Positions 1 to 64,000 of a stretch of DNA of 64,000 nucleotides are shown here, piece after piece. The stretch is from a virus. The stretch is taken from positions 1 to 64,000 of the IMG/VR virus record IMGVR_UViG_3300012944_000024; one strand, written 5' to 3'. The notes under the pieces are model-generated. The model was not told where the DNA came from. It saw nothing but the letters and a program-made list of their open reading frames with translations, and ran no database searches. The translations under genes and the position numbers were made by a program. Every line of letters begins with the position of its first letter. The first letter of the stretch is position 1.

Positions 1-120
1 ACCCCGACCGCGACCCCGACCGCGCCCGCGACCCCGACCCCGACCCCGACCGCGACCCCGACCCCGACCGCGACCCCGACCGCGACCGCGACCCCGACCG
101 CGACCGCGACCGCGACGAGT
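1..120. repeat. Hexanucleotide-type tandem repeat at window edge
   Basis: The first 120 bases alternate the units CCCCGA and CCGCGA with almost no other sequence. Read on the plus strand it would give Thr-Pro/Thr-Ala or Pro-Asp-Arg-Asp repeats; on the minus strand Gly-Arg or Val-Gly/Ala repeats. I see no start codon that makes it part of a definite gene inside the window, and it may belong to a low-complexity linker of a gene cut by the edge. Repeats like this are prone to assembly breaks. Confidence 0.85.
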
Positions 121-147
121 CGAACGCACCCCGCAAAATCGCCGCGT

Positions 148-489
148 TCACTTCGAAGCCTTGGGGATCTCGTGCTTCCACGGGAAAATATCGCAGACCG
201 CCCCGCGCCCCACGACGAACCAGTCCGGTGCGCGCTCGAACTCTTCGATCGTCCCGGTCGCGAGCATCTCGCCAAAACGTCCCGTATCGGCCACCCACCC
301 TCCGTCCTCGAGCACGAAGAAGTCTCGCCCGATCGCCCTGACCACCCCGAGGTCGATCATGGTCACCGTGCGGATGACGATCTTGTCGCCCACCTTGAAG
401 GGCAAGAGCACTTGCGGCTTGTCGGCCCCACCGCACATCCGCTTGATCTCCAGCAGCTGCTTTACCGTCAGTTCATCGATGTTGATCAT
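148..489 (-). CDS. Hypothetical protein, 113 aa
   Basis: I do not recognise the family. The protein has an N-terminal helical stretch (DELTVKQLLEIKRMCGG) followed by a region of short beta strands containing KVGDKIVIRTVTM and VRAIGRDFFVLEDGGW, which suggests a small SH3-like or KOW-like barrel fold (inference). The ATG at 489 is chosen because the frame further upstream is only the antisense of the repeat and the neighbouring gene. There is no clear Shine-Dalgarno sequence; instead a palindrome (506-521) and a GGCATAG heptamer precede the start by about 9 bases. Confidence 0.75.
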   Translation of the reverse strand: MINIDELTVKQLLEIKRMCGGADKPQVLLPFKVGDKIVIRTVTMIDLGVVRAIGRDFFVLEDGGWVADTGRFGEMLATGTIEEFERAPDWFVVGRGAVCDIFPWKHEIPKASK

Positions 490-497
490 GCCCGCCG

Positions 498-764
498 CTA
501 TGCCTGGGAACCCGGGTTCCCAGCAAAAGGGTCGCGATGGATATGACCAAGCGCGAAGCGCGCAACGTGCTCGCGCACCCGACCCGAGTCGCACTTGCGC
601 CGGAGCGGGAAGGCGACCGCCTTGCAGGCCGGGTGCTCGCAGGAGAGCTCAATCACCTGCTCCTCCCACCGCCCCTCCTCGGCGTCGAAGACGCGCGGCT
701 CGTAGCGCCCCACCACGTGCGGAGCCATGTCGGGCCGGTACTCGAGCTTCTTGTCGTTGCTCAT
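498..764 (-). CDS. Hypothetical protein, 88 aa, ending in a palindrome-encoded tail
   Basis: Begins with MSNDKKLEYRPDMAPHVV and carries a cysteine pair (ELSCEHPACKAV) and a third cysteine (RRKCDSGRV) with several histidines, so it may bind a metal; no family recognised. The start ATG overlaps the stop of the upstream gene as ATGA. The last residues (GNPGSQA) are encoded by the dispersed palindrome at 506-521 plus GCA-TAG, so the repeat has probably replaced or extended the original C-terminus. Confidence 0.75.
   Translation of the reverse strand: MSNDKKLEYRPDMAPHVVGRYEPRVFDAEEGRWEEQVIELSCEHPACKAVAFPLRRKCDSGRVREHVARFALGHIHRDPFAGNPGSQA
506..521. repeat. Dispersed palindrome copy 1
   Basis: Perfect GGGAACCCGGGTTCCC, extended to a 20-bp palindrome at 504-523 (CT...AG flanks). 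It forms the last codons of the 498-764 gene and sits about 17 bases upstream of the start at 489. Confidence 0.95.
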
Positions 765-1054
765 AGCGGCGCCTGCCCCCCCATCGCGTCCCAGTGCTTG
801 TGGTGCTCCTCCGCGCACGGGCGGCAGAGCGGGATGGGGCGGTTCGGATCCTCTCCCTGCCCGTCCCAGGGGTAGGCGGTGCGCGAGGGCTCGAGCTGGA
901 TGTCCTGGTCTCGGCACTGGTAGGTCGCGTCGAGCCCCGCGTGGGTCGCGCAGTGCTGGCAGACCCGTTTCGGCGGACCGAGTAGGAGCTCACGGAACCG
1001 CCGGTGCGCGCCCTCGAAGTCGAGCGGCTGGGAAGCGGGGAGGATCAGGCCCAT
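761..1054 (-). CDS. Small zinc-ribbon-like protein, 97 aa
   Basis: Two cysteine/histidine clusters, VCQHCATHAG and LCRPCAEEHHKHW, about 35 residues apart, look like a four-ligand zinc site. This is common in phage HNH-associated or small DNA-binding proteins, but no HNH core is visible. The ATG at 1054 is preferred over a GTG at 1099 because the small coupled ORF 1045-1134 then fits directly upstream with a 10-base overlap. It overlaps the next gene by ATGA. Confidence 0.7.
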   Translation of the reverse strand: MGLILPASQPLDFEGAHRRFRELLLGPPKRVCQHCATHAGLDATYQCRDQDIQLEPSRTAYPWDGQGEDPNRPIPLCRPCAEEHHKHWDAMGGQAPL

Positions 1055-1134
1055 TCGTCCAGCCACCCGTAGAGCACCCAGCAAAAACACGCCACCCACG
1101 TGCCCACCGCGAACATCCCCATCGGGTCATCCAT
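1045..1134 (-). CDS. Predicted 29-aa membrane peptide
   Basis: The stop of the 1134-1526 gene and this start share a base (TGATG). The peptide begins MDDPMGMFAVG and continues with TWVACFCWVLYGWL, one strongly hydrophobic segment rich in Trp and Cys, then ends DEWA. Tight coupling on both sides and the compact transmembrane pattern favour a real gene; function unknown. Confidence 0.5.
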   Translation of the reverse strand: MDDPMGMFAVGTWVACFCWVLYGWLDEWA

Positions 1135-1526
1135 CACGCGGCCCGCTTGCGCGCCCGCTTGCGCGCCCGCTTGCGCGCGTTGCGGGTGCGGCGATCAAGC
1201 TCCTGCTTTCGCATCGCCCCCTCTGCCCTCCACCTCGGCCCGCTCGTGTGAAACGCCAGCCAACTCACACGATACGTCTTGCCCCCATCCTCATCGGCGC
1301 GCTTCTCGATCGCCCAGGTGCGCGAGCGCATCCGCAGCAGCGCGATCGCGTAGAGGAAGTACTGCGGCTCTCGCTCGCCCTTTCGGAAGCGGTAGTCGAC
1401 CGCGCCCGCGGCGTGCAGCTTGGAGCGCGCGATCCAGATCAGCCACCCCGCGGCCCTCGGGCCCTCGATGCGTACGCGCTGGCGCTGCGCCCAGATCCCC
1501 TGCACGTCGAAACTCGGCGGCTTCAT
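1134..1526 (-). CDS. Hypothetical basic protein, 130 aa
   Basis: Unrecognised. The central part (WLIWIARSKLHAAGAVDYRF) looks folded, and the C-terminus is a run of Arg/Lys repeats (ARKRARKRARKRAA) encoded by a 12-bp DNA repeat at about 1141-1178. The basic tail suggests nucleic-acid binding (inference). It overlaps its upstream neighbour by ATGA at 1523-1526 and the membrane peptide downstream by one base. Confidence 0.75.
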   Translation of the reverse strand: MKPPSFDVQGIWAQRQRVRIEGPRAAGWLIWIARSKLHAAGAVDYRFRKGEREPQYFLYAIALLRMRSRTWAIEKRADEDGGKTYRVSWLAFHTSGPRWRAEGAMRKQELDRRTRNARKRARKRARKRAA

Positions 1527-1792
1527 CGCGGCGCCAATGGAGCGGCGCGAAGCTCAAGACGAATCTCGACAATCTGCTTCTCGAGCGCGACCACCTTGCG
1601 CTCCGCCCCCTCGGCCCTCGCGAGCGCGTCGCGCAGGGCGTCGCTGTAAAAGACGACGAGCGAGGTGATCGCATTGTGCCCGGTCGCGGCGCTGTCGCCG
1701 TGCCGAGAACGGAGCCCGACGCCGACCTGCGCCTCGATCGCCTCGATCGCCGCGCGCACCTGCTCGCCACTCGTCGGCTTCTCGTCTCCCAT
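1523..1792 (-). CDS. Hypothetical coiled-coil protein, 89 aa
   Basis: The second half (ALARAEGAERKVVALEKQIV) has heptad-like spacing typical of a short coiled coil. No family recognised. The start ATG at 1792 has no strong ribosome-binding site but follows GGCATAG by ten bases (see findings). It is translationally coupled to the next gene by ATGA. Confidence 0.7.
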   Translation of the reverse strand: MGDEKPTSGEQVRAAIEAIEAQVGVGLRSRHGDSAATGHNAITSLVVFYSDALRDALARAEGAERKVVALEKQIVEIRLELRAAPLAPR

Positions 1793-1801
1793 GCCCGCCC
1801 G

Positions 1802-1981
1802 CTATGCCTTGTTCTTCGCCACCCACTTGCCGATCTTGCTCTTCGGCTTGACCTTCTGGGGCAGGTGCTTCGTCTTGCCGCGCGACGCGTCGTTGAACTC
1901 GTCGACGACGCCCTGCTCGATCTCCCCGCGCGCGGCTGCGGCGTTCATGTAGCGCTGCTGACTTATGCTTTTATAGGGAAT
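1802..1981 (-). CDS. Small phage protein, 59 aa, probable ATT start
   Basis: Reads PYKSISQQRYMNAAAARGEI, then VVDEFNDASRGKTKHLP and a lysine-rich tail. This pattern (KSxxQQRYMxAAAARG...FxxxxRGKKxLP) is a recurrent small phage protein of unknown role. The family normally begins M-P-[FY]-K-S, and here the codon in front of PYKS is ATT at 1981, with GGAGG eight bases upstream inside the end of the preceding gene. The only ATG in frame (1946) would delete the conserved part. The protein ends GCA-TAG. Confidence 0.65.
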   Translation of the reverse strand: MPYKSISQQRYMNAAAARGEIEQGVVDEFNDASRGKTKHLPQKVKPKSKIGKWVAKNKA

Positions 1982-1985
1982 GGGA

Positions 1986-2453
1986 TCACCCTCCTCCCGC
2001 AGGCGGCTTGTCCGTCGGGGTCTCGTGCTGCCGGCCGAGCGCTTGGAGCTGCGAGCGCATCGCCGACCCGAGCAGGCTCTGAAAGAGGCTCTGGGGGATG
2101 CCGGCCGACGCGGCGAACCGCGCGAGCTCCAGGGTGAAGTTGCCAACCCCCTCGACGGCAGCCCGGTAGAACCGCTCCTGCGGGCCCGACAGGCGCATGA
2201 ACTGGTCGGGCGCGGCGTGGAAGGTGTGGCCCTCCTCGAGCTCCACCACGGGGGTGGAGCGGGCATGCTCGTACGCCTCGGCCTTCTCGACCTTCGGCTC
2301 GTAGACGTGCCCCTCGCCGTCGAAGAAGCGCGCCACGCGCCCGACGGTGCCGGATCGGATGTGGATCACCCACGCCTGCTCCTGCACCAGCCCCCTCCAC
2401 CAGTCGATCGGGGTCATGGTCGGTTGCTCGTCGCTCATCGGGGCGGTCCTCAT
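1986..2453 (-). CDS. Hypothetical protein, 155 aa
   Basis: Not recognised. Contains a beta-rich segment (WVIHIRSGTVGRVARFFD) and a helical C-terminal half (ELARFAASAGIPQSLFQSLL). The start ATG overlaps the upstream stop by ATGA at 2450-2453; a second ATG five codons later is possible. Its end carries the GGAGG that would drive the next gene. Confidence 0.75.
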   Translation of the reverse strand: MRTAPMSDEQPTMTPIDWWRGLVQEQAWVIHIRSGTVGRVARFFDGEGHVYEPKVEKAEAYEHARSTPVVELEEGHTFHAAPDQFMRLSGPQERFYRAAVEGVGNFTLELARFAASAGIPQSLFQSLLGSAMRSQLQALGRQHETPTDKPPAGGG

Positions 2454-2857
2454 TCGTCAGGCGGGCGGTTGCGGGCGTGGCCGGCGAGATCGATGGGTGC
2501 GGCCGCAACCACATCCTCAACGAAGTCCTCGGGGTTCGCTAGCTGCTCGCCCAGCGCGGGCCGCCACCGCCAGTCGGGGTCCTCGAGATCGGCAACCAGC
2601 TCGGGCGGCAGGCGCCGCCAGTTCGCGTGCGGATCGCGCGCCGTACTCTCCCACCCCCGCACGTAGCCGGCGCGGTAGCAGGTCTCGGCGAGCCGTGTGC
2701 CAAACTCCAGCACCATCGCGCGCGTCAGCCGGTGGGGGTTGGCGTTGAGGAACTCGATCACCAGGAGGCGAAGGCGCGCGGGTGGGGTGGGCCCTTCGTG
2801 GAACGTCCCGAACGCCTTCTCGAACGCGTCGCGTAGGAAGCGGGCGAACGGGGTCAC
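2450..2857 (-). CDS. Hypothetical protein, 135 aa
   Basis: Begins with GTG at 2857, overlapping the methyltransferase stop as GTGA. The sequence [20 protein letters not shown] starts a helical protein with several conserved-looking Trp residues (DPDWRWRPALGEQL). Its position directly behind a DNA methyltransferase may indicate an accessory role, but no motif supports a specific function. Confidence 0.75.
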   Translation of the reverse strand: MTPFARFLRDAFEKAFGTFHEGPTPPARLRLLVIEFLNANPHRLTRAMVLEFGTRLAETCYRAGYVRGWESTARDPHANWRRLPPELVADLEDPDWRWRPALGEQLANPEDFVEDVVAAAPIDLAGHARNRPPDE

Positions 2858-4845
2858 TTCGAGTGCCGGATGATCTGACCCTTGGCGATCCGCGCCATCG
2901 CCCACGCCGCGTGCTTCGGTACGAGCTCGATCCCCACCACCTCATCCCAGCCCGCTTGCAGCGCACCAATGATTTCACTTCCGGCTCCGGAAAACGGTAC
3001 GAGCAGGCGCCTCGGCTTGCCGTCCGCGCGCGGCGGCGGGAGGAGCATGCGGGCGAAGTAGCGACAGAGGTCGATCGGCTTGAGCGTGCTGTGTCCGTTC
3101 TTCGCGCGCCCTTGGCGCGAACCGTCCCGCATGGCACCAACGCCATGCGGGACGGTCTCGAAATTCTCGAGCCCCCGGTCGCGCTCCTCGCGCGAGACCT
3201 TTGATGTGAAGAAGAATCGGCTCGCACCTCCTCGGTCGCCGCGAGCCGTGTCGGTGCTGTCGACGCCTCCGAACATCCCCCCGGGATAGTCGGGTCGGTG
3301 CCTCCCGCCCCCCGACATCCCCGGCCGGTCCCCACTCTGCAAGTCGAGCAGGCGCACCGGGCAGCCCTCGACGCACTCGTACGCGTCGATCGTCTCCTTC
3401 CCATTGACTCCGTAGCCGGCGTCGGGCGTCCCCACCGGGTACGTCCCACGACCATGCATCCCATCCAGCGCGCCTCGGTTCTTGACCCCGTTGCGCTTGA
3501 CCGCGGTCCCCGTCTTGACCACGCGCTCCCCCACCCTCACGCAATCGGGTGCGTGCGATAGCACCACGTTCGCCGGCCACCTCCCCTTCACCTTCTTGCC
3601 CGCGTAGCCGGTGACGTTCTTGGGAGCGATCGAGGCTGGACTCGAACCATCGTTGCCCGCGGGAGCGTTGAACCGTTCAACGCTCCCGATGCGGCTCGCC
3701 TCGATGTCGAGCCCACCCACCCCATGGGTCACCGCGTTGTCCGCGATCGTCCCGCGATGCGGCTTGCTCACCAGCAGCAGGGGCTCGTAGTCAGGGGCTA
3801 AGTCCGAGCTTGCGACCTCTGATGTAACAAGAGCGACCGCAGAAGACGCGAGGGTGAACTCGAGTCCAGCAGCGGCGACGGCGAACGATGCGACCGCAAG
3901 CGAGGCACTCGGCGTCATGCCACGTCCGCTCGTCGCGACCTCGATGATGAGTTCTGGCGTGATCTTCGACAGTGAGGAGTTCAAGGTTCTCAATGCGGTT
4001 GTCAGACTTGATGCCGTTTCGATGGTGAACGTGCTCTCTCGTCTCAAGATCTCGTTCAAGGTGTCGAGCCATGACGACACGATGCTCAAGCTCGTAGGCA
4101 CCGTCGAATCGGACCGCGACGTAGCCATCACTCCGAACAAATCGTCCGGTGAACTGCACTGTTGCACGGCATCCCATAGAACAGAACCGAGCGGTGCGAG
4201 CGCGTCTCGACTTGACGACGAAAGCCTGTCCGCAATTTTCGCAAGTGAGCTCAATTGGCATGCAACTTCCGTCAGCTTGTGAGCCAACGATACCACGATC
4301 CCCTTCAGATCGAGCGGCTTCTGGACCATCTCGAGTATTTCCCACGCCGGCTTGAGCGCTGTCCCCTGCCCATCCCACCGCCTCGCCTCTTCTGAGATCG
4401 CCGCGCCCTTGTCGGTCATCCCATAGTGAGGACCACCCAACGCGGGACTCTGACTCACCACGGAGGTGGCGCGGTCGCGCCACCTCCCCCGCTTCTTGTC
4501 GAGCTCCTTCGCGATGTCGAGCGACTTGGGCCACCCGCTCGCGTAGAGCCACATGCAGACGTCGCACGGCAAAAAGCCCGCGTCCTCCACGTTGACCGCC
4601 ATCCGATGGAACGTCCGCGTGCCGCCGAAGAAGAACGCGAACGCCCCCGGCCTCAGGACCCGCAGCACCTCGACGAACGCGTTGACGCTCGGGACGTCGT
4701 AGTCCCACTTGACCCCGCCGCTGCCGTGCATGAACTCGAGACCGTAGGGCGGGTCGGCGAACGCCGCGTCGAAGCTCTCCGGCTCCATCTCGCGCAGCAC
4801 CCGGCGCACGTCCCCGACGACGATCTCGTACGGGCGACCGCTCAC
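2854..4845 (-). CDS. DNA adenine/cytosine-N4 methyltransferase interrupted by an HNH gene
   Basis: A beta-class amino-methyltransferase: catalytic [10 protein letters not shown] near residue 35, the TALKPA element, [10 protein letters not shown] in the middle, and the AdoMet-binding FSGAGSE near the C-terminus. It would methylate exocyclic amino groups in phage DNA, probably for protection against host restriction. The GTG start overlaps the ParB-like gene stop (GTGA). About 510 bases are inserted after the TALKPA element and carry an HNH gene in another frame. The methyltransferase frame stays open through the insert, giving 663 codons where roughly 480 are expected. The motif [10 protein letters not shown] before the insert and [10 protein letters not shown] after it look like two versions of the same element. 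Whether an active enzyme is made is uncertain. Confidence 0.85.
3791..4261 (-). CDS. HNH homing-type endonuclease nested in methyltransferase gene
   Basis: A 156-aa protein with an N-terminal zinc site ([10 protein letters not shown]...RFCSMGCRA), an HNH core ([12 protein letters not shown], then [20 protein letters not shown]), and a C-terminal second cysteine cluster (CLACGRIV...[10 protein letters not shown]). The paired zinc sites around an HNH fold are typical of phage mobile endonucleases. Its stop lies exactly where methyltransferase homology resumes, so the gene fills the insertion. Base composition is visibly more AT-rich than the neighbours. The insert is too short for a complete group I intron plus ORF. 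Confidence 0.85.
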
Positions 4846-5510
4846 TTGCGCCGCTTGCCGCCGAGCAGCTCGAGCACCACGTCGCCCGTCCCCCGCTTGC
4901 TCGTGCGCGCCTTCTCCTCGAGCTTCTCCTTCACCGCGTCGCGCGTCTTCTTGTCCTTGAACTCGAGCCGCAGGGTCGCGGTCCCCACGATCGTCTCGGT
5001 CTCCTCGGTGATCCTGGGGGGCTCGGAGAACTTCATGTACCGCGCGTAGTCGTCCTCCTCGAACCCGAGCATCTCCTTCTCCTCGGGCAGCACCGGGGAG
5101 GTGTGGGCGATGTCCTCGAGCATCTCGCCGACGAGCTTCGCGATGAACTCTCCCTCCACGTTGTTGAGGGCGATGTTCAAGATCTTCGCCTCCCGATCGA
5201 TGAGGTCGAGCACCACGCACGGCAGCCGGGGGGTCGCGACGTTGTCCTCGATGCAGATCTCCCGCACCGCCTTGACCCGCTGGTGTCCCCCCACGATCAC
5301 CATCGGACCGTGCGCCTTGCTGAAGCGCTGGATGACGAGGTTCTCGAGAAACCCATTCTTCCGGATCCCCTGCTTGAGCGCGTCGAACTTGTAGGGCGAG
5401 ATCGAACGCGGATTGTACGCGGCAGGTTGCAGCTCTTGCACCGCCATCATCACCACTGATCGAACCTCGAACGGTTGCAGCACCTGCGCGACTGTCTTTG
5501 ATCGGTTCAT
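4842..5510 (-). CDS. ParB-like N-terminal domain protein
   Basis: Residues about 15-85 show the ParB/Srx fold signature: [19 protein letters not shown], then GFLENLVI and [11 protein letters not shown]. The C-terminal part is charged and helical ([17 protein letters not shown]), without the helix-turn-helix of a partition ParB. Such proteins often sit beside phage DNA methyltransferases; here the stop overlaps the methyltransferase GTG. The ATG at 5510 overlaps the stop of the HNH gene as ATGA; an ATG four codons upstream (5522) is an alternative. Whether it binds a site or has nuclease/CTPase activity cannot be told from sequence. Confidence 0.85.
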
Positions 5511-5989
5511 ATGTGCACCCATCGAACCCTCGTAACGATCTTGGAGATCGCCCCTTGTCGCACGCCAAACCGTTCGGCAAGCGTCTTACGTGACTCCCCG
5601 GCCTTAGCAGCAGCGCGGATCTCCAACACCTGTTCGTCGGTCAGCTTGGCGAGATGATGCCCAACCCCTGCCTTGCTATGGCGTCGACCCTTCTTCATCG
5701 AATCGTGGACGTTGTCCTTCTGCGTTCCGACGAAGAGATGTTCGGGGTTCACGCACCGCGGAGTATCGCAAGTGTGCAGGACAAGTAACCCAGCCGGCAC
5801 TGGACCCCTATGCATCCACCACGACACCACGTGCGCGCGATTCGACCTGCTGCGCTTCGTACCCGGGATGAATGCGTAGAAGAAACCGTACCCGTCCTTG
5901 TCCAGACCCCCAGTCCAGAGCCAGCACCCGTCACTCTTCTCTACGTGCGTGAAAAACCGGATCCTCGGTTCGATTGTTCTGGGCGCCAC
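5507..5989 (-). CDS. HNH endonuclease with C-terminal helix-turn-helix
   Basis: A 160-aa protein matching the free-standing HNH family with SDGCWLWTGGLDKDGYG, then RAHVVSWWMHRG, LHTCDTPRCVNPEHLFVGT and KDNVHDSMKKGR. The tail (LTDEQVLEIRAAAKAGESR, ERFGVRQGAISKI) is a DNA-binding helix-turn-helix typical of phage homing nucleases. GTG at 5989 is the likely start, nine bases after GGCATAG; no ATG fits. It stands between the resolvase and ParB-like genes and is coupled to the latter by ATGA, as expected for a mobile gene that integrated at a gene junction. Confidence 0.85.
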   Translation of the reverse strand: MAPRTIEPRIRFFTHVEKSDGCWLWTGGLDKDGYGFFYAFIPGTKRSRSNRAHVVSWWMHRGPVPAGLLVLHTCDTPRCVNPEHLFVGTQKDNVHDSMKKGRRHSKAGVGHHLAKLTDEQVLEIRAAAKAGESRKTLAERFGVRQGAISKIVTRVRWVHI

Positions 5990-6006
5990 GCCTCCCCCTA
6001 TGCCCC

Positions 6007-6022
6007 GGGAACCCGGGTTCCC
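6007..6022. repeat. Dispersed palindrome copy 2
   Basis: Perfect 16-bp GGGAACCCGGGTTCCC in the short interval between the stop of the RuvC-like gene (6028) and the start of the HNH gene (5989). It is followed on the minus strand by GGCATAG, the same arrangement as copy 1. Confidence 0.95.
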
Positions 6023-6027
6023 ACCAG

Positions 6028-6576
6028 CTAGGCGAGCGAGAGGAACGGCAGACCGAGCTCCGAGAGCCCCGCGTTGGCCACGACGAACGCGTCGACCTGG
6101 TCGCCGTCGGCGAACGGGGCACCATGGTCCCAGATCGCCTGATGGGTCACACGCTTCACGTCTTCGCGTGGGAGCTTGCCCAGGATCAGCTTGCGCGCGC
6201 TCGACGCCACCACGGGGCGCAACGTGCGCCCGTAGGTGAATAGCTCGACCCGGCAGACTCCCCCTAGCTCCGCGAGCCTGGTCACGCTGCTCGAGTGCTT
6301 GGAGAAGGCATACCCCTCTACGAAGGTGTGCTGGGCGCGCTTCTCGAGGACGAAGTTGCGCGCCCACCCGGAGATCTTGATCAAGCGCCGGTACTGCCAG
6401 GCGAGAGCGTCAACCCCCGTCTTGACCAGCGCGTCGTCGCCCCCGACGTACGTTTCGAATCGTAATGTCAGCCAGTCGCCCAGCTCCCAACCTTGCGGGA
6501 TGAAGCAGGCGGCGGGCGCAGTGAGCGAGAGGTCGAACCCCACGATCCCGCCGAGCGAACGGACGCGCCTACCCAT
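6028..6576 (-). CDS. RuvC-like Holliday junction resolvase
   Basis: A 182-aa protein with the RNase H-fold acidic motifs of RuvC: GIVGFDLSLTAPAACFI (first Asp near residue 15), TFVEGYAFSKHSSS with the second acidic residue, and GDQVDAFVVANAGL near the C-terminus holding the last Asp. Length equals that of bacterial RuvC. It would cut branched DNA during recombination or before packaging. It overlaps the SbcC-like gene by eight bases, in line with a recombination operon. Confidence 0.85.
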   Translation of the reverse strand: MGRRVRSLGGIVGFDLSLTAPAACFIPQGWELGDWLTLRFETYVGGDDALVKTGVDALAWQYRRLIKISGWARNFVLEKRAQHTFVEGYAFSKHSSSVTRLAELGGVCRVELFTYGRTLRPVVASSARKLILGKLPREDVKRVTHQAIWDHGAPFADGDQVDAFVVANAGLSELGLPFLSLA

Positions 6577-8530
6577 CGACCACCCGCGCGGTCGAGTGCT
6601 TCCCGTCGCTCACGATCTCGATCCGCCCCGGCAGCGCATCCAGCACGCTCGCGTGGTGGGCGATCACGATCCCCTGCCCGAACCCCGCCCGGCCGAGCAG
6701 ACCGGGGAGGTGGGAGGCGAGGGCCCGGCGGTTCTCGCCGTCGAGGGCGCCGAACAGCTCGTCGAGCATCGCGACCCCCCAGCCGGCCATCCGGTCCTGC
6801 CGGAGCCACGCTGACGCGCCCACCTGGAAGGCGAAGCCGGCGAGGTCGTCGGCCCCCCCGCTCCTCTCGCTCGGCTCGAGCTCAAGCTTGTTGGTGAGCT
6901 GCGCGCCCCTCTCCGCCCCGCACCTCGCGCACTCCCGCACCCTGCGCGACGCGGGGAACGCGGCCCCGCACCCGCTGCACTGCGCTGCCAGCCCCGCGGT
7001 CTCCCGGCTCCACACGACCTTCACGGAGAGCTCGATGCCGCTGACCGCCAGGACGTCCTGGTTGGCGCGGTCCTCGATCTCCGCCAGCGCCCCCTCGGCC
7101 ATCCTGCGTTGCGCCCCGCCCTTGCCGAAGATCGCCGCCCCTGCCGCGGCCACCCGCGCGGCCCGTTCGAGCTGGACGAGCTCCTCGTCGATGGTGGCGA
7201 TCTGCACGCCCCGCGCCTCGATCGCCTGGACCGATCCCGATAGCTGGGTGTGCAGGCGCCGCGCGCCCTCGAGCAGCACCTCCACGTTCGCCGCCTCGGT
7301 TGGGTCGTAGGTTCCCGTGGGGGCGCCGAGCTTCGCGTGCTTCTCCTTCGAGACTCGCAGCCGCCGCGCCTCCTCGCGCAAGTCGTCGAGCCGCTGGGAG
7401 TCGCGTCGCCGCACCCGCAGCGCCTCCTGGGCGAGTAGGTGCTCCTGGTGCTTCGCCTCGTACTCGGCCCCCGTGGCCTCGTCCTCGCTCTTGTCGAGCG
7501 CCGCCTGGGTCAAGTTGGCCGAGGTCTCCGAGACCACGAACGCCTGCGCGGGGCACGCCTTGCCGGCGATCGGGCAGACCCCGTCGAAGTGGCCGAGCGA
7601 GACGTTCATGCGCGCGCGGACCCGCTCGCCGATCGCCAGGCACCTCGCCCCCAGCCGCTGCAGCTCCCGGCCCAGCTCACCTTCGCTCGCCTCGAGCGCG
7701 TCGGTCTTCGGGGCCACGTTGCGCGCCGCGAGCTCGCGCCCCTGCGCGATGATCGCGTCGTAGCGGACGGCGTCCTCGGCGAGCCGGGCGCGCTCCGCGC
7801 CCTTCTCCTTCTCCCATCGGAACTGGCCCAGCTCCCTCTCCAACCTCTCGACCTCCCCCACCTGCACAGCCGCGCGCCCCGCGACCTCCTCGCCCGTCTT
7901 GCACCCGTGCCGCTCGAGCTCCCATCGCACCACCGCCTCGGCGTCCGCGCGCTCTCGCCGCTTGCCCTCGACGCGCGTCGAGAACTCCGCCAGCACCGCC
8001 TGGGCGTCGTCCTCGCACCGCTCGAGCGGCTCGAGCCGGATCCACGACGAGACCGTCTCCATCCTCGTGCCCGGATCCATCGAGACCATCCGGGCCATCT
8101 CGCGCTGGCGCATGTAGCAGAGCAGGAAGTCCTCGCGGTTGAGGCCGATGATCTGCTCGATCTGTCCTTGCGCCTCGGCGTTCATACTCGCGCCCTCGGG
8201 GTTGCCGGGCGGGAAGAGGGTCACCCGCTCGGGATGCGCGGCCGAGAAGGTCCGCACGATCCGGTGCCCGCTCGAGAGGTTGAGCTCCACCTCCAGACCC
8301 TTCTCCCCGCGTGTGATGAGGTCGGCCTTGCGCCGGCAGTCCTCGGGCATCCGGCCGTGCAGGCACCAGTCGATCGCGCCCACCAGGCTCGACTTGCCCA
8401 GGCGGTTCGAACGGTCCACCGCGACCGTCGAGGTCGCGACGAGCGCGTAGAAAGTCGAGCGCAGCGCAAGCTCCTGATCGCCCTTGAAGCACCGCCAGTT
8501 GCGCAGCTTGAGGCGCTCGATCGTGATCAC
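6569..8530 (-). CDS. SbcC/Rad50-like ATPase (T4 gp46 type)
   Basis: A 653-aa SMC-family ATPase. The Walker A region reads SNRLGKSS (residues 41-48), slightly degenerate from GxNGxGKS. Long charged coiled coils follow, with a cysteine pair at the hook (CPIAGKACPAQ). A zinc ribbon lies in the second coil (CSGCGAAF...CARCGAE). Near the C-terminus are a signature-like stretch, Walker B (AMLDELFGALDGEN) and the H-loop (VIAHH). The GTG start overlaps the upstream stop. With the SbcD-like phosphoesterase at 10274-10990 it would form a nuclease complex for end resection. The two genes are separated by an HNH gene and two unknowns, unlike the usual adjacent order. Confidence 0.9.
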   Translation of the reverse strand: MITIERLKLRNWRCFKGDQELALRSTFYALVATSTVAVDRSNRLGKSSLVGAIDWCLHGRMPEDCRRKADLITRGEKGLEVELNLSSGHRIVRTFSAAHPERVTLFPPGNPEGASMNAEAQGQIEQIIGLNREDFLLCYMRQREMARMVSMDPGTRMETVSSWIRLEPLERCEDDAQAVLAEFSTRVEGKRRERADAEAVVRWELERHGCKTGEEVAGRAAVQVGEVERLERELGQFRWEKEKGAERARLAEDAVRYDAIIAQGRELAARNVAPKTDALEASEGELGRELQRLGARCLAIGERVRARMNVSLGHFDGVCPIAGKACPAQAFVVSETSANLTQAALDKSEDEATGAEYEAKHQEHLLAQEALRVRRRDSQRLDDLREEARRLRVSKEKHAKLGAPTGTYDPTEAANVEVLLEGARRLHTQLSGSVQAIEARGVQIATIDEELVQLERAARVAAAGAAIFGKGGAQRRMAEGALAEIEDRANQDVLAVSGIELSVKVVWSRETAGLAAQCSGCGAAFPASRRVRECARCGAERGAQLTNKLELEPSERSGGADDLAGFAFQVGASAWLRQDRMAGWGVAMLDELFGALDGENRRALASHLPGLLGRAGFGQGIVIAHHASVLDALPGRIEIVSDGKHSTARVVDG

Positions 8531-9171
8531 AATATTCCTCGAACGATCTTGTCGATCTCCGTTTCTGGAGGGATCGGGCCTCTCGCATCGATCAGGACTC
8601 GAATGCACTCGTCCTGATCTCCTCCCTCTACAACGCGCAGATGCTTCAACTCAGACCACGCAAACCAACGAGCAAACCGCTCTAGTACAATTGGTTCGTC
8701 AATGGGGATCGACGCGTTTACTCGTTCTACTCGCAACGAGGGTGGTGTTTTGGAGACAGCTTTTTCTAACTGTCTCCTCTTCCAATCGGGCATCGGGGGG
8801 CGATTTAGCTCTGGCTCCCTGACGAGAGCTGTCCCTCTGATGCCACGAGAATCGACAACGTCGACTCGGAGAATCGTTCTCCCAATGAGAAGCCAACAGC
8901 CTTTGACGATCCCCTGCTGAGCGTATCGACGGCGCTCATCTACCTGCTGGTGCCAGGCAACGAGTTGTTCTTCTAGCTTGTAGACACGATCCTGAAGATC
9001 CTGCCGCCACTCGCTCGGAAGCTTGTCCGACTTCGCGATGTTGCATGGAGCACACGCGAGCACGAGGTTGCGGGGTAATGAACTACCCCCTCTTGAGAAC
9101 GGAACGACGTGATCTTCGTGGAACGGGCCGGTCTTCGTCTCGCAGTAGAAGCAACGCTCAACGATTCTCAT
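8527..9171 (-). CDS. HNH endonuclease, McrA-like, 214 aa
   Basis: The N-terminal HNH motif is complete: CFYCET, HEDHVVPFSRGGSS, then NLVLACAPCN. The remaining 130 residues have no recognised domain. The ATG overlaps the upstream stop as ATGA. This gene and the next are noticeably less GC-rich than the flanks, which suggests recent acquisition and separation of the two SbcCD-like genes by a mobile insert. Confidence 0.85.
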   Translation of the reverse strand: MRIVERCFYCETKTGPFHEDHVVPFSRGGSSLPRNLVLACAPCNIAKSDKLPSEWRQDLQDRVYKLEEQLVAWHQQVDERRRYAQQGIVKGCWLLIGRTILRVDVVDSRGIRGTALVREPELNRPPMPDWKRRQLEKAVSKTPPSLRVERVNASIPIDEPIVLERFARWFAWSELKHLRVVEGGDQDECIRVLIDARGPIPPETEIDKIVRGIL

Positions 9172-9689
9172 AGCCTCTGCCTCTCCGTCCTCCCTGAGCG
9201 CAACCGACTGACGCACTCGCGCCGGACAAGCACCTGGAAGTATCGCCCCCCGCGATCAAACCTCGACTCGAGTGAGTTGCGCCACGTCGTTGCCCAGTTG
9301 GAACCAGGTGCCCTCTCATCGAGAGGACCGTTCAATGTTACGTGCTCGTCCTGAGCAGCGAAGACGTAAAAGGGAAACGAGACCTCAGTACCCGGTTCCG
9401 GTACCTGGTCGATGATCCCAAGATACTTCTCTAGCCACACCCGCATGGTCCCCATGTGATGACCAAACCGGGGACTAAAGAGATCCAACCAGTCTTTTTC
9501 TACGCGCTCGCACCGATCATGCCCCTCTAACGCGTACGCGAGGAGTTCAAACGACGGCGTCTTGATCGCAGCCTCCCAAGCCCGATTGCGCGTCGCGCGT
9601 GCCTCGTTGTGTAACGGCGCTAGTACCTCCGCCTTCGCGAACAACTGCTTCATCTCTTCCGACGCCGCAAACCTCTCGAGTGCATTCAT
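9168..9689 (-). CDS. Hypothetical protein, 173 aa, lower GC
   Basis: Not recognised. Mostly helical in the first half (FAKAEVLAPLHNEARATRNR), beta-rich later (SFPFYVFAAQDEHVTL), ending QRL. Base composition resembles the adjacent HNH gene rather than the replication genes, so the pair may have entered together. Its last three residues, RQRL, match the end of the next gene upstream (ERQRL), which may be chance. Confidence 0.7.
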   Translation of the reverse strand: MNALERFAASEEMKQLFAKAEVLAPLHNEARATRNRAWEAAIKTPSFELLAYALEGHDRCERVEKDWLDLFSPRFGHHMGTMRVWLEKYLGIIDQVPEPGTEVSFPFYVFAAQDEHVTLNGPLDERAPGSNWATTWRNSLESRFDRGGRYFQVLVRRECVSRLRSGRTERQRL

Positions 9690-9698
9690 CTCTGCCTC

Positions 9699-10271
9699 CT
9701 ACAATCGTTGTCGTTCCATCACCCCGGCGCAGAACGTCTCGAGCGCTCCGCGATCCTCGACGTGCGCCTCGGCTACGAGCTTCTCGACCACCTGGCGCGC
9801 CGTCTTGTGCTCGACCGGCTCGCGCGCCTGCGGGAGCACGCTGGTCGTGCGCCTCGGCATCACCCGCACCACCTGAGCGCCGCTCTCAATAACCGCCGCC
9901 CTCACCCACTCCACGTGCTCAACGCTCGCCTCAAGTGGTGGCTGGATCCGGACAATCCCCCCGCCCCCTGCACCATCGAGGAAGTCGAGCTTCAGAGCCG
10001 CGCCGCCCTCCGCGTACTTGCCCATGATCATCATCCAGACCGGATGATTGGGCCCGATGGTGAAGAGGGAGCGAGATCCGTCGACCTCGCGCACCTCGGG
10101 ATCGACACGTGGGATGGGCTGCACTCGGGTTCCCCGAACACGCACGACCGCCTCGGCGATCGTCTCGACACGGGGCAGGGTTCGGATCGCATCCACGATC
10201 TCCACCCCCACCTGCGTACCCGTCTTCACGTGGAACGCGTCGGCGACAGGAGGGGTCTTCTTGCGCGCCAT
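9699..10271 (-). CDS. Hypothetical protein, 190 aa
   Basis: Begins MARKKTPPVADAFHV. A glycine-rich loop (DGAGGGGIVRI) and a C-terminal helical half (QVVEKLVAEAHVEDRG) are visible but no family is recognised. It starts two bases after the SbcD-like stop, so it probably belongs to the same transcript. Confidence 0.75.
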   Translation of the reverse strand: MARKKTPPVADAFHVKTGTQVGVEIVDAIRTLPRVETIAEAVVRVRGTRVQPIPRVDPEVREVDGSRSLFTIGPNHPVWMMIMGKYAEGGAALKLDFLDGAGGGGIVRIQPPLEASVEHVEWVRAAVIESGAQVVRVMPRRTTSVLPQAREPVEHKTARQVVEKLVAEAHVEDRGALETFCAGVMERQRL

Positions 10272-10273
10272 CC

Positions 10274-10990
10274 TCACACCTCGAAGATCTGAAAGCTCGG
10301 ACGGTTGCGCTCCTCGCCGTGCGTGAGGCGCGCGAGCGAGCCGGCGACGTGGACCCGCACCCCGTTGGGCGCCGTCCAGACCTGCCGCTCGTGGTAGTGG
10401 CCCCCCAGGACGAGCCACTCGGGCCGGCACGCCTCCCAGGGGAATGGGACGTCGCGCCCTCGCGGCATCTCCCTACTCTCCTCGCCGGGCGTGATGCCGG
10501 GATACTGAAGGTGCGTGGCGACGATGGTCGCGCGCGCGTCCGACGTCTGCAGCGACGCGAGCATGGGGGTCGGGGCGTAGGGGCGGTTCAGCGACGGGTA
10601 CGGCAGCCCGATCACCAGCGTCCCGTCGGGCATCTTGAACCGGTCCGCCCGATCGAAGACGTAGACCGAGAACGAGGCCAACCCCTTGAGGGGCGAGAGC
10701 ATCGTCGTCCCCTCCCCGTCCTCGGCGACGTCGTGGTTACCGGCGACCCATCCGGATGTGATGTCGTGCGTGGCGAGCTCCGTCGCGACGTCCACCGCGA
10801 GCTCCGCGCACCGGAGCACGATGCTCCCTGAGTCGGGATCGGCGAGGTCGCCGGTGAAGAGGTAGAGCCCGCACTTCTCGTCGATCGCGGCGCGCACCGT
10901 CTGCTCCATCGCGCGCGCGACGTCGTCGAATCGTCGGAACCCTGCTGTTGAGTGATCAGCATGAGCATCAGAGCAATGTAGGATCTTCAT
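10274..10990 (-). CDS. SbcD/Mre11-like metallophosphoesterase (T4 gp47 type)
   Basis: All metal-binding motifs of the calcineurin-like phosphoesterase fold are visible: HCSDAHADH (residues 5-13), FTGDLADP, VAGNHDV and GGHYHERQ, with a histidine in ATHLQYP. At 238 aa it is shorter than bacterial SbcD, as is usual for phage versions without the long capping domain. It would act as the nuclease partner of the SbcC-like ATPase in end processing. The ATG at 10990 overlaps the upstream stop by ATGA. Confidence 0.9.
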   Translation of the reverse strand: MKILHCSDAHADHSTAGFRRFDDVARAMEQTVRAAIDEKCGLYLFTGDLADPDSGSIVLRCAELAVDVATELATHDITSGWVAGNHDVAEDGEGTTMLSPLKGLASFSVYVFDRADRFKMPDGTLVIGLPYPSLNRPYAPTPMLASLQTSDARATIVATHLQYPGITPGEESREMPRGRDVPFPWEACRPEWLVLGGHYHERQVWTAPNGVRVHVAGSLARLTHGEERNRPSFQIFEV

Positions 10991-11169
10991 GCGTCCGAGA
11001 TCCCTTGCAGCAACTCCGCGGCCCACTGCTCAATGCGCTCGGGCAATTCTCCGGTCTCTTCCCAGCGTTCGACTTCCTCGATCGTCAACGTCATCCCTTC
11101 CCCGCGCGCCGCTTCTTCGATACCGACGCGCACCGTAGGGGGGAGCTCGACCTGACGCGGCCGGATCAT
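10987..11169 (-). CDS. Hypothetical protein, 60 aa
   Basis: Starts MIRPRQVELPPTVRVGIEEA and continues with an acidic helical region (LTIEEVERWEETGELPERIE). It is coupled to the SbcD-like gene and, on its 5' side, to a 20-codon ORF through GGATGATCC. No family recognised. Confidence 0.65.
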   Translation of the reverse strand: MIRPRQVELPPTVRVGIEEAARGEGMTLTIEEVERWEETGELPERIEQWAAELLQGISDA

Positions 11170-11228
11170 CCACCCACCCCGTCCGCAAGAGTCTTTGGGT
11201 TCACGCCCACGCGCGCAGCGATCTTCAT
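11166..11228 (-). CDS. Possible 20-aa ORF or leader
   Basis: ATG at 11228 overlaps the stop of the 11225-11701 gene (ATGA), and its own TGA overlaps the ATG at 11169. The peptide is MKIAARVGVNPKTLADGVGG, which resembles the first helices of a helix-turn-helix. It may be a coupling ORF, or the displaced N-terminus of the 60-aa gene after a frameshift. Confidence 0.35.
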   Translation of the reverse strand: MKIAARVGVNPKTLADGVGG

Positions 11229-11701
11229 GCGTCCGGGAGCTCGATGCCGAGCGTGATCTCACCCGCGTCAACCGCACGACAGATCTCAACCCAACGTTCC
11301 AGCGCCCCCTCCACACGGAACCCCGACGCCCACCGGTAGACACTGCGCCACCAGAACTCAAGCAGGTTCTCCGGTTGAATCGGCACCCCGAACGATGGGG
11401 GACACGGCTCCGAGCTAGGCCACCCGATCACGTTGCCGAACTCGTTGATGTCGCGATTCGCGCTCGGGTGCTTCTCGAGAACGAAGTCTTCCATCTCCTC
11501 CCAGCTCCCCTCGCGCACTTCCCCATCGGGTACGTGGAGGCAGAACCGCGTCGGGTCATTCTTCAACGACCCGTACGCGAACATCCCCCACGGACCCCAC
11601 ATAGACGAGAGCTCGTAACCCTTCGCCTCGAGCTCCCTCACCCTCTCGGGCGGTGCGGCGCAAGACGGAAACTCGGGTAAATCTTCGAGGGTCGCTTTCA
11701 C
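11225..11701 (-). CDS. Hypothetical protein, 158 aa
   Basis: Unrecognised. Tryptophan-rich middle (YELSSMWGPWGMFAYG) and acidic character. It is tightly packed between two coupled small genes, so it is probably an early accessory protein. Confidence 0.7.
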   Translation of the reverse strand: MKATLEDLPEFPSCAAPPERVRELEAKGYELSSMWGPWGMFAYGSLKNDPTRFCLHVPDGEVREGSWEEMEDFVLEKHPSANRDINEFGNVIGWPSSEPCPPSFGVPIQPENLLEFWWRSVYRWASGFRVEGALERWVEICRAVDAGEITLGIELPDA

Positions 11702-11910
11702 GACTTCACCGTCGCCGGCCGAACCTGGAGGAGGATGTTCGCGCCGTCGTGGTCGAAGACAGTGCAGTGGTGACCCGTGTTGTTTGCGCGCGTCTGCGCG
11801 GCCGCCGCGACCTCTTCTCGCACCCCCGGCAAGTCCGCAGCATAGTCGCTTGCCGACTGCGATGAGAGCTCGATCACGTGCGGCCCGTTGAGCGTGTAGG
11901 TGAAACTCAC
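11698..11910 (-). CDS. Hypothetical protein, 70 aa
   Basis: GTG at 11910 overlaps the upstream stop (GTGA). The protein reads VSFTYTLNGPHVIELSSQSA and ends with CTVFDHDGANILLQVRPATV, mostly beta. No family recognised. Coupled by ATGA to the next gene. Confidence 0.7.
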   Translation of the reverse strand: MSFTYTLNGPHVIELSSQSASDYAADLPGVREEVAAAAQTRANNTGHHCTVFDHDGANILLQVRPATVKS

Positions 11911-12797
11911 GACCCGATCCCTTGCATCAGCTCCTCCGATGCCTTGATCCCACGCTTGGTGATGAGGTTGAGCGTCCGGAGCACCGCGAGCGCGCCCGAA
12001 AGGCTCCCGCTCTTCTTGTACCCGGTCGCGTCGACGATGAAGTCGACATCGATCGCGTTGGGGTAGGAGGACACGATCGCCTGCAACACCGTCGCCCCCA
12101 TCGTCCCGACCCGATCGCACCAGAACTCGAGCAGCTTGGCGCCAGTCGGGATCTTCGCGTGAGCGGGGACGTGCGGGATCCCCTTCGCGGTGATGGAGAT
12201 GTGCTTCCCATCCCCCTCGATCCACCCCGCGGCGCGCAGCCGAGCGAGCGCACCCGAGAAGCTCCCGCTCCTGGAGTAGCCGGTCAGGATGGAGAGCTGC
12301 GCGTCCGTCGTCGGCTTCGGCGCGCGCTGCGCGAGGACGACGAGCATCTTGGCGTCCATCGGGCTGCGCGGCTCCGTCCCGCTTCCCGACGCGCCGAAGC
12401 TGAGCAGACCGTTGGCGGACTCCTTCTTCGCGTCCTCCTCGGCCCACTTGTCGAGCGTCGCCCCCACGACCTTCTTCGCGATCTCCGCCGGCCCGCCGTT
12501 GATCGTGCGCAGATCCGGCGGGTGCCCGACGAGTAGCTCGAGCCGACGCACCTGCAACTCGAGCCGCGCGACGCGCCCTTCGAGCGGGTCGGTCGGGTCG
12601 GCGTACCCGAGACGCACGCGCTTCGATGACGGCTCCGGCAGCACGATCCCCTCGCGCTTGACGAGCTCGTCGACCATGTCGGCCGCCTGCGCCATCCCCT
12701 CGGCGCGCTCGCGCTGCCCATTGGTCGCGTAGACCGCTGCGGCCACGCGGATGCGTTTGGCCAGGTCGGTCTCGGGGGTCTTGCGCGAGCGACTCAC
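11907..12797 (-). CDS. Tandem winged-helix-like DNA-binding protein, 296 aa
   Basis: Residues roughly 165-210 (LTGYSRSGSFSGALARLRAA, then GWIEGDGKHISITAKG) and the C-terminal 50 residues (ATGYKKSGSLSGALAVLRTL, NLITKRG) are clear repeats of one winged-helix-like unit. The N-terminal half is helical with an alternating-charge stretch (GRVARLELQVRRLELLVG). This points to a DNA-binding regulator or replication accessory factor; it sits just downstream of the RecA-like gene. GTG start overlaps that gene's stop. Confidence 0.75.
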   Translation of the reverse strand: MSRSRKTPETDLAKRIRVAAAVYATNGQRERAEGMAQAADMVDELVKREGIVLPEPSSKRVRLGYADPTDPLEGRVARLELQVRRLELLVGHPPDLRTINGGPAEIAKKVVGATLDKWAEEDAKKESANGLLSFGASGSGTEPRSPMDAKMLVVLAQRAPKPTTDAQLSILTGYSRSGSFSGALARLRAAGWIEGDGKHISITAKGIPHVPAHAKIPTGAKLLEFWCDRVGTMGATVLQAIVSSYPNAIDVDFIVDATGYKKSGSLSGALAVLRTLNLITKRGIKASEELMQGIGS

Positions 12798-13975
12798 CCG
12801 CCCACCACGTCGGCACGCGCCGCCACATCCACCCCAAACGCCGCCCGCACGTCGCGCTCCAAGGCGTCGAGCAGGTCCGGCTTCGCGCTCGTCAGAAACC
12901 GCTTCACCCCCTGCCACCGGTTGCCATCATAGCTGAGCCACCCCGTCCCCTGGATGACGCCCAGCTCCTTGCCGAGCTCGAGGAGATCGCGCGCGCGATC
13001 GAACCCCTCGGGCGTCCAGGCCCCGTTGCTGGTGCAGAAGTCCGCCTTCTCGACAACGTCCTGGCGCGCGGAAACCTTCGTCTTGTGGATCTCGACCAGG
13101 TGGCGCTCGCCGACGATGGGGCTCTTCCAGTCGTCCTCGACCTCGTGGATCATCTTCGCCGCCGAGACGCGCACGTCGAGCGACGCGTCGAAGTAGAGCG
13201 ACGACCCGCCCGTCGTCTTCCAGTCGCTGCCGAACTTGCGCGCCATCGCCGATGCGTCGCGGTCCGCGCTCTCGCGCGCGACGAAGAGGATCGAGCAGCC
13301 CGTCTTGTGCATCAGCGGGGTGAGCTGGTCGAGCCACGCCTTGTTGAGCGCCGCCTTGATCATCCCCGACGCCCCCCGGTACCCGTCGACACTCCCGTCC
13401 TTGGACTCAGCGGCGAACTTGCGGATCTTCTCCTGGATGTCGAGCGGGACGAGCTTGCCGATCGAGTCGACGACGAAGAGACAGGTCGTGTCGGCGTCGA
13501 CCTTGCCCTTGTCGCGCGCCTCCGCCAGCCCGAGCGCGATACGGCGCACGTCGTCGACCGCCTGCTCGTACGAGTCGGGGCGCGCGGCGATGAAGCCCGC
13601 GTCGTCGACGTATCGCCCGAGCATCGTCTCGAGCCATGGGGCAGGGGTAGTGCACTCCGCGTCGATCAGTGCGTACATGTGCCGACGCCGGAGAAAGGAG
13701 AGCCCGATCCCGTTGGCAAAATTCGTCTTGCCCTGCCCGCTGGGTCCGTGAACCATCGCGACCCGGTCGGTCGGCCACCCGCCCACGCGGATCTTGAAGT
13801 CGACGCCCGGGAAGATCGTCGGCACCGCCCGCACCCGACGGAGCACCTCGCGCGCCTGCCGAAAGCTCTTCGACGACTTGGCGATCTCCGCAAACACCTT
13901 CGCCCCCGGGCGCTTGTCGGGCACCACGGGGGCGAAGGCTTCTACCGTCTCTACCGGGGGTCTGCGTCGCGCCAT
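12794..13975 (-). CDS. RecA/UvsX-like recombinase
   Basis: A 393-aa RecA-fold ATPase: Walker A GPSGQGKT near residue 77, acidic residue after MYALIDAECTT, Walker B CLFVVDSIGKL near 166, and the mobile loop 2 region (GSDWKTTGGSSLYFDASLD). Overall layout follows phage UvsX rather than bacterial RecA. It would catalyse strand invasion for recombination-dependent replication, together with the ssDNA-binding candidate and resolvase. ATG at 13975 lacks a Shine-Dalgarno sequence and follows GGCATAG. Confidence 0.9.
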   Translation of the reverse strand: MARRRPPVETVEAFAPVVPDKRPGAKVFAEIAKSSKSFRQAREVLRRVRAVPTIFPGVDFKIRVGGWPTDRVAMVHGPSGQGKTNFANGIGLSFLRRRHMYALIDAECTTPAPWLETMLGRYVDDAGFIAARPDSYEQAVDDVRRIALGLAEARDKGKVDADTTCLFVVDSIGKLVPLDIQEKIRKFAAESKDGSVDGYRGASGMIKAALNKAWLDQLTPLMHKTGCSILFVARESADRDASAMARKFGSDWKTTGGSSLYFDASLDVRVSAAKMIHEVEDDWKSPIVGERHLVEIHKTKVSARQDVVEKADFCTSNGAWTPEGFDRARDLLELGKELGVIQGTGWLSYDGNRWQGVKRFLTSAKPDLLDALERDVRAAFGVDVAARADVVGG

Positions 13976-13984
13976 CGGGCTCGA

Positions 13985-15337
13985 CTATGCCGTGAAACGC
14001 ACCCACTCCTCACGCCCGGGGCTCGTCATCACCGCATTGCGAATGAAAGGGATGTCGTCCCCCGGATCGCCCGCATTGCCATGGTCGGCTGCGGGCGGAG
14101 GGACGTAGGGCGCCTCCTGGGTGCGCGTGCGCATCGGCGGGGGGAGCGGGAGGGGGTCGGCCTCGATGATGTAGACCTTCCCGCACGCCGAGCACTTCGG
14201 GTCGCGCATCTTCATCACGTGCGTGCACGGGCCCTGCGGGGTCGGCGCGTTGCACATGACCTCCTCGTCGGGGTCCTCCATCGGCAGCGCGGGCGGGAGG
14301 GCGGGACGTCCGACCTCGGGAACCCGGGTTCCCGCCGGCTCCGCCGCACCCGCGTCCTTCATCGTCTTCCACTCGGCGCGCGCCTTGGCAAAGAACTGCT
14401 CGAACGGCAGCTTGACCAGCACCTGCCGCTCGAGATTGGCCATGTGGGTATTGGGGTCGTGGCGGCGCGCGAGCTCGTCGAAGCTGGGGGGAGGGTCGTG
14501 GACGATGAGCTTCTCGATCATCGGGGTCATCCGGATCTGCTCCATCCGGATCGCGTCGTACTTTTTGTCGAACGCGATCCCCTCGGCTGGGTTGTGCTCG
14601 AGCTGGATCGCGTACGGGTACTTGGCGATGTTGCCGCGCTCGCCGATCGCCTTGCGCGCGTGCGCGATGACCTCCTGGATCTTCAGGCCGACCAGGTTGG
14701 GTTCGATCGCCACCTGGATCCCCTTGGTGGGCTCGGCGTTGTCGACGGCCGCGAACGCGTACTCGAGCTTCGCCTTGCTGTCCTGCCTGTAGGCGACGTT
14801 CGGCGTGAAACCGCGCTGGTAGACCGGCCCGCCGCGCTCCTTGGGGATGAGGATCAGCTCCCTCTTCTTCTCCTCGCTCATCTTCTTGTCGCCGAAGAGG
14901 CCGCACATCCCGCCCGCGTGCAGGATGACCGTCTTGGATGGGTCGTCGCACTCGTACTTGAAGAGCGGCTCGCGCCAGTCGAGCCGCTTGGCCATGATCT
15001 CGGCGCGGATCCACTCGAGCATCTTGCAGTGCCCGCAGATCTCCGGCGGGCGGTCGCGCACCGTGCGCGTCTCGCGGTCGTAGAAGTTCTGCACCTGCAA
15101 GAGGTCCTCGTCCTCCCAGCAAACGAGCGGGTCGCCCCAGACCTCCACCTTCGCGACTCCCTCGACGTTGCGCCGCACCACCTTGAGAAACCGGTGCCGC
15201 CAAAGCGCCAGGATGGACGCCTGGGTGTGAAACCAGAGCGTGATGGAGTAGGGGTTCTTGTCCTTCCAGCCCTTGAGGTAGTTGCGCTTCCCGCCGCGCG
15301 CGGAGTGGCCTTGAAACTCGTCCCATGTCATCGGCAT
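13985..15337 (-). CDS. Probable ssDNA-binding protein with zinc site (gp32-like role)
   Basis: A 450-aa protein with a basic N-terminus (GGKRNYLKGWKDKNPYSITL) and a Cys/His cluster (ICGHCKMLEWI...CDD...MCGLF). The middle is compatible with an OB-type fold (LVGLKIQEVIAHARKA, PYAIQLEHNPAEGIAFD). A second zinc-like site follows (MCNAPTPQGPCTH...CSACGKV), then an acidic-tail motif GDDIPF near the end, like the DDIPF tip of bacterial SSB. Position beside recombinase and polymerase fits a single-strand-binding role. A palindrome is inserted in the linker before the second zinc site. Identity is inference; the zinc motifs are visible. Confidence 0.6.
   Translation of the reverse strand: MPMTWDEFQGHSARGGKRNYLKGWKDKNPYSITLWFHTQASILALWRHRFLKVVRRNVEGVAKVEVWGDPLVCWEDEDLLQVQNFYDRETRTVRDRPPEICGHCKMLEWIRAEIMAKRLDWREPLFKYECDDPSKTVILHAGGMCGLFGDKKMSEEKKRELILIPKERGGPVYQRGFTPNVAYRQDSKAKLEYAFAAVDNAEPTKGIQVAIEPNLVGLKIQEVIAHARKAIGERGNIAKYPYAIQLEHNPAEGIAFDKKYDAIRMEQIRMTPMIEKLIVHDPPPSFDELARRHDPNTHMANLERQVLVKLPFEQFFAKARAEWKTMKDAGAAEPAGTRVPEVGRPALPPALPMEDPDEEVMCNAPTPQGPCTHVMKMRDPKCSACGKVYIIEADPLPLPPPMRTRTQEAPYVPPPAADHGNAGDPGDDIPFIRNAVMTSPGREEWVRFTA
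14318..14333. repeat. Dispersed palindrome copy 3 (inside gene)
   Basis: Perfect GGGAACCCGGGTTCCC in frame, read as GTRVP in the low-complexity linker of the 450-aa protein. Flanks extend it to CGGG...CCCG. Confidence 0.95.
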
Positions 15338-15340
15338 CGC

Positions 15341-15397
15341 GTCTCTCCATTCGTCGCCGGCAATGGGCCCAACGGCCGGGTGGCGACGGGGAGAGAC
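15341..15397 (-). promoter_or_regulatory. Hairpin that covers the ribosome-binding site of the ssDNA-binding candidate
   Basis: GTCTCTCC (15341-15348) pairs with GGAGAGAC (15390-15397), and CGTCGCC (15352-15358) with GGCGACG (15382-15388). On the minus-strand transcript the downstream arm contains GGAGAGAC, the Shine-Dalgarno-like sequence four bases before the ATG at 15337. A GGCATAG element abuts the upstream arm (15397-15403). This could allow translational control, as known for T4 gene 32; the control itself is inference. Confidence 0.55.
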
Positions 15398-15407
15398 TAT
15401 GCCGATC

Positions 15408-16382
15408 TCACTTGCGAAGCGTCTCGAGCAGCGTGCGCAGAGAACTGCATTTGCTGTTCCACCTCTCTGTGAGGTGTTCGATCGTGCTCTCGACCCCCTT
15501 GAGCTTGCGCCGCATCGTCTCCTGCGCGCGCCACTCGTCGGGAAACTTCTCGGCGACGCGCGAGGTCACGTCCGCGTCGGTGATCATCTTCTTTCGCTCG
15601 CCCGCTTCCTTCTCCGCCTCGAGCTCCGCGTGCGCCTCGCTGCGCATCGCCGCGCTCGTCACCTCCGCGTCGCGCTCCCAGTTCGACCTCTCGAGCTGCG
15701 CGCCCAGGTAGAGGCGGTGGGCCCGGCGGGCGCGTTGCTCGGCCTTGTCGAGGTGCTCGCGCAAGGTGTGATAGTCCCCTCGCTGCTCGCCGACCTCGAG
15801 GTTCGTCTCGAGGTCGGTGTAGTCCTTGAACGCATCGACCGCGTAGACGCTCTCGATGATCCGGGCGTAGTCGGGCGTGATGCCTGGACCCTTGTTGGCC
15901 GTAGCGAAGAGCGGGACCTCCGGCTTCGGCAACGGGATGTTCGCGCGAATCGCCTCCTCCCGCGTCCCCGGTATGCCCGCGATCGTCTCGACGATCGCGG
16001 GTTGGGTGGGTGGGGCGACCCCGACCCGGGTCGGGGCCTTGGGCGACTCAGTCGCCGCATCCGCGACGAACGGCTTGAGAAACTCGGGCATCGGACCGGA
16101 CGTCTCGAGCCAGTCGCGCGCCTGCAGCCGCTGCACCAGCGTCCACTGCGAGATGTGCCCGAGCTTCACCGCGATCGGCGGGATGACGTTCTTCAACCGA
16201 TAGACAAGCTCGCCGAAGTCCATCTCCCCGCTCCCGTGGACGTTCGGCCTCCCGACCCCGTTGACCAAGGCCGCCCTCTCCGCCGCGGACTGCGCGGGAG
16301 CGATCTCCTGCGGTTTGCTCGTCGCGGCGAGCAGCGCGTCGGCCGCACTCGTTGCCGGGGTCTGCGGGCTCCGTACTCTCAT
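15408..16382 (-). CDS. Possible UvsY-like recombination mediator, 324 aa
   Basis: The N-terminal 170 residues are Pro/Ala-rich with a helical segment (FGELVYRLKNVIPPIAVKLG). The C-terminal half is a long charged helix set: EHLDKAEQRARRAHRLYLGA, KKMITDADVTSRVAEKFPDE, then a final coil ending RTLLETLRK. This helical plan with an early [MV]ITDADV element resembles phage UvsY-type mediators, and the gene lies next to the UvsX-like gene. The match is weak, so treat the name as a hypothesis. ATG at 16382 follows GGCATAG by ten bases; a TTG three codons upstream is possible. Confidence 0.45.
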   Translation of the reverse strand: MRVRSPQTPATSAADALLAATSKPQEIAPAQSAAERAALVNGVGRPNVHGSGEMDFGELVYRLKNVIPPIAVKLGHISQWTLVQRLQARDWLETSGPMPEFLKPFVADAATESPKAPTRVGVAPPTQPAIVETIAGIPGTREEAIRANIPLPKPEVPLFATANKGPGITPDYARIIESVYAVDAFKDYTDLETNLEVGEQRGDYHTLREHLDKAEQRARRAHRLYLGAQLERSNWERDAEVTSAAMRSEAHAELEAEKEAGERKKMITDADVTSRVAEKFPDEWRAQETMRRKLKGVESTIEHLTERWNSKCSSLRTLLETLRK

Positions 16383-16391
16383 GGCGGCCAA

Positions 16392-19169
16392 CTATGCCGC
16401 CGTCTCCTTCGCGCGCTCGACCGCCGCGACCAGCTCGGGTGAGACCGCCACGAGCAACCCGATCTCCACCGGCCTATCCCCCGCCCTCATCACCACCGGG
16501 CGCGAACCCGGGTGCTCGCGCAGCACCGCCTTCACCCGCAGCCGCATCTGCGCGTCGGCCCGCTCGTCGCCCGTCTCGGGCAGCTCGACCACGAAGGGTC
16601 CGTCGAGCGCGGCGGTCGCGCTCATCGCGGGAGGCGGGGCGAAGAGATCGGACTGCGCGGCGTTTCTCTTTCGCCTCTGGGAACCCGGGTTCCCAACGAC
16701 CCCGGCGAGCTCGCCCTGCCCGGCCTTGACCGCCTTCTCCCACGTCTTTTTCGGGCGCGTCTTGTCGTACCCGCTCCAGTCGTAGTGGGGGAAGGCGGCG
16801 TCGACGAGCGCGCGCGTCGGCTTCCACACCGCGTCCCAGAGGTAGTGGCGATCGAGCTCGCCCACGTAGTCGGCCGCCGGGATCACCTTCTGCGGGCTCT
16901 CGGTCGCGTCGACCACGACGTACGAGACCCGCGTGCCCTCGTCGACCATCTCGCCGCGCTTCTTGAGCTCGCGCCCCACCCGCACGTGCACCGACTCGGC
17001 CATCGGGGTCCCGTCCTTCTTCACCTTCTGGCTCTTCTCGAACTCGCGCAGCGACTTGCCGAGGGCGGCCGACTGGGCGACCTCCTCGATCGGCAGCGGC
17101 TCGCGGAGCACGTGGTGGAAGTAGCGGTCGACGATCGGGACGAAGTCGCTCGGGTCCTCGCTGCGCTCCTCGAGCAGCTTCTGGATGCACTCGAACTGCA
17201 GCGCGCGCGTCAGCTTGAACGTGTCTCCCCGCTTGTACTCGAACCCTCTTATGTCCGGCTTGCCGCGCGGGGGCGGGAACTGCTCGTGGTGCTTGCCGCA
17301 ATCTCGGCAGGTCATCGTCTTTACGTCGAGCGCACCGGGCTGCTGCTCGCCGTCCTTGACGACGTCGCACGTACAGCTCGCCGTCCCCTTGAAATGTCGA
17401 AAGACGCCCGCGTAGCGCTTCTTCGTCGCCCCCCCGCCACTCTTCTTCACGAAGACCACGCGCTCGTACTCCTTCTCGTAGGCGAGCTCCAGGTGGTTCT
17501 CGACGCACCCGTGCTCGCGAGCGATCCGCGGGTAGAGCTCCTTGTTGCACCACTCGACGAACTCGGCGACCTGCTCGCGCGTGACGTTGCGGAGCATCGC
17601 GGCGTCCGTGTCGCCATAGATCGGATCCATCCCGCGCTCCTGCGCCGCGCTCATCGTCTGGTGGATCAGGTAGACCCCCGTCGTCGAGGTCGACTCCGCG
17701 ACCGCCCGCTTGTGAAACCGCGAGAACACCGAACCGATCACCCCGAACGCGGCGTTCGCAATGACCTTGAACGCCATGCTCATGCGGAACGCCTGCCACC
17801 ACTCGGGGGAGCCAGCAGCCGCCTCCGCCTGCTTCTTGCTCCAGTACTTTCGGAGCTTGCGGACCTCCTTCATGAAGAGCGGCAAGAGACCCGGCACGTC
17901 GGTGCGGAACCCGGCGCGGGTCGCGGGGGCGCGCGAGCAACCCGGCGGGATGGGCCCGTTGATCGGCACGAGCGGCTCGATCGTCTCGGGCGACATGTTC
18001 CACGTCATCTGGATCGACGGGTACATCCCGCTGAAGTCCAGCACGTGTGCGTCCTTGACGATCCCCGTCAGCTTCGGCTCGAGCACGAACGCGCCCGCGA
18101 ACTTCTCGTGCGGCTCGCCCTGCTCCCACACCCGCGTGGGCGCGCGCAGCCCGCGCTCGCCGTAGAGCCGCAAGAGGTACGCGTCGACGTAGCTGGTCGG
18201 GTTGGCGCTCTGCGTGTCCGGGAAGGTCCGAGCGATCTCGCAGATCGCGTCGTTGATGGCGAGGTGGCCGAGCTTCTTCTCGAGCTTCGCGAGCAGCACG
18301 GTGTCGCGCACGCAGTAGCGGAGCATCCGGAGCCGCTCGGGCCCCCCCGCCTCCCACGCCTCCCACGTCTTGCCCGCGTCGAAGTTTCCCTTCCCTTCCT
18401 TCAGATGGATGCGCGCGACGCTCTCGAGCGCGAGGGACTCCTTCTCGTCGCCGCTCTCAGCGGCATTCTTGTTCATCCGTTCGTAGAGGACCATCTGGTC
18501 CATCCAGAGCCACCGGTCGAAGGTCCGGACCTTCGCGCCCAGCGCCTGCGTGCGCAGCTTGACGATCGGGAAGTCGAAGTCGTCGCCGAACCACGCCACC
18601 ACCTGGTCGAACCCGCCGAGCTGCTCCCAGAGCCCCTCGATCAGCTCGCGCTCCGCCTCGTCGCTGTCCTCGCGCAGCACCCGCGCCGATACCACGCGCT
18701 CGTCCTCGTCGACCAGGCTCCAGCACAGCACCCTCGCCTTGCCCCGGCGGGCCACCGCGGGCGGGACCCTGCTGTCGGTCTCGATGTCGAGAAAGACCCG
18801 CCGCGGCTTCTGGATCGTCGCCGGATGGTCGGAGAAGAACCGACGGAACGGATCCACGTCCCCCTCGTAGCTCGCGACGGCGTGCTCCTCGCGCAGCCAC
18901 CTGACGACGTTCGCGCGGTACTCGGGCGCGCGGTAGCGGATGCGCAGGAAGTCCTTCTCGCTCGTGATCCCCGCGACCGCGCTCGCCTCGCGCAGCTGCC
19001 GCAGCTCCGTCGGCTGGATCTCGCCGTGCTTGTGGAAGCTCGACCAGTCCGCGGGACGCCGATGCGCCCCGAGTTTCCCTGCGTCGTCGCGAAAGAGAAG
19101 GACCAGCTCGGAGCCGTCGACGAACCCGTTGACGTAGGCGCGATCGGGCATACGGATCGTGAGGAGCAT
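16392..19169 (-). CDS. Family B DNA polymerase
   Basis: A 925-aa polymerase with proofreading and synthesis domains. ExoI is FLDIETDS (about residue 126), ExoII AWFGDDFDFPIV (about 195), ExoIII YCVRDTVLL (about 290). Polymerase motif A is DFSGMYPSIQ, motif B KVIANAAFGVIGS and motif C YGDTDAAM. An added Cys-rich insert (SCTCDVV...CRDCGKHHEQF) lies between motif C and the thumb. The C-terminal linker contains palindrome copy 4, then AAQSDLF and a short tail. It replicates phage DNA. ATG at 19169 has GAGG six bases upstream. Confidence 0.95.
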   Translation of the reverse strand: MLLTIRMPDRAYVNGFVDGSELVLLFRDDAGKLGAHRRPADWSSFHKHGEIQPTELRQLREASAVAGITSEKDFLRIRYRAPEYRANVVRWLREEHAVASYEGDVDPFRRFFSDHPATIQKPRRVFLDIETDSRVPPAVARRGKARVLCWSLVDEDERVVSARVLREDSDEAERELIEGLWEQLGGFDQVVAWFGDDFDFPIVKLRTQALGAKVRTFDRWLWMDQMVLYERMNKNAAESGDEKESLALESVARIHLKEGKGNFDAGKTWEAWEAGGPERLRMLRYCVRDTVLLAKLEKKLGHLAINDAICEIARTFPDTQSANPTSYVDAYLLRLYGERGLRAPTRVWEQGEPHEKFAGAFVLEPKLTGIVKDAHVLDFSGMYPSIQMTWNMSPETIEPLVPINGPIPPGCSRAPATRAGFRTDVPGLLPLFMKEVRKLRKYWSKKQAEAAAGSPEWWQAFRMSMAFKVIANAAFGVIGSVFSRFHKRAVAESTSTTGVYLIHQTMSAAQERGMDPIYGDTDAAMLRNVTREQVAEFVEWCNKELYPRIAREHGCVENHLELAYEKEYERVVFVKKSGGGATKKRYAGVFRHFKGTASCTCDVVKDGEQQPGALDVKTMTCRDCGKHHEQFPPPRGKPDIRGFEYKRGDTFKLTRALQFECIQKLLEERSEDPSDFVPIVDRYFHHVLREPLPIEEVAQSAALGKSLREFEKSQKVKKDGTPMAESVHVRVGRELKKRGEMVDEGTRVSYVVVDATESPQKVIPAADYVGELDRHYLWDAVWKPTRALVDAAFPHYDWSGYDKTRPKKTWEKAVKAGQGELAGVVGNPGSQRRKRNAAQSDLFAPPPAMSATAALDGPFVVELPETGDERADAQMRLRVKAVLREHPGSRPVVMRAGDRPVEIGLLVAVSPELVAAVERAKETAA
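16679..16694. repeat. Dispersed palindrome copy 4 (inside DNA polymerase gene)
   Basis: Perfect GGGAACCCGGGTTCCC, read in frame as GNPGSQ in the linker after the polymerase core. Flanked TGGG...CCCA. Confidence 0.95.
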
Positions 19170-19193
19170 TCCTCGCCTCGATCTTCTTCTTGC

Positions 19194-19301
19194 TCACCCC
19201 GCGCTCGACCATCGCGAACACACGCGACCGCTCCTTCGGACCGTACTTCTCGGATCGACCAATCGCACCGCCTTCTCCTTCAATGCCTCTGTCTTCGTCA
19301 T
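19194..19301 (-). CDS. Small ORF with strong ribosome-binding site, possibly frameshifted
   Basis: GGAGAACGGGAG precedes the ATG at 19301. The 35-aa frame starts MTKTEALKEKAVRLV and then becomes Arg/Ser-rich and ends. After residue 15 the neighbouring frame reads YGPKERSRVFAMVERGVSKK and KIEARNA, which looks more like a real helix-turn-helix protein. One base change in length would join them. It may be a decayed regulator or a sequencing indel; it runs into the polymerase start. Confidence 0.4.
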   Translation of the reverse strand: MTKTEALKEKAVRLVDPRSTVRRSGRVCSRWSSAG

Positions 19302-19336
19302 CTCCCGTTCTCCTTTCGGATGCGCTCGGCACCCTG

Positions 19337-20266
19337 TCAACTCCCGATATCCAGCCCAAACTGCGCGGTCCTCTCCATCGCGACCTTCGCGTATGCCGGA
19401 TTGGACTCGATGAGCGTCGCCGACCTCCCCAGGCTCACCGCCGCGCGCCCCGTCGTCCCGCTCCCACCGAACGGGTCGATCACGTGGTCGCCCGGTCGGC
19501 TCCCCGCGAGGATGCACCGGCGCGGTAGCTCGATCGGAAACGTCGCCGGGTGACCGTCAGGCGACTTGTCGAGCTGGATCTCCCACACCGATCGAGCGTT
19601 GCGACCCGCCTCGGGGCCTGCTGAGAGGTAGAGACCATTGTGCGACCCCCGCCCCGGCGCCTTGCTCGGGACGGGACCCACGACGGTGCGGTGGTGATTA
19701 CCCCAGAGCGCGGTCTCGCGGATCGCGTCGGCGTCGTAGAAGTAAACCTCCGACTTAGCCAGCAGGAACACGTGCTCGTAGTCGAGCGTCGGACGGTCAC
19801 GGACGCTCTCGGGGAGGCAGTTCGGCTTGCGCCACAGCACGTCCGCCCGCAAGTACCACCCGTCCGCGCGGAGCGCAAACGCCACCATCCACGGGACGCC
19901 AACCAGATCCTTTCCCTTGAGACCACTCGGAGTCGGACTCCGAGTCCTCATCGCCCGCGCGGGATTCTTCTTGTCCGCCGCGCGCCACGATCGGTTGCCG
20001 CTCGCGTAGGTGTCGCCGAGGTTGAGCCAGATCGTCCCATCATCGCGAAGCACCCGCCTCACCTTTCGGAAGACGCCCACGAGCTCGTCGACGTACTCCT
20101 CGACCGACTTCTCAAGGCCGATCTGCCCGGCGTGGTCGTAGTCGCGCAACCCCCAGTACGGGGGGCTGGTGACGCAGCATCGGAAACGAGCGGGGGAGAG
20201 CTGCGAGAGTACGTCCCGGCAGTCACCGACCAGGACGATCGACTCCGGGGGCCTTCGTTGCCTCAC
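19337..20266 (-). CDS. DNA cytosine-N4 (or adenine) methyltransferase
   Basis: A 309-aa beta-class methyltransferase: catalytic TSPPYWGLRDY near residue 33 and AdoMet-binding DPFGGSGTTG near the C-terminus. The SPPY form is usual for N4-cytosine enzymes, although adenine specificity is not excluded. DGTIWLNLGDTY and YEHVFLLAKS are other family elements. GTG start overlaps the stop of the upstream gene. With the 2854-4845 enzyme, the phage encodes two amino-methyltransferases. Confidence 0.9.
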   Translation of the reverse strand: MRQRRPPESIVLVGDCRDVLSQLSPARFRCCVTSPPYWGLRDYDHAGQIGLEKSVEEYVDELVGVFRKVRRVLRDDGTIWLNLGDTYASGNRSWRAADKKNPARAMRTRSPTPSGLKGKDLVGVPWMVAFALRADGWYLRADVLWRKPNCLPESVRDRPTLDYEHVFLLAKSEVYFYDADAIRETALWGNHHRTVVGPVPSKAPGRGSHNGLYLSAGPEAGRNARSVWEIQLDKSPDGHPATFPIELPRRCILAGSRPGDHVIDPFGGSGTTGRAAVSLGRSATLIESNPAYAKVAMERTAQFGLDIGS

Positions 20267-21507
20267 TCGCCCGGGACGATCCGCTTCACATCGAGCTTCG
20301 CGATCAGCTCCCCCGCCGCATTGCGACCGATGTGGATGTAGACGCGCACGTCGTTGACCAGCTCCCAGACCCCGTAGGGGACGTCGGCGATCTGCTTGGC
20401 CGGCACGCGCTCCTCGGTGCGGTGGGCGGGCCGCTTGTAGAGCCTGACCATGTGCTTGCCCTCGACCGCCGCGACGGTGATCGCGTTGGTCGGGGCGAGC
20501 TTGCCCCGCGCGAGCGCCTTCTTGGCCTTCTTCTTGTCCCTACCGGGCGTCTGCGAGTGGATCCCCTTGCGACCCGCCTGCTGCTCGAGCTCGCGCCGCC
20601 CCACCTCGGGATTGCTTCGCAACTTGTCGAGCAGCTCCTGCTGGAGCTCCTTGTCGTCGATCGAGATGACCAGACGCATCTTGGTCGGACCGATCTGCCT
20701 CGCTTCGTCTTCACTGAATGCGTGCGCGATCCGCTGCAGGTCTTGCGCGTATTTGCGACCCATCCCGAGCTCCGCTCGCGCAAAGTCCTCAAGCTTCGTG
20801 TACGCGGTCTTCCCATCGGGCGTCTTCCTAGACTTCCAGATCTCATTCACTCCGATCTCGTTTAGCTTCCTGCCGATGAGGAAGATGTTGATCCTCGCGT
20901 TTCGCTGCAGCTCGCGGATCTCGGAGACCGCGAAATCCAAGTCGCCCGCCGGCACCAATTCCGCCACCGCCTCGACAGTCGACTCGTGCACGAGCGCGCG
21001 CGTCCCCGTCTCCTCGGGCGCTTCAACCTCTCCCCCATCTTCGTTCTCGTTCTTACCGTCGCCGGGATTGTCGGCCACCTGGTCGCTCTCGTCGTGATCC
21101 CCGCAGAAGGGGCACGCGTCGAAGTCGTGCATGGTCGAGACCCCACCGCACTGGTCGCACGGCGAGACCGCCTGCTTGGCCTTGGCGAAGTGTTCCTTCA
21201 GCGCCAGGACGAGCTCGGGAAGGGTGGCCTTCTTGCTGACCTTCAGCTTGAGCTTGGCGATCGCCAGCCCAATCGCTGCCGGCTCGAGCTTGCTCTCCTC
21301 GATCCCGTGCACGTACTGGATCTCGTTCGTCGCGGCTGCCGTCTTGATCGGCGTGACCTTACCCATGGCGTCGTCCTTTTCTTCTTCCTGCGCCGGCGGC
21401 GCATCCGTCCCTTCTACCGCACCCGCACCGTGGCATCCGCACTCCTCGATCGGCTTGTCGCAATCGAGGCACCGCGCCGCACCCAACCACTCCGGCATCT
21501 TGCTCAT
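20263..21507 (-). CDS. Zinc-ribbon protein with DNA-binding-like helical domain, 414 aa
   Basis: Two short Cys clusters at the N-terminus (RCLDCDKPIEECGCHG) and a second ribbon near residue 117 (SPCDQCGGV...CPFCGD). An acidic linker follows, then a helical domain (IRELQRNARINIFLIGRKLN, FARAELGMGRKYAQDLQRI) with a helix-turn-helix appearance. A basic stretch (RDKKKAKKALARGK) leads to a C-terminal beta region. Possible replication or transcription accessory; no family name assigned. Confidence 0.7.
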   Translation of the reverse strand: MSKMPEWLGAARCLDCDKPIEECGCHGAGAVEGTDAPPAQEEEKDDAMGKVTPIKTAAATNEIQYVHGIEESKLEPAAIGLAIAKLKLKVSKKATLPELVLALKEHFAKAKQAVSPCDQCGGVSTMHDFDACPFCGDHDESDQVADNPGDGKNENEDGGEVEAPEETGTRALVHESTVEAVAELVPAGDLDFAVSEIRELQRNARINIFLIGRKLNEIGVNEIWKSRKTPDGKTAYTKLEDFARAELGMGRKYAQDLQRIAHAFSEDEARQIGPTKMRLVISIDDKELQQELLDKLRSNPEVGRRELEQQAGRKGIHSQTPGRDKKKAKKALARGKLAPTNAITVAAVEGKHMVRLYKRPAHRTEERVPAKQIADVPYGVWELVNDVRVYIHIGRNAAGELIAKLDVKRIVPGE

Positions 21508-21524
21508 CGGTCGCCCCTGCCCCG

Positions 21525-22331
21525 TTATGCCGCGACCGAAGTCGCCGCCGGTTGGATCGCCACCTCAACGGGGCGCCGGAACGGCCCCGCCAGCGCCCTC
21601 ACCCAGAGCGGCTCGGGCTCGACCATCTCGAAGAGCTCGTCGGGCGGGTAGGGGGTCGCGTCGTCCTCCCCGGTGAGCCCCACCACCACGTCGCGCACGA
21701 TCCGCCGGGCCTGCCGGAGATCCCCCGCCCCGCACTCGACCCGCGCGGCGTAGGAGCACCAGATCTGCTCCGCCGCCCCGTCCACGCTCCCCTCCGCCCT
21801 CTGGAGCGCCAGGAGCACCAGCGCCTCGCGCACCGTCTCGGAGCCCGCCAGGTAGGCCGCAAAGGCCCGCTCCGTCGCGATCCGCTCGACCGGGTCGACC
21901 GACTCACCAGGCAGGCGCGACTCGAAGTCCCCGCGCCGCTCGTCGTCCTTTCGGGCCAGGCTGGAGAAGCACCGCTCGAACCGCCCTGGGTTCTTCGCCT
22001 CGTTGCCGGAGAGCTTGGCGTTTCTCCACTTGTGGATCTGCCGCTGCGCGCGCCGCGTCGCGCACCACACGATGTACCCCCCGTAGCTGCCGCGCTCAGT
22101 CACCCGCTTGGGGTTGCATTTCTTGACGTACTGGATCGCCAGCAGCATCAGGGCCTGCTGCACGTCCTCGGGCCCCACGTCCATCGGCAGCTTGCGCCGC
22201 CACCGCCGCCAGAGCCGCGCCGTCACCATCTGCCAGGTGCGCATGGTGCGCCTCAAGAACTCGTTGTCGTCGATCTCGCCCGCGACCCGCGCGCGCGCCG
22301 CATCCTCGAACGTCTCGTCACCTTTCCTCAT
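21525..22331 (-). CDS. Sigma-factor-like protein, 268 aa
   Basis: Residues about 50-115 resemble sigma-70 region 2: DVGPEDVQQALMLLAIQYVK, then GGYIVWCATRRAQRQIHKWR. That layout has a D/E-rich start, a hydrophobic helix and an aromatic/basic recognition helix. No clear region 4 is seen, though the C-terminal helices (LRQARRIVRDVVVGL) could take that place. ATG at 22331 is supported by AAGGAGG five bases upstream. A phage-coded sigma-like protein would be expected to redirect host RNA polymerase. Moderate confidence only. Confidence 0.5.
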   Translation of the reverse strand: MRKGDETFEDAARARVAGEIDDNEFLRRTMRTWQMVTARLWRRWRRKLPMDVGPEDVQQALMLLAIQYVKKCNPKRVTERGSYGGYIVWCATRRAQRQIHKWRNAKLSGNEAKNPGRFERCFSSLARKDDERRGDFESRLPGESVDPVERIATERAFAAYLAGSETVREALVLLALQRAEGSVDGAAEQIWCSYAARVECGAGDLRQARRIVRDVVVGLTGEDDATPYPPDELFEMVEPEPLWVRALAGPFRRPVEVAIQPAATSVAA

Positions 22332-22391
22332 CACATCCTCCTTGGCTGTTGAGGGGGGCGAGGCGCTCGGCCCCACCCCCCGGGAATTCAC

Positions 22392-24117
22392 TCACCCGGC
22401 TCGGTCGCTCGCCGTCACCATGTCCGCGCCGCACGTGCAGTGGCTGAGAAGCTCGTTGCACTCGACGCAGCAGTTCTCGTTCGGCGCGAGCCAGGCGGGC
22501 AGCCGGGAACCCGGGTTCCCAGCGCCGAGTTGCTCGGGGTCCGACTGCGCGCCGTCGAGCACCAGGGGGTCGACGGCCGCCGCGTTGATCAGCTGGTCAT
22601 CCGTCGGCTCGACGAAGGGGTAGTCGGGCTCCACCGGCGCGGGCTCCGCGACCCCGTCGAGGAAGTGCGAGCGGTCGACCGTCTTGAGGCCCGCGCGCGT
22701 CGCGAGCTCCGCGACGTGCGAGAAGACCAGGTGGTCGCGCGCCCGCGTCGCCGCCACGTACATCAGACGTCGCTCCTCTTCCTGGTCCCCTCGGGGGTGC
22801 GGGAAGATCGTCTCGTTGCACCCGACCACCCAGACGGTCGGCCATTCGAGACCCTTGGATCGATGAATGCTCATCAGGGTGAGTGAGTTGTCGCGCTTGC
22901 CCCGCTTCTGCCGGGCGCTCTCGAGGACGTTCTGGTCGACGTAGTCGAGCAGCTCGCCGACCGTCTTGAACGCCTGAGCGACCCGGAGCAGCTCGCGCAC
23001 GTTCGCGCCGTGCGAGCTGTCGACGCTGTCCTCCGCCCCCTCCTCCTTCTCGATGTACTCGATGTAGTGGGTCTGCCGGACGACTTGGTCGAGCACCTCG
23101 TAGGGCCCGCCATCCATCTCGCCGATCCGGCCGATCAGGTCGACCCACTCGTTGGCGCTCTGCACCTGCCGGCGCTGCAGCCCGGCCTGCTGGGTCGCCT
23201 TCGCGACCACGTCGGCCCAGTAGGCGTCCCGGTTGTTCGGGTCCGCCCGGAGCGCCATGACGCGCTCGACGAACTTCGCCCCGAGGAATCGGAAGGGGGC
23301 GTTGATGCATCGGCGGATCCCGTCGCCGTCCTTGTCTCGGTCGAAGGCGACGCGCAGGTAGGCGAGCAAGTCCTTGACCTCCATCACCCACCACCATCAG
23401 GTTGCGGTGCGAGCTCGCGAGAAATGCCTGTAGCTCCTTCTGCACGCGGGAGTTGTCCTGCGCCTCATCGGTGATGACGTACTCGAACCGGTGCGCCCAG
23501 CTCGCGCGCACGACCTCGTCGTCTCGGAGCAGCCGATGCGCGAAGACGAGCATGTCGTCGAACGTCAGCAGCCCGGCCGACTCGATCAGATCCTGCGACG
23601 TCACCCACGCCTGGATCGCCTTGTCGGACTCGCGCCCGAAGCGATTGCGCGCGAGCCCGCTCGCCTCCTCCGAACCAGGCTCGAACGCGTTGGCCTTGCA
23701 GTGCGCGATGAACTTCCGGACGCGCGCGAGATCGGCGCCGATCCAGTTCATGTGCTTGTACCCGAGGGTCTGCTTGACGAAGCTCTTGGCCTTGTCCTTG
23801 TCGTCGACGATCCACGCGCTCGCCGGGTGCTTCTCCTCGCGCAGGATCGACTGGCAGAGCGCGTGCCACGTGTTGCACTTGACGCCCGAGATCCCCAGGT
23901 GCCGGACGCGCGCGTCCATCTCGTCGGCCGCCTTGCGCGAGAAGGTCAGCATCACGATCCGGTCGGGGTCGACCCCCTCCTCGACCATCGCGCCCACGCG
24001 GTGGACGATCGAAAATGTTTTTCCGCACCCCGCCACTGCCAAAACTTGGCACGGACCGGCGCGGTGCCTGACCACCGCAATCTGCTCGGGGTTGAGCCCC
24101 TGCTCGAATCGGCTCAC
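22392..24117 (-). pseudogene. UvrD/PcrA-type helicase broken by internal deletion and frameshift
   Basis: The N-terminal part (24117 to about 23390) has the Q-motif (GLNPEQIAVVRH), Walker A AVAGCGKT, motif Ib and motif II YVITDEAQD, up to NLMVVGD. The next recognisable element, MEVKDLLAYLRVAF, is in another frame and belongs about 120 residues later in this family. Motifs III and IV are therefore missing. The C-terminal part (to 22392) keeps motifs V and VI (LTLMSIHRSKGLEW, YVAATRARDHLVFS). It ends with a zinc-like tail (CCVECNELLSHCTCG). The junction lies in repetitive GGTGGTGGGTGATGG. The result is either a dead gene, two part proteins, or an assembly deletion. Confidence 0.8.
22505..22520. 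repeat. Dispersed palindrome copy 5 (inside helicase C-terminus)
   Basis: Perfect GGGAACCCGGGTTCCC, read in frame as GNPGSR between the helicase body and its cysteine-rich tail. Confidence 0.95.
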
Positions 24118-24368
24118 GAGAACCTCACATGCAATGGCGACCCCGTACGCCTCTTGTACTCTTGCTCACTCACCTGCGCGGCGACCTCCCAGGCGACGTG
24201 GTCAGGGTCGAGCGTGTCGCCGCCCTGCCCGCACGCCAGGTCCCACGCCTCGACCATCGCGGTCGCGTTGACCTCGCCGCACTCGTCGATGAACTTCTCG
24301 ACGTTCGCGACCATCCACCGGCGGATCGCCCGGCCCAGCATCACCCGCGTGTCTTCGTGGCTTGCCAT
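24114..24368 (-). CDS. Hypothetical protein, 84 aa
   Basis: Helical, acidic (VEKFIDECGEVNATAMVEAW), not recognised. GAGGAGG sits just upstream of the ATG at 24368, and the stop overlaps the helicase ATG. It is the first gene after the gene-free interval 24369-24447 and therefore the first gene of the transcript predicted to start there. Confidence 0.7.
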   Translation of the reverse strand: MASHEDTRVMLGRAIRRWMVANVEKFIDECGEVNATAMVEAWDLACGQGGDTLDPDHVAWEVAAQVSEQEYKRRTGSPLHVRFS

Positions 24369-24399
24369 CTGGCCTCCTCGGGGTCGCGCTCAGCAACCA

Positions 24400-24445
24400 C
24401 CTGAAGGAGAGCCTATGGGGACCGGACAAGAATGTCCAGTCGATT
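24400..24445 (-). promoter_or_regulatory. Predicted promoter with operator-like palindrome
   Basis: On the minus strand: TGGACATTCTTGTCC, then GGTCCC and CATAGG. The inverted repeat GGACA-N4-TGTCC (24424-24437) matches the element at 34725-34740, where the same order recurs. CATAGG would be a -10 element about 16 bases after CTGGAC. It lies in one of few gene-free gaps and heads the 24368-to-left transcript. Promoter strength and regulator are unknown. Confidence 0.45.
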
Positions 24446-24447
24446 GT

Positions 24448-24975
24448 TTAGCCCGCCTTGGGAACCCGGGCTGTCGGCCCGATTCGCGCGAGAATATCCG
24501 CCGCCAAGCTCGCGATCCGCTCGAGCTTCTCGGTCGTCTTGCCGAGCTGCTCGACGTGCGCGTCGATCGCCCACGCCACCGTCCTCACCACCGCCTCGAC
24601 GTCCTCGAGCAAGAAGTCCTGGTCGGCCGCCGCGGGGGCGACGATGCAGTCGCGCCGCTCGTCGGCGTCGAACGTCCACCGCGCGAACGCCAGCACGCCC
24701 TCCTTGGTCAGCACCAGGGGGGCCTCGCCGGTACCGATCGAGAGGGTCGCGTTGGCCCCCTCGGAGCGTACGCGGATCGCGTAGAAGCGATCGCGCGTGG
24801 CGCCGAGGTTGGGCAGACCGCGCAGGTGCTCACCGTCCAGGGCGTCGACGAGCTTCTCCTCGAGCCTGCGGATCGCGGCGATCACGGTCTCGCGCGCCTC
24901 GTCGCGCGCCGCGATCGTCCGGCCCTGCGCGCCGCGCGCCGCCGCGAGTCGTGCGGCCAGGGAGTCGTCACTCAC
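24448..24975 (-). CDS. Hypothetical protein, 175 aa
   Basis: GTG at 24975 overlaps the upstream stop. A helical N-terminus rich in Ala/Arg (SLAARLAAARGAQGRTIAAR) is followed by a beta region (FYAIRVRSEGANATLSIGTG) and a helical end. The last residues (ARVPKAG) come from a half copy of the palindrome. No family recognised. Confidence 0.7.
   Translation of the reverse strand: MSDDSLAARLAAARGAQGRTIAARDEARETVIAAIRRLEEKLVDALDGEHLRGLPNLGATRDRFYAIRVRSEGANATLSIGTGEAPLVLTKEGVLAFARWTFDADERRDCIVAPAAADQDFLLEDVEAVVRTVAWAIDAHVEQLGKTTEKLERIASLAADILARIGPTARVPKAG
24460..24470. repeat. Half copy of the dispersed palindrome
   Basis: GGGAACCCGGG is intact, but the second arm is replaced by CTGTCG. It overlaps the 3' end of the 24448-24975 gene. 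Confidence 0.8.
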
Positions 24976-25193
24976 GAGGTCACGTCCTTGCGGCCGTAGC
25001 GGACGCTCCGGAGCTCGTCCTTGAGCCCCAAGTCCGAGACCCAGCGGTTGAGGGTGCGGATCGTCACGCCGAACTTCTTGGCCACCTCGGTCATCACGTA
25101 CCCGCACTTCTCGTGCACCTCGACGACGCGACGCTTCGCCTCGCGCGGCTTGCGCCGGACGAGCAAGCCGAACTCTGTATCCCGGAACGCCAT
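24972..25193 (-). CDS. Small helix-turn-helix protein, 73 aa
   Basis: Residues 27-55 form a classical helix-turn-helix (CGYVMTEVAKKFGVTIRTLN, then RWVSDLGLK), of the type used by resolvases and terminase small subunits. The rest is basic. Likely DNA-binding regulator. It is coupled to the next gene through GTGA and lies beside another tandem helix-turn-helix gene. Confidence 0.7.
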   Translation of the reverse strand: MAFRDTEFGLLVRRKPREAKRRVVEVHEKCGYVMTEVAKKFGVTIRTLNRWVSDLGLKDELRSVRYGRKDVTS

Positions 25194-25208
25194 TCTCGAT
25201 GCTCCAGT

Positions 25209-25688
25209 CTATGCCGGGAACGAGTAGGTCGCCCGGACGCGGCCCCGCAGCTCCTGCGCGTATCGGGTGAGATCGTAGCGTCGCATCCACTTGTACACCG
25301 TCGCCCGATCCACCCCCACCCCACGCGCCAGGGCAGCGGGTGAGCCGTGATGCGCCTCGAGCAGCAGGCGCAGCGCCGTCGCCCCATCCTGCCCCTCGGC
25401 GGCGAGGAGGGAGAGGGTGGTTCGCTCGGGCCTCGGGGGGCGCGGGCGGGCGACCGGAGCCGCGGCGGCGCGCGCCCGCTGGCCTTCGGCCACGTACCGC
25501 TCGCAGAGCTCGCGCACATACCCAATGAGCCCGAACCTCTCCGCCCGCCACCACACCGCCTGGCGCGTCATCCCGTACTCGCGCGCCACGTAGAGGACGC
25601 TGCCGTGGTGGCGGGCGAGCAGGTCGCGGAGCAGCGCCGGGGTCGCGGCCACGCGCGCCCAGCGCTTGAACCTCTCGGTCCGCCTCAC
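25209..25688 (-). CDS. Protein with two helix-turn-helix motifs, 159 aa
   Basis: Two similar units: HHGSVLYVAREYGMTRQAVW with WWRAERFGL near the N-terminus, and HHGSPAALARGVGVDRATVY with KWMRRYDL near the C-terminus, joined by a Pro/Ala/Arg linker. Each looks like a Fis/HTH_7-type helix-turn-helix. Duplicated domains in one chain suggest binding to a repeated or palindromic site. GTG start overlaps the upstream stop; the gene ends GCA-TAG. Confidence 0.75.
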   Translation of the reverse strand: MRRTERFKRWARVAATPALLRDLLARHHGSVLYVAREYGMTRQAVWWRAERFGLIGYVRELCERYVAEGQRARAAAAPVARPRPPRPERTTLSLLAAEGQDGATALRLLLEAHHGSPAALARGVGVDRATVYKWMRRYDLTRYAQELRGRVRATYSFPA

Positions 25689-26020
25689 CGCCGATGCCTC
25701 AGCGGGTCACGCGTACCGTTCCGGAAGACCGGCCTCCCCACCCCTAGCTCATGCCCTGCCATCTGCACCGCGTTGCAGATCTCCTCGGGCAACCTGTTCC
25801 GACCCCCACCCTCGAGAGTGCGCCTCCACGACTCACGAAGATCGAACCGGAGCGTGCGCCGGACCATCTCCCCGCGCGCGGTGTCTTCGACGATCGTGAT
25901 GCTCAACTGCTCCCCGAACTCCTCGGATCTGACGAGCGCACGAAGACGCGTACCTCCCGGTCTCGGATCCCGCAATGCCACCTCGATCGCATCCTGCAGA
26001 CGAAAGAGGGTCGCGCTCAT
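25685..26020 (-). CDS. Hypothetical protein, 111 aa
   Basis: Begins MSATLFRLQDAIEVALRDPR. Mixed alpha/beta with LSITIVEDTARGEMVRRTLR and conserved-looking basic residues. Not recognised. ATG overlaps the primase stop (ATGA), so it is probably translated with primase. Confidence 0.7.
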   Translation of the reverse strand: MSATLFRLQDAIEVALRDPRPGGTRLRALVRSEEFGEQLSITIVEDTARGEMVRRTLRFDLRESWRRTLEGGGRNRLPEEICNAVQMAGHELGVGRPVFRNGTRDPLRHRR

Positions 26021-27000
26021 GCTGCGAACCCCATCGACGCACGCAGCACCGCGATCGCGATCTGGATGGGCGAGGTGTCGACCGCGTCGGCCCCGCGCGT
26101 GGGGTACTCGAGCCGCACCATCTCGACGCGGCGCCGCAGCGCCCCTGCGATCTCCTCGGCCGCCTCGTCGCCGGCCTTGTCGGGGTCGGTCGCGAGGATG
26201 AGGCGCCGGAACGTCGCCAGCTTCGCGGCCTTGCGGTGGTCGAAGCGCGAGCCCGAGAGCCCGCAGAGCGCCGGGACGACGATCTCCTCGTCCATGTGCG
26301 AGAACGCCCGCTCGATCGCCAGCCCGTTCATCGCCCCCTCGAACACGATCCCCACCCGCCGGCCCGCCGGCTCGGGCCAGAGGTGCTCGCCCCAGAGCGC
26401 GCTCTTGTCGGGCCGCTCCGACGCATGCGCAGCCAGGTAGCGGGTCTCGTCGTCGACGAAGGTGCGCGCCGCGTAGTTGGCCAGCCGGCCCTGCCCATCC
26501 CACGTCGGCAGCACGATGCGGTGCGCGAGCCGCCCGTCGTAGGCGAGCCCGATCCGCCACCGCCCGACCTGGTCGTCGGTGATGCCGCGCGATCGCGCGT
26601 AGCTCTGCGCCATCCCCGGCCACTGGGCGAGCGGGCGGTTCTCCACCCCCGCGGGGATCCGGAACGGCTCACCGCGCGGCCCGACCGGCACGAACCGCAC
26701 GCGCACGTACGGGACCGACGCGGCCTCGCCCAGGTCGGCCAGCCACGCGCGCGCATCCTCGTAGGAGAGGGAGAGCACGAGCACCACGAGCTCGAGCAAC
26801 CGCCCGCCGCCTTTGCATGAGTAGCAAAAATACTGCCCGGCGCGGTCGCCCTCGGGGCGGACGAAGAAGTTTTGCCATCGGTGTGCAGGATTCGGGGCCC
26901 CGTGGGTCGGTAGGGGACAGTCCTCGCCCCAGATCCGGTCACCCTTGCGGCGCACCTTGATCCCGAGCTTCGCGATTGCCGCTTCGACGTCGACCCCCAT
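26017..27000 (-). CDS. DNA primase (zinc finger plus Toprim)
   Basis: A 327-aa protein. The N-terminal zinc-binding module has CPLPTHG, then YFCYSCKGGG (residues about 29-70). The Toprim core is seen in GIVFEGAMNGLAIE (acidic Glu) and LILATDPDKAGDEAA (DxD). It lacks a helicase domain; the separate DnaB-like gene at 27868-29310 would provide that function. It makes RNA primers for lagging-strand synthesis. The ATG shares a base with the Nudix gene stop. Confidence 0.9.
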   Translation of the reverse strand: MGVDVEAAIAKLGIKVRRKGDRIWGEDCPLPTHGAPNPAHRWQNFFVRPEGDRAGQYFCYSCKGGGRLLELVVLVLSLSYEDARAWLADLGEAASVPYVRVRFVPVGPRGEPFRIPAGVENRPLAQWPGMAQSYARSRGITDDQVGRWRIGLAYDGRLAHRIVLPTWDGQGRLANYAARTFVDDETRYLAAHASERPDKSALWGEHLWPEPAGRRVGIVFEGAMNGLAIERAFSHMDEEIVVPALCGLSGSRFDHRKAAKLATFRRLILATDPDKAGDEAAEEIAGALRRRVEMVRLEYPTRGADAVDTSPIQIAIAVLRASMGFAA

Positions 27001-27428
27001 CAGAGCCCCGGGACGAGCTCGAACATCCGCTCGTAGAACGCGCGGAAGGGGCACCACTTGAGGAACTCCGCGCGTGTGAAGTAGGTCACCGGGCAACCCG
27101 CCTCGCACTGGCGTGAAGTGCCGTACGTATGGACCCGGAACACGCATGCGAATCCCCCACGGTGCGGTTCAACCTTTGCGGTTGCCGCGGAGTAGATGAG
27201 CGTCCTCTCGAGCGTCTGCAGCCCCGTCTCCTCGAAGAGCTCTCGCTCCTGCGCCTGCTCAACCGTCTCGCCGTCCTCGACGAGACCCCCCGGGAAGGTC
27301 CACCCGCCGTACCGCTTGTTCCAGACGACCAGCAGCCCCTCGCTGATGTCGGTGGGCTTGTTGCGCCACATCCCCCCATCGAGCCCGCAGACGTAGCTGA
27401 TCGCCGCCATCTTCTTCGAGTCGTCCAT
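27000..27428 (-). CDS. Nudix hydrolase
   Basis: A complete Nudix box is visible: [20 protein letters not shown] followed by ETG (residues about 46-68), which binds the metal-coordinated diphosphate. The substrate (oxidised nucleotide, NAD-like or capped RNA) cannot be told. 142 aa is normal for the family. It sits between primase and a small unknown gene; M7 is an alternative start. Confidence 0.9.
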
Positions 27429-27431
27429 CGC

Positions 27432-27680
27432 TCAGCCTCCGTCCGTGTCGTCCTGGGAACCCGGGTTCCCAGCCTCGAGCCCCAGGATCCGGACCGCCTT
27501 GAGGAAGTCGCGCACGAGCAACTCGCTGCGCGCGATCGCCCGCTTCAGCTCGACGGCGATCTTCCACGCCTTGTCCCAGTCGCTCTCGGCGTGCGCGAGC
27601 TGCAGATCCTTCTCACACCGCAGCACCTGGCGGAACGAGCGCGTCATGTCCGCGCCGATCTTCTTCGCAGTGCGCGCCAT
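27432..27680 (-). CDS. Hypothetical helical protein, 82 aa
   Basis: All-helical (FRQVLRCEKDLQLAHAESDW, AWKIAVELKRAIARSELLVR). The C-terminal tail GNPGSQDDTDGG includes palindrome copy 6, so the repeat was inserted just before the stop. Start ATG shares its A with the upstream TGA. Function unknown. Confidence 0.7.
   Translation of the reverse strand: MARTAKKIGADMTRSFRQVLRCEKDLQLAHAESDWDKAWKIAVELKRAIARSELLVRDFLKAVRILGLEAGNPGSQDDTDGG
27455..27470. repeat. Dispersed palindrome copy 6 (end of gene)
   Basis: Perfect core with CT...AG flanks (27453-27472), read in frame as GNPGSQ near the C-terminus of the 82-aa protein. Confidence 0.95.
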
Positions 27681-27871
27681 CAGCGCGACCCGCCCACTCG
27701 CTTCGCTCTCGTCGCCTGCTTGCGCAGCAGCCGCACCTGCTCGGGGTCGAGGTCAGGGGTGAAGGTGCCCCGCTGGATGTTCGCCCGCTCGTAGTCGACG
27801 AGCACGATCGCCGCCCGCACCACCTCGCTCGCGAGCTCCTCGTCGGGCGTCTTCTTCGTGTTGAACCTCAT
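27680..27871 (-). CDS. Hypothetical protein, 63 aa
   Basis: Starts MRFNTKKTPDEELASEVVRA; basic C-terminus (LRKQATRAKRVGGSR). ATG at 27871 overlaps the DnaB-like stop by ATGA. A small protein coupled to the replicative helicase could be a loader or modulator, but nothing in the sequence shows this. Confidence 0.65.
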   Translation of the reverse strand: MRFNTKKTPDEELASEVVRAAIVLVDYERANIQRGTFTPDLDPEQVRLLRKQATRAKRVGGSR

Positions 27872-29310
27872 CGTGCGCCCCACTTGCCCTTCTTCTCTTT
27901 GACCGCGATCTGGTCCACCGGGTTGCCCCCCTTGCCTCCCGATGCCGTCACGTCGTACTCAACCGGCTTGCCCCCCTCGATGCTCCCGCGGTCCGGGTCC
28001 CAAGCGAACTCGATCGCCAGCGGCCACTTGCCGTAGCGCTGCTTGAGCACGTCGATCTCGAGCGAGTCGTCGGTGACGGGCTTCCAGAGCGCTGGGCGGT
28101 GGACCCCGATGATGTTGTCGGCCACCTCCACCCACGCGCCCGATCCCTTGATCCCCTCGCGCGTCGGGCGCTTGTCGGGCCGCGCCTCGATGTCCTTGAG
28201 CCTCTGCTGCTGCACCAGGATGCAGTGCACGTCGAGCTCCTCGGCCATCGCCTGCTGGCGGTAGAGCGCCTCCTCCTCCTCCTCGGGGGCCGCGTTGGCC
28301 AGGCACCGCTTCCAGAGGTCGGCCACGAAGACCGAACACCCGCTGTCGGCGATGTACCCCTGGACGAGGTCGAGATTGCGCTCGTTGCTCTTGCCCTTCT
28401 CGCCCGCGCGCCGCCGGAACGGGTTGGCGAGGAAACGCACATACCTCGAGATCTCCGTCATGCGCGAGCGCAATAGCTCGAGCCCCGCCTCGTCGAGGTT
28501 GCCGACCATCAGGTCGGTCCGCTTCCAGCCGAGCGAGAGGCAGGCGAGCAGCTCGAGCGTCACCCCGCCCTTCATTTCCCACGCCCCGTAGAGCACCTTG
28601 CGGCGCAGCCGGGCGAGCCCGAGGGTGATGCGCGCGGTCACCGTCGTCTTGCCCGCCCCGGAGATCCCCGTCACCACCGTGATTAGCCCGGGGGCAGCGG
28701 CGGGGATCATCCGCCGGTTCTTCGGATCACCCACGTCGTAGAGGTCGAGCCCGGGGACCCCGAACGGGTAGACCGCCCGCCCGCTCATGCGCTTTCTCAC
28801 GTCCTCGACCTGCTCGGCCACCACCCGCTCCGGATCGAGTAGGTGCTCCCGATCCCCCATCCCGTCGAAGCTCGTCGACACCGCGCGCGCGAGCCCGCGG
28901 ACCCGACTGATCTCCTCACCCTTCTCGAGGCTCTCGAGCAGGCTGGCGATCGGACCGGTCAGGGCGGTGTGGCGCTGCTTGTCGCCGAGGAGCTGCTCGA
29001 CCCAGTAGGCGAACGTCTTGCGCGCGGGCGCGTCGGGCCTCGCCCTCATCAGCTCCGCCAGGTACGCGGAGTCGACCTGCCCGCCCGAGAGCCGCGAGAG
29101 CGTCGCGGGGTCCGCGGCAAGCTCCTTTCGCACCGCCTCCTTGATCGCCTTCTGGATCTGCTGGTGCTCGGGTACGAGAAAGACGTCGGGCGGGTGGCGC
29201 TCTGCGAACTCCTTGCGGTACTCGGGGCTCGCGAGTTGCGCGGCGATCACCTGCTGTTCGTTCAGAGGGTCGGATCGAAAAACGAGCTCGCGCCACTTTT
29301 GGTCAGCCAT
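27868..29310 (-). CDS. DnaB-like replicative helicase
   Basis: A 480-aa protein. The N-terminal helical domain has NEQQVIAAQLASPEYRKEF. The RecA-like core has Walker A GISGAGKTT (about residue 215), a region matching DnaB H1a-H3 (KVLYGAWEMKGGVTLELLAC), Walker B-like CSVFVADLWKR, and RLKDIEARPDKRPTREGIKG with GSGAWVEVADNIIGVHRP near the DnaB family H4 loop. It unwinds DNA at the fork with the primase encoded 870 bases downstream. Confidence 0.9.
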   Translation of the reverse strand: MADQKWRELVFRSDPLNEQQVIAAQLASPEYRKEFAERHPPDVFLVPEHQQIQKAIKEAVRKELAADPATLSRLSGGQVDSAYLAELMRARPDAPARKTFAYWVEQLLGDKQRHTALTGPIASLLESLEKGEEISRVRGLARAVSTSFDGMGDREHLLDPERVVAEQVEDVRKRMSGRAVYPFGVPGLDLYDVGDPKNRRMIPAAAPGLITVVTGISGAGKTTVTARITLGLARLRRKVLYGAWEMKGGVTLELLACLSLGWKRTDLMVGNLDEAGLELLRSRMTEISRYVRFLANPFRRRAGEKGKSNERNLDLVQGYIADSGCSVFVADLWKRCLANAAPEEEEEALYRQQAMAEELDVHCILVQQQRLKDIEARPDKRPTREGIKGSGAWVEVADNIIGVHRPALWKPVTDDSLEIDVLKQRYGKWPLAIEFAWDPDRGSIEGGKPVEYDVTASGGKGGNPVDQIAVKEKKGKWGAR

Positions 29311-29332
29311 GCCGACTCAGCGCGATACCGAT

Positions 29333-29689
29333 TTACGATCGCACTTCGAACACGCGGTACGTACGCGTCGGCTCACCCATGAACGTGAGCTGGATCTTGT
29401 CGCGCACGTTCGGTCGCCTCGTCCACCACCACACCCACCGATCCAACCGCCACGGCGGCGGATTGAAGATCTCGTACTCGTGCCCCATCCCATTCGTCAC
29501 TCGCGCACGATCAAAGCGTCCGACTAACGCGCAGCAGAGATAGTTGAAAATGATCCACACTTCGAGCAAGGCGATAGCGATCCACGCGACGAGCAAGATG
29601 ATGTACCCCACGCGCTCGACGCTCGGCGGCAGGCTGCGCGTGGTCGTCGACTTCAGCCACACGCAGACATCGATCCACGCCGGCAGCAT
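29333..29689 (-). CDS. Small membrane protein, 118 aa
   Basis: One long or two close transmembrane helices at residues about 27-55 (VGYIILLVAWIAIALLEVWI and IFNYLCCALV). Then a Trp-rich cytoplasmic part (WRLDRWVWWWTRRP) and a beta end. Function unknown; possible inner-membrane anchor for early phage proteins. Start shares its A with the upstream TGA. Confidence 0.7.
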   Translation of the reverse strand: MLPAWIDVCVWLKSTTTRSLPPSVERVGYIILLVAWIAIALLEVWIIFNYLCCALVGRFDRARVTNGMGHEYEIFNPPPWRLDRWVWWWTRRPNVRDKIQLTFMGEPTRTYRVFEVRS

Positions 29690-30192
29690 CACCCGCCCTG
29701 CCGGACGCAGTGCACGTGGTAGTCGGCGACGAGAGAGCCGAAGCAGAACTGCAGGCGCCAGCCGATGCGCTGCCCATCGCGCTGGTTCGCGCGCCGCCAC
29801 GCCTCGCGCTCGCCCTCGCGCCGCCACACCCACTTCATGAACAGGACCGACTTCGCTGCGTCCCCGGCGAAGTCTTTCGCGATCAACCGGTTTGCCGACG
29901 AGGTCGCGAACATCCGGCTCTTGCGATCGAGGTCGGCCACGACCCCGTAGACCTGCTCGTGCATCCACTCGTAGAGCGCGACCAGGTGGGCGCCACTAGC
30001 CCCCTCCCACTCGCCGCTCTCCGCCATCGCCTGCATCTCCGCCTTGCTCTTGGCGTCGCCGTAGAGGCGCCTCGGCTGCACCGGCGCGTCGGCGAACTCG
30101 GCGAGCGTCATGGAGCGCAGGCGCTTGGCGCTCTTGGGCTCCTCGGGGGGCTGGGTCGGGATGGGCTGATTGTGAGGGCGGAGGCGGCCCAT
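29689..30192 (-). CDS. Hypothetical protein, 167 aa
   Basis: Begins MGRLRPHNQPIPTQPPEEPK; a helical domain follows (GAHLVALYEWMHEQVYGVVA, LDRKSRMFATSSANRLIAKD). Not recognised. Coupled on both sides by TGATG overlaps. Confidence 0.65.
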   Translation of the reverse strand: MGRLRPHNQPIPTQPPEEPKSAKRLRSMTLAEFADAPVQPRRLYGDAKSKAEMQAMAESGEWEGASGAHLVALYEWMHEQVYGVVADLDRKSRMFATSSANRLIAKDFAGDAAKSVLFMKWVWRREGEREAWRRANQRDGQRIGWRLQFCFGSLVADYHVHCVRQGG

Positions 30193-30710
30193 CAGACGCG
30201 CGCCTGCTGAACGGCCGCGAACACCATCTTCAGGCTCTCGATGTACTCGGCCACCTTCTGCGCTCGGATTGCCCGCGCGACCACGGCGAGCTCCGCGTGC
30301 ACGCGCGCGACCGCCTGCGCCTCGCTCTCGCCCTTGCGGACCGCGCTGGTCGCGCGGAACGGGCCGACCTCGATCCCATGAAACTGGATCGGCTGCATGT
30401 ACTCCTTGCCCCAGACGACCTCGACGACATGCGCGCCGTCCGCGATCATCTCGGCAGGGAAGTCGTGGGTAACGATCGCCGGAGGGGAGGCGGGATGCGG
30501 GAGGCGGGGGTCGAGACCATTCGGTTCTGGCTTCCCGTTCCCCTGGCTCCGCGCCGCCGCGGGCGCGCTCGCCTCCGGGCAGCCGTCGAGATGCTGGCCG
30601 ACCTGGAAGCACTCGGGGCACGCGACCTGCGAGGTCGGCGGCGGGGCCGGTTCTTGCGCGGCGGCTGCGGTGGTCTCTACGGGGCCTGTCGTCGTGGATC
30701 GAACTCTCAT
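30192..30710 (-). CDS. Hypothetical protein with CxxC motif, 172 aa
   Basis: The N-terminal third is Thr/Ala/Pro-rich and includes VACPECFQVGQHLDGCPEA, a small Cys/His cluster. The C-terminal half has a beta-alpha character (HVVEVVWGKEYMQPIQFHGI, VARVHAELAVVARAIRAQKV). No family recognised. ATG at 30710 is preferred over an earlier one, which would read through the 3' end of the helicase region. Confidence 0.65.
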   Translation of the reverse strand: MRVRSTTTGPVETTAAAAQEPAPPPTSQVACPECFQVGQHLDGCPEASAPAAARSQGNGKPEPNGLDPRLPHPASPPAIVTHDFPAEMIADGAHVVEVVWGKEYMQPIQFHGIEVGPFRATSAVRKGESEAQAVARVHAELAVVARAIRAQKVAEYIESLKMVFAAVQQARV

Positions 30711-30726
30711 CGTGGTTGACCTCGCC

Positions 30727-32190
30727 TTATACCGACCGGAGCCGGCGAATGTACTCCGACCCCTCGATCCATTCGCCATTCCACAACGCGCGCACCCGAA
30801 ACCACTTGTTCAAATTCTCAATCACTCTGCGTCCATAAACGTGGATATCGTGCAAGTACCAAAGGCGACCGGATTCCTTCCCACTCGCACTACGGCAGAG
30901 TCTCCCCTTCGTTTGATTCACCTGCTGACGATTGTTTCCGATCGGGGTCACGCAGATCCCGCGTGACACGGTGGGCAAGTCGAGTCCCTGCGCGATCGCC
31001 TGGTACGTCCCCACCCCGGCCATCTTGCGATCCTCACCCTGCCCGACGCGCAGCCCCGATGCGGTTCGAAAGAAAACTTCCTCCTGCCCCTTGCCCCCAA
31101 GCATCACCCCACTGCGGTACCCGCGCGCCACGAGCTCAGCGTCGAGGCTGCGCGCGTGCTCGACCCGGTGGGTGAAGAGCAAAACCTGCTCGCCCTGCTT
31201 CATCTCGAGCTCGGCGATCGAGAGCGCGAGCGCGTTGCGCGCCTCGTCACTCACCATCTGGGCCAGGAGCTTGTTGAAGTCCTGGCGGTAGCGGTACCAG
31301 GGCGCGCGAAACTCAGTGGGCACCACGCAGATCTCCACGTCCACGATCGCCCCTGACTCGATGAGTCGTTCGGGCGCGATCTCACACGCGACCTCGCCGA
31401 AGAGGTCGCGTGTGAGAAACTCCTTCTGGTCCTTGCGACTCGAGTCGGCCGAGACTCCGATGCGGTAGCGCGACCGGAACGGATCGACCGACGCGAATAG
31501 AGTCGGGGCCGCGAACCTCTGCACCTCGTCGCACGCGACGACGTCGTAGCGATAGGCGAGCTCATGATCCCCACGCTCGAACCGGCTCACGATCGTCTGC
31601 TGCATCGCCAAGTCGAGCCACTCGTGACCCCCGTCGCGGTCGCCGCGCACCACGCCCGGCTCGAACCCAAGCTCCTCCACGCACCGCGTCCTCCATTGCT
31701 CGAGCAGGTTGCCCGTCCAGACCATCACGAGCGCGCGGCGCTTGAGGCGCGCGAGCAGCCCGAAGAGAGCGCACGTCTTACCCGCCCCGGTCGCCGCATG
31801 CAGCAGGCAGTTCTGCTGACGCTCCGCCGCGTCGATCATCTCGCGCTGGTAGTCGCGCGCCACCTTCAGGTGGTCTGGGAACCCGGGTTCCCAGTTCTCC
31901 CAGACGCGCGCGTCCTCGACCTCCCAGGTGAGCCCGTGCGAGCGGAGCACGCTGCGCACGCGCGCGAAGCCGCCGCGCGGGAAGCTGATCTCGCCGCCCG
32001 GTAGGGCGGGGTCGTCGACGCAGACGAACGTCTCGTAGCGCTCGGGCTCCCCGGTCCCCGCGATCGTGCTGGGCGAGAAGGCGGGGTTGTCGTGGGTGAA
32101 CTGGCGCTCGAGGTCTCGACGCACTCGATCACCAATCGGTTCGAGCGCGATCCGGATCCTCGAGTCGAGCAGGATGCGCACGTCGGCCAA
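30727..32190 (-). CDS. SF2 DNA helicase (UvsW/RadD-like)
   Basis: A 487-aa helicase. An N-terminal 120-residue domain is followed by the Q-like element KVARDYQREMIDA, Walker A HAATGAGKTC, motif Ia VMVWTGNLLEQW, a DEVQ box (VVACDEVQRF), motif III GVSADS, motif IV LLFTHRVEHA, motif V and motif VI QTKGRLCRS. The layout is like T4 UvsW, which unwinds branched structures. Palindrome copy 7 encodes WEPGFP in the linker before the helicase core. TTG at 32190 is the likely start, ten bases after GGCATAG; GTG at 32181 is an alternative. Confidence 0.9.
   Translation of the reverse strand: MADVRILLDSRIRIALEPIGDRVRRDLERQFTHDNPAFSPSTIAGTGEPERYETFVCVDDPALPGGEISFPRGGFARVRSVLRSHGLTWEVEDARVWENWEPGFPDHLKVARDYQREMIDAAERQQNCLLHAATGAGKTCALFGLLARLKRRALVMVWTGNLLEQWRTRCVEELGFEPGVVRGDRDGGHEWLDLAMQQTIVSRFERGDHELAYRYDVVACDEVQRFAAPTLFASVDPFRSRYRIGVSADSSRKDQKEFLTRDLFGEVACEIAPERLIESGAIVDVEICVVPTEFRAPWYRYRQDFNKLLAQMVSDEARNALALSIAELEMKQGEQVLLFTHRVEHARSLDAELVARGYRSGVMLGGKGQEEVFFRTASGLRVGQGEDRKMAGVGTYQAIAQGLDLPTVSRGICVTPIGNNRQQVNQTKGRLCRSASGKESGRLWYLHDIHVYGRRVIENLNKWFRVRALWNGEWIEGSEYIRRLRSV
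31877..31892. repeat. Dispersed palindrome copy 7 (inside helicase gene)
   Basis: Perfect core with CT...AG flanks (31875-31894), read in frame as WEPGFP between the N-terminal domain and the helicase core. Confidence 0.95.
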
Positions 32191-32412
32191 GGTTGGACGA
32201 CTATGCCGGGTGCTCCTGCGATCTCCGATCTCGCACCTTCACACGAACCGATTTTCGCAGAAGATCTATTTAGAGATCTAAGATCGAAGAGGAGAGAAGA
32301 AGATCTTCTGATCTCTCTTTCTCGATCTACTTCTTCGATCCAACAGGCAGCGGGAAGAGGTTCTAGGGGAAACCCACGACCCTCGTCAAGCAAGAAGTTT
32401 CGACGCTCGATT
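32191..32412. other. AT-richer gene-free region with clustered GATC, possible origin or control region
   Basis: No credible gene is found in these 222 bases. Between 32220 and 32340 there are nine GATC tetramers, several as AGATCT, including the 12-bp palindrome AGAAGATCTTCT at about 32298-32310. The stretch is purine/pyrimidine-skewed and clearly richer in A+T than the rest of the window. It precedes the helicase gene that opens the replication module. Such a cluster could be a replication origin, a methylation-sensitive control region or a promoter zone; the sequence alone does not decide. Confidence 0.5.
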
Positions 32413-32715
32413 TCACAAGCGTCTGAGAGCCGCGTCGATGTGGGGTGGGGCGCGGCGCAGCTCGAGTTGGCACGTGAGCAGCTCGGGATCGATCTCGAAG
32501 GGTTCGGTGATCCAGGTCTGGTCGTTGAGAGGGTGGGCGTAGACGGCGTCGGGCGCCTCGGAGCGCGCGCGCCGCCAGCGCAGCTCGCGATCGACCACGA
32601 CCTCACCGCCGTCGAAGGGGACGCGGGCCCGGATCCCCGAGGCGAGCGCGTTGAGCATCCAGGTCCCGGGGCGGGAGAAGCGCGCGTCGTACTCGAGCGT
32701 CCAGATCAGGCTCAC
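32413..32715 (-). CDS. Hypothetical protein, 100 aa
   Basis: GTG at 32715 overlaps the upstream stop (GTGA). The protein reads SLIWTLEYDARFSRPGTWML and is mostly beta with a basic patch (RELRWRRARSEAPDAVY). Not recognised. It is the last gene of the holin-like cluster before the GATC-rich region. Confidence 0.7.
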   Translation of the reverse strand: MSLIWTLEYDARFSRPGTWMLNALASGIRARVPFDGGEVVVDRELRWRRARSEAPDAVYAHPLNDQTWITEPFEIDPELLTCQLELRRAPPHIDAALRRL

Positions 32716-32894
32716 GGGGCAGGGCGGCGCGCCTTGGGAACCCGGGTTCCCGGACGGTGCGTCCGGAGATCGTCACGCCCGAGAAGGCTCACCTGCCCGA
32801 GCGCGGCGCTCTGCCGCATCGTCAGCGTGTCCTCCTTGGGCTCGAGGAGAAAGGCGACTACCATCGGGGCGGTGAGGATCCGGACCCGGATCAC
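32712..32894 (-). CDS. Hypothetical protein, 60 aa, with palindrome-encoded end
   Basis: GTG at 32894 follows the holin-like stop directly. The chain starts MIRVRILTAPMVVAFLLEPK and ends in a basic tail that contains GTRVP from palindrome copy 8. Coupling on both sides supports it; function unknown. Confidence 0.6.
   Translation of the reverse strand: MIRVRILTAPMVVAFLLEPKEDTLTMRQSAALGQVSLLGRDDLRTHRPGTRVPKARRPAP
32736..32751. repeat. Dispersed palindrome copy 8 (end of gene)
   Basis: Perfect 16-bp core, read in frame as GTRVP close to the stop of the 60-aa gene; flanks T/G do not extend the symmetry. Confidence 0.95.
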
Positions 32895-33320
32895 TCAGAC
32901 CTGCGGGGGCATGGCGGGAGGGGGGATGGAGCGGGCGACCGCGACCTTCTGGGTCGGCGGGACGATCTCCTTGCCGCCCCGCGCGCTCTCCACGAACGCC
33001 TGGTGGCCAAAGACGGCCCCGATCCCCGACATGAGCCCGTCCACCACCGCCGCCACCCAGGGCTTGCCGGCGATGATCTCGGTGCTCGAGGTGCCGAGCA
33101 CGCCGAGCACGACTGCGATCCACGGCAGGTAGCGGGCGGGCAGCCGGCTCGCCACCCAGGTGGAGAGCCATCCCTGCTTGGCCAGCATGATGAGCCACAT
33201 CGTCACGATGGCCCCGACCAGCGGCCACGCGTGCGCGTTCCACGCGGCGAGCAGCTGGGGGAGCAGGGCGGGATCGAGCGAGTCGGTCGTCTGGATGAGC
33301 GCGGCGAGGAGGGTGGGCAT
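32895..33320 (-). CDS. Holin-like membrane protein, 141 aa
   Basis: Three hydrophobic segments are visible at residues about 32-50 (PLVGAIVTMWLIMLA), 66-80 (YLPWIAVVLGVLG) and 85-105 (AVVDGLMSGIGAVFG), followed by a charged, Pro-rich C-terminus. Size and pattern fit phage holins, which form lesions in the inner membrane at lysis. No endolysin is recognised beside it, so the role remains probable only. Confidence 0.55.
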   Translation of the reverse strand: MPTLLAALIQTTDSLDPALLPQLLAAWNAHAWPLVGAIVTMWLIMLAKQGWLSTWVASRLPARYLPWIAVVLGVLGTSSTEIIAGKPWVAAVVDGLMSGIGAVFGHQAFVESARGGKEIVPPTQKVAVARSIPPPAMPPQV

Positions 33321-33380
33321 CGTGGGAAGTCATCCTCACCCCCGCGAGCTTGGCGCGCACCCTTCCGGCATCGGGGAGGG

Positions 33381-33704
33381 ATGCGGTTCGTCGCCACCCT
33401 TAACTCGAGAATCCCAACCGGCCACCCCCATAGCCCCACCATCGGGACTCCGTCTTCTGACTATCGGAAGATCATCGAGGCGCCGAACTGGGTCGATGCG
33501 CGCCGCTACGCCCAGACGATCGATCCGAACTCGGTCGTGGTGAGCGCAACCCCCGCGGATGCTCAACCCACCGATGTGGAGCTGCGCTGGATCGGCCACG
33601 ATGGCGCCGAGGGCGGCGGACCCAATGCGAAACGCCTGCAGCACCGAAGTCGAGAACCAAGGTTCTCGACTCGCGACGCCGAGACGGGTTGGCAGGATCT
33701 CTGA
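33381..33704 (+). CDS. Plus-strand hypothetical protein, 107 aa
   Basis: ATG at 33381 has GGGGAGG directly upstream. The chain contains SDYRKIIEAPNWVDARRYAQ and DVELRWIGHDGAEGG, which look like real protein rather than antisense. No family recognised. Its 3' end holds an inverted repeat (33649-33670). It forms a small plus-strand island with the next gene, against the direction of nearly all others, as expected for an independently acquired cassette. Confidence 0.6.
   Translation: MRFVATLNSRIPTGHPHSPTIGTPSSDYRKIIEAPNWVDARRYAQTIDPNSVVVSATPADAQPTDVELRWIGHDGAEGGGPNAKRLQHRSREPRFSTRDAETGWQDL
33649..33670. promoter_or_regulatory. Inverted repeat with the same core as the dispersed palindrome
   Basis: GTCGAGAACC, AA, GGTTCTCGAC: perfect ten-base arms with a two-base centre. 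The core GAACC-N2-GGTTC equals that of GGGAACCCGGGTTCCC. It lies 55 bases before the plus-strand start at 33725, so it may be an operator for that gene. Confidence 0.6.
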
Positions 33705-33724
33705 TCCGGGCATCGTGGATCCGC

Positions 33725-34129
33725 ATGGGCCAGTACGAAGACACCGCCGCGAAGTTCTTCCGCACCGCGCTCTCCTCGGAGTTGCTGCGTGACACTGTAC
33801 GGGAACGACAGCTCGCCGAGCTGTTCGCGCAGTATGCGAGTCAGGTCCCCCGCGCAGAGCCCGATACCCTGAGCGCGTGGCGCGAGATCGATGGCGCAGT
33901 CCCCGAGATGCTCGAGCGCGTCTACACCACCATCAACGCGGGAACGCGCGGGGAGATGAACCTCGTGGGCAACGTGGTCAACTACCGCGCCGGCGCATCC
34001 TGGATGCTCGTCGTGAACGGCAGGATCATCCGCCAATCCGAGCTCATCGAAGGACCGGAGCCGATGGGCGATGCGAAGCGCGCGTGCGACGACTTCCGCG
34101 ATCGCATCGTCGCGATGTGGAACTCGTGA
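33725..34129 (+). CDS. Plus-strand hypothetical protein, 134 aa
   Basis: Starts MGQYEDTAAKFFRTALSSEL; helical N-terminal half (LAELFAQYASQVPRAEPDTL) and an alpha/beta C-terminal half (NYRAGASWMLVVNGRIIRQS, RACDDFRDRIVAMWNS). No family recognised. Codon use is regular and the frame is clean. Its direction and the inverted repeat in front suggest separate expression, perhaps in lysogeny or as an accessory (moron) gene. Confidence 0.65.
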   Translation: MGQYEDTAAKFFRTALSSELLRDTVRERQLAELFAQYASQVPRAEPDTLSAWREIDGAVPEMLERVYTTINAGTRGEMNLVGNVVNYRAGASWMLVVNGRIIRQSELIEGPEPMGDAKRACDDFRDRIVAMWNS

Positions 34130-34148
34130 TCGCGCTTCACGAAGCCCG

Positions 34149-34673
34149 CTAGCGCTCGCGCCGCGTGTCACCGCGCGGGGTCACGGCGGGCATGTTGGCG
34201 ACCGAGACCTTTCGACCGAGCTCGGTCTTGATCTCCTTGAGCACCTCGTTCTGGTGGGCGAGGGTGACGTTCTGGGTGCGAAACTCCCCGGCCAGATACT
34301 CCTTGCTGACCATCGAGGCGCGCATCGCCTCGGCCTGGTCGACCGCCTCGCTTGCCGTCTTGTCGATCGCGAGCAGCTTGCCCCCCATCGTGATCTCGTT
34401 CTTCTCGAGCGCGACGATCCTCGCCTGGTTCTCGCGCGCCTCGTCGCGCGCCCGACTCGCTTCTTCGTACGCCGCCCGCGCCGATGCCGCGCACTCGTCG
34501 CGCACGCGAAGCGTCTGCGCGGCCATCCCGTCGAGCTGCAGCTGCAAGAGGCGACGCTCCGACGTGTAGGCGCTCCGACCGAGCCACGCCACGATGGTCG
34601 CCACGATCCCCGCGAGCGTCCCGAGTAGCCCGAGGACGGCCCCGAGGGAGATCTTGAGGTTCTCGAGGTCCAC
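34149..34673 (-). CDS. Membrane-anchored coiled-coil protein (spanin-like)
   Basis: GTG at 34673 gives a 174-aa protein with a single N-terminal transmembrane helix (LGLLGTLAGIVATIVAWLG, residues about 10-30) and then a long charged coiled coil (RAAYEEASRARDEARENQAR). This is the plan of an inner-membrane spanin (Rz type), which bridges to an outer-membrane lipoprotein; the divergent lipoprotein at 34798 or the one at 55125 could be partners. A TTG at 34715 is an alternative start. Identification rests on architecture only. Confidence 0.5.
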   Translation of the reverse strand: MDLENLKISLGAVLGLLGTLAGIVATIVAWLGRSAYTSERRLLQLQLDGMAAQTLRVRDECAASARAAYEEASRARDEARENQARIVALEKNEITMGGKLLAIDKTASEAVDQAEAMRASMVSKEYLAGEFRTQNVTLAHQNEVLKEIKTELGRKVSVANMPAVTPRGDTRRER

Positions 34674-34715
34674 GCCAGGCCAGGGTGGACCGCAGGGGCG
34701 AAAAGCCGCAAGCAA

Positions 34716-34797
34716 CGATAGGACTGGACAAGCTTGTCCAATCCGCTACCGTCGTGATCGTGGGTGCCGAGCGCGCCCCGAAAGGATCCTGGGGACC
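34716..34797. promoter_or_regulatory. Divergent promoter region with palindromic operator-like site
   Basis: Between the minus-strand spanin-like gene and the plus-strand lipoprotein. It contains the perfect palindrome TGGACAAGCTTGTCCA (34725-34740). On the minus strand this continues AGTCC then TATCGT, the same order as TGGACA-N2-CTTGTCC-RGTCC at 24400-24445. A shared regulator or sigma factor is plausible. Confidence 0.5.
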
Positions 34798-35352
34798 ATG
34801 AGACGTATCGCCGCCCTCTTCGCCGCCCTCCTTCTGCCCGCCTGCGGGGGGCCGCCCTTCACCACCGCGGATCGGGCCGCCACGCCGCCCAGCGACGAGG
34901 CTGGGAACCCGGGTTCCCAGGTGCCGATCCCCGACCCCGTGGGCGACGCCGCCTCGGCTGGCAACCGGGACGACGCGGGGCTGCCAGACCCCCCCGCCCC
35001 CCTCCCCACCTCCCCCACCCCGCCTGGCAGCCCCGAGGCGGGCTCGCCGCCCGTCGACCCACCCGACGCCCCCCCGCCCGCGCGCGAGGCCACAGCGCCC
35101 TCGTGCGGGCCCGGCAACTGCGCGGGCTGCTGCGACAGTACGGGTACGTGCCAGCGGGGAGGGTCCGACACCGCCTGCGGGGCGTCGGGCAACGCGTGCG
35201 GAGATTGTGCCCCTTTGACGTGCCTCTCGGGCGCGTGCGTGGGGGCTACGTGCATGCCCGCGCTCTGCCCGGCGTGCAGCAATGGGCTGTCGTGCTGCGC
35301 GGCCGGTGGGTGCGGGTGCGTCGGGGGCGCGGGGCTCTGCGTCGCGAACTAG
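34798..35352 (+). CDS. Cysteine-rich lipoprotein of myxobacterial style
   Basis: A 184-aa protein with a type II signal sequence (MRRIAALFAALLLPAC), so the mature N-terminus would be a lipid-modified Cys at residue 16. A Pro-rich spacer (including palindrome copy 9, read GNPGSQ) leads to a C-terminal domain with more than 15 cysteines in CGPGNCAGCCDSTGTCQRG-like units. Proteins of this style are frequent in myxobacterial genomes (general knowledge), which hints at the host. It is likely surface-exposed and may act in exclusion, lysis or lysogenic conversion. The TAG stop overlaps the TAG of the convergent fibre gene. Confidence 0.75.
   Translation: MRRIAALFAALLLPACGGPPFTTADRAATPPSDEAGNPGSQVPIPDPVGDAASAGNRDDAGLPDPPAPLPTSPTPPGSPEAGSPPVDPPDAPPPAREATAPSCGPGNCAGCCDSTGTCQRGGSDTACGASGNACGDCAPLTCLSGACVGATCMPALCPACSNGLSCCAAGGCGCVGGAGLCVAN
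34903..34918. repeat. Dispersed palindrome copy 9 (inside lipoprotein gene)
   Basis: Perfect core with CT...AG flanks (34901-34920), read on the plus strand as GNPGSQ in the Pro-rich spacer. This shows that the repeat occurs in genes of both strands. Confidence 0.95.
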
Positions 35353-36956
35353 AGGTCCCAGCCCATCACGGCCACGTTCACGCTCCCCACGCCGCGCGAC
35401 GACCCCGTGCTATCGACCTGCAGGCCGAATCCGAACAGGACTCCGGACGGCGGGATGGCAACCTTCACGCGGTAGCCGACCGCGAGCGCGTTGGCCGACA
35501 CCGTCGGGTTTGGCAGGGAGTCGACGATCACCTCGGCGCGTGTGAGCACGTGCGTCAAGGTCGACTCGTACACGAGCACCGAGAGCTGCAGGAAGTCGAT
35601 GAATCCCGACGGGACCGGTCCCGAGATGACCGTGAGGAGCAGGTGGAGCGCCTTGGCGTTCGCGGGGTAGTCGGTCACCGGCGCGTAGGTCCCGCTGGAG
35701 AACGAGCCCGACGTAGTGAGGGTCTTGGTGAAAAGACCCCCGGCGCCGGGGACGTTGGTCGTCTGCTTGACCCCATCGGTCACCACCGCGGCGACCGCCC
35801 CGCTGGTGGTCAGCCCGACCGCGATGCAGACGGCCTTCTGCGTCGCCCCCCCCAGCCCCGTCCCTGGGGGCAGGGCGAGAGGTGCGTTGGGGGCGCCCAA
35901 AAAGCTCGCAGGCGTCATCGAGAGCGACGGGATGCCGCGCGGGTTGCCCGGCGCGAGCAGGCCCCCTTGCAGCGTGTAGATCGCCCACCGAGGCAACCCA
36001 AACGGCTCGAGCAGATAGACGTACCCGACCCCCGCGCTGATCGCGCCGCTCTGGTTGGCCGCGAGATTGAGGTCGGTGGTGCCGCCGAGCTGGCCGCCCA
36101 GGCGGTAGAGGCACCCGCCCCCCGTCCCCAAAAAAACGAAGTTTGGATCGGTCGCGCTCGTGTCGACGTAGCCAGTGAGCAGCGCGTGGGTCGGCGAGCT
36201 CGCCGTGTCGATCTGGGTCCGATGGATCCGGGTGTGCGGATCGCGAGTGGCGAGGTTGAAGGGCGGGAAGAGCCGGTCGCCCACGAAGGGGCGCACATCC
36301 CAGAGGGTGCAGTTGGACGAGGTGATGGCGGTGAAGCCGGTGGGGGCGGAGATCACCGCGAGCGGCACCCACCCCACCGCCGTGCCGGGAAACCCGCCGC
36401 CCGACCCGCCCGCGCGCACGCGGTACTGCAGACGCCCGGAGATGACCTTGTTGACCGTCGAGGCGAGAAAGAGCCCCGTGACGGGATTGAAGATGTCGCG
36501 GTTGTCGGTCTCGAGGACCGAGAACCCACCCGCCACCCTCGCGCACTCGACCACGTAGATGATCGTCCCGCCCGACGTGTTGGCCGGGACGGCGAGGGCG
36601 CCGGCGATGTTGATCCCCGGGTCGCGGATCACCTTGTACTGCGACTCGTCGGGGTTGATCGAAACATCAGGATCGTAGAGGCCGATCACCCCGGGATCGA
36701 CCAGGAGGTTCAGGCTGCCGATCTGCGGGCGCACCACCAGCCCGTTGAAGACGGCCGCGCTCGGAGGGGAGGTGGCGATCGTCGACTGCAGGTCGAACGA
36801 GCTCGCCTGCGTGTCGTCGGTGCCGCAGTAGGTGTCGGCGAGCGCGCGGAGCAGCTCGTTCAGATCGAGCCCGCGGAATCGCTGCGCGCGGTTCTGGTCG
36901 TCCGAGATCGCGCGCTCGCTCGCGTTGTAGACCAGTTCCTGCTCGCCATTGGCCAT
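35349..36956 (-). CDS. Probable tail fibre or baseplate-associated structural protein
   Basis: A 535-aa protein, Gly/Ser/Thr/Ala-rich and mostly beta, with LNELLRALADTYCGTDDTQA near the N-terminus and repetitive sheets later (TTSGAVAAVVTDGVKQTTNV). Its place at the downstream end of the baseplate operon fits a fibre or fibre-attachment protein, but there is no diagnostic receptor-binding motif. ATG at 36956 is preferred over a TTG three codons upstream. Confidence 0.65.
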   Translation of the reverse strand: MANGEQELVYNASERAISDDQNRAQRFRGLDLNELLRALADTYCGTDDTQASSFDLQSTIATSPPSAAVFNGLVVRPQIGSLNLLVDPGVIGLYDPDVSINPDESQYKVIRDPGINIAGALAVPANTSGGTIIYVVECARVAGGFSVLETDNRDIFNPVTGLFLASTVNKVISGRLQYRVRAGGSGGGFPGTAVGWVPLAVISAPTGFTAITSSNCTLWDVRPFVGDRLFPPFNLATRDPHTRIHRTQIDTASSPTHALLTGYVDTSATDPNFVFLGTGGGCLYRLGGQLGGTTDLNLAANQSGAISAGVGYVYLLEPFGLPRWAIYTLQGGLLAPGNPRGIPSLSMTPASFLGAPNAPLALPPGTGLGGATQKAVCIAVGLTTSGAVAAVVTDGVKQTTNVPGAGGLFTKTLTTSGSFSSGTYAPVTDYPANAKALHLLLTVISGPVPSGFIDFLQLSVLVYESTLTHVLTRAEVIVDSLPNPTVSANALAVGYRVKVAIPPSGVLFGFGLQVDSTGSSRGVGSVNVAVMGWDL

Positions 36957-36989
36957 GAGCGGCAATGTCCTACGAGTCGGGGTACCGCG

Positions 36990-38876
36990 TCACGGACACG
37001 GACCATCGTCCAGCAGCAATTCCCAGCCAACCCCACCCGCTCGGACCTTCTCGATCGCCGCGTAGACGGACTGGTAGGTGAGCGAAGAGAGGTAGGGGGA
37101 GCCGTCGAAGAAGTCGTCGTACGGCTCGGCGTCAAACGCGCCGGTCGGGTAGTCGTCAAAGGCGAAGCCGAACTCGCCGAACGAGAGGGTCGGGACGCCC
37201 ACGTAGAAGTAGGCGCGCATCGTCAGGTAGGAGAAGAGGACGCGGAACCGGTTGGCATCCATCAGCCCCGCGGTCAGCCCGCTCGGCACCAGGACCGCCC
37301 CGCTCCTCAGCCCCACGATCGGATCCCCGATCGTGAACTTCCCGCGGATGCTGGCGAAGCCCGCGAAGCTCGTGAACGGGGCCGGGGGGCCGGGCACGAA
37401 CGGGGCCGGGCCGACGGGATTGTAGACGACCGCGGTCGTCACGATCCCCGCCGCGCTGGTCTGCGAGACCTTCTCGCCGTCGAGAAAGACGCCGGTGAAG
37501 ATGCCCGATGCGACGACGAGGTCGTAGTCGAACGCGTCCCCCCCGGCCCCGTGCACGTCGACGGGCTTGTCGAAGAAGAAGCCCGGATAGCTGGGCTGCC
37601 CGGCTTCGCGAAAGCACCAGGGGATCCCGGGGATCGCGCGGTTGAGCGCGCGCCGGATCGCATTGGGCGAGACCACGTCGGCGAGCTGGGCGACGCGCAC
37701 GCGGTACTGGTCATCAGACTCGGCAGGCGCGCGGTCGATGTCCTTCTCGCGCCCGAGCGCGTCGAGCATCGCGGCCTTGCCGCCCGTAGGGCTCGCGGTG
37801 TTGGTCACTCTGACCTGCCAGTCGATCACCCAATCCAGCACCCGCCACCCCGCCGTCTCGACCTCGGGGGTCAGGTCGAGGTTCTCGAGCTCCACGTCGA
37901 TCGCAGCGGTCGCCCCGCTCACCATCCCGACCACGTCGGTCGCGGCGGCGCCGTTCTGCTTCTGAAACGTCAGCACGAGATCCGCGCCCGCCTGGAAGAG
38001 GCCGAGCAGCAACCCGTACCCCACCACGCTCGCCCCGTTCATCAACTCGAGCTTCTCGCCGATCTCGAACGTGCCGGTGAAGTCGCCCGCGAAGCTGCGC
38101 ACCGACTGCTCGAGCGCGAGCTCGAGGGTCCCGCCCGTCTGCGGGGTGACGGAGAGGTTCGGGGGGAGCCACCCGATCGCCCGCGCCACCTTGCCCGTGT
38201 TGGTCCCGGCGGTGAAGGCGACATACTGCCCGACGTGCTGCGGGACGAACGCGTCGGCGACGTCGATCGCATCGAGAAAGACGCGAGCGAGCGAGGAGGT
38301 CGTCACCACGCCGCCCGGGTAGTTCACCCCGCGCACCGTCGCCTCGACGTTGGTGAAGTTGGTGCCGGGCTGGTCGATCACGACCAGCGTGCCAGGCATG
38401 GGGTTGTTGTAGCCGGCGCCCGGACGCTCCGCGCGCGCCGCCACCGTGATGGGGCCCGTCTCGCCGGGCGCGAAGACCGCGTTGTCGGTCAGCACGTAGC
38501 GCCGGCCCGTCAGCACCCTCACCCCTTCCGGGTATCCCCAGTCGGTGATCTGCTCGTCCACCAGGGTCCCGGCGATCAAGACGAGCGGCAGGGAGAGGAG
38601 CCCCGATCGGGTGAGGGTGAGGGTGACGGATGCGCGCGACGATCCGCTCGCGGGCTCGTCGGATTGCCCCGACCAGGGCAGCACGAACATCGCCTGGGTG
38701 GTGGTGTCGATCGCCTTGCTGACCCGCTCGCCCTGCGCCCACGCCTGCGTGTACGCCTCGAACCCGCCCCCCTCACCCGCCTGCTCGATCGGCTCGCGGA
38801 ATCCCTTGTCGACCGCACGCTCCCAGACCTGCTGCAGCTCGGCCTTCGTGAGCGGCCCGACCTTGGGGGTGATCAC
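36990..38876 (-). CDS. Large baseplate structural protein, 628 aa
   Basis: GTG start overlaps the baseplate J stop. The N-terminal 100 residues are helical and then beta-rich. The middle contains DALGREKDIDRAPAESDDQY and RVRVAQLADVVSPNAIRRAL, resembling a second baseplate J-like unit (DDxFRxRV..., then NAIRRALN). It may therefore be a J-like wedge protein fused to a C-terminal beta domain. It follows the J gene directly. Confidence 0.65.
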   Translation of the reverse strand: MITPKVGPLTKAELQQVWERAVDKGFREPIEQAGEGGGFEAYTQAWAQGERVSKAIDTTTQAMFVLPWSGQSDEPASGSSRASVTLTLTRSGLLSLPLVLIAGTLVDEQITDWGYPEGVRVLTGRRYVLTDNAVFAPGETGPITVAARAERPGAGYNNPMPGTLVVIDQPGTNFTNVEATVRGVNYPGGVVTTSSLARVFLDAIDVADAFVPQHVGQYVAFTAGTNTGKVARAIGWLPPNLSVTPQTGGTLELALEQSVRSFAGDFTGTFEIGEKLELMNGASVVGYGLLLGLFQAGADLVLTFQKQNGAAATDVVGMVSGATAAIDVELENLDLTPEVETAGWRVLDWVIDWQVRVTNTASPTGGKAAMLDALGREKDIDRAPAESDDQYRVRVAQLADVVSPNAIRRALNRAIPGIPWCFREAGQPSYPGFFFDKPVDVHGAGGDAFDYDLVVASGIFTGVFLDGEKVSQTSAAGIVTTAVVYNPVGPAPFVPGPPAPFTSFAGFASIRGKFTIGDPIVGLRSGAVLVPSGLTAGLMDANRFRVLFSYLTMRAYFYVGVPTLSFGEFGFAFDDYPTGAFDAEPYDDFFDGSPYLSSLTYQSVYAAIEKVRAGGVGWELLLDDGPCP

Positions 38877-39997
38877 GCCGCCAACCCGACCGTCACGAAC
38901 GAAGGGGTCGTCCTGAGCGTCTGGCCGAGCGCGGGGACGAGGTCGCCCGCGGGAGCGACGATTGCCGACTGCTTCACCACCAGGCCTTGCGCGGCGTAGC
39001 GCTGTAGCACCGAGAAGAGCTGGCCCACGTAGAGCGGCCCGTTGACAGGCAGGGAGTTGACGAACCCCACCACCGCCGCCTGGATGATCTGCGAGAGCGC
39101 GACGGTGTCGACGTTGCCCGCGAAGGTGAGCGAGAGGACGACCGAGATGAGCTGCGGGATCGAGGTGAACACGAGCACTGTGATCCCACCCGCGCGGTAG
39201 TCGTCAAGAGAGCTCAGCACTTGGGAGGCGAGCGCGGCCGACGCGACCCCGCTCGAGTCGGCGATGTAGAGGTTCACCACGCGCGCGGGCTGGCCGAGCG
39301 TGTTGATCGCCTCGACCGCCATCGCCGATGTCACCCCCGGGACCGCCTTGGCGCCGAACTCGATCGCCGAGAGCACCCCGCGGCGCGCGGTCAGCCAGAA
39401 CCCGCGAATGCGGTTTCGGAAGTCGTCATCCTCCTCGACGTCCTCGCCCCCCGCGGTGACGTCGTCGTTATTGACCTGGACGGTCGTGTCGAAGAGCACC
39501 TGCGCGTTCTGAAATCCCCGGATCTGGTTCTTGCCGACCTGGGTCGCCTTGCCCGCCTGGCTCGCGCGTACGTTCGCGAACACGAAGTCGGTCTGCCCGA
39601 GGTTGAAGGTCGCGGTCGTGGTGGTGACGTAGCTGATCCCCCCGATTGTGGTGAGGGTGGTGCCGGCGGGGATGGAGCCGGCCCCGAGCGCTGCGGATAG
39701 CCGGAAGAAGCGCACCGTCCCGAGCGCCGCCGAGGCTCCCTTGCGGGCAATCTGGTAGCGGTCGTAGGCGTAGCGGTCGAGGTCGTCCCCGCTCGCCCCG
39801 TCGAGCAAGAGCGACGAGATTCGGAAGCCGAGCTGCTTGACGATCGCGTAGTGGACGACGCTCTGCGAGCCGACGAAGAGGTTCACGTCGCTCCCGACGA
39901 CGTCTACCTGTCCGGGATCGATCCGCTTCGCCCGCGCGAGGACGTACGCGCGCCCTATGGAATAGAGGTCGACTCGGCTTGGCAAATCGAGCGGCAC
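38873..39997 (-). CDS. Baseplate J-family wedge protein (gp6/gpJ-like)
   Basis: 374 aa with the core features of the family: a long N-terminal region, then EEDDDFRNRIRGFWLTARRG and LSAIEFGAKAVPGVTSAMAV, followed by a region (VVNLYIADSSGVASAALASQ) and C-terminal helices. These proteins form the wedge ring around the tail tip of contractile-tailed phages. GTG start at 39997 lies 10 bases after the upstream stop. Confidence 0.85.
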   Translation of the reverse strand: MPLDLPSRVDLYSIGRAYVLARAKRIDPGQVDVVGSDVNLFVGSQSVVHYAIVKQLGFRISSLLLDGASGDDLDRYAYDRYQIARKGASAALGTVRFFRLSAALGAGSIPAGTTLTTIGGISYVTTTTATFNLGQTDFVFANVRASQAGKATQVGKNQIRGFQNAQVLFDTTVQVNNDDVTAGGEDVEEDDDFRNRIRGFWLTARRGVLSAIEFGAKAVPGVTSAMAVEAINTLGQPARVVNLYIADSSGVASAALASQVLSSLDDYRAGGITVLVFTSIPQLISVVLSLTFAGNVDTVALSQIIQAAVVGFVNSLPVNGPLYVGQLFSVLQRYAAQGLVVKQSAIVAPAGDLVPALGQTLRTTPSFVTVGLAA

Positions 39998-40007
39998 GGG
40001 GGCGAGC

Positions 40008-40889
40008 CTACTGCGTCGCGGCGGAGAGCTTGAACTTCGTCGCCCCCCCGCTCTTCATCCGCGCGGCGACGACGAACCAGCAGAGTCCGGGGGCGACGGG
40101 ATCGGTCATCGTCGTAACGGTCACCGCCGCCGTCTCCGGCTCCTGCTTGATCTGCGACTCCCAGTCGGCCGCCAGGGTGGCGCGCAGCTGCGCGGAGGCG
40201 AGCCGCTTGCCGTACGAGGGGATCCCGACCCCGTAGCCGGGCAGGTGGGCGAAGGCGTTCTTCTTGGTGATCCCGCGCCGCAGCACGCGCTTCTTGTACG
40301 CGACCAGGCCCTCGTCGAACGCGTAGTCGCCGGTGTCGTCGACCACGTAGGTCCCGTAGGCGATCGCGGCGGGCGAGAGGGGCGAGGTCCCCAGCAGCGA
40401 GGCGGGGGTCTGGGGGTTGGCGAAGTCTCTCGAGGGAACGGGCGACTCGAGCTGCGGGGGGACGATCCGCCGGTAGAGCCCGATGAAGCCGAGCGAGGCG
40501 GGCGTCGGCATGGGGGTGCGGGTCGCCGCATCCGCCACCCCCGTGACCGTCACGGTGTAGAGCGACGGGAAGGGGGTCATGGGGCGATCGAGGACGAGCT
40601 CGATCGTGTTGGGATCGGCGCCGACGCGCGCGAAGAGCACCGTCACGGCGCGCGCGGTGGTCCCGTCAATCCCCTGGGTGGTCGTGTCGGGCTCGATCGC
40701 ATAGTGCGAGAGCAGCGAGGCGTCCTGCAGGTCGAGCAGGCCCGAGAAGTACGGAGCCTCGGAGAAGTAGAGGCGCACCAGATTCTCGGCGATCGCGACG
40801 GCTCCCTGAAACTCGAACCCGCCAAGCGACCCTCCCCACGGGTCTCGCCCCCACCCCTCCGCCCCCCAGCCGGTCGTGGGAGCCGTCAT
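40008..40889 (-). CDS. Probable baseplate protein, 293 aa
   Basis: Starts with a Gly/Trp-rich segment (GWGAEGWGRDPWGGSLGGFE), a pattern found near the N-terminus of several phage structural proteins. It continues beta-rich (ALYTVTV-like SLYTVTVTGVADAATRTPMP). The C-terminal part has basic residues (GLVAYKKRVLRRGITKKNAF). Its location between the spike and J genes suggests a role in the inner baseplate. No exact family recognised. Confidence 0.65.
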   Translation of the reverse strand: MTAPTTGWGAEGWGRDPWGGSLGGFEFQGAVAIAENLVRLYFSEAPYFSGLLDLQDASLLSHYAIEPDTTTQGIDGTTARAVTVLFARVGADPNTIELVLDRPMTPFPSLYTVTVTGVADAATRTPMPTPASLGFIGLYRRIVPPQLESPVPSRDFANPQTPASLLGTSPLSPAAIAYGTYVVDDTGDYAFDEGLVAYKKRVLRRGITKKNAFAHLPGYGVGIPSYGKRLASAQLRATLAADWESQIKQEPETAAVTVTTMTDPVAPGLCWFVVAARMKSGGATKFKLSAATQ

Positions 40890-41302
40890 GGATCGAACTC
40901 CAGATCGGGATCCGGGTCGTACGCGGGAATGCGCCCGCCGCCGTAGGGGCCACGAAAAAACAAGGTGGCCGTCACGCTGATCGGGTTGTTGAGATTGCAG
41001 TTGAGACCGAGCGACAAACCGAAGGTCGGGATCGCAGGTGGGTACGCGAGCGGCGGCAAGTGGAAGCCGAGCGCGGCACTGATAAACGGGATCTTGAATC
41101 CGCAGAGCTCTGCTGCGGGCAGCCCGGCGTCGAAGCTCACGCTCGCGCTGAGCAGGCCAGGCACGGGCGGTAGCTCGGGTAACTGCGGCAGCTCGGGTAC
41201 CTGCGGGACCGACGGGACGGGCGGGACCGATGGGATTGGGGGGATCGACGGGATCGACGGGATCGACGGGTTGGGTATGCCAGGTAGGGTCGGGTTCGGC
41301 AT
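40886..41302 (-). CDS. Proline triplet-repeat structural protein, 138 aa
   Basis: The first 50 residues repeat a three-residue unit (PSIPSIPSIPPIPSVPPVPS continuing QVPELPQLPELPPVP), encoded in part by a nine-base DNA repeat GGGATCGAC at about 41239-41266. Such a chain would adopt an extended polyproline-like rod. The C-terminal half (FDAGLPAAELCGFKIPFISA, FFRGPYGGGRIPAYDPD) is beta-like. It sits directly after the spike gene and might be a needle or linker; role unknown. Confidence 0.65.
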   Translation of the reverse strand: MPNPTLPGIPNPSIPSIPSIPPIPSVPPVPSVPQVPELPQLPELPPVPGLLSASVSFDAGLPAAELCGFKIPFISAALGFHLPPLAYPPAIPTFGLSLGLNCNLNNPISVTATLFFRGPYGGGRIPAYDPDPDLEFDP

Positions 41303-41315
41303 CTCGTCGCCGACG

Positions 41316-42275
41316 TTATCCGATCAGGAGTCCCGGAGCACCGATGCCAGGCGTCGTCCCAGGCACCATCGGTTGCGATAGAGCGGCTTGAATCATGGAC
41401 AAGAATGGAGTGACAGGCATCACCGCCGCCGCTTGCAGAGCCCCGCCCGCTCCGAGAGCCGTGGTGATCGCAGCCGCCAGCGTCGCGCCCGTCAGGGGCG
41501 TGATCCCGCCCGTCGCAGCACCGACCGCGATGAAGAGAGCGTTGAGGACAGCCACGACCGATTCGATGCTGGTCGCGTGCCACGACGCCTTGTTGCCCGC
41601 GGTTCCAAACTGCAGGATGCCCTGCGTGTAGAGAAACGACAGAGCCTTGTCGAGAGTCATCTGAGCGCCGTTTGCGCCCATCGTCACTTGCTTCTTCTCG
41701 ATGTCGATCTGTACCAACGTGTCGGCATCCCCGTTTTGAAAACCGAGGAAGTCGGCCGTCAGCGCGAGAAACGCTGCGTCTGCATTGGAGAGAGTGATGT
41801 TGCCGACCGCGTCGATGCTGAGAAACGCCTTCGTCATCGCGCTTCGCAGCAAGTACGACGCAGACGTTTCGAATATGTAGGGCACCCTCAATCGCCGAAA
41901 CGCGAAGTTGTTCCCGTTCGTACTCTGCCCTGCAACCATGGTGGGGAACTTGTCGATCTCTTGATTCAGACGCCCGAGGATCACGCACCCAGCCTTCTCG
42001 TCGCCCTCTGGGATCCCTACGATCACCTCATCCCCACCCAGGAACGGAAACCACTCCCCCTCTCCGTTTCCCGCGACCTCGTGGGCCACGCGGCACACCA
42101 CCGGGACCCCGCTCGGGTGCAGCTTCACGTTCACCAGCGGGCCGTACTCCTTGGTAAACGTGACGCTCTTGGCGCCGGCCGTCTCGATCTCGACCGTCCC
42201 GTACGAGATCCACTGGCGCGAATCACTCTCGCCACTCGCGGACTCGCGCATCATCGACGGGTCGAGGTAGCTCAC
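41316..42275 (-). CDS. Baseplate spike protein (gpV/gp5-like)
   Basis: 319 aa. Residues about 20-110 look like the OB-fold of tail spikes (WISYGTVEIETAGAKSVTFT, GDEVIVGIPEGDEKAGCVIL, GRLNQEID). A beta stretch suitable for a trimeric helix follows (LSIDAVGNITLSNADAAFLA). The C-terminus is hydrophobic and Ala/Gly-rich (TPLTGATLAAAITTALGAGG). It would be the membrane-piercing tip complex, loaded on the hub encoded upstream. Confidence 0.75.
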   Translation of the reverse strand: MSYLDPSMMRESASGESDSRQWISYGTVEIETAGAKSVTFTKEYGPLVNVKLHPSGVPVVCRVAHEVAGNGEGEWFPFLGGDEVIVGIPEGDEKAGCVILGRLNQEIDKFPTMVAGQSTNGNNFAFRRLRVPYIFETSASYLLRSAMTKAFLSIDAVGNITLSNADAAFLALTADFLGFQNGDADTLVQIDIEKKQVTMGANGAQMTLDKALSFLYTQGILQFGTAGNKASWHATSIESVVAVLNALFIAVGAATGGITPLTGATLAAAITTALGAGGALQAAAVMPVTPFLSMIQAALSQPMVPGTTPGIGAPGLLIG

Positions 42276-44002
42276 GGCGATCCCTTGAACGGCTGGTCGA
42301 CGCGGATCTCGACGTAGTTCGCGCCATGCAAGTCGATGCTCACGCCCTCCTCGTCCCCGTCCCAGTCGACGCTCATCTGCCGCAGGCGGAAGGTCGTCTG
42401 AAACCCACCGTCGACGTACGCCTTTGCGTACGCGGCGGCGAGCTGGTCGTCGAAGCCGAGATCTTGCATCAATTGCGAGGCGCTCGCGAGCAGCCGGTCC
42501 TCGAGCTCTCCCGAGGTGCCGAAATGGGTCTCGCGCGCGACCAGCAGCTCGAAGGTGTCGCCGACGCGCATGTCGAGGATGTCGGGATCGAGGTTGCCCG
42601 CCCCGAAGCTCGCCAGGTTCTTCGTCTTGAGGTCGAGGGTGATCTCGTTACGCCCGACGCTCTGGTAGACGTTCTGCGCGATCATCTTCAGCGTCGCTTC
42701 GTCCTCGATCCCGCGGATGCGAAAGACCGTCCACTTCTGATCGGTCGTCGCGTCGCCCGGCCGGAATGTCGAGACGAGCTTGTTCGCCGCGCCCTTCGGG
42801 TCGGGAAAGCGCGCGACGAGCGTCTTCTTGCGCCTGGTGCTGTAGCAGCGGCACTCCACGTTGGTCGGCGTGCTCTTGGCGTACTTGCGCGCGATCTTCA
42901 TCTTGCCAAGGTTGCGACCCCAGATGAGCCTTCGGTACTGGAAGCTCACCCCGTCGACGGTGCGGCCCTGGAAGGGGTCGTCGACACGCCGCGCGGTCTG
43001 GTTGGAGAGAAGCGTCTGGACCTGCTGGATCAGGATGGTGGTCGCGTCGACGCGGATGATGTGGCCGATCGCGCCCGTCACGTCGGTCAGGTAGTCCCAG
43101 ACGGAGAGCTTCTCCGCCGCCGCCCCGCCCTTGCTTGGAGGCGGGCCGAGCTGCGGCTGGAACGCCGTCCCCGCCAGCGCGGCGCCGAGCTGCGGGGGGG
43201 TGGTGGAGGCGGGCAGGTACTGCACCGCGAGCCCGGAGAAGTTCGGGAAGTTGGAGAGGTAGTCGGCGATCGCCTCGTCGATCGGTTTCTTCGGCGAGAT
43301 GACCAGGCCCGCCGGCGCCTCCACGTCGATGAGCAAGCGGGTGTTGTCGCAGCACTCGAGCGTGAGGGTCGGTTCGCCGTCGTCGTCCCAGTCGTCGGCG
43401 AGGTCGTCGACGAATCCCTGAAAGCGCAGGTTGGATCGCGTCACCCCTTGATCGTCCTGGTAGGAGTCGGGGATCACGTTGAGCGGCTCGCGGTAGTTGA
43501 CCTGCCCGGTCGAGCCGGTGCGGGTCTGGCCCGCCACCCCCGCGGCGTAGTCGGCCGCCTTGACGGTCCCGCCGTACACCTCGACCCCCATCGAACGGAT
43601 CGTGCGCGGGTCGAGCGGGCAGTCGATCGTCTTGATCTTCACCGTCGCGGTGTCGGCCGCGCGGATGCCGTTCTGGTTCCACGTGACGCGCTTGGGGATG
43701 ATGCCCGCGATCACGTGGGTCAGGTTGTCCACGCTGCTCACCTGCCCCTGCGGGCCGCCCGGCGGGGGCTGCTGGCCCGCCGGCGCGAGGGTGAAGCGGC
43801 GCGTCCCGGGGACGGAGGTGTCCGGGGTGGCGACGAGCGGGGCGCGCTGATCCTTGGTCCCCTTGAGCACCGTGGTCGGCTTGGGGGGCGCGGTCCGCTG
43901 CAGCTCGGTCGAGCCGAACTCCTCGAAGCGCACGATCAGGCGGACCTTGAACGAGGGCCAGTACGTGCCATCGATCTGGGCGCTCGAGACGTTCGTCGCC
44001 AT
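42272..44002 (-). CDS. Tail hub protein (gpD-like)
   Basis: 576 aa. The order LTLECCDNTRLLIDVEAPAG, LSVWDYLTDVTGAIGHIIRV and DGVSFQYRRLIWGRNLGKMK is typical of late-control D/gp27-like hub proteins, which join tube and spike. The N-terminal part is strand-rich, the C-terminal part has DILDMRVGDTFELLVARETH. ATG at 44002 shares its A with the stop of the LysM gene. Confidence 0.8.
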   Translation of the reverse strand: MATNVSSAQIDGTYWPSFKVRLIVRFEEFGSTELQRTAPPKPTTVLKGTKDQRAPLVATPDTSVPGTRRFTLAPAGQQPPPGGPQGQVSSVDNLTHVIAGIIPKRVTWNQNGIRAADTATVKIKTIDCPLDPRTIRSMGVEVYGGTVKAADYAAGVAGQTRTGSTGQVNYREPLNVIPDSYQDDQGVTRSNLRFQGFVDDLADDWDDDGEPTLTLECCDNTRLLIDVEAPAGLVISPKKPIDEAIADYLSNFPNFSGLAVQYLPASTTPPQLGAALAGTAFQPQLGPPPSKGGAAAEKLSVWDYLTDVTGAIGHIIRVDATTILIQQVQTLLSNQTARRVDDPFQGRTVDGVSFQYRRLIWGRNLGKMKIARKYAKSTPTNVECRCYSTRRKKTLVARFPDPKGAANKLVSTFRPGDATTDQKWTVFRIRGIEDEATLKMIAQNVYQSVGRNEITLDLKTKNLASFGAGNLDPDILDMRVGDTFELLVARETHFGTSGELEDRLLASASQLMQDLGFDDQLAAAYAKAYVDGGFQTTFRLRQMSVDWDGDEEGVSIDLHGANYVEIRVDQPFKGSP

Positions 44003-45240
44003 CACGGCCCCTTGGTCGCGTTGACCACGGGGATCACCAGCAGGGATCCGGGCGTGAGCGAGACCTGGTGCCACGGCAGGTGGTTGGCGCGAAGGATGTC
44101 GATGTCGTGGTCGATGCTGCCGTAGTAGAGCTGCGAGACCGACTGCGGGGTGTCGCCCTGCTTGACCACCCGGATCCCCAGGATCATCCCTTGCCGCGTC
44201 CCCTGCAGGGTGTTGGAGCCGATCTCCCCGCCGCCCGGGTGGCGTGAGAACTGGTCGCGCATCTGCTGCTGGGCGATCTGGCCGGCGAGCGCGCAGCTCT
44301 GCGCTTCGTCGTCGACGGCGGCGAAGTAGGTGAAGGATCGCATCAGGTCCCCGACATTCTCGGAGACGCTCGCCTGCTCGAACGGAATGTCGCCGAGGTT
44401 ATCGGAGAACTGCAGGGCCTGATCGGTGGCGTCCTTGGCGAAGTCGATCACCGTGTTGGCGATGCTGAAGGGCAGGGTGGCGACGTCGATCGCGATGGCG
44501 CCGATCTGCGAGAGCCCCGTGGTGATGCGCGTGAGGTTCTGCACGAGCGACTGGACGATCGCGAGCGGCGCGTTCGCGAGGGTCTCGAGCTGCCCGAGCG
44601 TGAAGAAGGACGCGCTGCTGAGGATGTTCTTGTTCTGCGAGACGATCTTCGCGTTCGCCGCGGCGATCGTGGCCGCCATCGAGGAGACGAGCGCGGAGCT
44701 CGCGCTCTCCACGTCCGCCTCGCGCGCCGCCACCGCGCGCTGCTGCGTCGCGCCGCGCGAGACCCACGAGAACGTGACCGACCACTCGACGTCGACGGAT
44801 CTCGAGGGCTTGAAGTCCCAGTGCGAGACCCGCCCCTCCCGCACCACCGTGCGGGAGATGACCCCGTCGGTCGAGCTCGCGATCGCCCAGGTCACGCGCA
44901 GCCTCTGCCCCTTGCGGGCCAGGTCTTCAAAGATGTCCCAGAGCGAGCCGGGCGAGCTGACGTCGATCTCCCCGCTCCCGTCGTTCCACGAGCACGGCGC
45001 GCGGTTGATCACCGTCAACCGCCACTCGCCCGTCCATGTGGTCGGGATCTCCTTGGCCACCAGCACCTGCTGGGTCGCCTCGGTCGGGTTGCCCGGGTAC
45101 CAGGTGGTCGGAAGGACGTTCTCCCCGCCCCAGTTGGCCCCCCCCATCCTGGGGAGCCCGCCCCCGCGCAGCGAGAGGGTCCGCGTCGGGTTGCGGTAGG
45201 CGTCGAGCTCGACGATCCCGATGGCGGAGGAATAACTCAA
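44002..45240 (-). CDS. LysM-containing tail protein (gp53-like region)
   Basis: 412 aa. The C-terminal 50 residues are a LysM-type module (VVKQGDTPQSVSQLYYGSID, ILRANHLPWHQVSLTPGSLL, VIPVV). LysM baseplate proteins commonly contact peptidoglycan or stabilise the hub. The N-terminal half is beta-rich (WTGEWRLTVINRAPCSWNDG); the central helical region is Ala/Ser-rich. The start is uncertain: TTG at 45240 gives the full frame but has no clear ribosome-binding site. Confidence 0.75.
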   Translation of the reverse strand: MSYSSAIGIVELDAYRNPTRTLSLRGGGLPRMGGANWGGENVLPTTWYPGNPTEATQQVLVAKEIPTTWTGEWRLTVINRAPCSWNDGSGEIDVSSPGSLWDIFEDLARKGQRLRVTWAIASSTDGVISRTVVREGRVSHWDFKPSRSVDVEWSVTFSWVSRGATQQRAVAAREADVESASSALVSSMAATIAAANAKIVSQNKNILSSASFFTLGQLETLANAPLAIVQSLVQNLTRITTGLSQIGAIAIDVATLPFSIANTVIDFAKDATDQALQFSDNLGDIPFEQASVSENVGDLMRSFTYFAAVDDEAQSCALAGQIAQQQMRDQFSRHPGGGEIGSNTLQGTRQGMILGIRVVKQGDTPQSVSQLYYGSIDHDIDILRANHLPWHQVSLTPGSLLVIPVVNATKGP

Positions 45241-45271
45241 GGGGGTCCCAGCTCCCGGCGTGAGCCGGCGC

Positions 45272-45601
45272 TCAGACCGCCTTCTTGTTTCGTCCCACCC
45301 ACTTCGCCAGAGGGTTGGCCGCGCCCTTCGGCTTCGCCATCGGCTGCGTCGCCGGGGAGGCCGACGCCACCACGCTCGAGGCCGTCGAAGATCCCTGCGT
45401 CGAGCTCGACGAGCCCGGCGACGAGGTCGAGGCGGTCGGGTCGTTGGAGGCGCCGCTCGACGCTGCCGGCGGGGCGGAGGAGGCCGGCTGGGTCGACGCG
45501 GGGGGCGCGGAGGAGCTCGGCGCCGGGGCAGGGGGCTTGGGGGGGCCCTTCTTCTTCGCAGCGCCCGCCGCGACGAACTTCGAGAGTTTCGGAAAGGCCA
45601 T
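45272..45601 (-). CDS. Low-complexity Ser/Pro/Ala protein, 109 aa
   Basis: After MAFPKLSKFVAAGAAKKK the chain is a disordered Pro/Ser/Ala/Thr run (about residues 20-85) and ends with ANPLAKWVGRNKKAV. The C-terminal element LAKWVxxNK echoes the end of the 1802-1981 gene (IGKWVAKNKA). This could be a shared short motif. It sits between tape measure and LysM genes and may be a tail assembly factor; function unknown. Confidence 0.6.
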   Translation of the reverse strand: MAFPKLSKFVAAGAAKKKGPPKPPAPAPSSSAPPASTQPASSAPPAASSGASNDPTASTSSPGSSSSTQGSSTASSVVASASPATQPMAKPKGAANPLAKWVGRNKKAV

Positions 45602-45657
45602 CGGGATCTCCGAGATGAGACCTACCAGGGGGCCGAGAGCCGCCGCAAACTCCGGCC

Positions 45658-45673
45658 GGGAACCCGGGTTCCC
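45658..45673. repeat. Dispersed palindrome copy 10 (intergenic)
   Basis: Perfect core, with symmetry extending three more bases on each side (45655-45676). It lies ten bases downstream of the tape measure stop, between genes. Confidence 0.95.
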
Positions 45674-45682
45674 GGCGGGGGA

Positions 45683-47650
45683 TCAGAATCCAAAGGTCTG
45701 TGAAAAGCGACTCGTGATCCGATTGGTCGCGGAGCGCGCGATGTCCTTCCGGAAGATAAGTGCGATCTTGTCCGGGTCGGCGTTCCGGAAGTCCTGGTGG
45801 ATGTGCATCGTGGTCGGCCCGAAGTTGATCGGCGGCAGCTTCGTCTCCGGTCCCTCCGCGCCGCCCGATGCGAGCCCGTGGAGCTTCTTGAGCGCGTCCT
45901 CCACGCTCCCCGTCGCCCCCGCGAGCGCGATGCGCAGGGCGTTGTTGGCGGAGAGGATCCGCCGCGCGCTCGCGTCGGCCTCCTTGGCGTTGACCTCGGT
46001 GGCGGTCTTGAACGCGCTGGTGATCTTCCCCATCCCGAGGCCCACCGCGATCCCCTGGGCGCCCATCACGTTCGCGCTCGCCGCCTCGAACCCGCCCATC
46101 GCGTTCGCGAGCTTGGCGTGGCCCTCGGCCTGCGCGTTGGCCTGGGCGAGCACCTTGCGGTAGGCGTCCTCGGTCATGTCGCCCGCCTCGACCGCCGCGG
46201 CGCCAGAGCGCTCGAGCGACTCGATGTAGTGCTGCATGTCCTGGTCGGTCGCCTCGACCTTCTGCGCGTCCTCGCCGATCTTGCGCACCACCGCGTTGAT
46301 GTTGGCGAGCCGGTCGGCCGCCGCGTCGACGCTCTCGGTGAAGGGGTTCATGTGCTCGATGAGCCGCCCGAAGCTCATCCCGCTCTCCTGCTCGAGCTTG
46401 CCCATCTGATCGGACGCGAGCGTCCACGACCCCACCGCCGCGACCAGCGCGCCCGCCCCCAGCGCCGCCCCCGCCCCGCCCGTCCCCCCCAGCCCCCCCG
46501 CGCCCCGCGCCTTGCCCGCCGCCGCCCCCAGGCCCGGCAGCGCCCCCGCCCCCTGGGTCAGCATCCCCAGGGCCGGCTTGCCCACGTACTGCGCCGCCGC
46601 GAGCCCGAGGAGCAGATCGCGGTGCTCGGCGAGGAAGGAGACGGCCCCCTTGATCGCCCCCGCCCCGTCCTCGAGCGCCTTGCTGATCTCGTCCGCGTGG
46701 GTCTCGAGGTACTCGAATGCCTCCTTGATCTCGGCGCCGGCGATCTTCACCCACTCGCCAACCTTGTCCCCCATCGTGTGGGCGAGCCGCTCGATCTCCT
46801 CGCGGTGCTCGGCGAGGTAGACCTTCAGGTGCTCGAGCTGCGGGCCGACCGCGGCGATCATCGGGGCCCCCATCGTCTCGAAGAACGCCTCGCGCGTGCC
46901 GCTCAGCGAGGTGAGCAGCTGGTCGAACGAGAGCGGCGCGTCCTTCATGCGCTTGGCCATCCGGTCGACCGCGGTCTCGGCGAGCTTGAAGACGTCCTCT
47001 TGCTTGCCCCCCTGCATCATCGCGTTGAGCGCCTTGGCGACCTTCTTGGCCCCGCCCTCGACAACGCCCGTCTGCCGCATCAGCTGCACGAGCGCGTTCT
47101 TGGGCCTCACGATCCCCATCTCGAGGTCGCGCCACGCCGCGCTCATCGCCTCGAGCCCGCCGGGCAGGTTCTTCGACGCGACGGCCATCTTGTCGACCAT
47201 CCCGGAGACCTCCTCGCTCGAGCGGGTCGAGCGAGAGGCGATCATCTCGAACGCGTCGAGCATCGATTCCTTCGTGTTGCCTGTAGTGATCCCGAGCTGC
47301 TCGAAGTGCTCGTTCAACTTCTCGGCCTTCTCGGAGAGCTCGTCGAAGCTGCTCTCGCCCTTCTCGACCATGCTGATCGCCCCGGCGAGCTCCTTCTTCT
47401 GCTCGGCCAGGTGGGCGGCGGAGTGGAAGACCTCCTCACCGAACTCCTTGACCGTCTCGACCGCCCCCGAGAGCTGGAACCCGATCGCCACCGCGGCGGC
47501 CTGCTTGGCCATCCCCATCATCTCGTGGCCCACCTCGTGGACCTTCTCTCGCAGGCCCTCGAAGTTCTCCTTGAGCTTGTGCAGCGCCTCGTGCGCCTGA
47601 TCGTCAAGAGTCAGCTTGGTGGAGACTTCCGCTTGCTCGTGTTCGCTCAT
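45683..47650 (-). CDS. Tape measure protein
   Basis: 655 aa, largely helical, with coiled coil at both ends (KLTLDDQAHEALHKLKENFE, AAHLAEQKKELAGAISMVEK). A Gly/Ala-rich hydrophobic centre (ALGAGALVAAVGSWTLASDQ) probably crosses the membrane during DNA injection. A C-terminal segment follows (FGPTTMHIHQDFRNADPDKI). Its length sets tail length. It directly follows the frameshifted chaperone genes, the canonical order. No lysozyme domain is seen. Confidence 0.9.
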   Translation of the reverse strand: MSEHEQAEVSTKLTLDDQAHEALHKLKENFEGLREKVHEVGHEMMGMAKQAAAVAIGFQLSGAVETVKEFGEEVFHSAAHLAEQKKELAGAISMVEKGESSFDELSEKAEKLNEHFEQLGITTGNTKESMLDAFEMIASRSTRSSEEVSGMVDKMAVASKNLPGGLEAMSAAWRDLEMGIVRPKNALVQLMRQTGVVEGGAKKVAKALNAMMQGGKQEDVFKLAETAVDRMAKRMKDAPLSFDQLLTSLSGTREAFFETMGAPMIAAVGPQLEHLKVYLAEHREEIERLAHTMGDKVGEWVKIAGAEIKEAFEYLETHADEISKALEDGAGAIKGAVSFLAEHRDLLLGLAAAQYVGKPALGMLTQGAGALPGLGAAAGKARGAGGLGGTGGAGAALGAGALVAAVGSWTLASDQMGKLEQESGMSFGRLIEHMNPFTESVDAAADRLANINAVVRKIGEDAQKVEATDQDMQHYIESLERSGAAAVEAGDMTEDAYRKVLAQANAQAEGHAKLANAMGGFEAASANVMGAQGIAVGLGMGKITSAFKTATEVNAKEADASARRILSANNALRIALAGATGSVEDALKKLHGLASGGAEGPETKLPPINFGPTTMHIHQDFRNADPDKIALIFRKDIARSATNRITSRFSQTFGF

Positions 47651-47651
47651 C

Positions 47652-47960
47652 TCAGGCGTCCTCGGGGCTACCGCCCTCGTTCTTCAAGATCTCCACCACC
47701 ACCTCGAACGCGTCGCGCATCTCGCCGACGTCGCGATGCTCCCACGAGAACGGGTCGACGCGCGCGTAGCGGGCGAGCACCATCTTCATCCACAACCGGT
47801 CGCGAATGACCCGGGCCGGGTCCTTGCTGTAGAGGAGCGAGGCGTCAAACCCAACGCTCACGCAGAGGCGCGCGAGGACGTCGTCAACCCAGTCGGGGTC
47901 GGGCGGGAAGGTGGACCGCCGCCCGCTTAGCCGACCGTCCGCGGCGCCACGCAGTGCTCG
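47652..47960 (-). CDS. Tail assembly chaperone, -1 frameshift extension (GT part)
   Basis: This frame has no good start of its own before SGRRSTFPPDPDWVDDVLAR. It is in the -1 frame of the 47927-48484 gene and overlaps its 3' end. A slippage at TTTTTTC (47960-47966) would fuse residue 175 of the first gene to 102 residues from here (FFRALRGAADGR... to GGSPEDA). This gives a protein of about 277 aa, in the same style as lambda gpG-gpGT. Extension proteins guide tape measure and tube during tail assembly. Confidence 0.8.
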   Translation of the reverse strand, partial: RALRGAADGRLSGRRSTFPPDPDWVDDVLARLCVSVGFDASLLYSKDPARVIRDRLWMKMVLARYARVDPFSWEHRDVGEMRDAFEVVVEILKNEGGSPEDA

Positions 47961-48484
47961 AAAAAATCGGCGTTCTCCGAAGCGTCCATCACGTGCGTCT
48001 TGAGGTAGATCCCCTTGAGCTGCTGGCGGCACTTGCCGCCGATCTCGTTCCAGAAGGCGGCGACGCTCGCGAATCCATCCCCGTCCGCCGGGTGGGTCGG
48101 GGCCAGCGAGATCTTCTTGCCATCGACGCTGCGGATCATCGCCTTGGCCATCTCGTCGATGATCCGGATCCCGTCGCCGCGCGCGAGCTTGCTCGCCCGC
48201 TTCTCATCGGACTCCGAGAGGTTCCAGAGGATGCAGGTGCGGTCCTCGCCCTTGGGCATGTTCGTCATCGGCGCGCGGAAGCGGACGAACCAGATCGTCC
48301 AGCCCGGAGGAAACGAGAACCCCGCGGGCACCTTCGCCCATGCGGGGGTGGCCTGATCGGTGTCGGTGGGGACGACGTCGTCCTCGTCGTCGAGATCCAC
48401 CACCGCGGGGGCCGGGGCCCCGCCCCCCTCGCCCTTCGCCTCGGCGATGAGCTTCTCCATGTCATCGGCTTCGATCTTCGGCAT
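47927..48484 (-). CDS. Tail assembly chaperone (G part)
   Basis: 185 aa with an acidic N-terminus (VVDLDDEDDVVPTDTDQATP) and an alpha/beta body (PPGWTIWFVRFRAPMTNMPK, ASKLARGDGIRIIDEMAKAM). It ends ENADFFEHCVAPRTVG; the codons GAT-TTT-TTC for D-F-F form the slippery site. Located between the gp10-like gene and the tape measure, as expected for the first of the two chaperone products. Confidence 0.85.
   Translation of the reverse strand: MPKIEADDMEKLIAEAKGEGGGAPAPAVVDLDDEDDVVPTDTDQATPAWAKVPAGFSFPPGWTIWFVRFRAPMTNMPKGEDRTCILWNLSESDEKRASKLARGDGIRIIDEMAKAMIRSVDGKKISLAPTHPADGDGFASVAAFWNEIGGKCRQQLKGIYLKTHVMDASENADFFEHCVAPRTVG
47960..47966 (-). other. Slippery heptamer for programmed -1 frameshift
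   Basis: Minus-strand T TTT TTC, phased exactly as X XXY YYZ on codons GAT-TTT-TTC of the upstream chaperone frame. After slippage translation continues CGA-GCA-CTG in the extension frame. I did not establish a downstream stimulatory stem-loop. Confidence 0.85.
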
Positions 48485-48509
48485 GCGTCGGTTTCCTCCG
48501 CGGGCGAGC

Positions 48510-49037
48510 TTACTCGTGGATCTTCTCGATCTCCCGCTTCACCTCCTCCTCGAGGATGGCGGGGATCCGGCGGCGCGCCTTGGCCATGATCCTTAGCCCC
48601 TTGCCCTCGCCCCCGAAGATCCCCTTCTTCTTCATGCTCTGCGCGATCGCCCAGGCGATCTGCCGGCCCGCTGCGCCGCGCTCTTCCTTCTTCGCCGCAC
48701 CGACAAGCCCCTTGCGCACCACCCACTCGGCCAGGGCGTCGATCATGCGCTTGCCGATCTTGATGTTCTCCGCCCGCGCGCCGTCCTCGATGATCCCCGC
48801 GTGCGGGGTGGCGTTGTAGACGAGCGCGCCGTTCTCGACCGCCCGCGCCCGCCAGCCCGCGCGGTAAACCCCCCGGTCCACCGGGACACGCGGCTCGCGC
48901 GGAATGATCTCGGTCACGATCACCCCCACGACCCGATGGGCCGCCGCAAGCAGCCCGCGCAGCGCCGCCTTGCGCCTCTTGCCCTCGAGCTCCACCACCC
49001 ACGCGGGCGCCTGCTCGATCGTCATCTTCCGGCCCAT
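48510..49037 (-). CDS. HK97 gp10-like head-tail/tail completion protein
   Basis: 175 aa. Contains DRGVYRAGWRARAVENGALV and YNATPHAGIIEDGARAENIK, the family pattern (R.G.Y..gw......... v.N...YA..iE.G). Basic helical C-terminus (LRIMAKARRRIPAILEEEVK). These proteins act at the tail terminus or neck. ATG at 49037. Confidence 0.75.
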   Translation of the reverse strand: MGRKMTIEQAPAWVVELEGKRRKAALRGLLAAAHRVVGVIVTEIIPREPRVPVDRGVYRAGWRARAVENGALVYNATPHAGIIEDGARAENIKIGKRMIDALAEWVVRKGLVGAAKKEERGAAGRQIAWAIAQSMKKKGIFGGEGKGLRIMAKARRRIPAILEEEVKREIEKIHE

Positions 49038-49046
49038 GGGACCGGA

Positions 49047-49169
49047 TCATGGCATAGGTGGGGGCGAGGCGAGCGAGATGACCGTGCCCCCCCGCGGCTC
49101 TCCTCGCCTCTCTTTTTTCAACCCGCCGGCATAGGAGAGTCGAGCTGGAGCGGTGGGCCCTCCCCCCAT
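49047..49169 (-). CDS. Possible 40-aa protein
   Basis: AAGAGGAG lies ten bases before the ATG at 49169. The chain reads MGGGPTAPARLSYAGGLKKE and ends in ISLASPPPMP, ten bases before the next gene. Only the ribosome-binding site and position support it. The remainder of the gap 49170-49290 shows nothing else I can identify. Confidence 0.35.
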   Translation of the reverse strand: MGGGPTAPARLSYAGGLKKERRGEPRGGTVISLASPPPMP

Positions 49170-49290
49170 CGCGATCTAGCTCCTCTTAGGTGGGCGCCCG
49201 GGGCGGCGTGGACACGGGGCTGGAGAGGGACGACGCAGACCCTTGGGACCCCGAGAACGCGCCACCCCGGAACTCCCGTACGCCCGCCCC

Positions 49291-49306
49291 GGGAACCCGG
49301 GTTCCC
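49291..49306. repeat. Dispersed palindrome copy 11 (intergenic)
   Basis: Perfect core eight bases downstream of the stop of the AP2/HNH endonuclease gene, between genes. Confidence 0.95.
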
Positions 49307-49314
49307 AGCGCGGT

Positions 49315-49974
49315 TCATGCCGACCGTTTTCGCAGAGGCGGGGTCGTGAACGCGATCTCTTTGGACCACCCGAGCTTGCCGATGCGATCGCGCAGCGTTC
49401 GAGCGTGGATCCCAAGTCGCCCCGCCCACTCGTCGATCGTCAGGGATTCACCCTGGTACTCGATCAGCTTGGTCGCCCTGCGGTTGCGCGACTGCTCCTT
49501 GCGCGTCGCCCACCGCACGTTACCCGGCTCGTAGTTCCCGTCGTTGTCGATGCGCTCGATCGTGTGAGTAGGCGTTGGGCGCAGACCCATATACGCAAAG
49601 AATGCCGCAAAGTCGTCGACCCAGTCGGGGTGCAACCCGATCCCGCGCCCGCCGTAATCCTTGAAGTCCTTCGCATGTGGGTTGAGGCAACGCTTCTTCA
49701 TCGACTGCCAAGACCCATACTCACCTAGCTTGCGACCCGCATGGGTAGCCCCATGCGTCGTCGCTGCAGCCGACGTGCGCTCGCGGTGCAGGCACCCGCA
49801 CGATTGCGTCCTCCCATCGAGGAGCGGACCGCTGAAGGCGTCCTTCGTCCCCCCGCAGTCGCACACGCATCGCCAGCGGTTTGCGCTCCCGCCGCCTGGG
49901 TAGACCACCCTCTCCCCGGGCCCCGTCACCACCAACCTGCCGAACCTGCGCCCCGTGAGGTCGTTCTTCTTCAC
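49315..49974 (-). CDS. AP2/HNH-type homing endonuclease, 219 aa
   Basis: N-terminal zinc module (LTGRRFGRLVVTG, WRCVCDCGGTK, SCGCLHRE), then an HNH-like core (YGSWQSMKKRCLNPHAKDFK, YGGRGIGLHPDW, TIERIDNDGNYEPGNVRWAT). A C-terminal helix-turn-helix follows (LTIDEWAGRLGIHARTLRDR). This is the usual plan of mobile nucleases in phages. It has inserted between the tube gene and the gp10-like gene. Base composition is lower in GC than its neighbours. Confidence 0.9.
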   Translation of the reverse strand: MKKNDLTGRRFGRLVVTGPGERVVYPGGGSANRWRCVCDCGGTKDAFSGPLLDGRTQSCGCLHRERTSAAATTHGATHAGRKLGEYGSWQSMKKRCLNPHAKDFKDYGGRGIGLHPDWVDDFAAFFAYMGLRPTPTHTIERIDNDGNYEPGNVRWATRKEQSRNRRATKLIEYQGESLTIDEWAGRLGIHARTLRDRIGKLGWSKEIAFTTPPLRKRSA

Positions 49975-50005
49975 GACCCGGAGACTAATACAATCTAATA
50001 ACTAA

Positions 50006-50443
50006 TCAAGAGAGCTGCAATGAGAAGTCATCAGCCTCTCCGCTCAGTTTCTTATTTGCGTAGTCGGTCCGGCTCGGCGTGCTCACCGCCTGCGGTCCGA
50101 ACTTCGCGTCGGGGATGTAGATCGAAGGCTCGTCGCCGTTCGGGTAGAACAGCACGGCCCCGATGTTGATGACGAGGTTGGGGGTGTTGCGCTTCTGCCG
50201 GTCGTGGATGGCGATGATGAGGCGCAGCCAGTCCTGCGAGTGCGTGTGCATCTCGAAGTCGAACTTGACCCCGTTGTAGACGTCGTCCTTCCGGTTGGTC
50301 TTCTCGCCGAGGTAGCCCTGACTCTTGATCTCGCTCTCAAACTCCACGTTGAAGTTATGGATATCCGTGAGGGTATCTTGCAGGACCCCTCCAGAGGTGA
50401 TCACGAGCTCAATCTCCTGCCCCTTCAGCCTTTGGGCTACCAC
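50006..50443 (-). CDS. Tail tube protein
   Basis: 145 aa, mostly beta: LVITSGGVLQDTLTDIHNFN, VEFESEIKSQGYLGEKTNRK, then DDVYNGVKFDFEMHTHSQDW. Size, strand-rich character and position next to the sheath gene are those of contractile-tail tube proteins. It would polymerise on the baseplate inside the sheath. Confidence 0.8.
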   Translation of the reverse strand: MVAQRLKGQEIELVITSGGVLQDTLTDIHNFNVEFESEIKSQGYLGEKTNRKDDVYNGVKFDFEMHTHSQDWLRLIIAIHDRQKRNTPNLVINIGAVLFYPNGDEPSIYIPDAKFGPQAVSTPSRTDYANKKLSGEADDFSLQLS

Positions 50444-50478
50444 TAGACCCTTTTCCTTCTTGTGCTGGCATCCGGTCC

Positions 50479-50766
50479 ATGGGCTGCACAGACCTCATGG
50501 GGCGCGTTTTTGGTAGATGGACCGTCGTCAGTCTCGCACCTCGCGTCAGGAAACGAACCTTCTGGAACTGCGTCTGCACCTGCGGAGTAATGCGAGTCGT
50601 CCACGCGGGAGCGCTCATCGCGGGCAGCACGAACTCGTGCGGGTGTTTGCGCGTCGAGATCGGCCGTGCGCAACGGGGTACGTTCTACCACCGCATCGCG
50701 CGCGGCTTCTCCGAAGAAGAGGCCATCACCACCCCCCCTCTCAAGAAGAACGGACTCCCTCGCTAG
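50479..50766 (+). CDS. Miniature relative of the AP2/HNH endonuclease, catalytic core missing
   Basis: A 95-aa plus-strand ORF. The N-terminus (MGRVFGRWTVVSLAPRV, WNCVCTCGVMRVV, NSCGCLRVE) matches the zinc module of the 49315-49974 nuclease. The C-terminus (ARGFSEEEAITTPPLKKNG) matches its last residues (WSKEIAFTTPPLRK). The HNH part between them is absent. It lies opposite the tail operon, between sheath and tube genes, and is probably a deletion derivative of a homing gene, perhaps still DNA-binding. Confidence 0.65.
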   Translation: MGCTDLMGRVFGRWTVVSLAPRVRKRTFWNCVCTCGVMRVVHAGALIAGSTNSCGCLRVEIGRAQRGTFYHRIARGFSEEEAITTPPLKKNGLPR

Positions 50767-50791
50767 CGCCACGGTCACTTGGGGTTCCCTT

Positions 50792-53374
50792 TCACGCCGC
50801 TTGCGGCAAGAGCTCCGCCACCACCACCGTCTCACCGATCGTGGTCTGCAGCACGATCGAGTCGAGCGAGGCGAGCAGCCGGACCACCACGATGATCCGG
50901 AAGAGCCCCTGCCCGAGCGTCACCACGTCGTTGCCGCTCTTGGTGTCGACCCCGAAGGAATCGATGCGCTGCGCGTCGGGGTTGTTGGGGTTGCCCTGGC
51001 TCGCGCTGCTCCCCCCGCCCGCCAGCCCGTTCAAGAACTGGAAGATCTCCGTCCGGATCGCGTTGCGACGCTTGGAGGTCGAGAGCTTCTTGCCGAACTC
51101 CTTGAGCGAGATGGCCATTGAGTCCTGGAGGAAGTCGGCCATCCGGCGGCGTTTGATGTTCACGATCGACGGGTTGGCGAGCGGGTCCACGCTCGTCACG
51201 CCGCTCTGGAAGGCTGCGACCCCATCGTCGATGATGAGCGCGCAGATCCCCGCCGCCTTGAAGGCTTGGTAGGTCGTGATGTCGAAGTTCTGGACGTTCG
51301 AGCCCGTCTCGATCGCGTTGACCCCGTCGGCGAAGTCGGTGTCCTGGCCGGGGTTCTCCTCCGGGTTGAGGTTGCTCATCACCGAGGCGAGAAACCCATC
51401 GGCGCCCACGTCGACGTTGCCGCTCGCGTTGAACCCCTCGCCCCCGCCGGGCCCGACGAGCGCGATGATCGGCACAAACGTGTTCGCCTGCGGGTAGCAG
51501 TAGATGACCCGATCGGATCGGTACGCCCCGACCCCCGGGGTCGCGGTCGTCGAGAGCGCGGTCTGCACGGGCGTATTGAGCGGGGTGCGGATGCAGGCGA
51601 CGCGGCCGAAGCACCCGCTCGCGCTCGCGCTGATCGCGTTGTTCCGCAGGGCGGTGCGGATCGCGTTGCTCTGCCGGGCCGCGAAGATGATGTTGGTCGT
51701 CTTGGCGACCGTGTTGACGCGCGCGGTCGCGGCGATCGAGATCGCGTACTGCGCGTCGATCTGGTTCTCGGTGAGCGCGGCGGTGATGACCTGCGGGTTG
51801 ACGACCGAGAAGGCCCCGATCGCGGGAGGCGAGAGGATCTGGCTCACCGACCCCGCCCCCGTCCCCGCGCCCGTCCCGTCGTCGAGGGCGTGGCGGATCT
51901 TCACGCTCCAGCTCGTCGCCCCCGCGGCTTGCTGGACCCCGGCGATCGTGACCCCCGAGAGCGCGAAGAGGACGCCCTGCATGGTGACGAACTGCGCGCC
52001 GCCCGGTACCTGCACGACCGTGCCGGCCGGGAAGGAGCCAGCGGGAGGGGGGGTGCCGAGGGTCTGCCCCACCACCAGCCCCAGCTCGGTCAGCACCGCC
52101 CCCGCGCTCGCCCCCACCACGCTCACCACGCCGCCCGGCTTGGTCCCCACGACATAGAACCGGCTCGCCCCGTCGCTCGTCACCGGGGCCCCCTGGGCCG
52201 CCGCGGTGAAGGCAGCATTGAGCTTGGTGACGGTAGCGGCGAGGGTGTCGCCCGACGCGACCGTCGTGGTCACCGACGGCAGGGAGGCGTCGAGCTGCAG
52301 GGTGATGGTCCCGGAGGTCCCGAGGTTGTACGTCCCGGCCCCGCTCACCAGGATGGGCAGACCGGTCGCGGTCGCCTCGGTGCCGGCGAGGAAGCCGAGC
52401 GCGGTCGCGGTCGTGCCCGACCCGACCACGAGGAAGCCCGTTGCACTCGTGTTGGAGATGCGGAGAGCGCCGTTCGGGTCGCTCTCCACCTTCGTGTTGG
52501 CGATCGCGGCCTGCACGATGAGGGCGATCTCGTTGGGCGCGACCGCCGCGATGTTCGCCACGTTTCCCGCCCCGCTCGTGACCCCCGCGGTCAGGCCGAG
52601 CTGCGCGAGCACGCCCGTCGACCCGCCGACGACGCTGACCTGCCCGCCCGTGCCGCCCTGCTGGCCCGTCAGGGTCAGCTGGCCGCCCGAGGTGCCGGCC
52701 AGCGCGAACCCCGCGTACTGGTTGATCCGCGCCACCACCTGCGCGAGCGACTGGTCGGCCGCGAGGAAGGTGACGATGAAGGAGGTGCCCTGGTCGTACG
52801 CGAGCGTGAGGGTGTTGCCGCCCGCAAAGGTGGTCGGGTAGGTCCCCCCGATCGCCGTGACCGTCGCGGCCGTCCCGGTGAAGGTGGCGGAGGTCGGGCC
52901 GGCGCCGACGTCGAGCTGCAGCACCTGCCCGGTCTGCAGCGCGTAGCGGAAGGCGGCGTTGCCGGTGAGGAAGGCGAGCCGCGTGATCGTGACCGCCCCG
53001 ACGGAGGTGTCGACGCGGCAGAGCAGCAGGGTCGAGAAGGTCTTCTGATTGAGCTGGACGACCCCGTTGCCGTTCCAGAACTCGGCCGCCAGCGCCCCGT
53101 CGGCGAAGCGCTGGCGCGCGCACGGGTTCTGCCCCGGCAGGCTGCCGTACTGGTACCCCAGGCTCCCCCAGGTGGTCTGAAAATCCGTCGTCGAGATCAC
53201 CTGCTGCGGGGCGTTGAAGGGGCCGTCCTCGAACTCCCCCACGCACATCGTCGTGCCCGACCCGATCCCCGCGATCGCGCCAGGCGGGGTCAGGTCGATC
53301 ACGTTGATCGACTCCACATTCAAAAGGACCGTATTGCCTGGGTCCTGAAGAAATCGACGGGTGAACATCCCCAT
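50792..53374 (-). CDS. Tail sheath protein with inserted domains
   Basis: 860 aa, longer than T4 gp18 (659 aa). The N-terminus (GAIAGIGSGTTMCVGEFEDG) and the C-terminal third (ADFLQDSMAISLKEFGKKLS, RRNAIRTEIFQFLNGLAGGG) are sheath-like. The middle carries two related beta domains: ADQSLAQVVARINQYAGFAL to VSVVGGSTGVLAQLGLTAG, and GDTLAATVTKLNAAFTAAAQ to VSVVGASAGAVLTELGLVVG. Probably these decorate the outer sheath surface. ATG shares a base with the TAA of the preceding 30-aa ORF. Confidence 0.85.
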   Translation of the reverse strand: MGMFTRRFLQDPGNTVLLNVESINVIDLTPPGAIAGIGSGTTMCVGEFEDGPFNAPQQVISTTDFQTTWGSLGYQYGSLPGQNPCARQRFADGALAAEFWNGNGVVQLNQKTFSTLLLCRVDTSVGAVTITRLAFLTGNAAFRYALQTGQVLQLDVGAGPTSATFTGTAATVTAIGGTYPTTFAGGNTLTLAYDQGTSFIVTFLAADQSLAQVVARINQYAGFALAGTSGGQLTLTGQQGGTGGQVSVVGGSTGVLAQLGLTAGVTSGAGNVANIAAVAPNEIALIVQAAIANTKVESDPNGALRISNTSATGFLVVGSGTTATALGFLAGTEATATGLPILVSGAGTYNLGTSGTITLQLDASLPSVTTTVASGDTLAATVTKLNAAFTAAAQGAPVTSDGASRFYVVGTKPGGVVSVVGASAGAVLTELGLVVGQTLGTPPPAGSFPAGTVVQVPGGAQFVTMQGVLFALSGVTIAGVQQAAGATSWSVKIRHALDDGTGAGTGAGSVSQILSPPAIGAFSVVNPQVITAALTENQIDAQYAISIAATARVNTVAKTTNIIFAARQSNAIRTALRNNAISASASGCFGRVACIRTPLNTPVQTALSTTATPGVGAYRSDRVIYCYPQANTFVPIIALVGPGGGEGFNASGNVDVGADGFLASVMSNLNPEENPGQDTDFADGVNAIETGSNVQNFDITTYQAFKAAGICALIIDDGVAAFQSGVTSVDPLANPSIVNIKRRRMADFLQDSMAISLKEFGKKLSTSKRRNAIRTEIFQFLNGLAGGGSSASQGNPNNPDAQRIDSFGVDTKSGNDVVTLGQGLFRIIVVVRLLASLDSIVLQTTIGETVVVAELLPQAA

Positions 53375-53466
53375 TACGCAGCCATCCTCTCGGAATGAAG
53401 AACGGTTCCACGACGACCAGACCACTCGTCGAGCGTCTTGTCCTTCTTCGGCTTCGGTTGCGTCAT
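53374..53466 (-). CDS. 30-aa ORF coupled to the sheath gene
   Basis: MTQPKPKKDKTLDEWSGRRG and TVLHSERMAA; its TAA shares an A with the sheath ATG (TAATG). The tight coupling suggests that it is translated and couples sheath expression to upstream ribosomes. The basic, short chain has no recognised function. Confidence 0.55.
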   Translation of the reverse strand: MTQPKPKKDKTLDEWSGRRGTVLHSERMAA

Positions 53467-53516
53467 CGCCCGCCGAATCTACGGGGTGGGGAGGCGGCGC
53501 GTCAGCTTTCGACCTC

Positions 53517-54227
53517 TCACGTCGGCGGACGACGCGGGAAGGCGGCAAGCGCGCTCTCGTAGCTCGGGTCGCTCTTCTCGTAGGTGGCGACCTCGGCGCG
53601 CGGGGCGATCTCCACCACCCTCCGCAGCGTGACGAGGTCGAAGCGCATCTCGAAGACCATCTCCGTCCGGCGCCGCCTCCGCCCACTGTCCTCGTCGTCG
53701 ATGTTCTGCCCCTCGAGCGCCAGGAAGTGCGCGGTCTGCCCGTAGTAGGCGGGGACGCGCAGCCGCACCCCGGCCATCTCCTCGACCGGGTGGCACGCCC
53801 ACTCCACGCCCGCGAGGATGGCGCGCCGCTGCGCGCGCGTGCTCGCCCAGATGACCAGCACGACGCGCTCGACGTACTCGTCGCTGCACACCAGGACCGT
53901 CCCGGGACCATGCTCGTCTCTCGATCCCTCGTCGGCCGCGGGGGTCAGGCCCTTGGGGTCGAGGGTGTAGCGGCCCGGCTCGAACACGATGGTCGGGAAC
54001 TTCATCGGCTGCACGTCGTCGTCGGGGTACTCGACGAGGAAGCGCTCGCGCGGGATCTGGTAGTCCTCGGGCGGGCCGGGCGGGTTGAGCTTTCGAAAGA
54101 CGATGCAGTGCAGGTAGTCGGCGAATCGCTCGAGCACCGCGGTGCGCCCGTCGACCGCGGCGATCGGGATGGCGGGTCGCGGGGGGAAGACCGAACCCCA
54201 GCGGGTCCCGTCGAGCAGCTTAGTCAT
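53517..54227 (-). CDS. Probable tail terminator or neck protein, 236 aa
   Basis: Begins MTKLLDGTRWGSVFPPRPAI; alpha/beta with a strand-helix layout (VVLVIWASTRAQRRAILAGV, MVFEMRFDLVTLRRVVEIAP) resembling phage tail terminator proteins. It lies just upstream of the sheath gene in transcription order. A GTG six codons upstream is possible. Name is a position-based inference. Confidence 0.6.
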   Translation of the reverse strand: MTKLLDGTRWGSVFPPRPAIPIAAVDGRTAVLERFADYLHCIVFRKLNPPGPPEDYQIPRERFLVEYPDDDVQPMKFPTIVFEPGRYTLDPKGLTPAADEGSRDEHGPGTVLVCSDEYVERVVLVIWASTRAQRRAILAGVEWACHPVEEMAGVRLRVPAYYGQTAHFLALEGQNIDDEDSGRRRRRTEMVFEMRFDLVTLRRVVEIAPRAEVATYEKSDPSYESALAAFPRRPPT

Positions 54228-54330
54228 TGCGGCATCGTACCCCACGACCCCGGACGGGGGGATCGCTAGGCCCGAATCCTAAGCACCCTGAAAACCAATC
54301 GGGCAGGGAGCAATGGGTGCCCGTCCGGAG

Positions 54331-54540
54331 TCACCAATGCTCACGAGTCACTTCGCAGACGAGACGATCGAGGTCGGGTGCGAGCGCGAGCGCGAGCGAT
54401 GCGCGATCCAGCTCCCGTGGGACGACCCCTTCCAGGGTCTCGCCGCGTACATCGAAGCGCGCCATCTGACAGTTCGTCTCCACCTCGAGCGCGAACGTCT
54501 TCGAGACGCTAGGGGTCGTACCCGCTAGTGCTCGAGCCAT
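54331..54540 (-). CDS. Hypothetical protein, 69 aa
   Basis: MARALAGTTPSVSKTFALEV, then GETLEGVVPRELDRASLALA; acidic, alpha/beta. ATG at 54540 overlaps the end of the upstream gene by 32 bases. The opposite strand also has an open frame here, but its Arg/Glu-rich composition looks antisense. The following gap 54246-54330 has no gene. Confidence 0.55.
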   Translation of the reverse strand: MARALAGTTPSVSKTFALEVETNCQMARFDVRGETLEGVVPRELDRASLALALAPDLDRLVCEVTREHW

Positions 54541-55123
54541 CGCGGAGCGCGTCGACACTCACCCGCTCGATCAGCGCCTGCCACTCCACCCCGCCCGCGT
54601 GCCGGTGCGGGACCGCCATGAGCCGGAACTTCATCCGCTCGGCCGGGTCGTCCCCGCGCCCGTCCTCCTGGACCTCCCAGTAGAAGTCGAGCGGCTCGGG
54701 CAGCCCCTTGGCGTCCAGGCGCGCGGGCAGGCAGTGTGCGCTCGAGGGGCGCGGGGGATCGTGGTCCCACGCGAACTCGGCCGAAGGGATCGCGATCCCC
54801 CGAAGCTGATCGGAGGTGAAGAGGGCGGAGATCTCCGTCACCCGCATCGACCCCACCGGCAGGACCCCGCCGGAGAAGAACCGATAGGAGACGTTGTCCA
54901 GGCTCACCACCTTGGGGGTGGGGAGGATCTCCAGCCGCGCGACCTGCCTCTCCCGCCCCTCGCCGCGCTCCTCGCCCGCCCAGCGCGTCCACACCAGCCA
55001 GACCCGATAACTCCTAACCCCAAACCTTGTGGCGAATTGTCGAAGACGGTCGACGCGCGGGGCGAGCCGGTGGGCGAGCGTGTTGGACGCCTGGCGCGGG
55101 GTGAGGGGCCGGGGGCGCGGCAT
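54509..55123 (-). CDS. Hypothetical structural protein, 204 aa
   Basis: Begins MPRPRPLTPRQASNTLAHRL, continues with strands (VSLDNVSYRFFSGGVLPVGS) and a Trp-containing region (PLDFYWEVQEDGRGDDPAER). Position in the head-to-tail joining segment suggests a connector or neck role; no motif confirms it. Confidence 0.6.
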   Translation of the reverse strand: MPRPRPLTPRQASNTLAHRLAPRVDRLRQFATRFGVRSYRVWLVWTRWAGEERGEGRERQVARLEILPTPKVVSLDNVSYRFFSGGVLPVGSMRVTEISALFTSDQLRGIAIPSAEFAWDHDPPRPSSAHCLPARLDAKGLPEPLDFYWEVQEDGRGDDPAERMKFRLMAVPHRHAGGVEWQALIERVSVDALRDGSSTSGYDP

Positions 55124-55124
55124 C

Positions 55125-55400
55125 TCAGTGGCAGCTCGCCGCCGCCTTCTCCTCGCCGACCTTCTTCGCCACGCTCTGCGCGAGCGCCTGGACCGCGCCC
55201 TGCTTGTCGGCACCAATGTGGCAGTCCGAGAGGATCTGCATCACCGGCTCGCCGTAGTGCTCGACCACGCACGCCGCCTCCACCACCGTGAGGACCGCGA
55301 CGGGCGCGACCTGCGCGGCGAGCGGACAGCCCGCCTGCACCACCACGATCCCCGCGCACGCGACGACCAGCGCCAAGTTCATCATCAGGCTGTGCTTCAT
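55125..55400 (-). CDS. Small predicted lipoprotein, 91 aa
   Basis: N-terminal signal (MKHSLMMNLALVVACAGIVV) followed by VQAGC, a fair lipobox with Cys at residue 25. The mature part is short and helical with further Cys residues (EAACVVEHYG, LSDCHIGADK). Its occurrence inside the structural operon is unusual; it could be an outer-membrane spanin partner or an exclusion lipoprotein. Confidence 0.6.
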   Translation of the reverse strand: MKHSLMMNLALVVACAGIVVVQAGCPLAAQVAPVAVLTVVEAACVVEHYGEPVMQILSDCHIGADKQGAVQALAQSVAKKVGEEKAAASCH

Positions 55401-55410
55401 GGTCCGTCTC

Positions 55411-55824
55411 CTATCCGTGCGAGCGGCGCGCGTTGACCCCGCCGGTCTGCATATAAAATCGCTGGTCGTACGGGTTGGGGATGATACCGAAGAGGTTCGC
55501 GAGGCTCGCGCGCCACCGCATGTACCCCGCGTTGCCCCAGAGCTGCCGGTGCTCGTCCTTGTTGATCTCGATCTCGTCGATCTTCGTGACCGCCATCAGC
55601 TCGTAATCCTCGACCCCCTGGCACTCGATGCGCTCGAGGATCTCCAGGTGCCGCCGCACCTCCGGGGCCGCGGCGGGCAAGAGCTTGTCCATCGACACCT
55701 CGATCGGGAACTGCGACTGCACCGACGCGGGCACCCCGAGGGCGAAGGTGTAGGTGAGCTGGCCTTGTTGGTACCCGAGATGGTGCCTGATCTTCACTTT
55801 CTCTTCGTCGGTGAAGATCGTCAC
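55411..55824 (-). CDS. Hypothetical structural protein, 137 aa
   Basis: MTIFTDEEKVKIRHHLGYQQ with LEILERIECQGVEDYELMAV and LFGIIPNPYDQRFYMQTGGV. The opening (EEKxxIRxHLGY) resembles a recurrent protein in phage head-completion clusters. Helical; probably a connector component. Confidence 0.65.
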   Translation of the reverse strand: MTIFTDEEKVKIRHHLGYQQGQLTYTFALGVPASVQSQFPIEVSMDKLLPAAAPEVRRHLEILERIECQGVEDYELMAVTKIDEIEINKDEHRQLWGNAGYMRWRASLANLFGIIPNPYDQRFYMQTGGVNARRSHG

Positions 55825-55828
55825 CGGC

Positions 55829-56176
55829 CTAGCCCGCCGTGGTCGGAACCGGGTCGGGCGCGAACGTCTCCTCGGGCTCCTCGCTCTCGTCGGCGATGAG
55901 CTCGAGTTTGATGCCCTGCTTCTTCAGGCCCGCGATGTCGTAGCAAAGCTCGCTGACCTCCTTGCCCGCGCGCAGCGCGGTGCGCGCGTTGTTGAACATC
56001 ACCATCCCGCCGTTCAAGACCCGGTAGCGTTTCGCCTTCGGGCCCACCCCGCGCCCCAGAAAAGGCGTGGGGGTCGGGGGGACGATCTGACCCTGCGGGG
56101 ACGGCATCCCGCTCGCCCCGCCCGGCATCTTCGCCAGAGCCCCTTCCGTACCCACCGCGTTCGGCTTGTTTCGCAT
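55829..56176 (-). CDS. Hypothetical protein, 115 aa
   Basis: ATG at 56176 is supported by GGAGG ten bases upstream. Gly/Pro-rich N-terminus (GASGMPSPQGQIVPPTPTPF), then a beta-alpha domain (YRVLNGGMVMFNNARTALRA, YDIAGLKKQGIKLELIADES) and an acidic tail. Head-region protein of unknown function, first gene after the capsid gene and palindrome copy 12. Confidence 0.65.
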   Translation of the reverse strand: MRNKPNAVGTEGALAKMPGGASGMPSPQGQIVPPTPTPFLGRGVGPKAKRYRVLNGGMVMFNNARTALRAGKEVSELCYDIAGLKKQGIKLELIADESEEPEETFAPDPVPTTAG

Positions 56177-56265
56177 CGTCGTCGTGCCTCCGGGGCCCAA
56201 GATACACGAAGGCCCGGTCGCCCTTGAAAGAACACCGGGCCTTGCGCGTCGTAGGTGTAGTGGCT

Positions 56266-56281
56266 GGGAACCCGGGTTCCC
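56266..56281. repeat. Dispersed palindrome copy 12 (after capsid gene)
   Basis: Perfect core, with symmetry extending three more bases on each side (56263-56284). It starts directly downstream of the major capsid stop (56292-56294), so transcripts of the capsid gene would cross it first. Confidence 0.95.
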
Positions 56282-56291
56282 AGCACTCAGA

Positions 56292-57701
56292 TCACATGGC
56301 GTGTTCCACGACCAGGGCGCGTTTGAACCTCTCCGGCCCCGACGGGCCGGTCACGTCGCTCGGCACCGGGAAGCAGGTCGTGATGCTCCACGTGCTCGAG
56401 ACGACCTGCTGCAGCCGGTCGAGCGGGGCGCGCAGGATCAGGCGGATGCGCTCGGTGAGGATCTTGATCCCGTTGTTGACAACGTCGAATGTCCCCGTCT
56501 TGCCCGTCAGGCCCGCCTCGGTCACGAAGTCGGACTCGTCGAGGTAGCGCTCGTAGAGCGCCCCCTTGCCGGTCACGATGACGCGGTCGATGTCGACGCC
56601 CTGGTCGTTCGTCGTCTCGGCGCCGATCTCGGCCGAGTACTGCGCGAAGTTCGGGCCCGTGAAGACCCTCGGTCCCCCGTTGCTCGCGTTGAACGGGTCG
56701 GGCGACTCGTTGTTCATGAAGAACATGATCCCCGAGATGTGGCCGATGAAGCCGCTCGAGTACATCGCCCCTTCGGGCAGCGCGGTGTTGAGGCGCTGCA
56801 GCACCGGGTCGGTGAAGATCTGCGCGTTCGCGAGCGGCGAGATGTGCGCGTGGTAGTAGCCGTCCTCGTGGGGCATCACGTTGCCGCGCCGAAGCAGCGC
56901 GACCGCGTTGATGCAGTCCTGCAGGGTGACGGTGTCGCCCGAGCCGATCGCGTCGATCGTCGCCCCCCCGCCGCTGCGCACGATGCGCGGCGCGTAGGTG
57001 CTCTTGAGGCTCGTGCGGGCCGCGAACACCGCCCCCACCGCCGCGGCGAGCGTCAGGGTGCCGGGGCCGAACGGATCGGTCGGGTCGTCGGGAACGAACC
57101 CGGTGACCTGCACCGTGATGGTGCCGGCGACACCGACGACGCCGAGCGTCGCGGAGAGGGGCGAGGCCGGCGAGACCGGCTTGGGGGCCACGTTGACGCC
57201 AGGCACGATCACGTCGGTGAACCCGTTGAGGCTCGCGACGTGCACCTGCGTGTCGGTCGTGAGGGTCGCGACGTTGATGACCGTGTTGCCCGACAGGTAC
57301 GCCAGGAAGAGTGAGTTTCGGGCGACGCGGTTGATGCTCTGCCCCGCCCCGATGCCCAGCTGCTGGATGTTGCGCATCAGCAGCGAGGCCGCCGCCGTCA
57401 CGCTCGTCGGCATGTTCGTGTCGACCGTGTCGGAGTACTGCTGGATCACGCTCGTCCACTGCTCGTAGATCACCGTCGAGGGCTGAGGGTCCTGGCCCGG
57501 CACGAGCGGCTTGGTCTTGGGGGTGAGGAGACCGGGGCGCGTCTGGTTCAGCGTCTCGCCCGTGTTGGCCTGGACCTGCTCGGCGAGCGCCTCGGCGCGG
57601 TACGCGAAGTTGGGGACGAGCCCATCGTGGAAGGCGCGCTCGAGCGCGCCTTGCTGGTGGAGCTCCTGCATGTACGGGGGGACGAGGAGGATGACGGACA
57701 T
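56292..57701 (-). CDS. Probable major capsid protein
   Basis: 469 aa. It follows the scaffold gene and precedes connectors, the usual capsid position. QGALERAFHDGLVPNFAYRA and LYERYLDESDFVTEAGLTGK fit an HK97-fold capsid's N-arm and C-terminal parts. A strand-rich, Val/Thr/Pro segment in the middle (LGVVGVAGTITVQVTGFVPD) may be an inserted surface domain. ATG at 57701 has a weak ribosome-binding site and probably an own promoter in the 290-base leader. Confidence 0.75.
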   Translation of the reverse strand: MSVILLVPPYMQELHQQGALERAFHDGLVPNFAYRAEALAEQVQANTGETLNQTRPGLLTPKTKPLVPGQDPQPSTVIYEQWTSVIQQYSDTVDTNMPTSVTAAASLLMRNIQQLGIGAGQSINRVARNSLFLAYLSGNTVINVATLTTDTQVHVASLNGFTDVIVPGVNVAPKPVSPASPLSATLGVVGVAGTITVQVTGFVPDDPTDPFGPGTLTLAAAVGAVFAARTSLKSTYAPRIVRSGGGATIDAIGSGDTVTLQDCINAVALLRRGNVMPHEDGYYHAHISPLANAQIFTDPVLQRLNTALPEGAMYSSGFIGHISGIMFFMNNESPDPFNASNGGPRVFTGPNFAQYSAEIGAETTNDQGVDIDRVIVTGKGALYERYLDESDFVTEAGLTGKTGTFDVVNNGIKILTERIRLILRAPLDRLQQVVSSTWSITTCFPVPSDVTGPSGPERFKRALVVEHAM

Positions 57702-57992
57702 GGGAATCTTTCGTGGGGAGGGTGGAGGATCGCGCCCGCACGCCTTCCCTGCCGATCCGACGCCCTCGTCCCCGATCCGCCTGTTGACCGCCGGCGTGCG
57801 CGTTGGGGATTCTTCGTCGCTCTCGCAGGGCCTGGCCGCGGCGGCCTGAAACCTGATCTCCAGGCGAGCGTCCCCGATCGCCGATCGCGAGCGCAAGAAA
57901 AACGAAGGGCCGGGACCCTCGCGGATCCCGGCCCCGGTGCGTGGGTGCACCCACCTGGCAGGAGCCTATCCCCGCCACTCTGGCTGGTTAGT
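57702..57992. other. Gene-free leader between scaffold and capsid genes
   Basis: 291 bases without a credible gene. It holds the 14-bp palindrome GTGGGTGCACCCAC (57941-57954), the intrinsic terminator at 57895-57934, and several GATCGGCGATCGGGGA-like repeats. After the terminator, a new promoter for the capsid gene is expected but no clear -35/-10 pair is visible to me. Confidence 0.6.
57895..57934 (-). terminator. Rho-independent terminator after the scaffold gene
   Basis: On the minus strand GGGCCGGGA (57934-57926) and TCCCGGCCC (57915-57907) form a nine-pair stem with a ten-base loop, followed by TTCGTTTTTCTT. It would attenuate transcription of scaffold relative to capsid transcripts starting downstream. 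Confidence 0.8.
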
Positions 57993-58859
57993 TCAGGTGT
58001 AGCCGTTGGCCTTCTTCCACTCGCGGACCTCGACGGCGTTCATCGAGTTGGGCTGGCCCGGCTTGAGCGTCTTGCCCTGAAACTTCCCCGTCGTGATGAC
58101 CGGCGCGGGCTTGTTGTCCCCACCGCCCTGCGGGTTGGCCCCGCCCGTCACGAGCGGGACCCGCTCCGTCTGGGTCGTGGGGGCGGGCGCTTCCTTCTTC
58201 GCAAACTCGGGGTTTTCTTTCACGTACTCAGCTAGGAAGTCGCGGATCTCCTTCTCTGAGTCCTTCTCGCTCATCGCGTCGAGCTGCTCGACGGTGAACT
58301 TACCGGCCAAGTGGGTGGAGAGCTCGCCCTTCACGTACCGCCAGTGCTTGGGGGCGATGTACTCGACCGCCACCGCCTTCACCTCTTCGCCCGCCTGGGC
58401 GACGATCGCGTTCTCCTCGATCTCCAGGACCCGCTCCTCGGCCGCGCTCGCGCGCTCCTTGGCGATCCGGGCCTCCTCCTTCGCGCGCTCGATCTCCCCG
58501 AGCCCCGCGAGCCGGGCCGCCTCGGCCTTCTCCTCGAGCTGCTTGCGCTTCGTCTCGTTGCCCTTGATCGTCTCGGCGTCGTCGGTGCCGAGCAGCTCCT
58601 TGAGCTTCGCGGACGTGTTCTTCTTGCTCGCCCGGTCGATGCGGTCGGCGAGCTGCTTGCTCGTCAGGACGATCTTCTCGCCCGGCCTCGGCTCCTCCTC
58701 GTCGCCGATCTCGCGCGGCGCCGCGGGGGCCTGGGTGGCGCCCGCCGGAGCTGGGGGAGGGGGTGGCGGAGAAGGCGGGGCGCCCGCCCCAGGCGCGGCT
58801 CCGCCCGCGGGCGGCTGGCCACCAGCGGGCGGGGGATTCGGATCGGTTGTGGTCGTCAT
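57993..58859 (-). CDS. Capsid scaffold protein
   Basis: 288 aa: a Pro/Gly/Ala-rich N-terminus, then a long charged coiled coil (KRKQLEEKAEAARLAGLGEI, ERAKEEARIAKERASAAEER) and a basic C-terminal end (AVEVREWKKANGY). The combination of disordered start and coiled coil just before the capsid gene is characteristic of scaffold proteins, which guide procapsid assembly and leave later. Confidence 0.8.
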   Translation of the reverse strand: MTTTTDPNPPPAGGQPPAGGAAPGAGAPPSPPPPPPAPAGATQAPAAPREIGDEEEPRPGEKIVLTSKQLADRIDRASKKNTSAKLKELLGTDDAETIKGNETKRKQLEEKAEAARLAGLGEIERAKEEARIAKERASAAEERVLEIEENAIVAQAGEEVKAVAVEYIAPKHWRYVKGELSTHLAGKFTVEQLDAMSEKDSEKEIRDFLAEYVKENPEFAKKEAPAPTTQTERVPLVTGGANPQGGGDNKPAPVITTGKFQGKTLKPGQPNSMNAVEVREWKKANGYT

Positions 58860-58933
58860 GCGTCGATTCCTCCAGGGTTCTCGCGTCGCGTACCCCCGCG
58901 CGCGTCTGCGCGGGGGCTTGTCCTGTCTGGGCT

Positions 58934-58949
58934 GGGAACCCGGGTTCCC
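58934..58949. repeat. Dispersed palindrome copy 13 (intergenic)
   Basis: Perfect core with CT...AG flanks (58932-58951), eleven bases downstream of the stop of the decoration-like gene. Confidence 0.95.
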
Positions 58950-58960
58950 AGGTCGCCCGA

Positions 58961-59755
58961 TCAGAAGTTCGGGCTGGGCGCCTCGAGCACCGCGTTCAGG
59001 TCGACGCCGCCCGATCCGGCGGGCGCGCCGCCGTTGCTATTCGGGATCGAGCCCGACGCGATCCCGAGCTTCACGCGCACCTGCGTGACCACGTCGGCGA
59101 TGCGAAACTGCAGCTGCATCTTGTTGGCCGAGAGGTTCGCGTTGAGCGTCGTGGCCGGCGCGCCGCCCGGCACCAGCACCGCGCACTTGCCCACGTTGGT
59201 GCCGGCGAGGATCTCCGCCTCGAGCATCGAGACCACCCCAGGGGCCGCGTTCGCGCCCGGGGCCGCCGCGCCCGCGTACTTCGCGGGGATCAGCCCGACC
59301 CCGGTGCCCGGCACGACGCTGAGCGTGAGCTCGACCACGTCCTGCTTCTGCACCGCGTAGTCGAGATCCACGTCGTTGTAGGCGTCGGTCGTCAGGAACA
59401 TCAGGTCGCCGCTCGGCGAGATCCCCACCGTCCCGGTCGTCGGGGTCGTCCCGTAGGGGGTCTTGGCGGTCAGCTCCCCGAGCGTGCCCGTCGAGGTCGA
59501 TGCGTCCTGGGCGCGCGCGTAGACGCGCGAGATGCTCCTCGCCTTCGCGTCGTCGGGCAGGGTGATGACCTTGCAGGTCGCCACCCCCACGTACGGGTTG
59601 GCGGCGCCGCCGAATGCGTTCTGCCGGCGCAAGCCGACTTCGCTCTGGCGGAGGAAGGTGCCGAACCCGACCAGCCGCAGCATGTCGGCGAGCGTGTTCG
59701 CGCCGGCCGCGTTCAATCGCGCGACGAGTCCCTGAGCTGCGGTCGAGATGGTCAT
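58961..59755 (-). CDS. Head structural (decoration-like) protein, 264 aa
   Basis: Begins MTISTAAQGLVARLNAAGAN. Ala/Gly/Thr/Val-rich, strand-dominated (ELTLSVVPGTGVGLIPAKYA, LSANKMQLQFRIADVVTQVR). It lies immediately upstream of scaffold. It may be a head decoration or second capsid-type protein; there are no diagnostic motifs. Confidence 0.65.
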   Translation of the reverse strand: MTISTAAQGLVARLNAAGANTLADMLRLVGFGTFLRQSEVGLRRQNAFGGAANPYVGVATCKVITLPDDAKARSISRVYARAQDASTSTGTLGELTAKTPYGTTPTTGTVGISPSGDLMFLTTDAYNDVDLDYAVQKQDVVELTLSVVPGTGVGLIPAKYAGAAAPGANAAPGVVSMLEAEILAGTNVGKCAVLVPGGAPATTLNANLSANKMQLQFRIADVVTQVRVKLGIASGSIPNSNGGAPAGSGGVDLNAVLEAPSPNF

Positions 59756-59829
59756 TCGAATCGTCTCCTGGTCGTTGTGACGCGAGGCTAGACCTCAGAG
59801 CTGGCGCTGCGCGAAAAAGCCGTCAGCCT

Positions 59830-60258
59830 TCACAGCTGACCCGACGCAAAATACTCGATCTGCCCCGATCCCTGGACCTCGAGCAGCGTGATCCAGAAGC
59901 CGTCCGGCGCGTCCGCCTCGTGGAGGAAGATCCCATTGCTCGGCAGGACCGCGACGATCGACCCGCCCGCGGGGTTGCGGTAGGTAATGCGGAACTGGAA
60001 GAGCCCCGCCTTGACCCGCATGTAGACCGTGTCGGCCTGGGTGACATCGTCGGTCGCCCCGACCCCGCTGAGCGCGACGAACGCGCTCGGCGAGTTGACG
60101 TTGCGCGTCTTGGCCCCCGTCGAGACGGGCGAGGGCTTTGGGCACGGGGCGCCGAGCTGCCCGAACGGCACGCTCGTCGTCGCGCTCGGGAAGCCGGGCG
60201 CCTCGCACCCCGCGGGGGGCGCCTCGGTGAGCGTGCCGGAGATCTGGACCGTCCCCAC
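59830..60258 (-). CDS. Small structural protein, 142 aa
   Basis: GTG at 60258, four bases after the upstream stop. Strand-rich (TVYMRVKAGLFQFRITYRNP, DGFWITLLEVQGSGQIEYFA), like a head decoration or fibre-domain protein. No family recognised. Confidence 0.65.
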   Translation of the reverse strand: MGTVQISGTLTEAPPAGCEAPGFPSATTSVPFGQLGAPCPKPSPVSTGAKTRNVNSPSAFVALSGVGATDDVTQADTVYMRVKAGLFQFRITYRNPAGGSIVAVLPSNGIFLHEADAPDGFWITLLEVQGSGQIEYFASGQL

Positions 60259-60262
60259 GCGC

Positions 60263-60616
60263 TCACTCGCTCGTGTCGGCGGTCGGCTCGTTGGGGATGT
60301 CGCCCACCGGGCCCCCGTCCTCGACGTCGGAGTTTTTCGCGGGCGCGGCGGTGGAGCCGCCGAGCTTGAAGGGCTTGTGCTTCTGGCCCGCCGGGGTCGT
60401 GCCGATCATGCCGCCGCGATCGCTGGGAGGATCCATGTGCAGGGTCCGGCCGCCGTCGGCAACGCTGTCCGCGTTGAAGTCGGGCGGCCCTGACTTCTGG
60501 GGGCGGTCGGGGCCGCGCTGGTTGGTCATCCCCGCGCTCTTGCCCGCGTCGGAGTTGCCGACCGCGCCGCTCTTGCCGTCGGGGGAAAATGGGTTGGACT
60601 TGCCGTCTGCGTTCAT
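60263..60616 (-). CDS. Disordered head protein with NPF/KPF motifs, 117 aa
   Basis: Gly/Ser/Asp/Lys-rich and probably disordered. Contains KSNPFSPDG at the N-terminus and GQKHKPFKLGG later, motifs shared with the next gene. Possibly a procapsid-targeted internal protein (inference from repeated short motifs and location). Confidence 0.6.
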   Translation of the reverse strand: MNADGKSNPFSPDGKSGAVGNSDAGKSAGMTNQRGPDRPQKSGPPDFNADSVADGGRTLHMDPPSDRGGMIGTTPAGQKHKPFKLGGSTAAPAKNSDVEDGGPVGDIPNEPTADTSE

Positions 60617-60644
60617 GGGGGTGCTCCTCGAACTCGAGTCTACC

Positions 60645-60660
60645 GGGAACCCGGGTTCCC
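60645..60660. repeat. Dispersed palindrome copy 14 (intergenic)
   Basis: Perfect core five bases downstream of the stop of the 60666-60935 gene and about 30 bases upstream of the start at 60616. Confidence 0.95.
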
Positions 60661-60665
60661 AGGCA

Positions 60666-60935
60666 TCAGACCTTGAACGGCTTGTGTCCGTTCTTCGCAG
60701 CGGGCCAGGGGATCGCGGGCTTGTAGACCGGCCGGCCCCCATCGTCGGTGGGCGAGCTCGCCAGCCCCCCGACCTCCCCGTCCGCAGTCATCACCTCCGC
60801 GCCGGCCTCGGCGAGCGTGACGCCCTCGTCGTCGGCCCGCTCCTGCGCGGCCCCGGCGCTCTGCGGCTTCTGCGCAGGCGCCTCGCCGACGTTGCGCCCC
60901 GCGGGCGCGGAGAGGTTGAACGGCTTGCGGGGCAT
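60666..60935 (-). CDS. Disordered head protein with KPF motifs, 89 aa
   Basis: Starts MPRKPFNLSAPAGRNVGEAP and ends AAKNGHKPFKV. The KPFxL/V motif at both ends matches the neighbouring 117-aa protein. Rich in Ala/Gly/Glu, no predicted fold. ATG at 60935 follows the upstream TAA by four bases. Confidence 0.6.
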   Translation of the reverse strand: MPRKPFNLSAPAGRNVGEAPAQKPQSAGAAQERADDEGVTLAEAGAEVMTADGEVGGLASSPTDDGGRPVYKPAIPWPAAKNGHKPFKV

Positions 60936-60940
60936 CGCGC

Positions 60941-61582
60941 TTACGGGTGCTCCGTAACCGAGAGCCCCGCGGCCGCGCCCGTCGAGCCCGTCCCGAGCGT
61001 CGCGGTCGCGTCCCCCGCGGTCGTGACGAGCGAGAAGGTCGCGGCGGTCCCCGGGACCAGACCGGTCACCTCGAGCGAGATGGAGCCGTTGAAGGGCGGG
61101 GCGCCGGCCGCGCCCGTGTAGGTCCCCAGAGCCGCGATGACGGTCGCGCCCTGCTTGAGCAGCACCCGGATCGTCCCCGAGGCGAGCGGGGCGAACGAGA
61201 AGAACGACTTGACCGTCGCGTTGGGGGAGCTCTTCGGGGTGTAGGCGACGTTCGGGGTGATGGCGGCAGCCGCCACGACCGTCCCGCCCGCGACCGCCTG
61301 GGACGAGGCGACGTTGCCCCCCTCGTTGCTCGAGGAGGCCGCCACCGCGGCGATCATGATCGCATCGATCTCGGTCGGCTGGGCGCCCTGCTTCTTCTTC
61401 TTGGTCGCGATCACTGCGCCGGCGGCGGCCGCCGCGTTCGTCGAAGGGACGAGCTGGCCGCCCGCCGAGAGGATGGGGGCGGTGGGGGTGAGGGCGTCGT
61501 TGATCAGCTCCCCGGCCGAGAGGACGGTCGCGCCGTTCGGGCCCTTCATGCGGGTCGTATTCAGCAGGTACCAGCTCGCCAT
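60941..61582 (-). CDS. Head structural protein, 213 aa
   Basis: MASWYLLNTTRMKGPNGATV, then LVPSTNAAAAAGAVIATKKK and a C-terminal Ig-like strand region (GTIRVLLKQGATVIAALGTY, GSISLEVTGLVPGTAATFSL). GGGAG seven bases before the ATG supports the start. Probably a decoration protein. Confidence 0.65.
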   Translation of the reverse strand: MASWYLLNTTRMKGPNGATVLSAGELINDALTPTAPILSAGGQLVPSTNAAAAAGAVIATKKKKQGAQPTEIDAIMIAAVAASSSNEGGNVASSQAVAGGTVVAAAAITPNVAYTPKSSPNATVKSFFSFAPLASGTIRVLLKQGATVIAALGTYTGAAGAPPFNGSISLEVTGLVPGTAATFSLVTTAGDATATLGTGSTGAAAGLSVTEHP

Positions 61583-61645
61583 TGGGTAGCTCCCTCGAGC
61601 ACGAGAGGTACCAGCGCGCCGCCCGTGGCAGCAAGAAGCGGCCCG

Positions 61646-61825
61646 CTAAAGCCAGCCTGGGAGAGCCCTTCGGATCAACCCTTCGAAGACATCGTCCTGC
61701 CCGCCGCTTGCCTCATCGGTGGCTTTCCAGAGCCGGTCAAATTCCACCTTGGTCCACCGACCCTCGGCGATCAGTCGGTCGGCCTCCTCTGCGATCGCGT
61801 TGAGTGCGTCTGCGTCGAACCCCAT
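61646..61825 (-). CDS. Small acidic protein coupled to the MuF-protease gene, 59 aa
   Basis: MGFDADALNAIAEEADRLIA and KATDEASGGQDDVFEGLIRR; helical and acidic. Its ATG shares a base with the stop of the 567-aa gene (TGATG). In this position it could be an antagonist of the metalloprotease domain or a small head protein; sequence does not decide. Confidence 0.6.
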   Translation of the reverse strand: MGFDADALNAIAEEADRLIAEGRWTKVEFDRLWKATDEASGGQDDVFEGLIRRALPGWL

Positions 61826-63528
61826 CAACGTTTGCCTATGCCGAGCTTCTTGAAGACGTCCTGGACCATCTGATGCCCAATGGGATCGAACGAGGCAAGC
61901 AGGTTGGGCTTGCGCATGTGCGCGGCGAACGACTCGGCGAAGTACTCGTCCTTGTGAACGCTGCCGTACCGGGTCAGGTGCGATTTGTCTGACTTCGCTT
62001 TCTGGAACGCGGTCTGCACGATCGCGTTCACCTCCGACCCTCCCGATAGGTGCACGTGGTGCCCGATCTCGTGCGCGAGCGTCAGGGCGATCGCCTCCTC
62101 GGCCGACTTGCCGAGCGAACTGATGCTCCACGACACCCCAGGCTCGTACGGGTTTGCATCGACTACGCGGTGCGCACGAATGTCGATCCGCGTCTTGAGC
62201 ACTCGTCTCTCACCCTCAGCGTTGGTCGTGTAGTGCTGCGTGTGGAGCCCATTGGGACGTTTGCCTCGCTGCTTTATCTCCGGGACCGCGACGAGCTCGT
62301 CGATCGGATTCGTCTCGAGATGGTCGAGCACACCGCGGTGCGGAAGGGCGGTGTCGAAGACGGTCGAGACGTCCACGTCTCCGCCCCCGCGCGGAAGGCG
62401 CTTCTGCGTGAAATTCTTGAAGTGAACTCCGGGGAGCAGGTGGTCAGGGCGTTCCTCGAGTGCAGCCGGCACCACCGCGGCTGCCGCCTTCGGTTCCTCC
62501 TTGCCCTTGCCGAACTGCTCGAGCGGGATGGTCGTCATCTTCGGGCGCGGCGGGACCGCGCCCTTGCGCCCGTCGTACTTCCAGCGCGCCGCCACCTCCC
62601 CGTCCGTCTTCCACGCCAGCGCGGGAGGGATGGGCCAAGAGATCCGGTGCGGGACAACAACACCGCGATCGTTCGGTCGGTCGGGAGGATGCTGCATGAG
62701 ACCGTACCAGCTCTGAAACGGCTCCTGCGGGCGCCGGATCTGGCCGTGCGTCGCGTAGCTGTCGGCGGCAGTGCGGTCGTCGAAGTGCGCGGACAGGATC
62801 TTCACCATGTCGCCGAGCTCGTCGTCGGCCGCGCGCGTAACCTCGTAGCCTGCGCGGTTCATAGCCGACATCGTTTCCGAACGTACAATTCTCTCAGCCC
62901 AAAATGCGGGGGACGCCTGGAGGAAGGGAGACTGCTCGGTCAGCTCGTCACGAACCTCCCCCCAGGGCTTGCGCGTCAGGAATCCCTTCTGCAGCACGCG
63001 CTCGAAGTGCCCGATCGTCTCCGCCCCGTACCGCTCCAGCACCCCCGGCTTCGCCGGATGCGCCTGCTCGTCCGCCCCCTCGATCGCCTCCCCGCTCGAC
63101 GCGAGCCGGCGCAGGATGGACGCCTTCACCCCGCTCTGCGCCTGGTCGACGATCCCCGCCTCCTCGAGCTGCAGGGGGGCGGCGACGCCGCGGAAGTCCC
63201 GCTCGGCCGCCCGCAGGTACTCGAGCGTCCCGCGCGCCCCCGCCTCCGCCGCCTCCGCGCCCGTCTCCACCACCGTCTTGGCGATCCCGCGCTGCGCCAC
63301 CTTGGTCGCCTCGCGCACCTGCGCGAGCGTGGCGCGCATCTGCGTAATCGTGAAGGTCGAGTCGTCGAGCCCGCGCAGGTGGACCGCTTCGAGGATGCGC
63401 CGCTCGAGATCCGCCGCCGCGGCCGCGAGCACCTTGCGCACGCGCTCGATCCCGACCTTCTGGGTCAGCTCGAGCGCCTGGCGGTGGTCCTCGGCGAGCG
63501 CCTCGCGCGGGGTCAGGTTGGCCGCCAT
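61825..63528 (-). CDS. MuF-type head morphogenesis protein fused to a zinc metalloprotease domain
   Basis: 567 aa. Residues 1-300 look like a portal-associated MuF/SPP1 gp7 head protein: long N-terminal helices, then KPWGEVRDELTEQSPFLQAS and AERIVRSETMSAMNRAGYEV. After a Pro/Ala linker, the C-terminal 180 residues contain LTLAHEIGHHVHLSGG (HExxH zinc site) and DEYFAESFAAHM about 40 residues later, a likely third ligand Glu. Fusion of MuF to toxin-like or enzyme domains is known in phages; such domains may be delivered with the DNA. An HKDEYF-type site near the end fits the gluzincin pattern. Catalysis is not proven. Confidence 0.75.
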   Translation of the reverse strand: MAANLTPREALAEDHRQALELTQKVGIERVRKVLAAAAADLERRILEAVHLRGLDDSTFTITQMRATLAQVREATKVAQRGIAKTVVETGAEAAEAGARGTLEYLRAAERDFRGVAAPLQLEEAGIVDQAQSGVKASILRRLASSGEAIEGADEQAHPAKPGVLERYGAETIGHFERVLQKGFLTRKPWGEVRDELTEQSPFLQASPAFWAERIVRSETMSAMNRAGYEVTRAADDELGDMVKILSAHFDDRTAADSYATHGQIRRPQEPFQSWYGLMQHPPDRPNDRGVVVPHRISWPIPPALAWKTDGEVAARWKYDGRKGAVPPRPKMTTIPLEQFGKGKEEPKAAAAVVPAALEERPDHLLPGVHFKNFTQKRLPRGGGDVDVSTVFDTALPHRGVLDHLETNPIDELVAVPEIKQRGKRPNGLHTQHYTTNAEGERRVLKTRIDIRAHRVVDANPYEPGVSWSISSLGKSAEEAIALTLAHEIGHHVHLSGGSEVNAIVQTAFQKAKSDKSHLTRYGSVHKDEYFAESFAAHMRKPNLLASFDPIGHQMVQDVFKKLGIGKR

Positions 63529-63543
63529 CGCGCAATCCCGCGA

Positions 63544-63870
63544 CTACTTCGTCTCTTCCTTCAGCTGCACTGCGCTCACGTCGAGCCGGTAGGACGCGGA
63601 GCCGATCTTCGGCGGCGACCCCATCGTGGAGTGGGACCCGCCGGCCTGCACGCGGATCGCGTTGGCCCGAAAGTCCGCCCGTCCCCAGGCTGCATTGTAC
63701 GCGTCGAGGTCGATCTGCTCCGCGTAGAACTTCGCACGATCGAGCACCGACGCCATGTCCTCGGTCTCGGTCGGTAGCTGCGCCAGCAGCGGGGTCAAGC
63801 GGACCTTCTCCGCCTCGAGCTCCGCTGCGATCGTCTCCTTCGTGGCCGTGATGTCGATTCCCCAGCTCAT
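63544..63870 (-). CDS. Hypothetical head-module protein, 108 aa
   Basis: MSWGIDITATKETIAAELEA, helical N-terminus, then ANAIRVQAGGSHSTMGSPPK and YRLDVSAVQLKEETK. AAGGAG eight bases before the ATG marks the start. Located between the probable portal gene and the MuF gene. Unrecognised. Confidence 0.7.
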   Translation of the reverse strand: MSWGIDITATKETIAAELEAEKVRLTPLLAQLPTETEDMASVLDRAKFYAEQIDLDAYNAAWGRADFRANAIRVQAGGSHSTMGSPPKIGSASYRLDVSAVQLKEETK

Positions 63871-63893
63871 GTTCGATTCTCCTTTTCGTTCGC

Positions 63894-64000
63894 CTACGTG
63901 CCCGGCCCGCTATCGCTCGCCGTCTTGCCGTCCTCCTCGCCCCCACCCCCGAAGGGGGGCTTGCTCGCACCGAACTTCGGCGGCGCAGCGCCGGGCGGCT
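63894..64000 (-). CDS. C-terminal end of a head gene cut by the window (probably portal)
   Basis: The frame reads PPGAAPPKFGASKPPFGGGG and ends EEDGKTASDSGPGT, followed by TAG at 63894-63896. A disordered Gly/Pro-rich tail is common in portal proteins, and the position before a MuF gene supports that. Too little sequence to be certain. Confidence 0.45.
   Translation of the reverse strand, partial: PPGAAPPKFGASKPPFGGGGEEDGKTASDSGPGT

Follow-up and report, generated by a model that had tools for sequence, protein, structure and literature searches.

The 16-bp perfect palindrome GGGAACCCGGGTTCCC, which recurs throughout the phage genome IMGVR_UViG_3300012944_000024 (hereafter G000), is best read as one instance, particular to this phage, of a network of putative binding sites that spans the genome in most of the examined members of its uncultured family. 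Dispersed perfect palindromes were detected in 23 of the 29 family members with at least 64 kb of sequence, at about 7-27 copies per palindrome-bearing genome, and in 17 of these 23 genomes the 16-bp core was private to its own genome. The first-pass annotation had suggested a network of protein-binding sites; the network is borne out by the family, while the binders that it named fail on their distribution, and a different phage protein, here termed OG48, emerges as the best candidate reader.

Dispersed palindromes in G000

In the window, i.e., the whole 64,000-nucleotide stretch analysed, the 14 full copies previously listed were all present (Table 1), and copies with 0, 1, 2 and 3 mismatches to the 16-mer numbered 14, 0, 0 and 2, respectively. 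The half copy noted at 24460 (GGGAACCCGGGCTGTC, three mismatches) was also recovered, as was the symmetric extension of several copies to 20 or 22 bp. The full record of 98,407 bases (68% G + C) contains 20 copies with the consensus CTGGGAACCCGGGTTCCCAG and not one occurrence of the 16-mer pattern read backwards. A chance origin was rejected, given an expectation of 0.05 in the window with up to two mismatches allowed and the absence of palindromes from control phage loci. An assembly or adapter artefact was likewise rejected, because the flanks differ among the G000 copies and the relatives carry other words (the palindrome of each genome being its word) at other places. The copies had been described as lying in genes of both strands, which is unsupported: G000 is almost entirely coded on the minus strand, where 128 of our 131 gene calls are found.

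Table 1. Palindrome copies and candidate DNA-binding proteins of G000 (window coordinates)
Feature	Coordinates	Strand	Remarks
Palindrome copy 1	506..521		GGGAACCCGGGTTCCC; 20-bp symmetric
Palindrome copy 2	6007..6022		6 bp beyond stop codon of resolvase gene 6028-6576(-)
Palindrome copy 3	14318..14333		Within called gene 13985-15337(-)
Palindrome copy 4	16679..16694		Within DNA polymerase gene 16392-19169(-)
Palindrome copy 5	22505..22520		Within helicase gene 22392-23384(-)
Palindrome copy 6	27455..27470		Close to 3' end of gene 27432-27680(-)
Palindrome copy 7	31877..31892		Within helicase gene 30727-32181(-)
Palindrome copy 8	32736..32751		Close to 3' end of called gene 32712-32894(-)
Palindrome copy 9	34903..34918		Gap between called genes
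Palindrome copy 10	45658..45673		22-bp symmetric; 10 bp beyond stop codon
Palindrome copy 11	49291..49306		9 bp beyond stop codon
Palindrome copy 12	56266..56281		22-bp symmetric; 11 bp beyond stop codon of major capsid gene
Palindrome copy 13	58934..58949		12 bp beyond stop codon
Palindrome copy 14	60645..60660		6 bp beyond stop codon
Best candidate reader (OG48)	20263..21507	-	414 aa; zinc-ribbon motif, ParB/Noc-type DNA-binding domain (predicted), C-terminal beta domain
OG48 DNA-binding domain (predicted)	20554..20958	-	Residues 184-318
Small HTH protein, rival reader	24972..25193	-	Weak Fis/MerR/transposase-type HTH matches; follows primase gene
ParB_N-domain protein	4842..5522	-	Adjoins DNA methyltransferase; disfavoured reader

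Diversity of the words within the family

The palindromes of the family are without orientation and their copies are mostly perfect, and their words are highly diverse. The nearest relative of G000 that was found uses a different word; G000 and G001 have 47 of 131 proteins in common. The word of G414 is TGGAACTCGAGTTCCA, in 24 copies, and that of G417 is TTGGAAACCCGGGTTTCCAA, the same 20-bp word being used by G430. LexA/DinR operators have a GAAC-N4-GTTC core, and the presence of this spacing in every G000 copy had been linked to them; it occurs in just four of the 23 palindrome genomes (G000, G001, G414 and G475), and the remaining 19 have other cores (GATCGATC, CGGCGCCG and others); a LexA reading was rejected on this basis. 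Most relatives lack the 16-mer itself, and their palindromes are for the most part placed elsewhere, which goes halfway towards the refuting observation named in the first-pass annotation (syntenic positions empty in related phages); these relatives nevertheless carry palindromes of other sequence.

These totals cover 29 records, each offering 64 kb or more of sequence; they do not include G472, which was covered only in part, or shorter records both with a palindrome (G437, G438, G443 and G451) and without a strong one (G439, G440, G442 and G447); G417 and G429 were analysed up to base 100,000. Among the other six members, no strong palindrome was found in G424 and G474, the repeat of G428 is an imperfect palindrome, and G431, G434 and G435 are without a strong palindrome, G434 and G435 being fragments of 73 and 68 kb. 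Dispersed palindromes were present at 30 of 55 family loci and at none of 18 control phage loci, a comparison restricted to loci of 10 kb or more (18 of 50 controls and 55 of 64 family loci), in which the family loci were longer on average and near-copies of one phage were included. A similarity search against known phages with the first 24 kb of G000 returned no matches, and the literature searched, to which subscription papers largely did not belong, yielded among the matches listed no report of the 16-mer or of dispersed or evenly spaced phage palindromes.

Placement of the palindromes

Across 20 family genomes and 365 copies, with the word length picked by the analyst for each genome, 238 copies were intergenic, and the spacing was more even than chance in 15 of the 20 genomes. 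According to uncurated gene calls, 11 of the 20 copies in G000 are intergenic; ten lie 6-20 bp beyond a stop codon and four more just ahead of one. Palindrome positions are mostly not common to relatives. Nevertheless, some junctions recur, contrary to wholly random placement: against a mean baseline of 14% per gene, nine of 17 genomes have a site no more than 200 bp beyond the terminase-small-like gene (90961-91539 in G000, so named from the adjoining large terminase) and eight of 19 have one at such a distance beyond an SbcD-like gene, and at one junction a site is found beside the capsid gene in six genomes. An oriented consensus of the 20 genomes revealed neither a conserved flank or second motif at a fixed distance from the palindromes nor a conserved T run on either side, and a promoter element at fixed distance was rejected, as no such motif occurs near them.

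The frequent location near gene ends, together with the ability of the palindromes to fold, might suggest RNA hairpins downstream of stop codons that serve in termination or RNA processing, and a T run does follow one copy in the Chloroflexota locus L019. However, the phage copies lack a conserved adjoining T tract, the G000 flanks are frequently non-pairing C and A, and the would-be loop is identical among copies, which structure alone does not demand; we consider this explanation very improbable.

The same distribution is reminiscent of stoperators, at which a phage repressor bound to dispersed sites blocks transcription, as in Cluster A mycobacteriophages; such a network would silence genes early, or during a carrier state, and confer phage-specific immunity. 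Cluster A stoperators are reported to have a 13-bp core, to be phage-specific and to number up to 30 sites over the genome (PMC6550527); they are described as asymmetric, their reader being a monomeric immunity repressor (PMC9283540). The palindromes are similarly short, phage-specific and dispersed, frequently in gaps and right after stop codons, and their word changes among relatives, as is reported for stoperators (PMC6550527). In contrast to stoperators, which according to that study lie mostly in one direction, the sites of this family are perfect, unoriented palindromes without a second motif at fixed distance. In addition, an integrase match (PF00589) was found in none of 25 records, and the phage looks lytic because it has its own replication module, although another type of integrase or plasmid-like maintenance may still allow a temperate life style. 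We regard a stoperator-like network as a minority explanation.

A predicted ParB/Noc-type protein as the candidate reader

OG48 is present in all 23 palindrome genomes and was not found in G431, G434 and G435, all without a strong palindrome; it also occurs in G424 and G474, which lack one, and in G428 with its imperfect palindrome. Presence alone singles nothing out, because the polymerase, primase and DnaB genes are equally universal (20 of 20 palindrome genomes). The middle domain of OG48 is confidently predicted from structural modelling to have, at fold level, a ParB/Noc-type helix-turn-helix DNA-binding fold. The model of this domain has a pLDDT of 93, and its nine best structure matches (VIA) are all ParB, Noc, Spo0J or KorB (Z 8.7-6.2, the next unrelated chain scoring 4.7), bearing in mind the aligner's caveat that mostly helical models with Z below about 13 may share merely a common arrangement. 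These matches include Myxococcus xanthus ParB (7o0n; Z 8.7, rmsd 5.6, 111 residues aligned), Noc-NBS (6y93; Z 7.8, rmsd 3.9, 99 aligned) and the KorB-operator complex (1r71; Z 6.2, rmsd 2.9, 92 aligned).

Pfam HTH_ParB matched one of 21 OG48 members (E 7.5e-4), a PDB sequence search with the domain gave one match (E 0.38), Foldseek with the domain gave no significant E-value (best 0.69), and a similarity search with two members of the group gave no matches. The ParB_N CTPase domain was matched neither in the G000 protein nor among 17 OG48 members.

The proteins previously proposed as binders have distributions that do not follow the palindromes. The ParB-like protein was not found in G414, despite its 24 copies, or in G476, and is present in all six members that lack a strong perfect palindrome. 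Of the 23 palindrome genomes, 12 have the double HTH protein (25209-25688) and one has the winged-helix protein (11907-12797). All three proteins were rejected as readers on this distribution. The associated idea of a partition site is partly in keeping with the ParB/Noc-type DNA-binding fold predicted for the best candidate reader. A search for ParA ATPase (PF01656) in 15 records other than G000 gave weak matches in one.

Another small phage HTH protein (24972-25193 or a neighbour) might instead read the same network. This protein is found in 21 of the 23 palindrome genomes, its recognition helix is very variable, six genomes have a palindrome no more than 150 bp from such a gene, and among PDB entries its profile best matches the chromosome-anchoring protein RacA (E 1.3e-4). 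However, it does not covary with the word (p 0.70), its helices differ between G417 and G430 despite their identical word, and by profile it is missing in G420 and G476, a weak candidate being visible by eye in G420. We consider this reader unlikely.

For OG48, covariation between the whole protein and the word is suggestive, not significant: Mantel tests gave p 0.027 (19 genomes) and 0.019 (21 genomes), uncorrected for 54 groups. In a blind residue-base scan, which by design left out four members of one clade (G420, G423, G425 and G432) and covered up to 700 well-filled columns of alignments exceeding 900, the best OG48 pair ranked 19th among 45 protein groups, and a windowed scan of OG48 showed no peak at the recognition helix. 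Within the domain, the columns that covary best map to the recognition helix and to where the last helix begins; in ParB, DNA contacts are reported to involve the recognition helix, alpha6 and alpha8 (PMC7383237). Out-of-sample checks on three new members with established words (excluding L273, whose word is weak) agreed in four of six cases, three of them merely by an absent basic residue. Closest-pair comparisons and group tests singled out no anomalously similar protein, and neither the presence/absence contrast nor a query with an 18-member primase alignment yielded anything further.

The 16-mer outside the family

The G000 16-mer was also found at parAB loci of some Chloroflexota, at parB in eight of 11 loci. 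As judged from these sequences, GGGAACCCGGGTTCCC is likely the parS of some Chloroflexota, and these loci would provide an independent precedent for a ParB locus using the exact 16-mer of G000. A profile comparison of the OG48 domain with the Chloroflexota ParBs gave no significant match.

This correspondence raises the alternative that the palindromes mimic a site of the host chromosome, with a host protein, for example a ParB, as their reader. However, the genome scan revealed no host with many copies, a sample of 400 genomes from the phylum to which G006 belongs included only four with any copy, the G + C content of the Chloroflexota loci (44-51%) is well below that of the phage, and most relatives use other words. 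Moreover, an operator match somewhere is not very surprising, since 65,536 16-base palindromes are possible and the comparison spans 85,000 species. We consider host-site mimicry highly unlikely. The proposal of an iterated palindrome borrowed from the host finds no support in the genome collection, where the 18-base form occurred at 32 loci with at most four copies per locus, and nothing in our analysis points to the myxobacterial host hinted at earlier.

Comparison with known systems and implications

NBS sites, bound by Noc, occur in many dispersed copies. The phage system resembles Noc/NBS and ParB/parS in the predicted fold of the DNA-binding domain, in a palindrome of about 16 bp made of two half-sites (16 bp for NBS sites; PMC8429893) and in the many dispersed copies. 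It differs in that the phage protein has a zinc-ribbon motif and no detected ParB_N CTPase domain, and in that the word varies between phages. The KorB system is alike in its dispersed sites and the ParB-type domain predicted for the phage protein, but the words diverge far more among the phages. KorB, which carries a CTPase domain of the kind not detected in OG48, has about a dozen operators spread over plasmid RK2 that serve both repression and partition. matS/MatP, SBS/SlmA and the RacA motifs are also dispersed palindromes, which organise bacterial chromosomes; they differ in protein fold, in having one fixed word per species group and in acting on chromosomes rather than phages.

Taken together, we put at slightly better than even the chance that a phage-encoded ParB/Noc-like candidate reader and the private palindromes form a network organising or silencing the genome. 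An OG48 dimer would read the two half-sites through its ParB/Noc-type domain, and such dimers would thereby decorate the whole phage genome every few kilobases. This decoration may pack, segregate or shield replicating phage DNA, as Noc, KorB and ParB do on their own replicons, and transcription might be blocked at the palindromes as a by-product or second role. The organising or silencing role, which we infer from anatomy alone, is less certain than the reading of the half-sites by OG48. The fast drift of the word among relatives would be explained if palindrome and reader change together.

More tentatively, the palindromes may constitute a family-wide self-address system, in which a private palindrome every few kilobases is paired with a co-evolving, CTPase-less ParB/Noc-type reader. 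If so, replication, compaction or packaging factors would act on self DNA rather than on that of the host or a competitor, and pressure from co-infecting relatives would drive the rapid change of the word. Because words and matching candidate readers of a single predicted fold vary naturally across the family, the evolution of DNA-binding specificity beyond the ParB-to-Noc switch could be studied here, and the palindrome-protein pairs might find use as DNA labels in the manner of ParB/parS and Noc/NBS. Our analyses suggest that a network for chromosome organisation or silencing operates in some lytic-looking phages, which are not usually credited with such a role.

The palindrome in G000 and other records

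The dispersed palindrome reported for the window, part of the 98,407-base record G000, is real, and the finding extends well beyond what the first-pass annotation stated. A direct count reproduced the 14 exact copies of GGGAACCCGGGTTCCC that it had placed in the window, and copies with one or two mismatches were absent there (expected matches with up to two mismatches, 0.05). The full record holds 20 copies, with 20/1/0 sites in mismatch classes 0/1/2. A pyrimidine always precedes and a purine always follows the 16-mer in G000, most frequently as CT...AG, and the full consensus is therefore a 20-base palindrome, CTGGGAACCCGGGTTCCCAG. Because C facing A is a frequent flank combination, recognition as DNA is favoured and a paired RNA stem disfavoured.

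By our own gene calling, 128 of the 131 genes of G000 lie on one strand. Family searches matched a DNA polymerase, a primase, a DnaB-like helicase, a UvsX-like recombinase, SbcC- and SbcD-like proteins and a RuvC-like resolvase, as well as a terminase and proteins of the baseplate and capsid; these mark G000 as a tailed phage equipped for its own replication. PF00589 integrase had no match in 25 family records, G000 among them, and a similarity search of the first 24 kb of the window gave no near match to known phages.

An IMG/VR search, whose tool may omit very near records, found GGGAACCCGGGTTCCC in four further records. One of them, G001, has 7 copies and is a distant relative matching 47 of the 131 G000 proteins, with a largely similar, circularly permuted gene order; its copies lie mostly at other junctions. 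The 18-base form occurred at 32 loci of the genome collection, none of them from a many-copy host. The only multi-copy loci among these hits belonged to Chloroflexota metagenome-assembled genomes, where the word lies within parB, directly past its stop codon or nearby, with parA adjoining. Every genomic copy in G005, G006 and G007 (4, 2 and 2) is at the parAB locus, and one of the two copies in G008 is approximately 3 kb from parB. Within the same order, the surroundings of 11 parB homologues were inspected, and 8 contained the word, a version of it with one mismatch or its 14 inner bases. The Chloroflexota word is thus a likely parS, distinct from the canonical parS sequence, suggesting that GGGAACCCGGGTTCCC itself can serve a ParB-type system. 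With so many operators in nature, the identity between phage and Chloroflexota words may be a coincidence.

Diversity of the palindromes within the phage family

The family was gathered by capsid-protein and helicase alignments (64 and 12 viral loci) and by polymerase and primase searches (five more records). The palindrome count revealed a dispersed palindrome of their own in many relatives; complete or nearly complete records were examined next, 29 of which provided 64 kb or more of sequence. A strongly over-represented perfect palindrome was present in 23 of these 29, and none of comparable strength in G424, G428, G431, G434, G435 and G474. The word is private in 17 of the 23, common to no other member; one 16-mer is common to G000 and G001, and another to G417, G421, G430 and G476. 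Even members with capsid proteins 88-90% identical differ in half-site (ACGCCGGATC versus ACGTCGGATC). The best palindrome score in Markov-resampled sequences, two per genome, was at most 16.5 among the genomes resampled. Scores of at least 12 were reached by 30 of 55 family loci versus none of 18 control phage loci (at least 10 kb, polymerase matches below 30% identity). No description of such a phage palindrome network was found in the literature searched.

Palindromes of individual family members
Genome	Word	Copies	Perfect/1/2 mismatches	Remark
G414	TGGAACTCGAGTTCCA	24	24/0/0	nearest relative found, capsid 71%
G416	CCCAAACCCGGGTTTGGG	26	26/0/0
G417, G430	TTGGAAACCCGGGTTTCCAA	18 each
G418	ACCGCACGGCGCCGTGCGGT	25
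G422	ACGGATGATCGATCATCCGT	17
G425	AGATAACACCGGTGTTATCT	16
G436	CTTGAGGTCGACCTCAAG	21	22/5/1
G475	ACGGAACCCGGGTTCCGT	15
G473		7 only
G433	TTGGGCGCCCAA	9	6/6/9 (14-mer)	weakest of the 23, score 23; looser
G001			7/9/4	looser
G420 (L171-L175)	AAATCCAATTGGATCGATCCAATTGGATTT	20 sites		nested palindrome; inner ATCCAATTGGAT 43 times
G427 (L195-L199)	TGTCTAGACA	13		second over-represented palindrome alongside main one
G428 (L225-L228, L249)	ACGACCAAAAGGCGC, CTTTTTGGTC			dispersed, imperfect, centre shifted; perfect in relatives

In most genomes the copies are all-or-nothing, with few near-miss forms. Of the 365 copies in 20 genomes, 238 were intergenic by the uncurated gene calls of our own script, although approximately 84-94% of each genome was called coding. 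Spacing was more even than uniform chance (p<0.02) in 15 of the 20, the exceptions at this threshold being G419, G423, G426, G430 and G433. Neither a further family-wide motif at a fixed distance nor a conserved T tract beside the copies was found in the 20 genomes. Site junctions mostly change between relatives, but some come back: the 200 bp following the terminase-small-like gene contain a site in 9 of 17 genomes, and those following the SbcD-like gene do so in 8 of 19, each versus a mean of 14%.

A candidate reader of the sites

The binders proposed by the first-pass annotation fail as readers because of their genome distribution: the ParB_N protein was found in 21 of the 23 palindrome genomes (not in G414 and G476) and in all six others, the double helix-turn-helix (HTH) protein in only 12 and the winged-helix protein in only one. 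A small HTH protein was present in 21 of the 23.

Features of the window and of compared loci
Record	Position (strand)	Feature	Observation
Window	20263-21507(-)	candidate reader	414 aa
Window	4842-5522	ParB_N protein
Window	25209-25688	double HTH protein
Window	11907-12797	winged-helix protein
Window	24972-25193	small HTH protein
Window	24972-25688(-)	tandem small HTH proteins	downstream of primase in many members; recognition helix very variable; best PDB match RacA
Window	21525-22331(-)	conserved protein, 18 genomes	resembles sigma-70 region 2 by eye; no PHROGs match; similar stretch begins called polymerase frame in G001
Window	5507-6367(-)	HNH endonuclease frame	overlaps resolvase gene 6028-6576
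Window	3791-4708(-)	HNH endonuclease frame	overlaps DNA methyltransferase gene 2854-4845
L176 (phage G421)	9954-12938(+)	994-codon helicase gene	apparent intein by eye
L019	1854-4328	Chloroflexota parAB locus	GGGAACCCGGGTTCCC or near form inside parB or just past stop
L015, L037, L013, L342-L346, L349-L351		Chloroflexota parAB loci	as L019

The candidate reader occurs in all 23 palindrome genomes and also in G424, G428 and G474, which have no strong perfect palindrome; no match to it was detected in G431, G434 and G435, the latter two being fragments. It combines a zinc-ribbon motif with a variable middle domain. The full-length AlphaFold2 model scored poorly overall (pTM 0.34) with parts well predicted, and its structure matches were headed by SopB and ParB (Z 4.5). 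Predicted alone from 21 sequences, the middle domain reached pLDDT 93 and pTM 0.80, and its best nine structure matches (Z 8.7 down to 6.2) were ParB of M. xanthus (7o0n, 7bnr), Noc (7ng0, 7nfu, 7ol9, 6y93), ParB (6sdk), Spo0J-parS (4umk) and KorB-operator (1r71); the next unrelated chain reached Z 4.7. The aligner cautions that Z values of this size can reflect a common arrangement in helical models; despite this, a ParB/Noc-type fold was accepted because one family occupies the whole top of the list. Foldseek also ranked ParB first, at E 0.69 only. Of the 21 members, one had a Pfam match to HTH_ParB (E 7.5e-4) and five had one to DUF3102. No ParB_N domain was found in the protein; it may act like a ParB/Noc protein and is not filed as one.

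Within the domain, columns 160 and 103 covaried most strongly with the half-site. Column 160, where the last helix begins, holds K, R or H in 8 of 10 phages with A as fifth base and in none of 11 others; column 103, where the recognition helix begins, holds K or R in 4 of 5 phages with G as third half-site base and in none of 16 others. According to PMC7383237, the ParB recognition helix, alpha6 and alpha8 contact parS, and residues 173, 179, 184 and 201 set ParB/Noc specificity; in our by-eye alignment, column 103 would adjoin residue 173 and column 160 fall in alpha8. When 45 protein groups were scanned blind, however, the candidate ranked 19th. Four of six checks agreed in three new members with established words, and the two disagreeing loci have N, not K/R, at column 103 (L333) and A, not K/R/H, at column 160 (L340). 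The covariation of the candidate with the word is a hint rather than proof. Taken as a whole, our analyses indicate that a dimeric DNA-binding protein very likely reads the sites, in a network that may serve either organisation or silencing, and that this reader is likely the ParB/Noc-like candidate.

Follow-up and report, generated by a model that had tools for sequence, protein, structure and literature searches.

Hidden HNH endonuclease genes in mycobacteriophage methylases have been described as the ‘ShiLan domain’ (Arsenault, Gosselin and Gogarten, 2025, PMC11855218), in work that follows an earlier study of ShiLan-type methylases (PMC9957025), and Applejack is another published case (PMC12613952). 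The 2025 study noted the open host frame, an 11-residue similarity between insert and flank and a patchy distribution, and it detected neither intron or intein signatures nor a ribosome-binding site (PMC11855218). Other systems share features with the locus described here. HNH endonucleases borne by group I introns (I-HmuI type) are likewise presumed to spread by homing to alleles that lack the insert, whereas the present locus is without a ribozyme or splicing signal and its host frame is kept open; inteins are likewise open in-frame insertions into conserved phage-enzyme motifs, but the nuclease here lies in another frame and there is no splicing domain. In the mobE/split nrdA type, a free-standing homing gene leaves the host gene as two ORFs; an HNH gene in coding sequence without an intron is common to that type and the present locus, whereas the host gene here stays a single ORF.

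The window analysed is a stretch of 64,000 nucleotides (positions 1 to 64,000) of the IMG/VR record IMGVR_UViG_3300012944_000024, an uncultivated virus record of 98,407 bases. Judged by its site, open frame, alternative-frame HNH gene and duplicated 11 residues, the element it carries can be assigned to the ShiLan-type hidden HNH elements. The host gene family, the site after the LKP codons, the alternative frame of the HNH gene, the open host frame, the 11-residue duplication and the position of the HNH stop at the 3′ junction are shared with the ShiLan domain, and the patchy distribution may be as well. The differences lie in the carrier, a 98-kb uncultivated virus, in an HNH protein that shares only ~47% identity with its mycobacteriophage counterparts (57% with that of cyanophage Cr-LKS3), in an insert of 185 rather than 202 codons, in an ATG rather than a GTG start for the HNH gene, and in the clear ribosome-binding site of many relatives found here, none having been reported in the published ShiLan work. 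The same arrangement, annotated as one DNA methylase, is present in mycobacteriophages Pollywog, MISSy, Filuzino, Mantra, ShiLan and others, and in Cr-LKS3. The kind itself is published; new here are the test for selection on the host frame, the division of residues between the motif copies, the candidate ribosome-binding sites and the further sites of insertion.

The interrupted methyltransferase and its insert

The host gene (Table 1) reads on the minus strand without a stop from the GTG at 4845 down to the stop at 2854, and its GTG start overlaps the stop codon of a ParB-like gene (4842-5522). The protein matched the phrog_67 profile (E 1e-21); its match to Pfam N6_N4_Mtase was weak and fell short of the gathering score (E 1e-3), and its relatives by PDB profile search were CcrM and M.RsrI. 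With the DPPY and PFSGAGS (FxGxG) motifs intact and the phrog_67 match, it is classified on sequence grounds as a phage N6/N4 DNA methyltransferase. A full-length alignment with 29 nested relatives showed the catalytic motifs of the host enzyme to be conserved on either side of the insert. No close relatives of the whole window protein were found in viral contigs using a peptide-pattern search, so the empty site of the window's own gene was not seen. An additional Cys/His stretch at residues 708-793 of the ORF frame was inspected as a possible second insert and hides no nuclease. Just upstream of the ParB-like gene, a further HNH-like coding stretch (RAHVVSWWMHRGPVPAGLLVLHTCDTPRCVNPEHL) lies at 5507-5950 on the minus strand.

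In intact relatives LKP-AxEPxxxARKP-xGTVAxN is unbroken, and because these enzymes run from LKP directly into AxEP.....RKP, the extent of the insert could be set as in Table 1; its length is a multiple of three and the methyltransferase frame stays open across it. The first-pass annotation, made from the window sequence alone, had described an HNH gene nested in an uninterrupted methyltransferase and had given the insert as 170 residues, with an end at position 4360. The nesting was confirmed by the open 555-nt insert and by the match of the HNH protein to Pfam HNH_3 (E 2e-10, 40.5 bits, cut-off 24.8), whereas the insert proved to be 185 codons long and the last 13 bases of the interval fall outside it. 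The alignment to intact homologues that had been proposed for fixing the insertion point was carried out and places it after the LKP codons. The HNH ORF begins with the ATG at 4259-4261 and ends with the TGA at 3791-3793, at the 3′ junction of the insert. Its product retains the conserved H/N/H residues (EHR...HVHHRNG...DNRIENL), with the core flanked on both sides by zinc-finger-like CxxC pairs; a PDB profile search with the HNH alignment gave no match.

Table 1. Coordinates of features in the window and in other loci (L numbers)
Locus	Feature	Coordinates	Strand or frame	Details
Window	N6/N4-type DNA methyltransferase gene	2854-4845	minus	663 aa including insert; GTG start at 4845
Window	Inserted element	~3793-4347	minus	555 nt = 185 codons, between LKP and (D)YEP codons
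Window	HNH_3 homing-type endonuclease ORF	3791-4261	minus	156 aa, +1 relative to host frame
Window	5′ (element-borne) copy of strand motif	4315-4347	minus	conserved Glu kept
Window	3′ (native) copy of strand motif	3760-3792	minus	point where methyltransferase resumes
Window	Weak Shine-Dalgarno-like GGAAG	4266-4270	minus	4 nt before HNH start; no match in strict test
L016	Vsr/PD-(D/E)XK-like + zinc-finger ORF	~1218-1950	antisense to methylase	between DPPY and FMGKxWD
L032	Vsr/PD-(D/E)XK-like + zinc-finger ORF	~960-1770	antisense to methylase	between DPPY and FMGKxWD
L021	In-frame insert with HNH_3 gene	3567-3989	nuclease out of frame	after CAKASKxER
L257	In-frame insert with HNH_3 gene	3126-3617	nuclease out of frame	after CAKASKxER
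L036	In-frame insert with HNH_3 gene	1951-2514	nuclease out of frame	after CAKASKxER
L045	In-frame insert with out-of-frame zinc-finger/HNH-like gene	3333-3866		in ARFF/SRFEYCAKAS; no Pfam HNH match
L015	In-frame insert with HNH_3 gene	3171-3998	nuclease in other sense frame
L020	In-frame insert with HNH_3 gene	1770-2594	nuclease in other sense frame
L009 (Mycobacterium phage MKC-IRE-02)	HNH_3 gene in recognition region	2451-2881	antisense	methylase frame open
L007 (Omegavirus Schatzie)	C5 cytosine methylase with nested HNH	1743-3266		Pfam DNA_methylase E 8e-50; host frame open
L032	Methylase split at recognition-region site	3150-4200		HNH between ORFs
L049	Methylase split at recognition-region site	3250-4120		HNH between ORFs
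L259	Methylase split at recognition-region site	3700-4300		without HNH

Openness of the host frame across relatives

Viral and genome collections were searched with the HNH protein alone, a selection blind to the host frame, and ~58 loci nested in a methyltransferase and spanning 30-67% GC were obtained; two further loci (L068 and L071) were excluded from the nested count, their +1 frame being open with no long ORF past the nuclease. Both host parts lie in the same frame across the ShiLan-type insert in all ~58 loci and none has a host-frame stop across the HNH gene, the AT-rich loci included (L086 at 30% GC, L044 at 37% GC and one at 40% GC). In 36 divergent nested representatives (below 75% HNH identity) 0 stops were counted, compared with 51 expected when synonymous codons were shuffled within the gene and 245 expected with codons at local base composition, figures for which no combined probability can be quoted because the nested loci are related and, sharing the same relative frame, are not independent trials. 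The same shuffle predicted 130.6 stops for 29 free-standing HNH relatives, which are more distant and belong to another clade, and 131 were seen. On these counts, the openness of the host frame is beyond chance across the divergent nested relatives. For the window alone, ~6.5 stops were expected at local base composition (P of none ~0.0005) and the within-gene synonymous shuffle gave P 0.82, so this single locus is not decisive. The proposal that one stretch of DNA may encode protein in two frames is well supported, none of the nested relatives having a stop in the host frame.

Third codon positions of the HNH gene, which are second positions of the host frame, diverge most, indicating that the HNH frame is under purifying selection, as judged from this pattern; the nuclease sequence would therefore be conserved, with host-frame residues free to change barring stops. 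In one locus (L052) the HNH frame is broken early, yet the host frame is open. The host-frame insert appears slightly more hydrophobic than its synonymous shuffles (mean z 1.1). An open frame might in principle be selected for reasons unrelated to enzyme function, such as the avoidance of polarity on the downstream half or the HNH gene. Occupancy of the site is low: of 80 relatives recovered with only the N-terminal half as query, ~2-3 carry the ShiLan-type insert.

The duplicated strand motif

The xxE.....KP strand motif of the methyltransferase is present on both sides of the insert, the first 11 insert residues resembling the 11 residues just after it, and the two copies noted in the first-pass annotation are real. 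In the rather narrow sample of 26 distinct strands from intact enzymes, the third residue was Glu and the ninth Arg in 26/26. The 5′ leader copies have the Glu in 38/38 and the Arg in 8/38, and the 3′ copies have the Arg in 31 and the Glu in 23 of ~37 (two or three 3′ strands were misparsed, which leaves the picture unchanged). Read from these counts, the two motif copies have divided the ancestral residues between them, with Glu in the 5′ and Arg in the 3′ copy.

Distances between the 11-residue leaders correlated with HNH distances (r 0.54) and less with those of the two host halves (r 0.22 and 0.18). HNH and host distances disagree across the nested set, and HNH genes 4-9% apart occupy methyltransferases 16-55% apart. 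The suggestion that a single homing event had brought in part of a different allele is too simple, since the duplication belongs to the mobile unit in every nested relative, varies more with the HNH gene than with the host gene and shows the division of residues described above. The simplest reading of the alignments is that the leader belongs to the mobile unit and would supply the strand interrupted by the insertion, with the native copy serving the part that follows. An AlphaFold model of the full window protein places the 3′ copy and not the leader as the strand, but it is too poor (mean pLDDT 55.6) to decide between the copies.

Translation of the endonuclease

A Shine-Dalgarno-like site at the right distance before the HNH start was present in 17/36 representatives, compared with 10% for other start triplets. 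Such a site is often GGAGG, 7 nt upstream, and lies inside host Leu-Glu codons. Many relatives carry a perfect GGAGG at the position of the weak GGAAG of the window, and the ShiLan-like phages, included in this count, have GGAGG 4 nt ahead of the GTG start of the HNH gene; this candidate site runs contrary to the published absence of a ribosome-binding site (PMC11855218).

Alternative explanations and the probable reading

An unrecognised RNA intron would remove the insert from the mRNA and make the duplicated motif a splice-site feature. Homing HNH genes are often carried by group I introns, the 5′ motif copy is similar to the 3′ flank, and the annotators of Omegavirus Schatzie, dealing with a nested HNH in another methylase, were ‘unable to determine intron boundaries’. 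However, splicing would put no constraint on host-frame stops in an intron, and all nested relatives are free of them; only ~85 nt of the window insert lie outside the HNH ORF, no group I or group II intron was matched in Rfam at E<=5 for the window or at E<=1 for 10 loci, and an RNAweasel search of the published ShiLan-type cases found no introns (PMC11855218). Removal as an intron is consequently regarded as improbable. That the element is neither an intron, an intein nor an occupant of a gene gap, as had been put forward, holds as far as it can be tested, with no Rfam match, no intein motif and the HNH gene in another frame.

Similarly improbable is a split enzyme, in which the N-terminal half would end in the leader strand, the C-terminal half would re-initiate after the HNH stop and the two halves would assemble. 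Each half of the methyltransferase does have a complete strand motif, and true fission does occur elsewhere in this methylase family (L032, L049 and L259). Fission requires no open frame across the HNH gene, however, and split cases number 0 of ~58 at the ShiLan site, whereas the ORFs do end at the fission site. For a dead enzyme, whose gene would be merely interrupted and whose open frame would be due to chance in a GC-rich genome, the non-significant shuffle result of the window (P 0.82) can be cited, but the frame is open in AT-rich relatives, the catalytic motifs are conserved on both sides and Glu and Arg are retained in different copies, which leaves this explanation with very little probability. 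Excision of the insert from the protein, through a novel kind of intein-like splicing, would account for the open frame and is extremely unlikely, since the host-frame insert has no Pfam match, no intein motifs and no intein-like block by eye in the alignment, its residues vary freely, its last residue included, and true inteins, which this gene family carries at a different site (L048), are recognisable.

The window probably carries a ShiLan-type homing element that is not spliced and preserves the host frame, the reading to which the open in-frame insertion, the absence of stops, the divided Glu and Arg and the close HNH genes in divergent hosts all point. A short leader and the HNH endonuclease gene would form the mobile unit, which sits directly behind the LKP codons in the gene for a phage N6/N4 methyltransferase; because of that exact position, the presumed target of the endonuclease would be split by the insertion. 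The leader would encode a substitute for the broken strand motif and would therefore complete the N-terminal lobe of the enzyme. The ribosome would then stay in the host frame across the HNH gene, producing a tolerated polypeptide of ~170 residues, and re-enter the enzyme at the native motif. The HNH protein would be made separately by initiation at its internal start codon, in many cases with a Shine-Dalgarno site ahead of it. The HNH protein and the methyltransferase are thus probably both made from the same DNA without splicing. We infer that the full-length methyltransferase chain would be made and active, that the HNH protein would cut the empty site and that homing would move the element.

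Other insertion sites and related loci

Profile comparison identified further large in-frame inserts in the same methylase family, most of them hiding an out-of-frame nuclease (Table 1). The antisense nuclease ORFs of L016 and L032 are 252-265 aa in length, with weak Vsr-like profile support for L032 only and not for L016; at this site the host frame is open even at 39% GC, that is, the hidden ORF is without TTA, CTA and TCA codons. Host-frame stops numbered 0 in all ten additional sites tested, against 2.5-10 expected for each at background, a count that is not unbiased because the sites were mostly found inside open ORFs. Counter-examples are provided by L032 and L049, in which the enzyme is broken into two ORFs by an HNH_2-type gene at yet a different position; the splits in L032, L049 and L259 are apparent gene fissions, as read from their ORFs. 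Two further candidates for second inserts, L120 and L056 (417-537), were rejected, as no nuclease is hidden there.

Several related arrangements were observed alongside these sites. As in Schatzie, a C5 cytosine methylase with a nested HNH and an open host frame is present in L008 and L012 (Constella, KashFlow), and in all three Omegavirus loci (L007, L008 and L012) the downstream half of the C5 methylase is frame-shifted into a separate ORF. One methylase (L048, 1014-3737) contains an intein-like insert (CLDEQTEM...VTGNS) and a hidden HNH insert. In L103, a terminase-like ORF (392-2668, minus strand) with an intein-like start (CVAAGTPVLMADGTW) has an HNH gene antisense inside it, and in L099 an HNH gene (2501-2905) is antisense to a 1771-codon open frame that spans the whole Verrucomicrobiota contig piece. 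An abiF RNA match above the gathering score lies near the nested methylase of L017 (4820-4856).

On balance, a general class appears plausible, in which homing nucleases of unrelated families (HNH_3, other HNH and Vsr-like), on either strand and in different frames, occupy coding sequences, above all those of DNA methyltransferases. They would persist there unspliced, with the host frame kept open by selection, and at the best-studied site the element would supply a replacement for the structural motif that it interrupts.

Implications

The usual view is that a homing gene can occupy coding sequence only within an intron, an intein or a gap between genes. The present comparisons provide strong evidence for another way, in which the host ribosome would read through, the protein would bear the insert as ballast and the element would patch the motif that it broke. 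Many ‘DNA methylases’ in databases carry ~170 residues of frame-shifted nuclease, which is a trap for annotation and for structure prediction. The stop-free host frames, the sharing of residues between motif copies and the candidate internal ribosome-binding sites bear on two questions raised by the 2025 study, namely whether the host enzyme is made and how the nuclease is translated.
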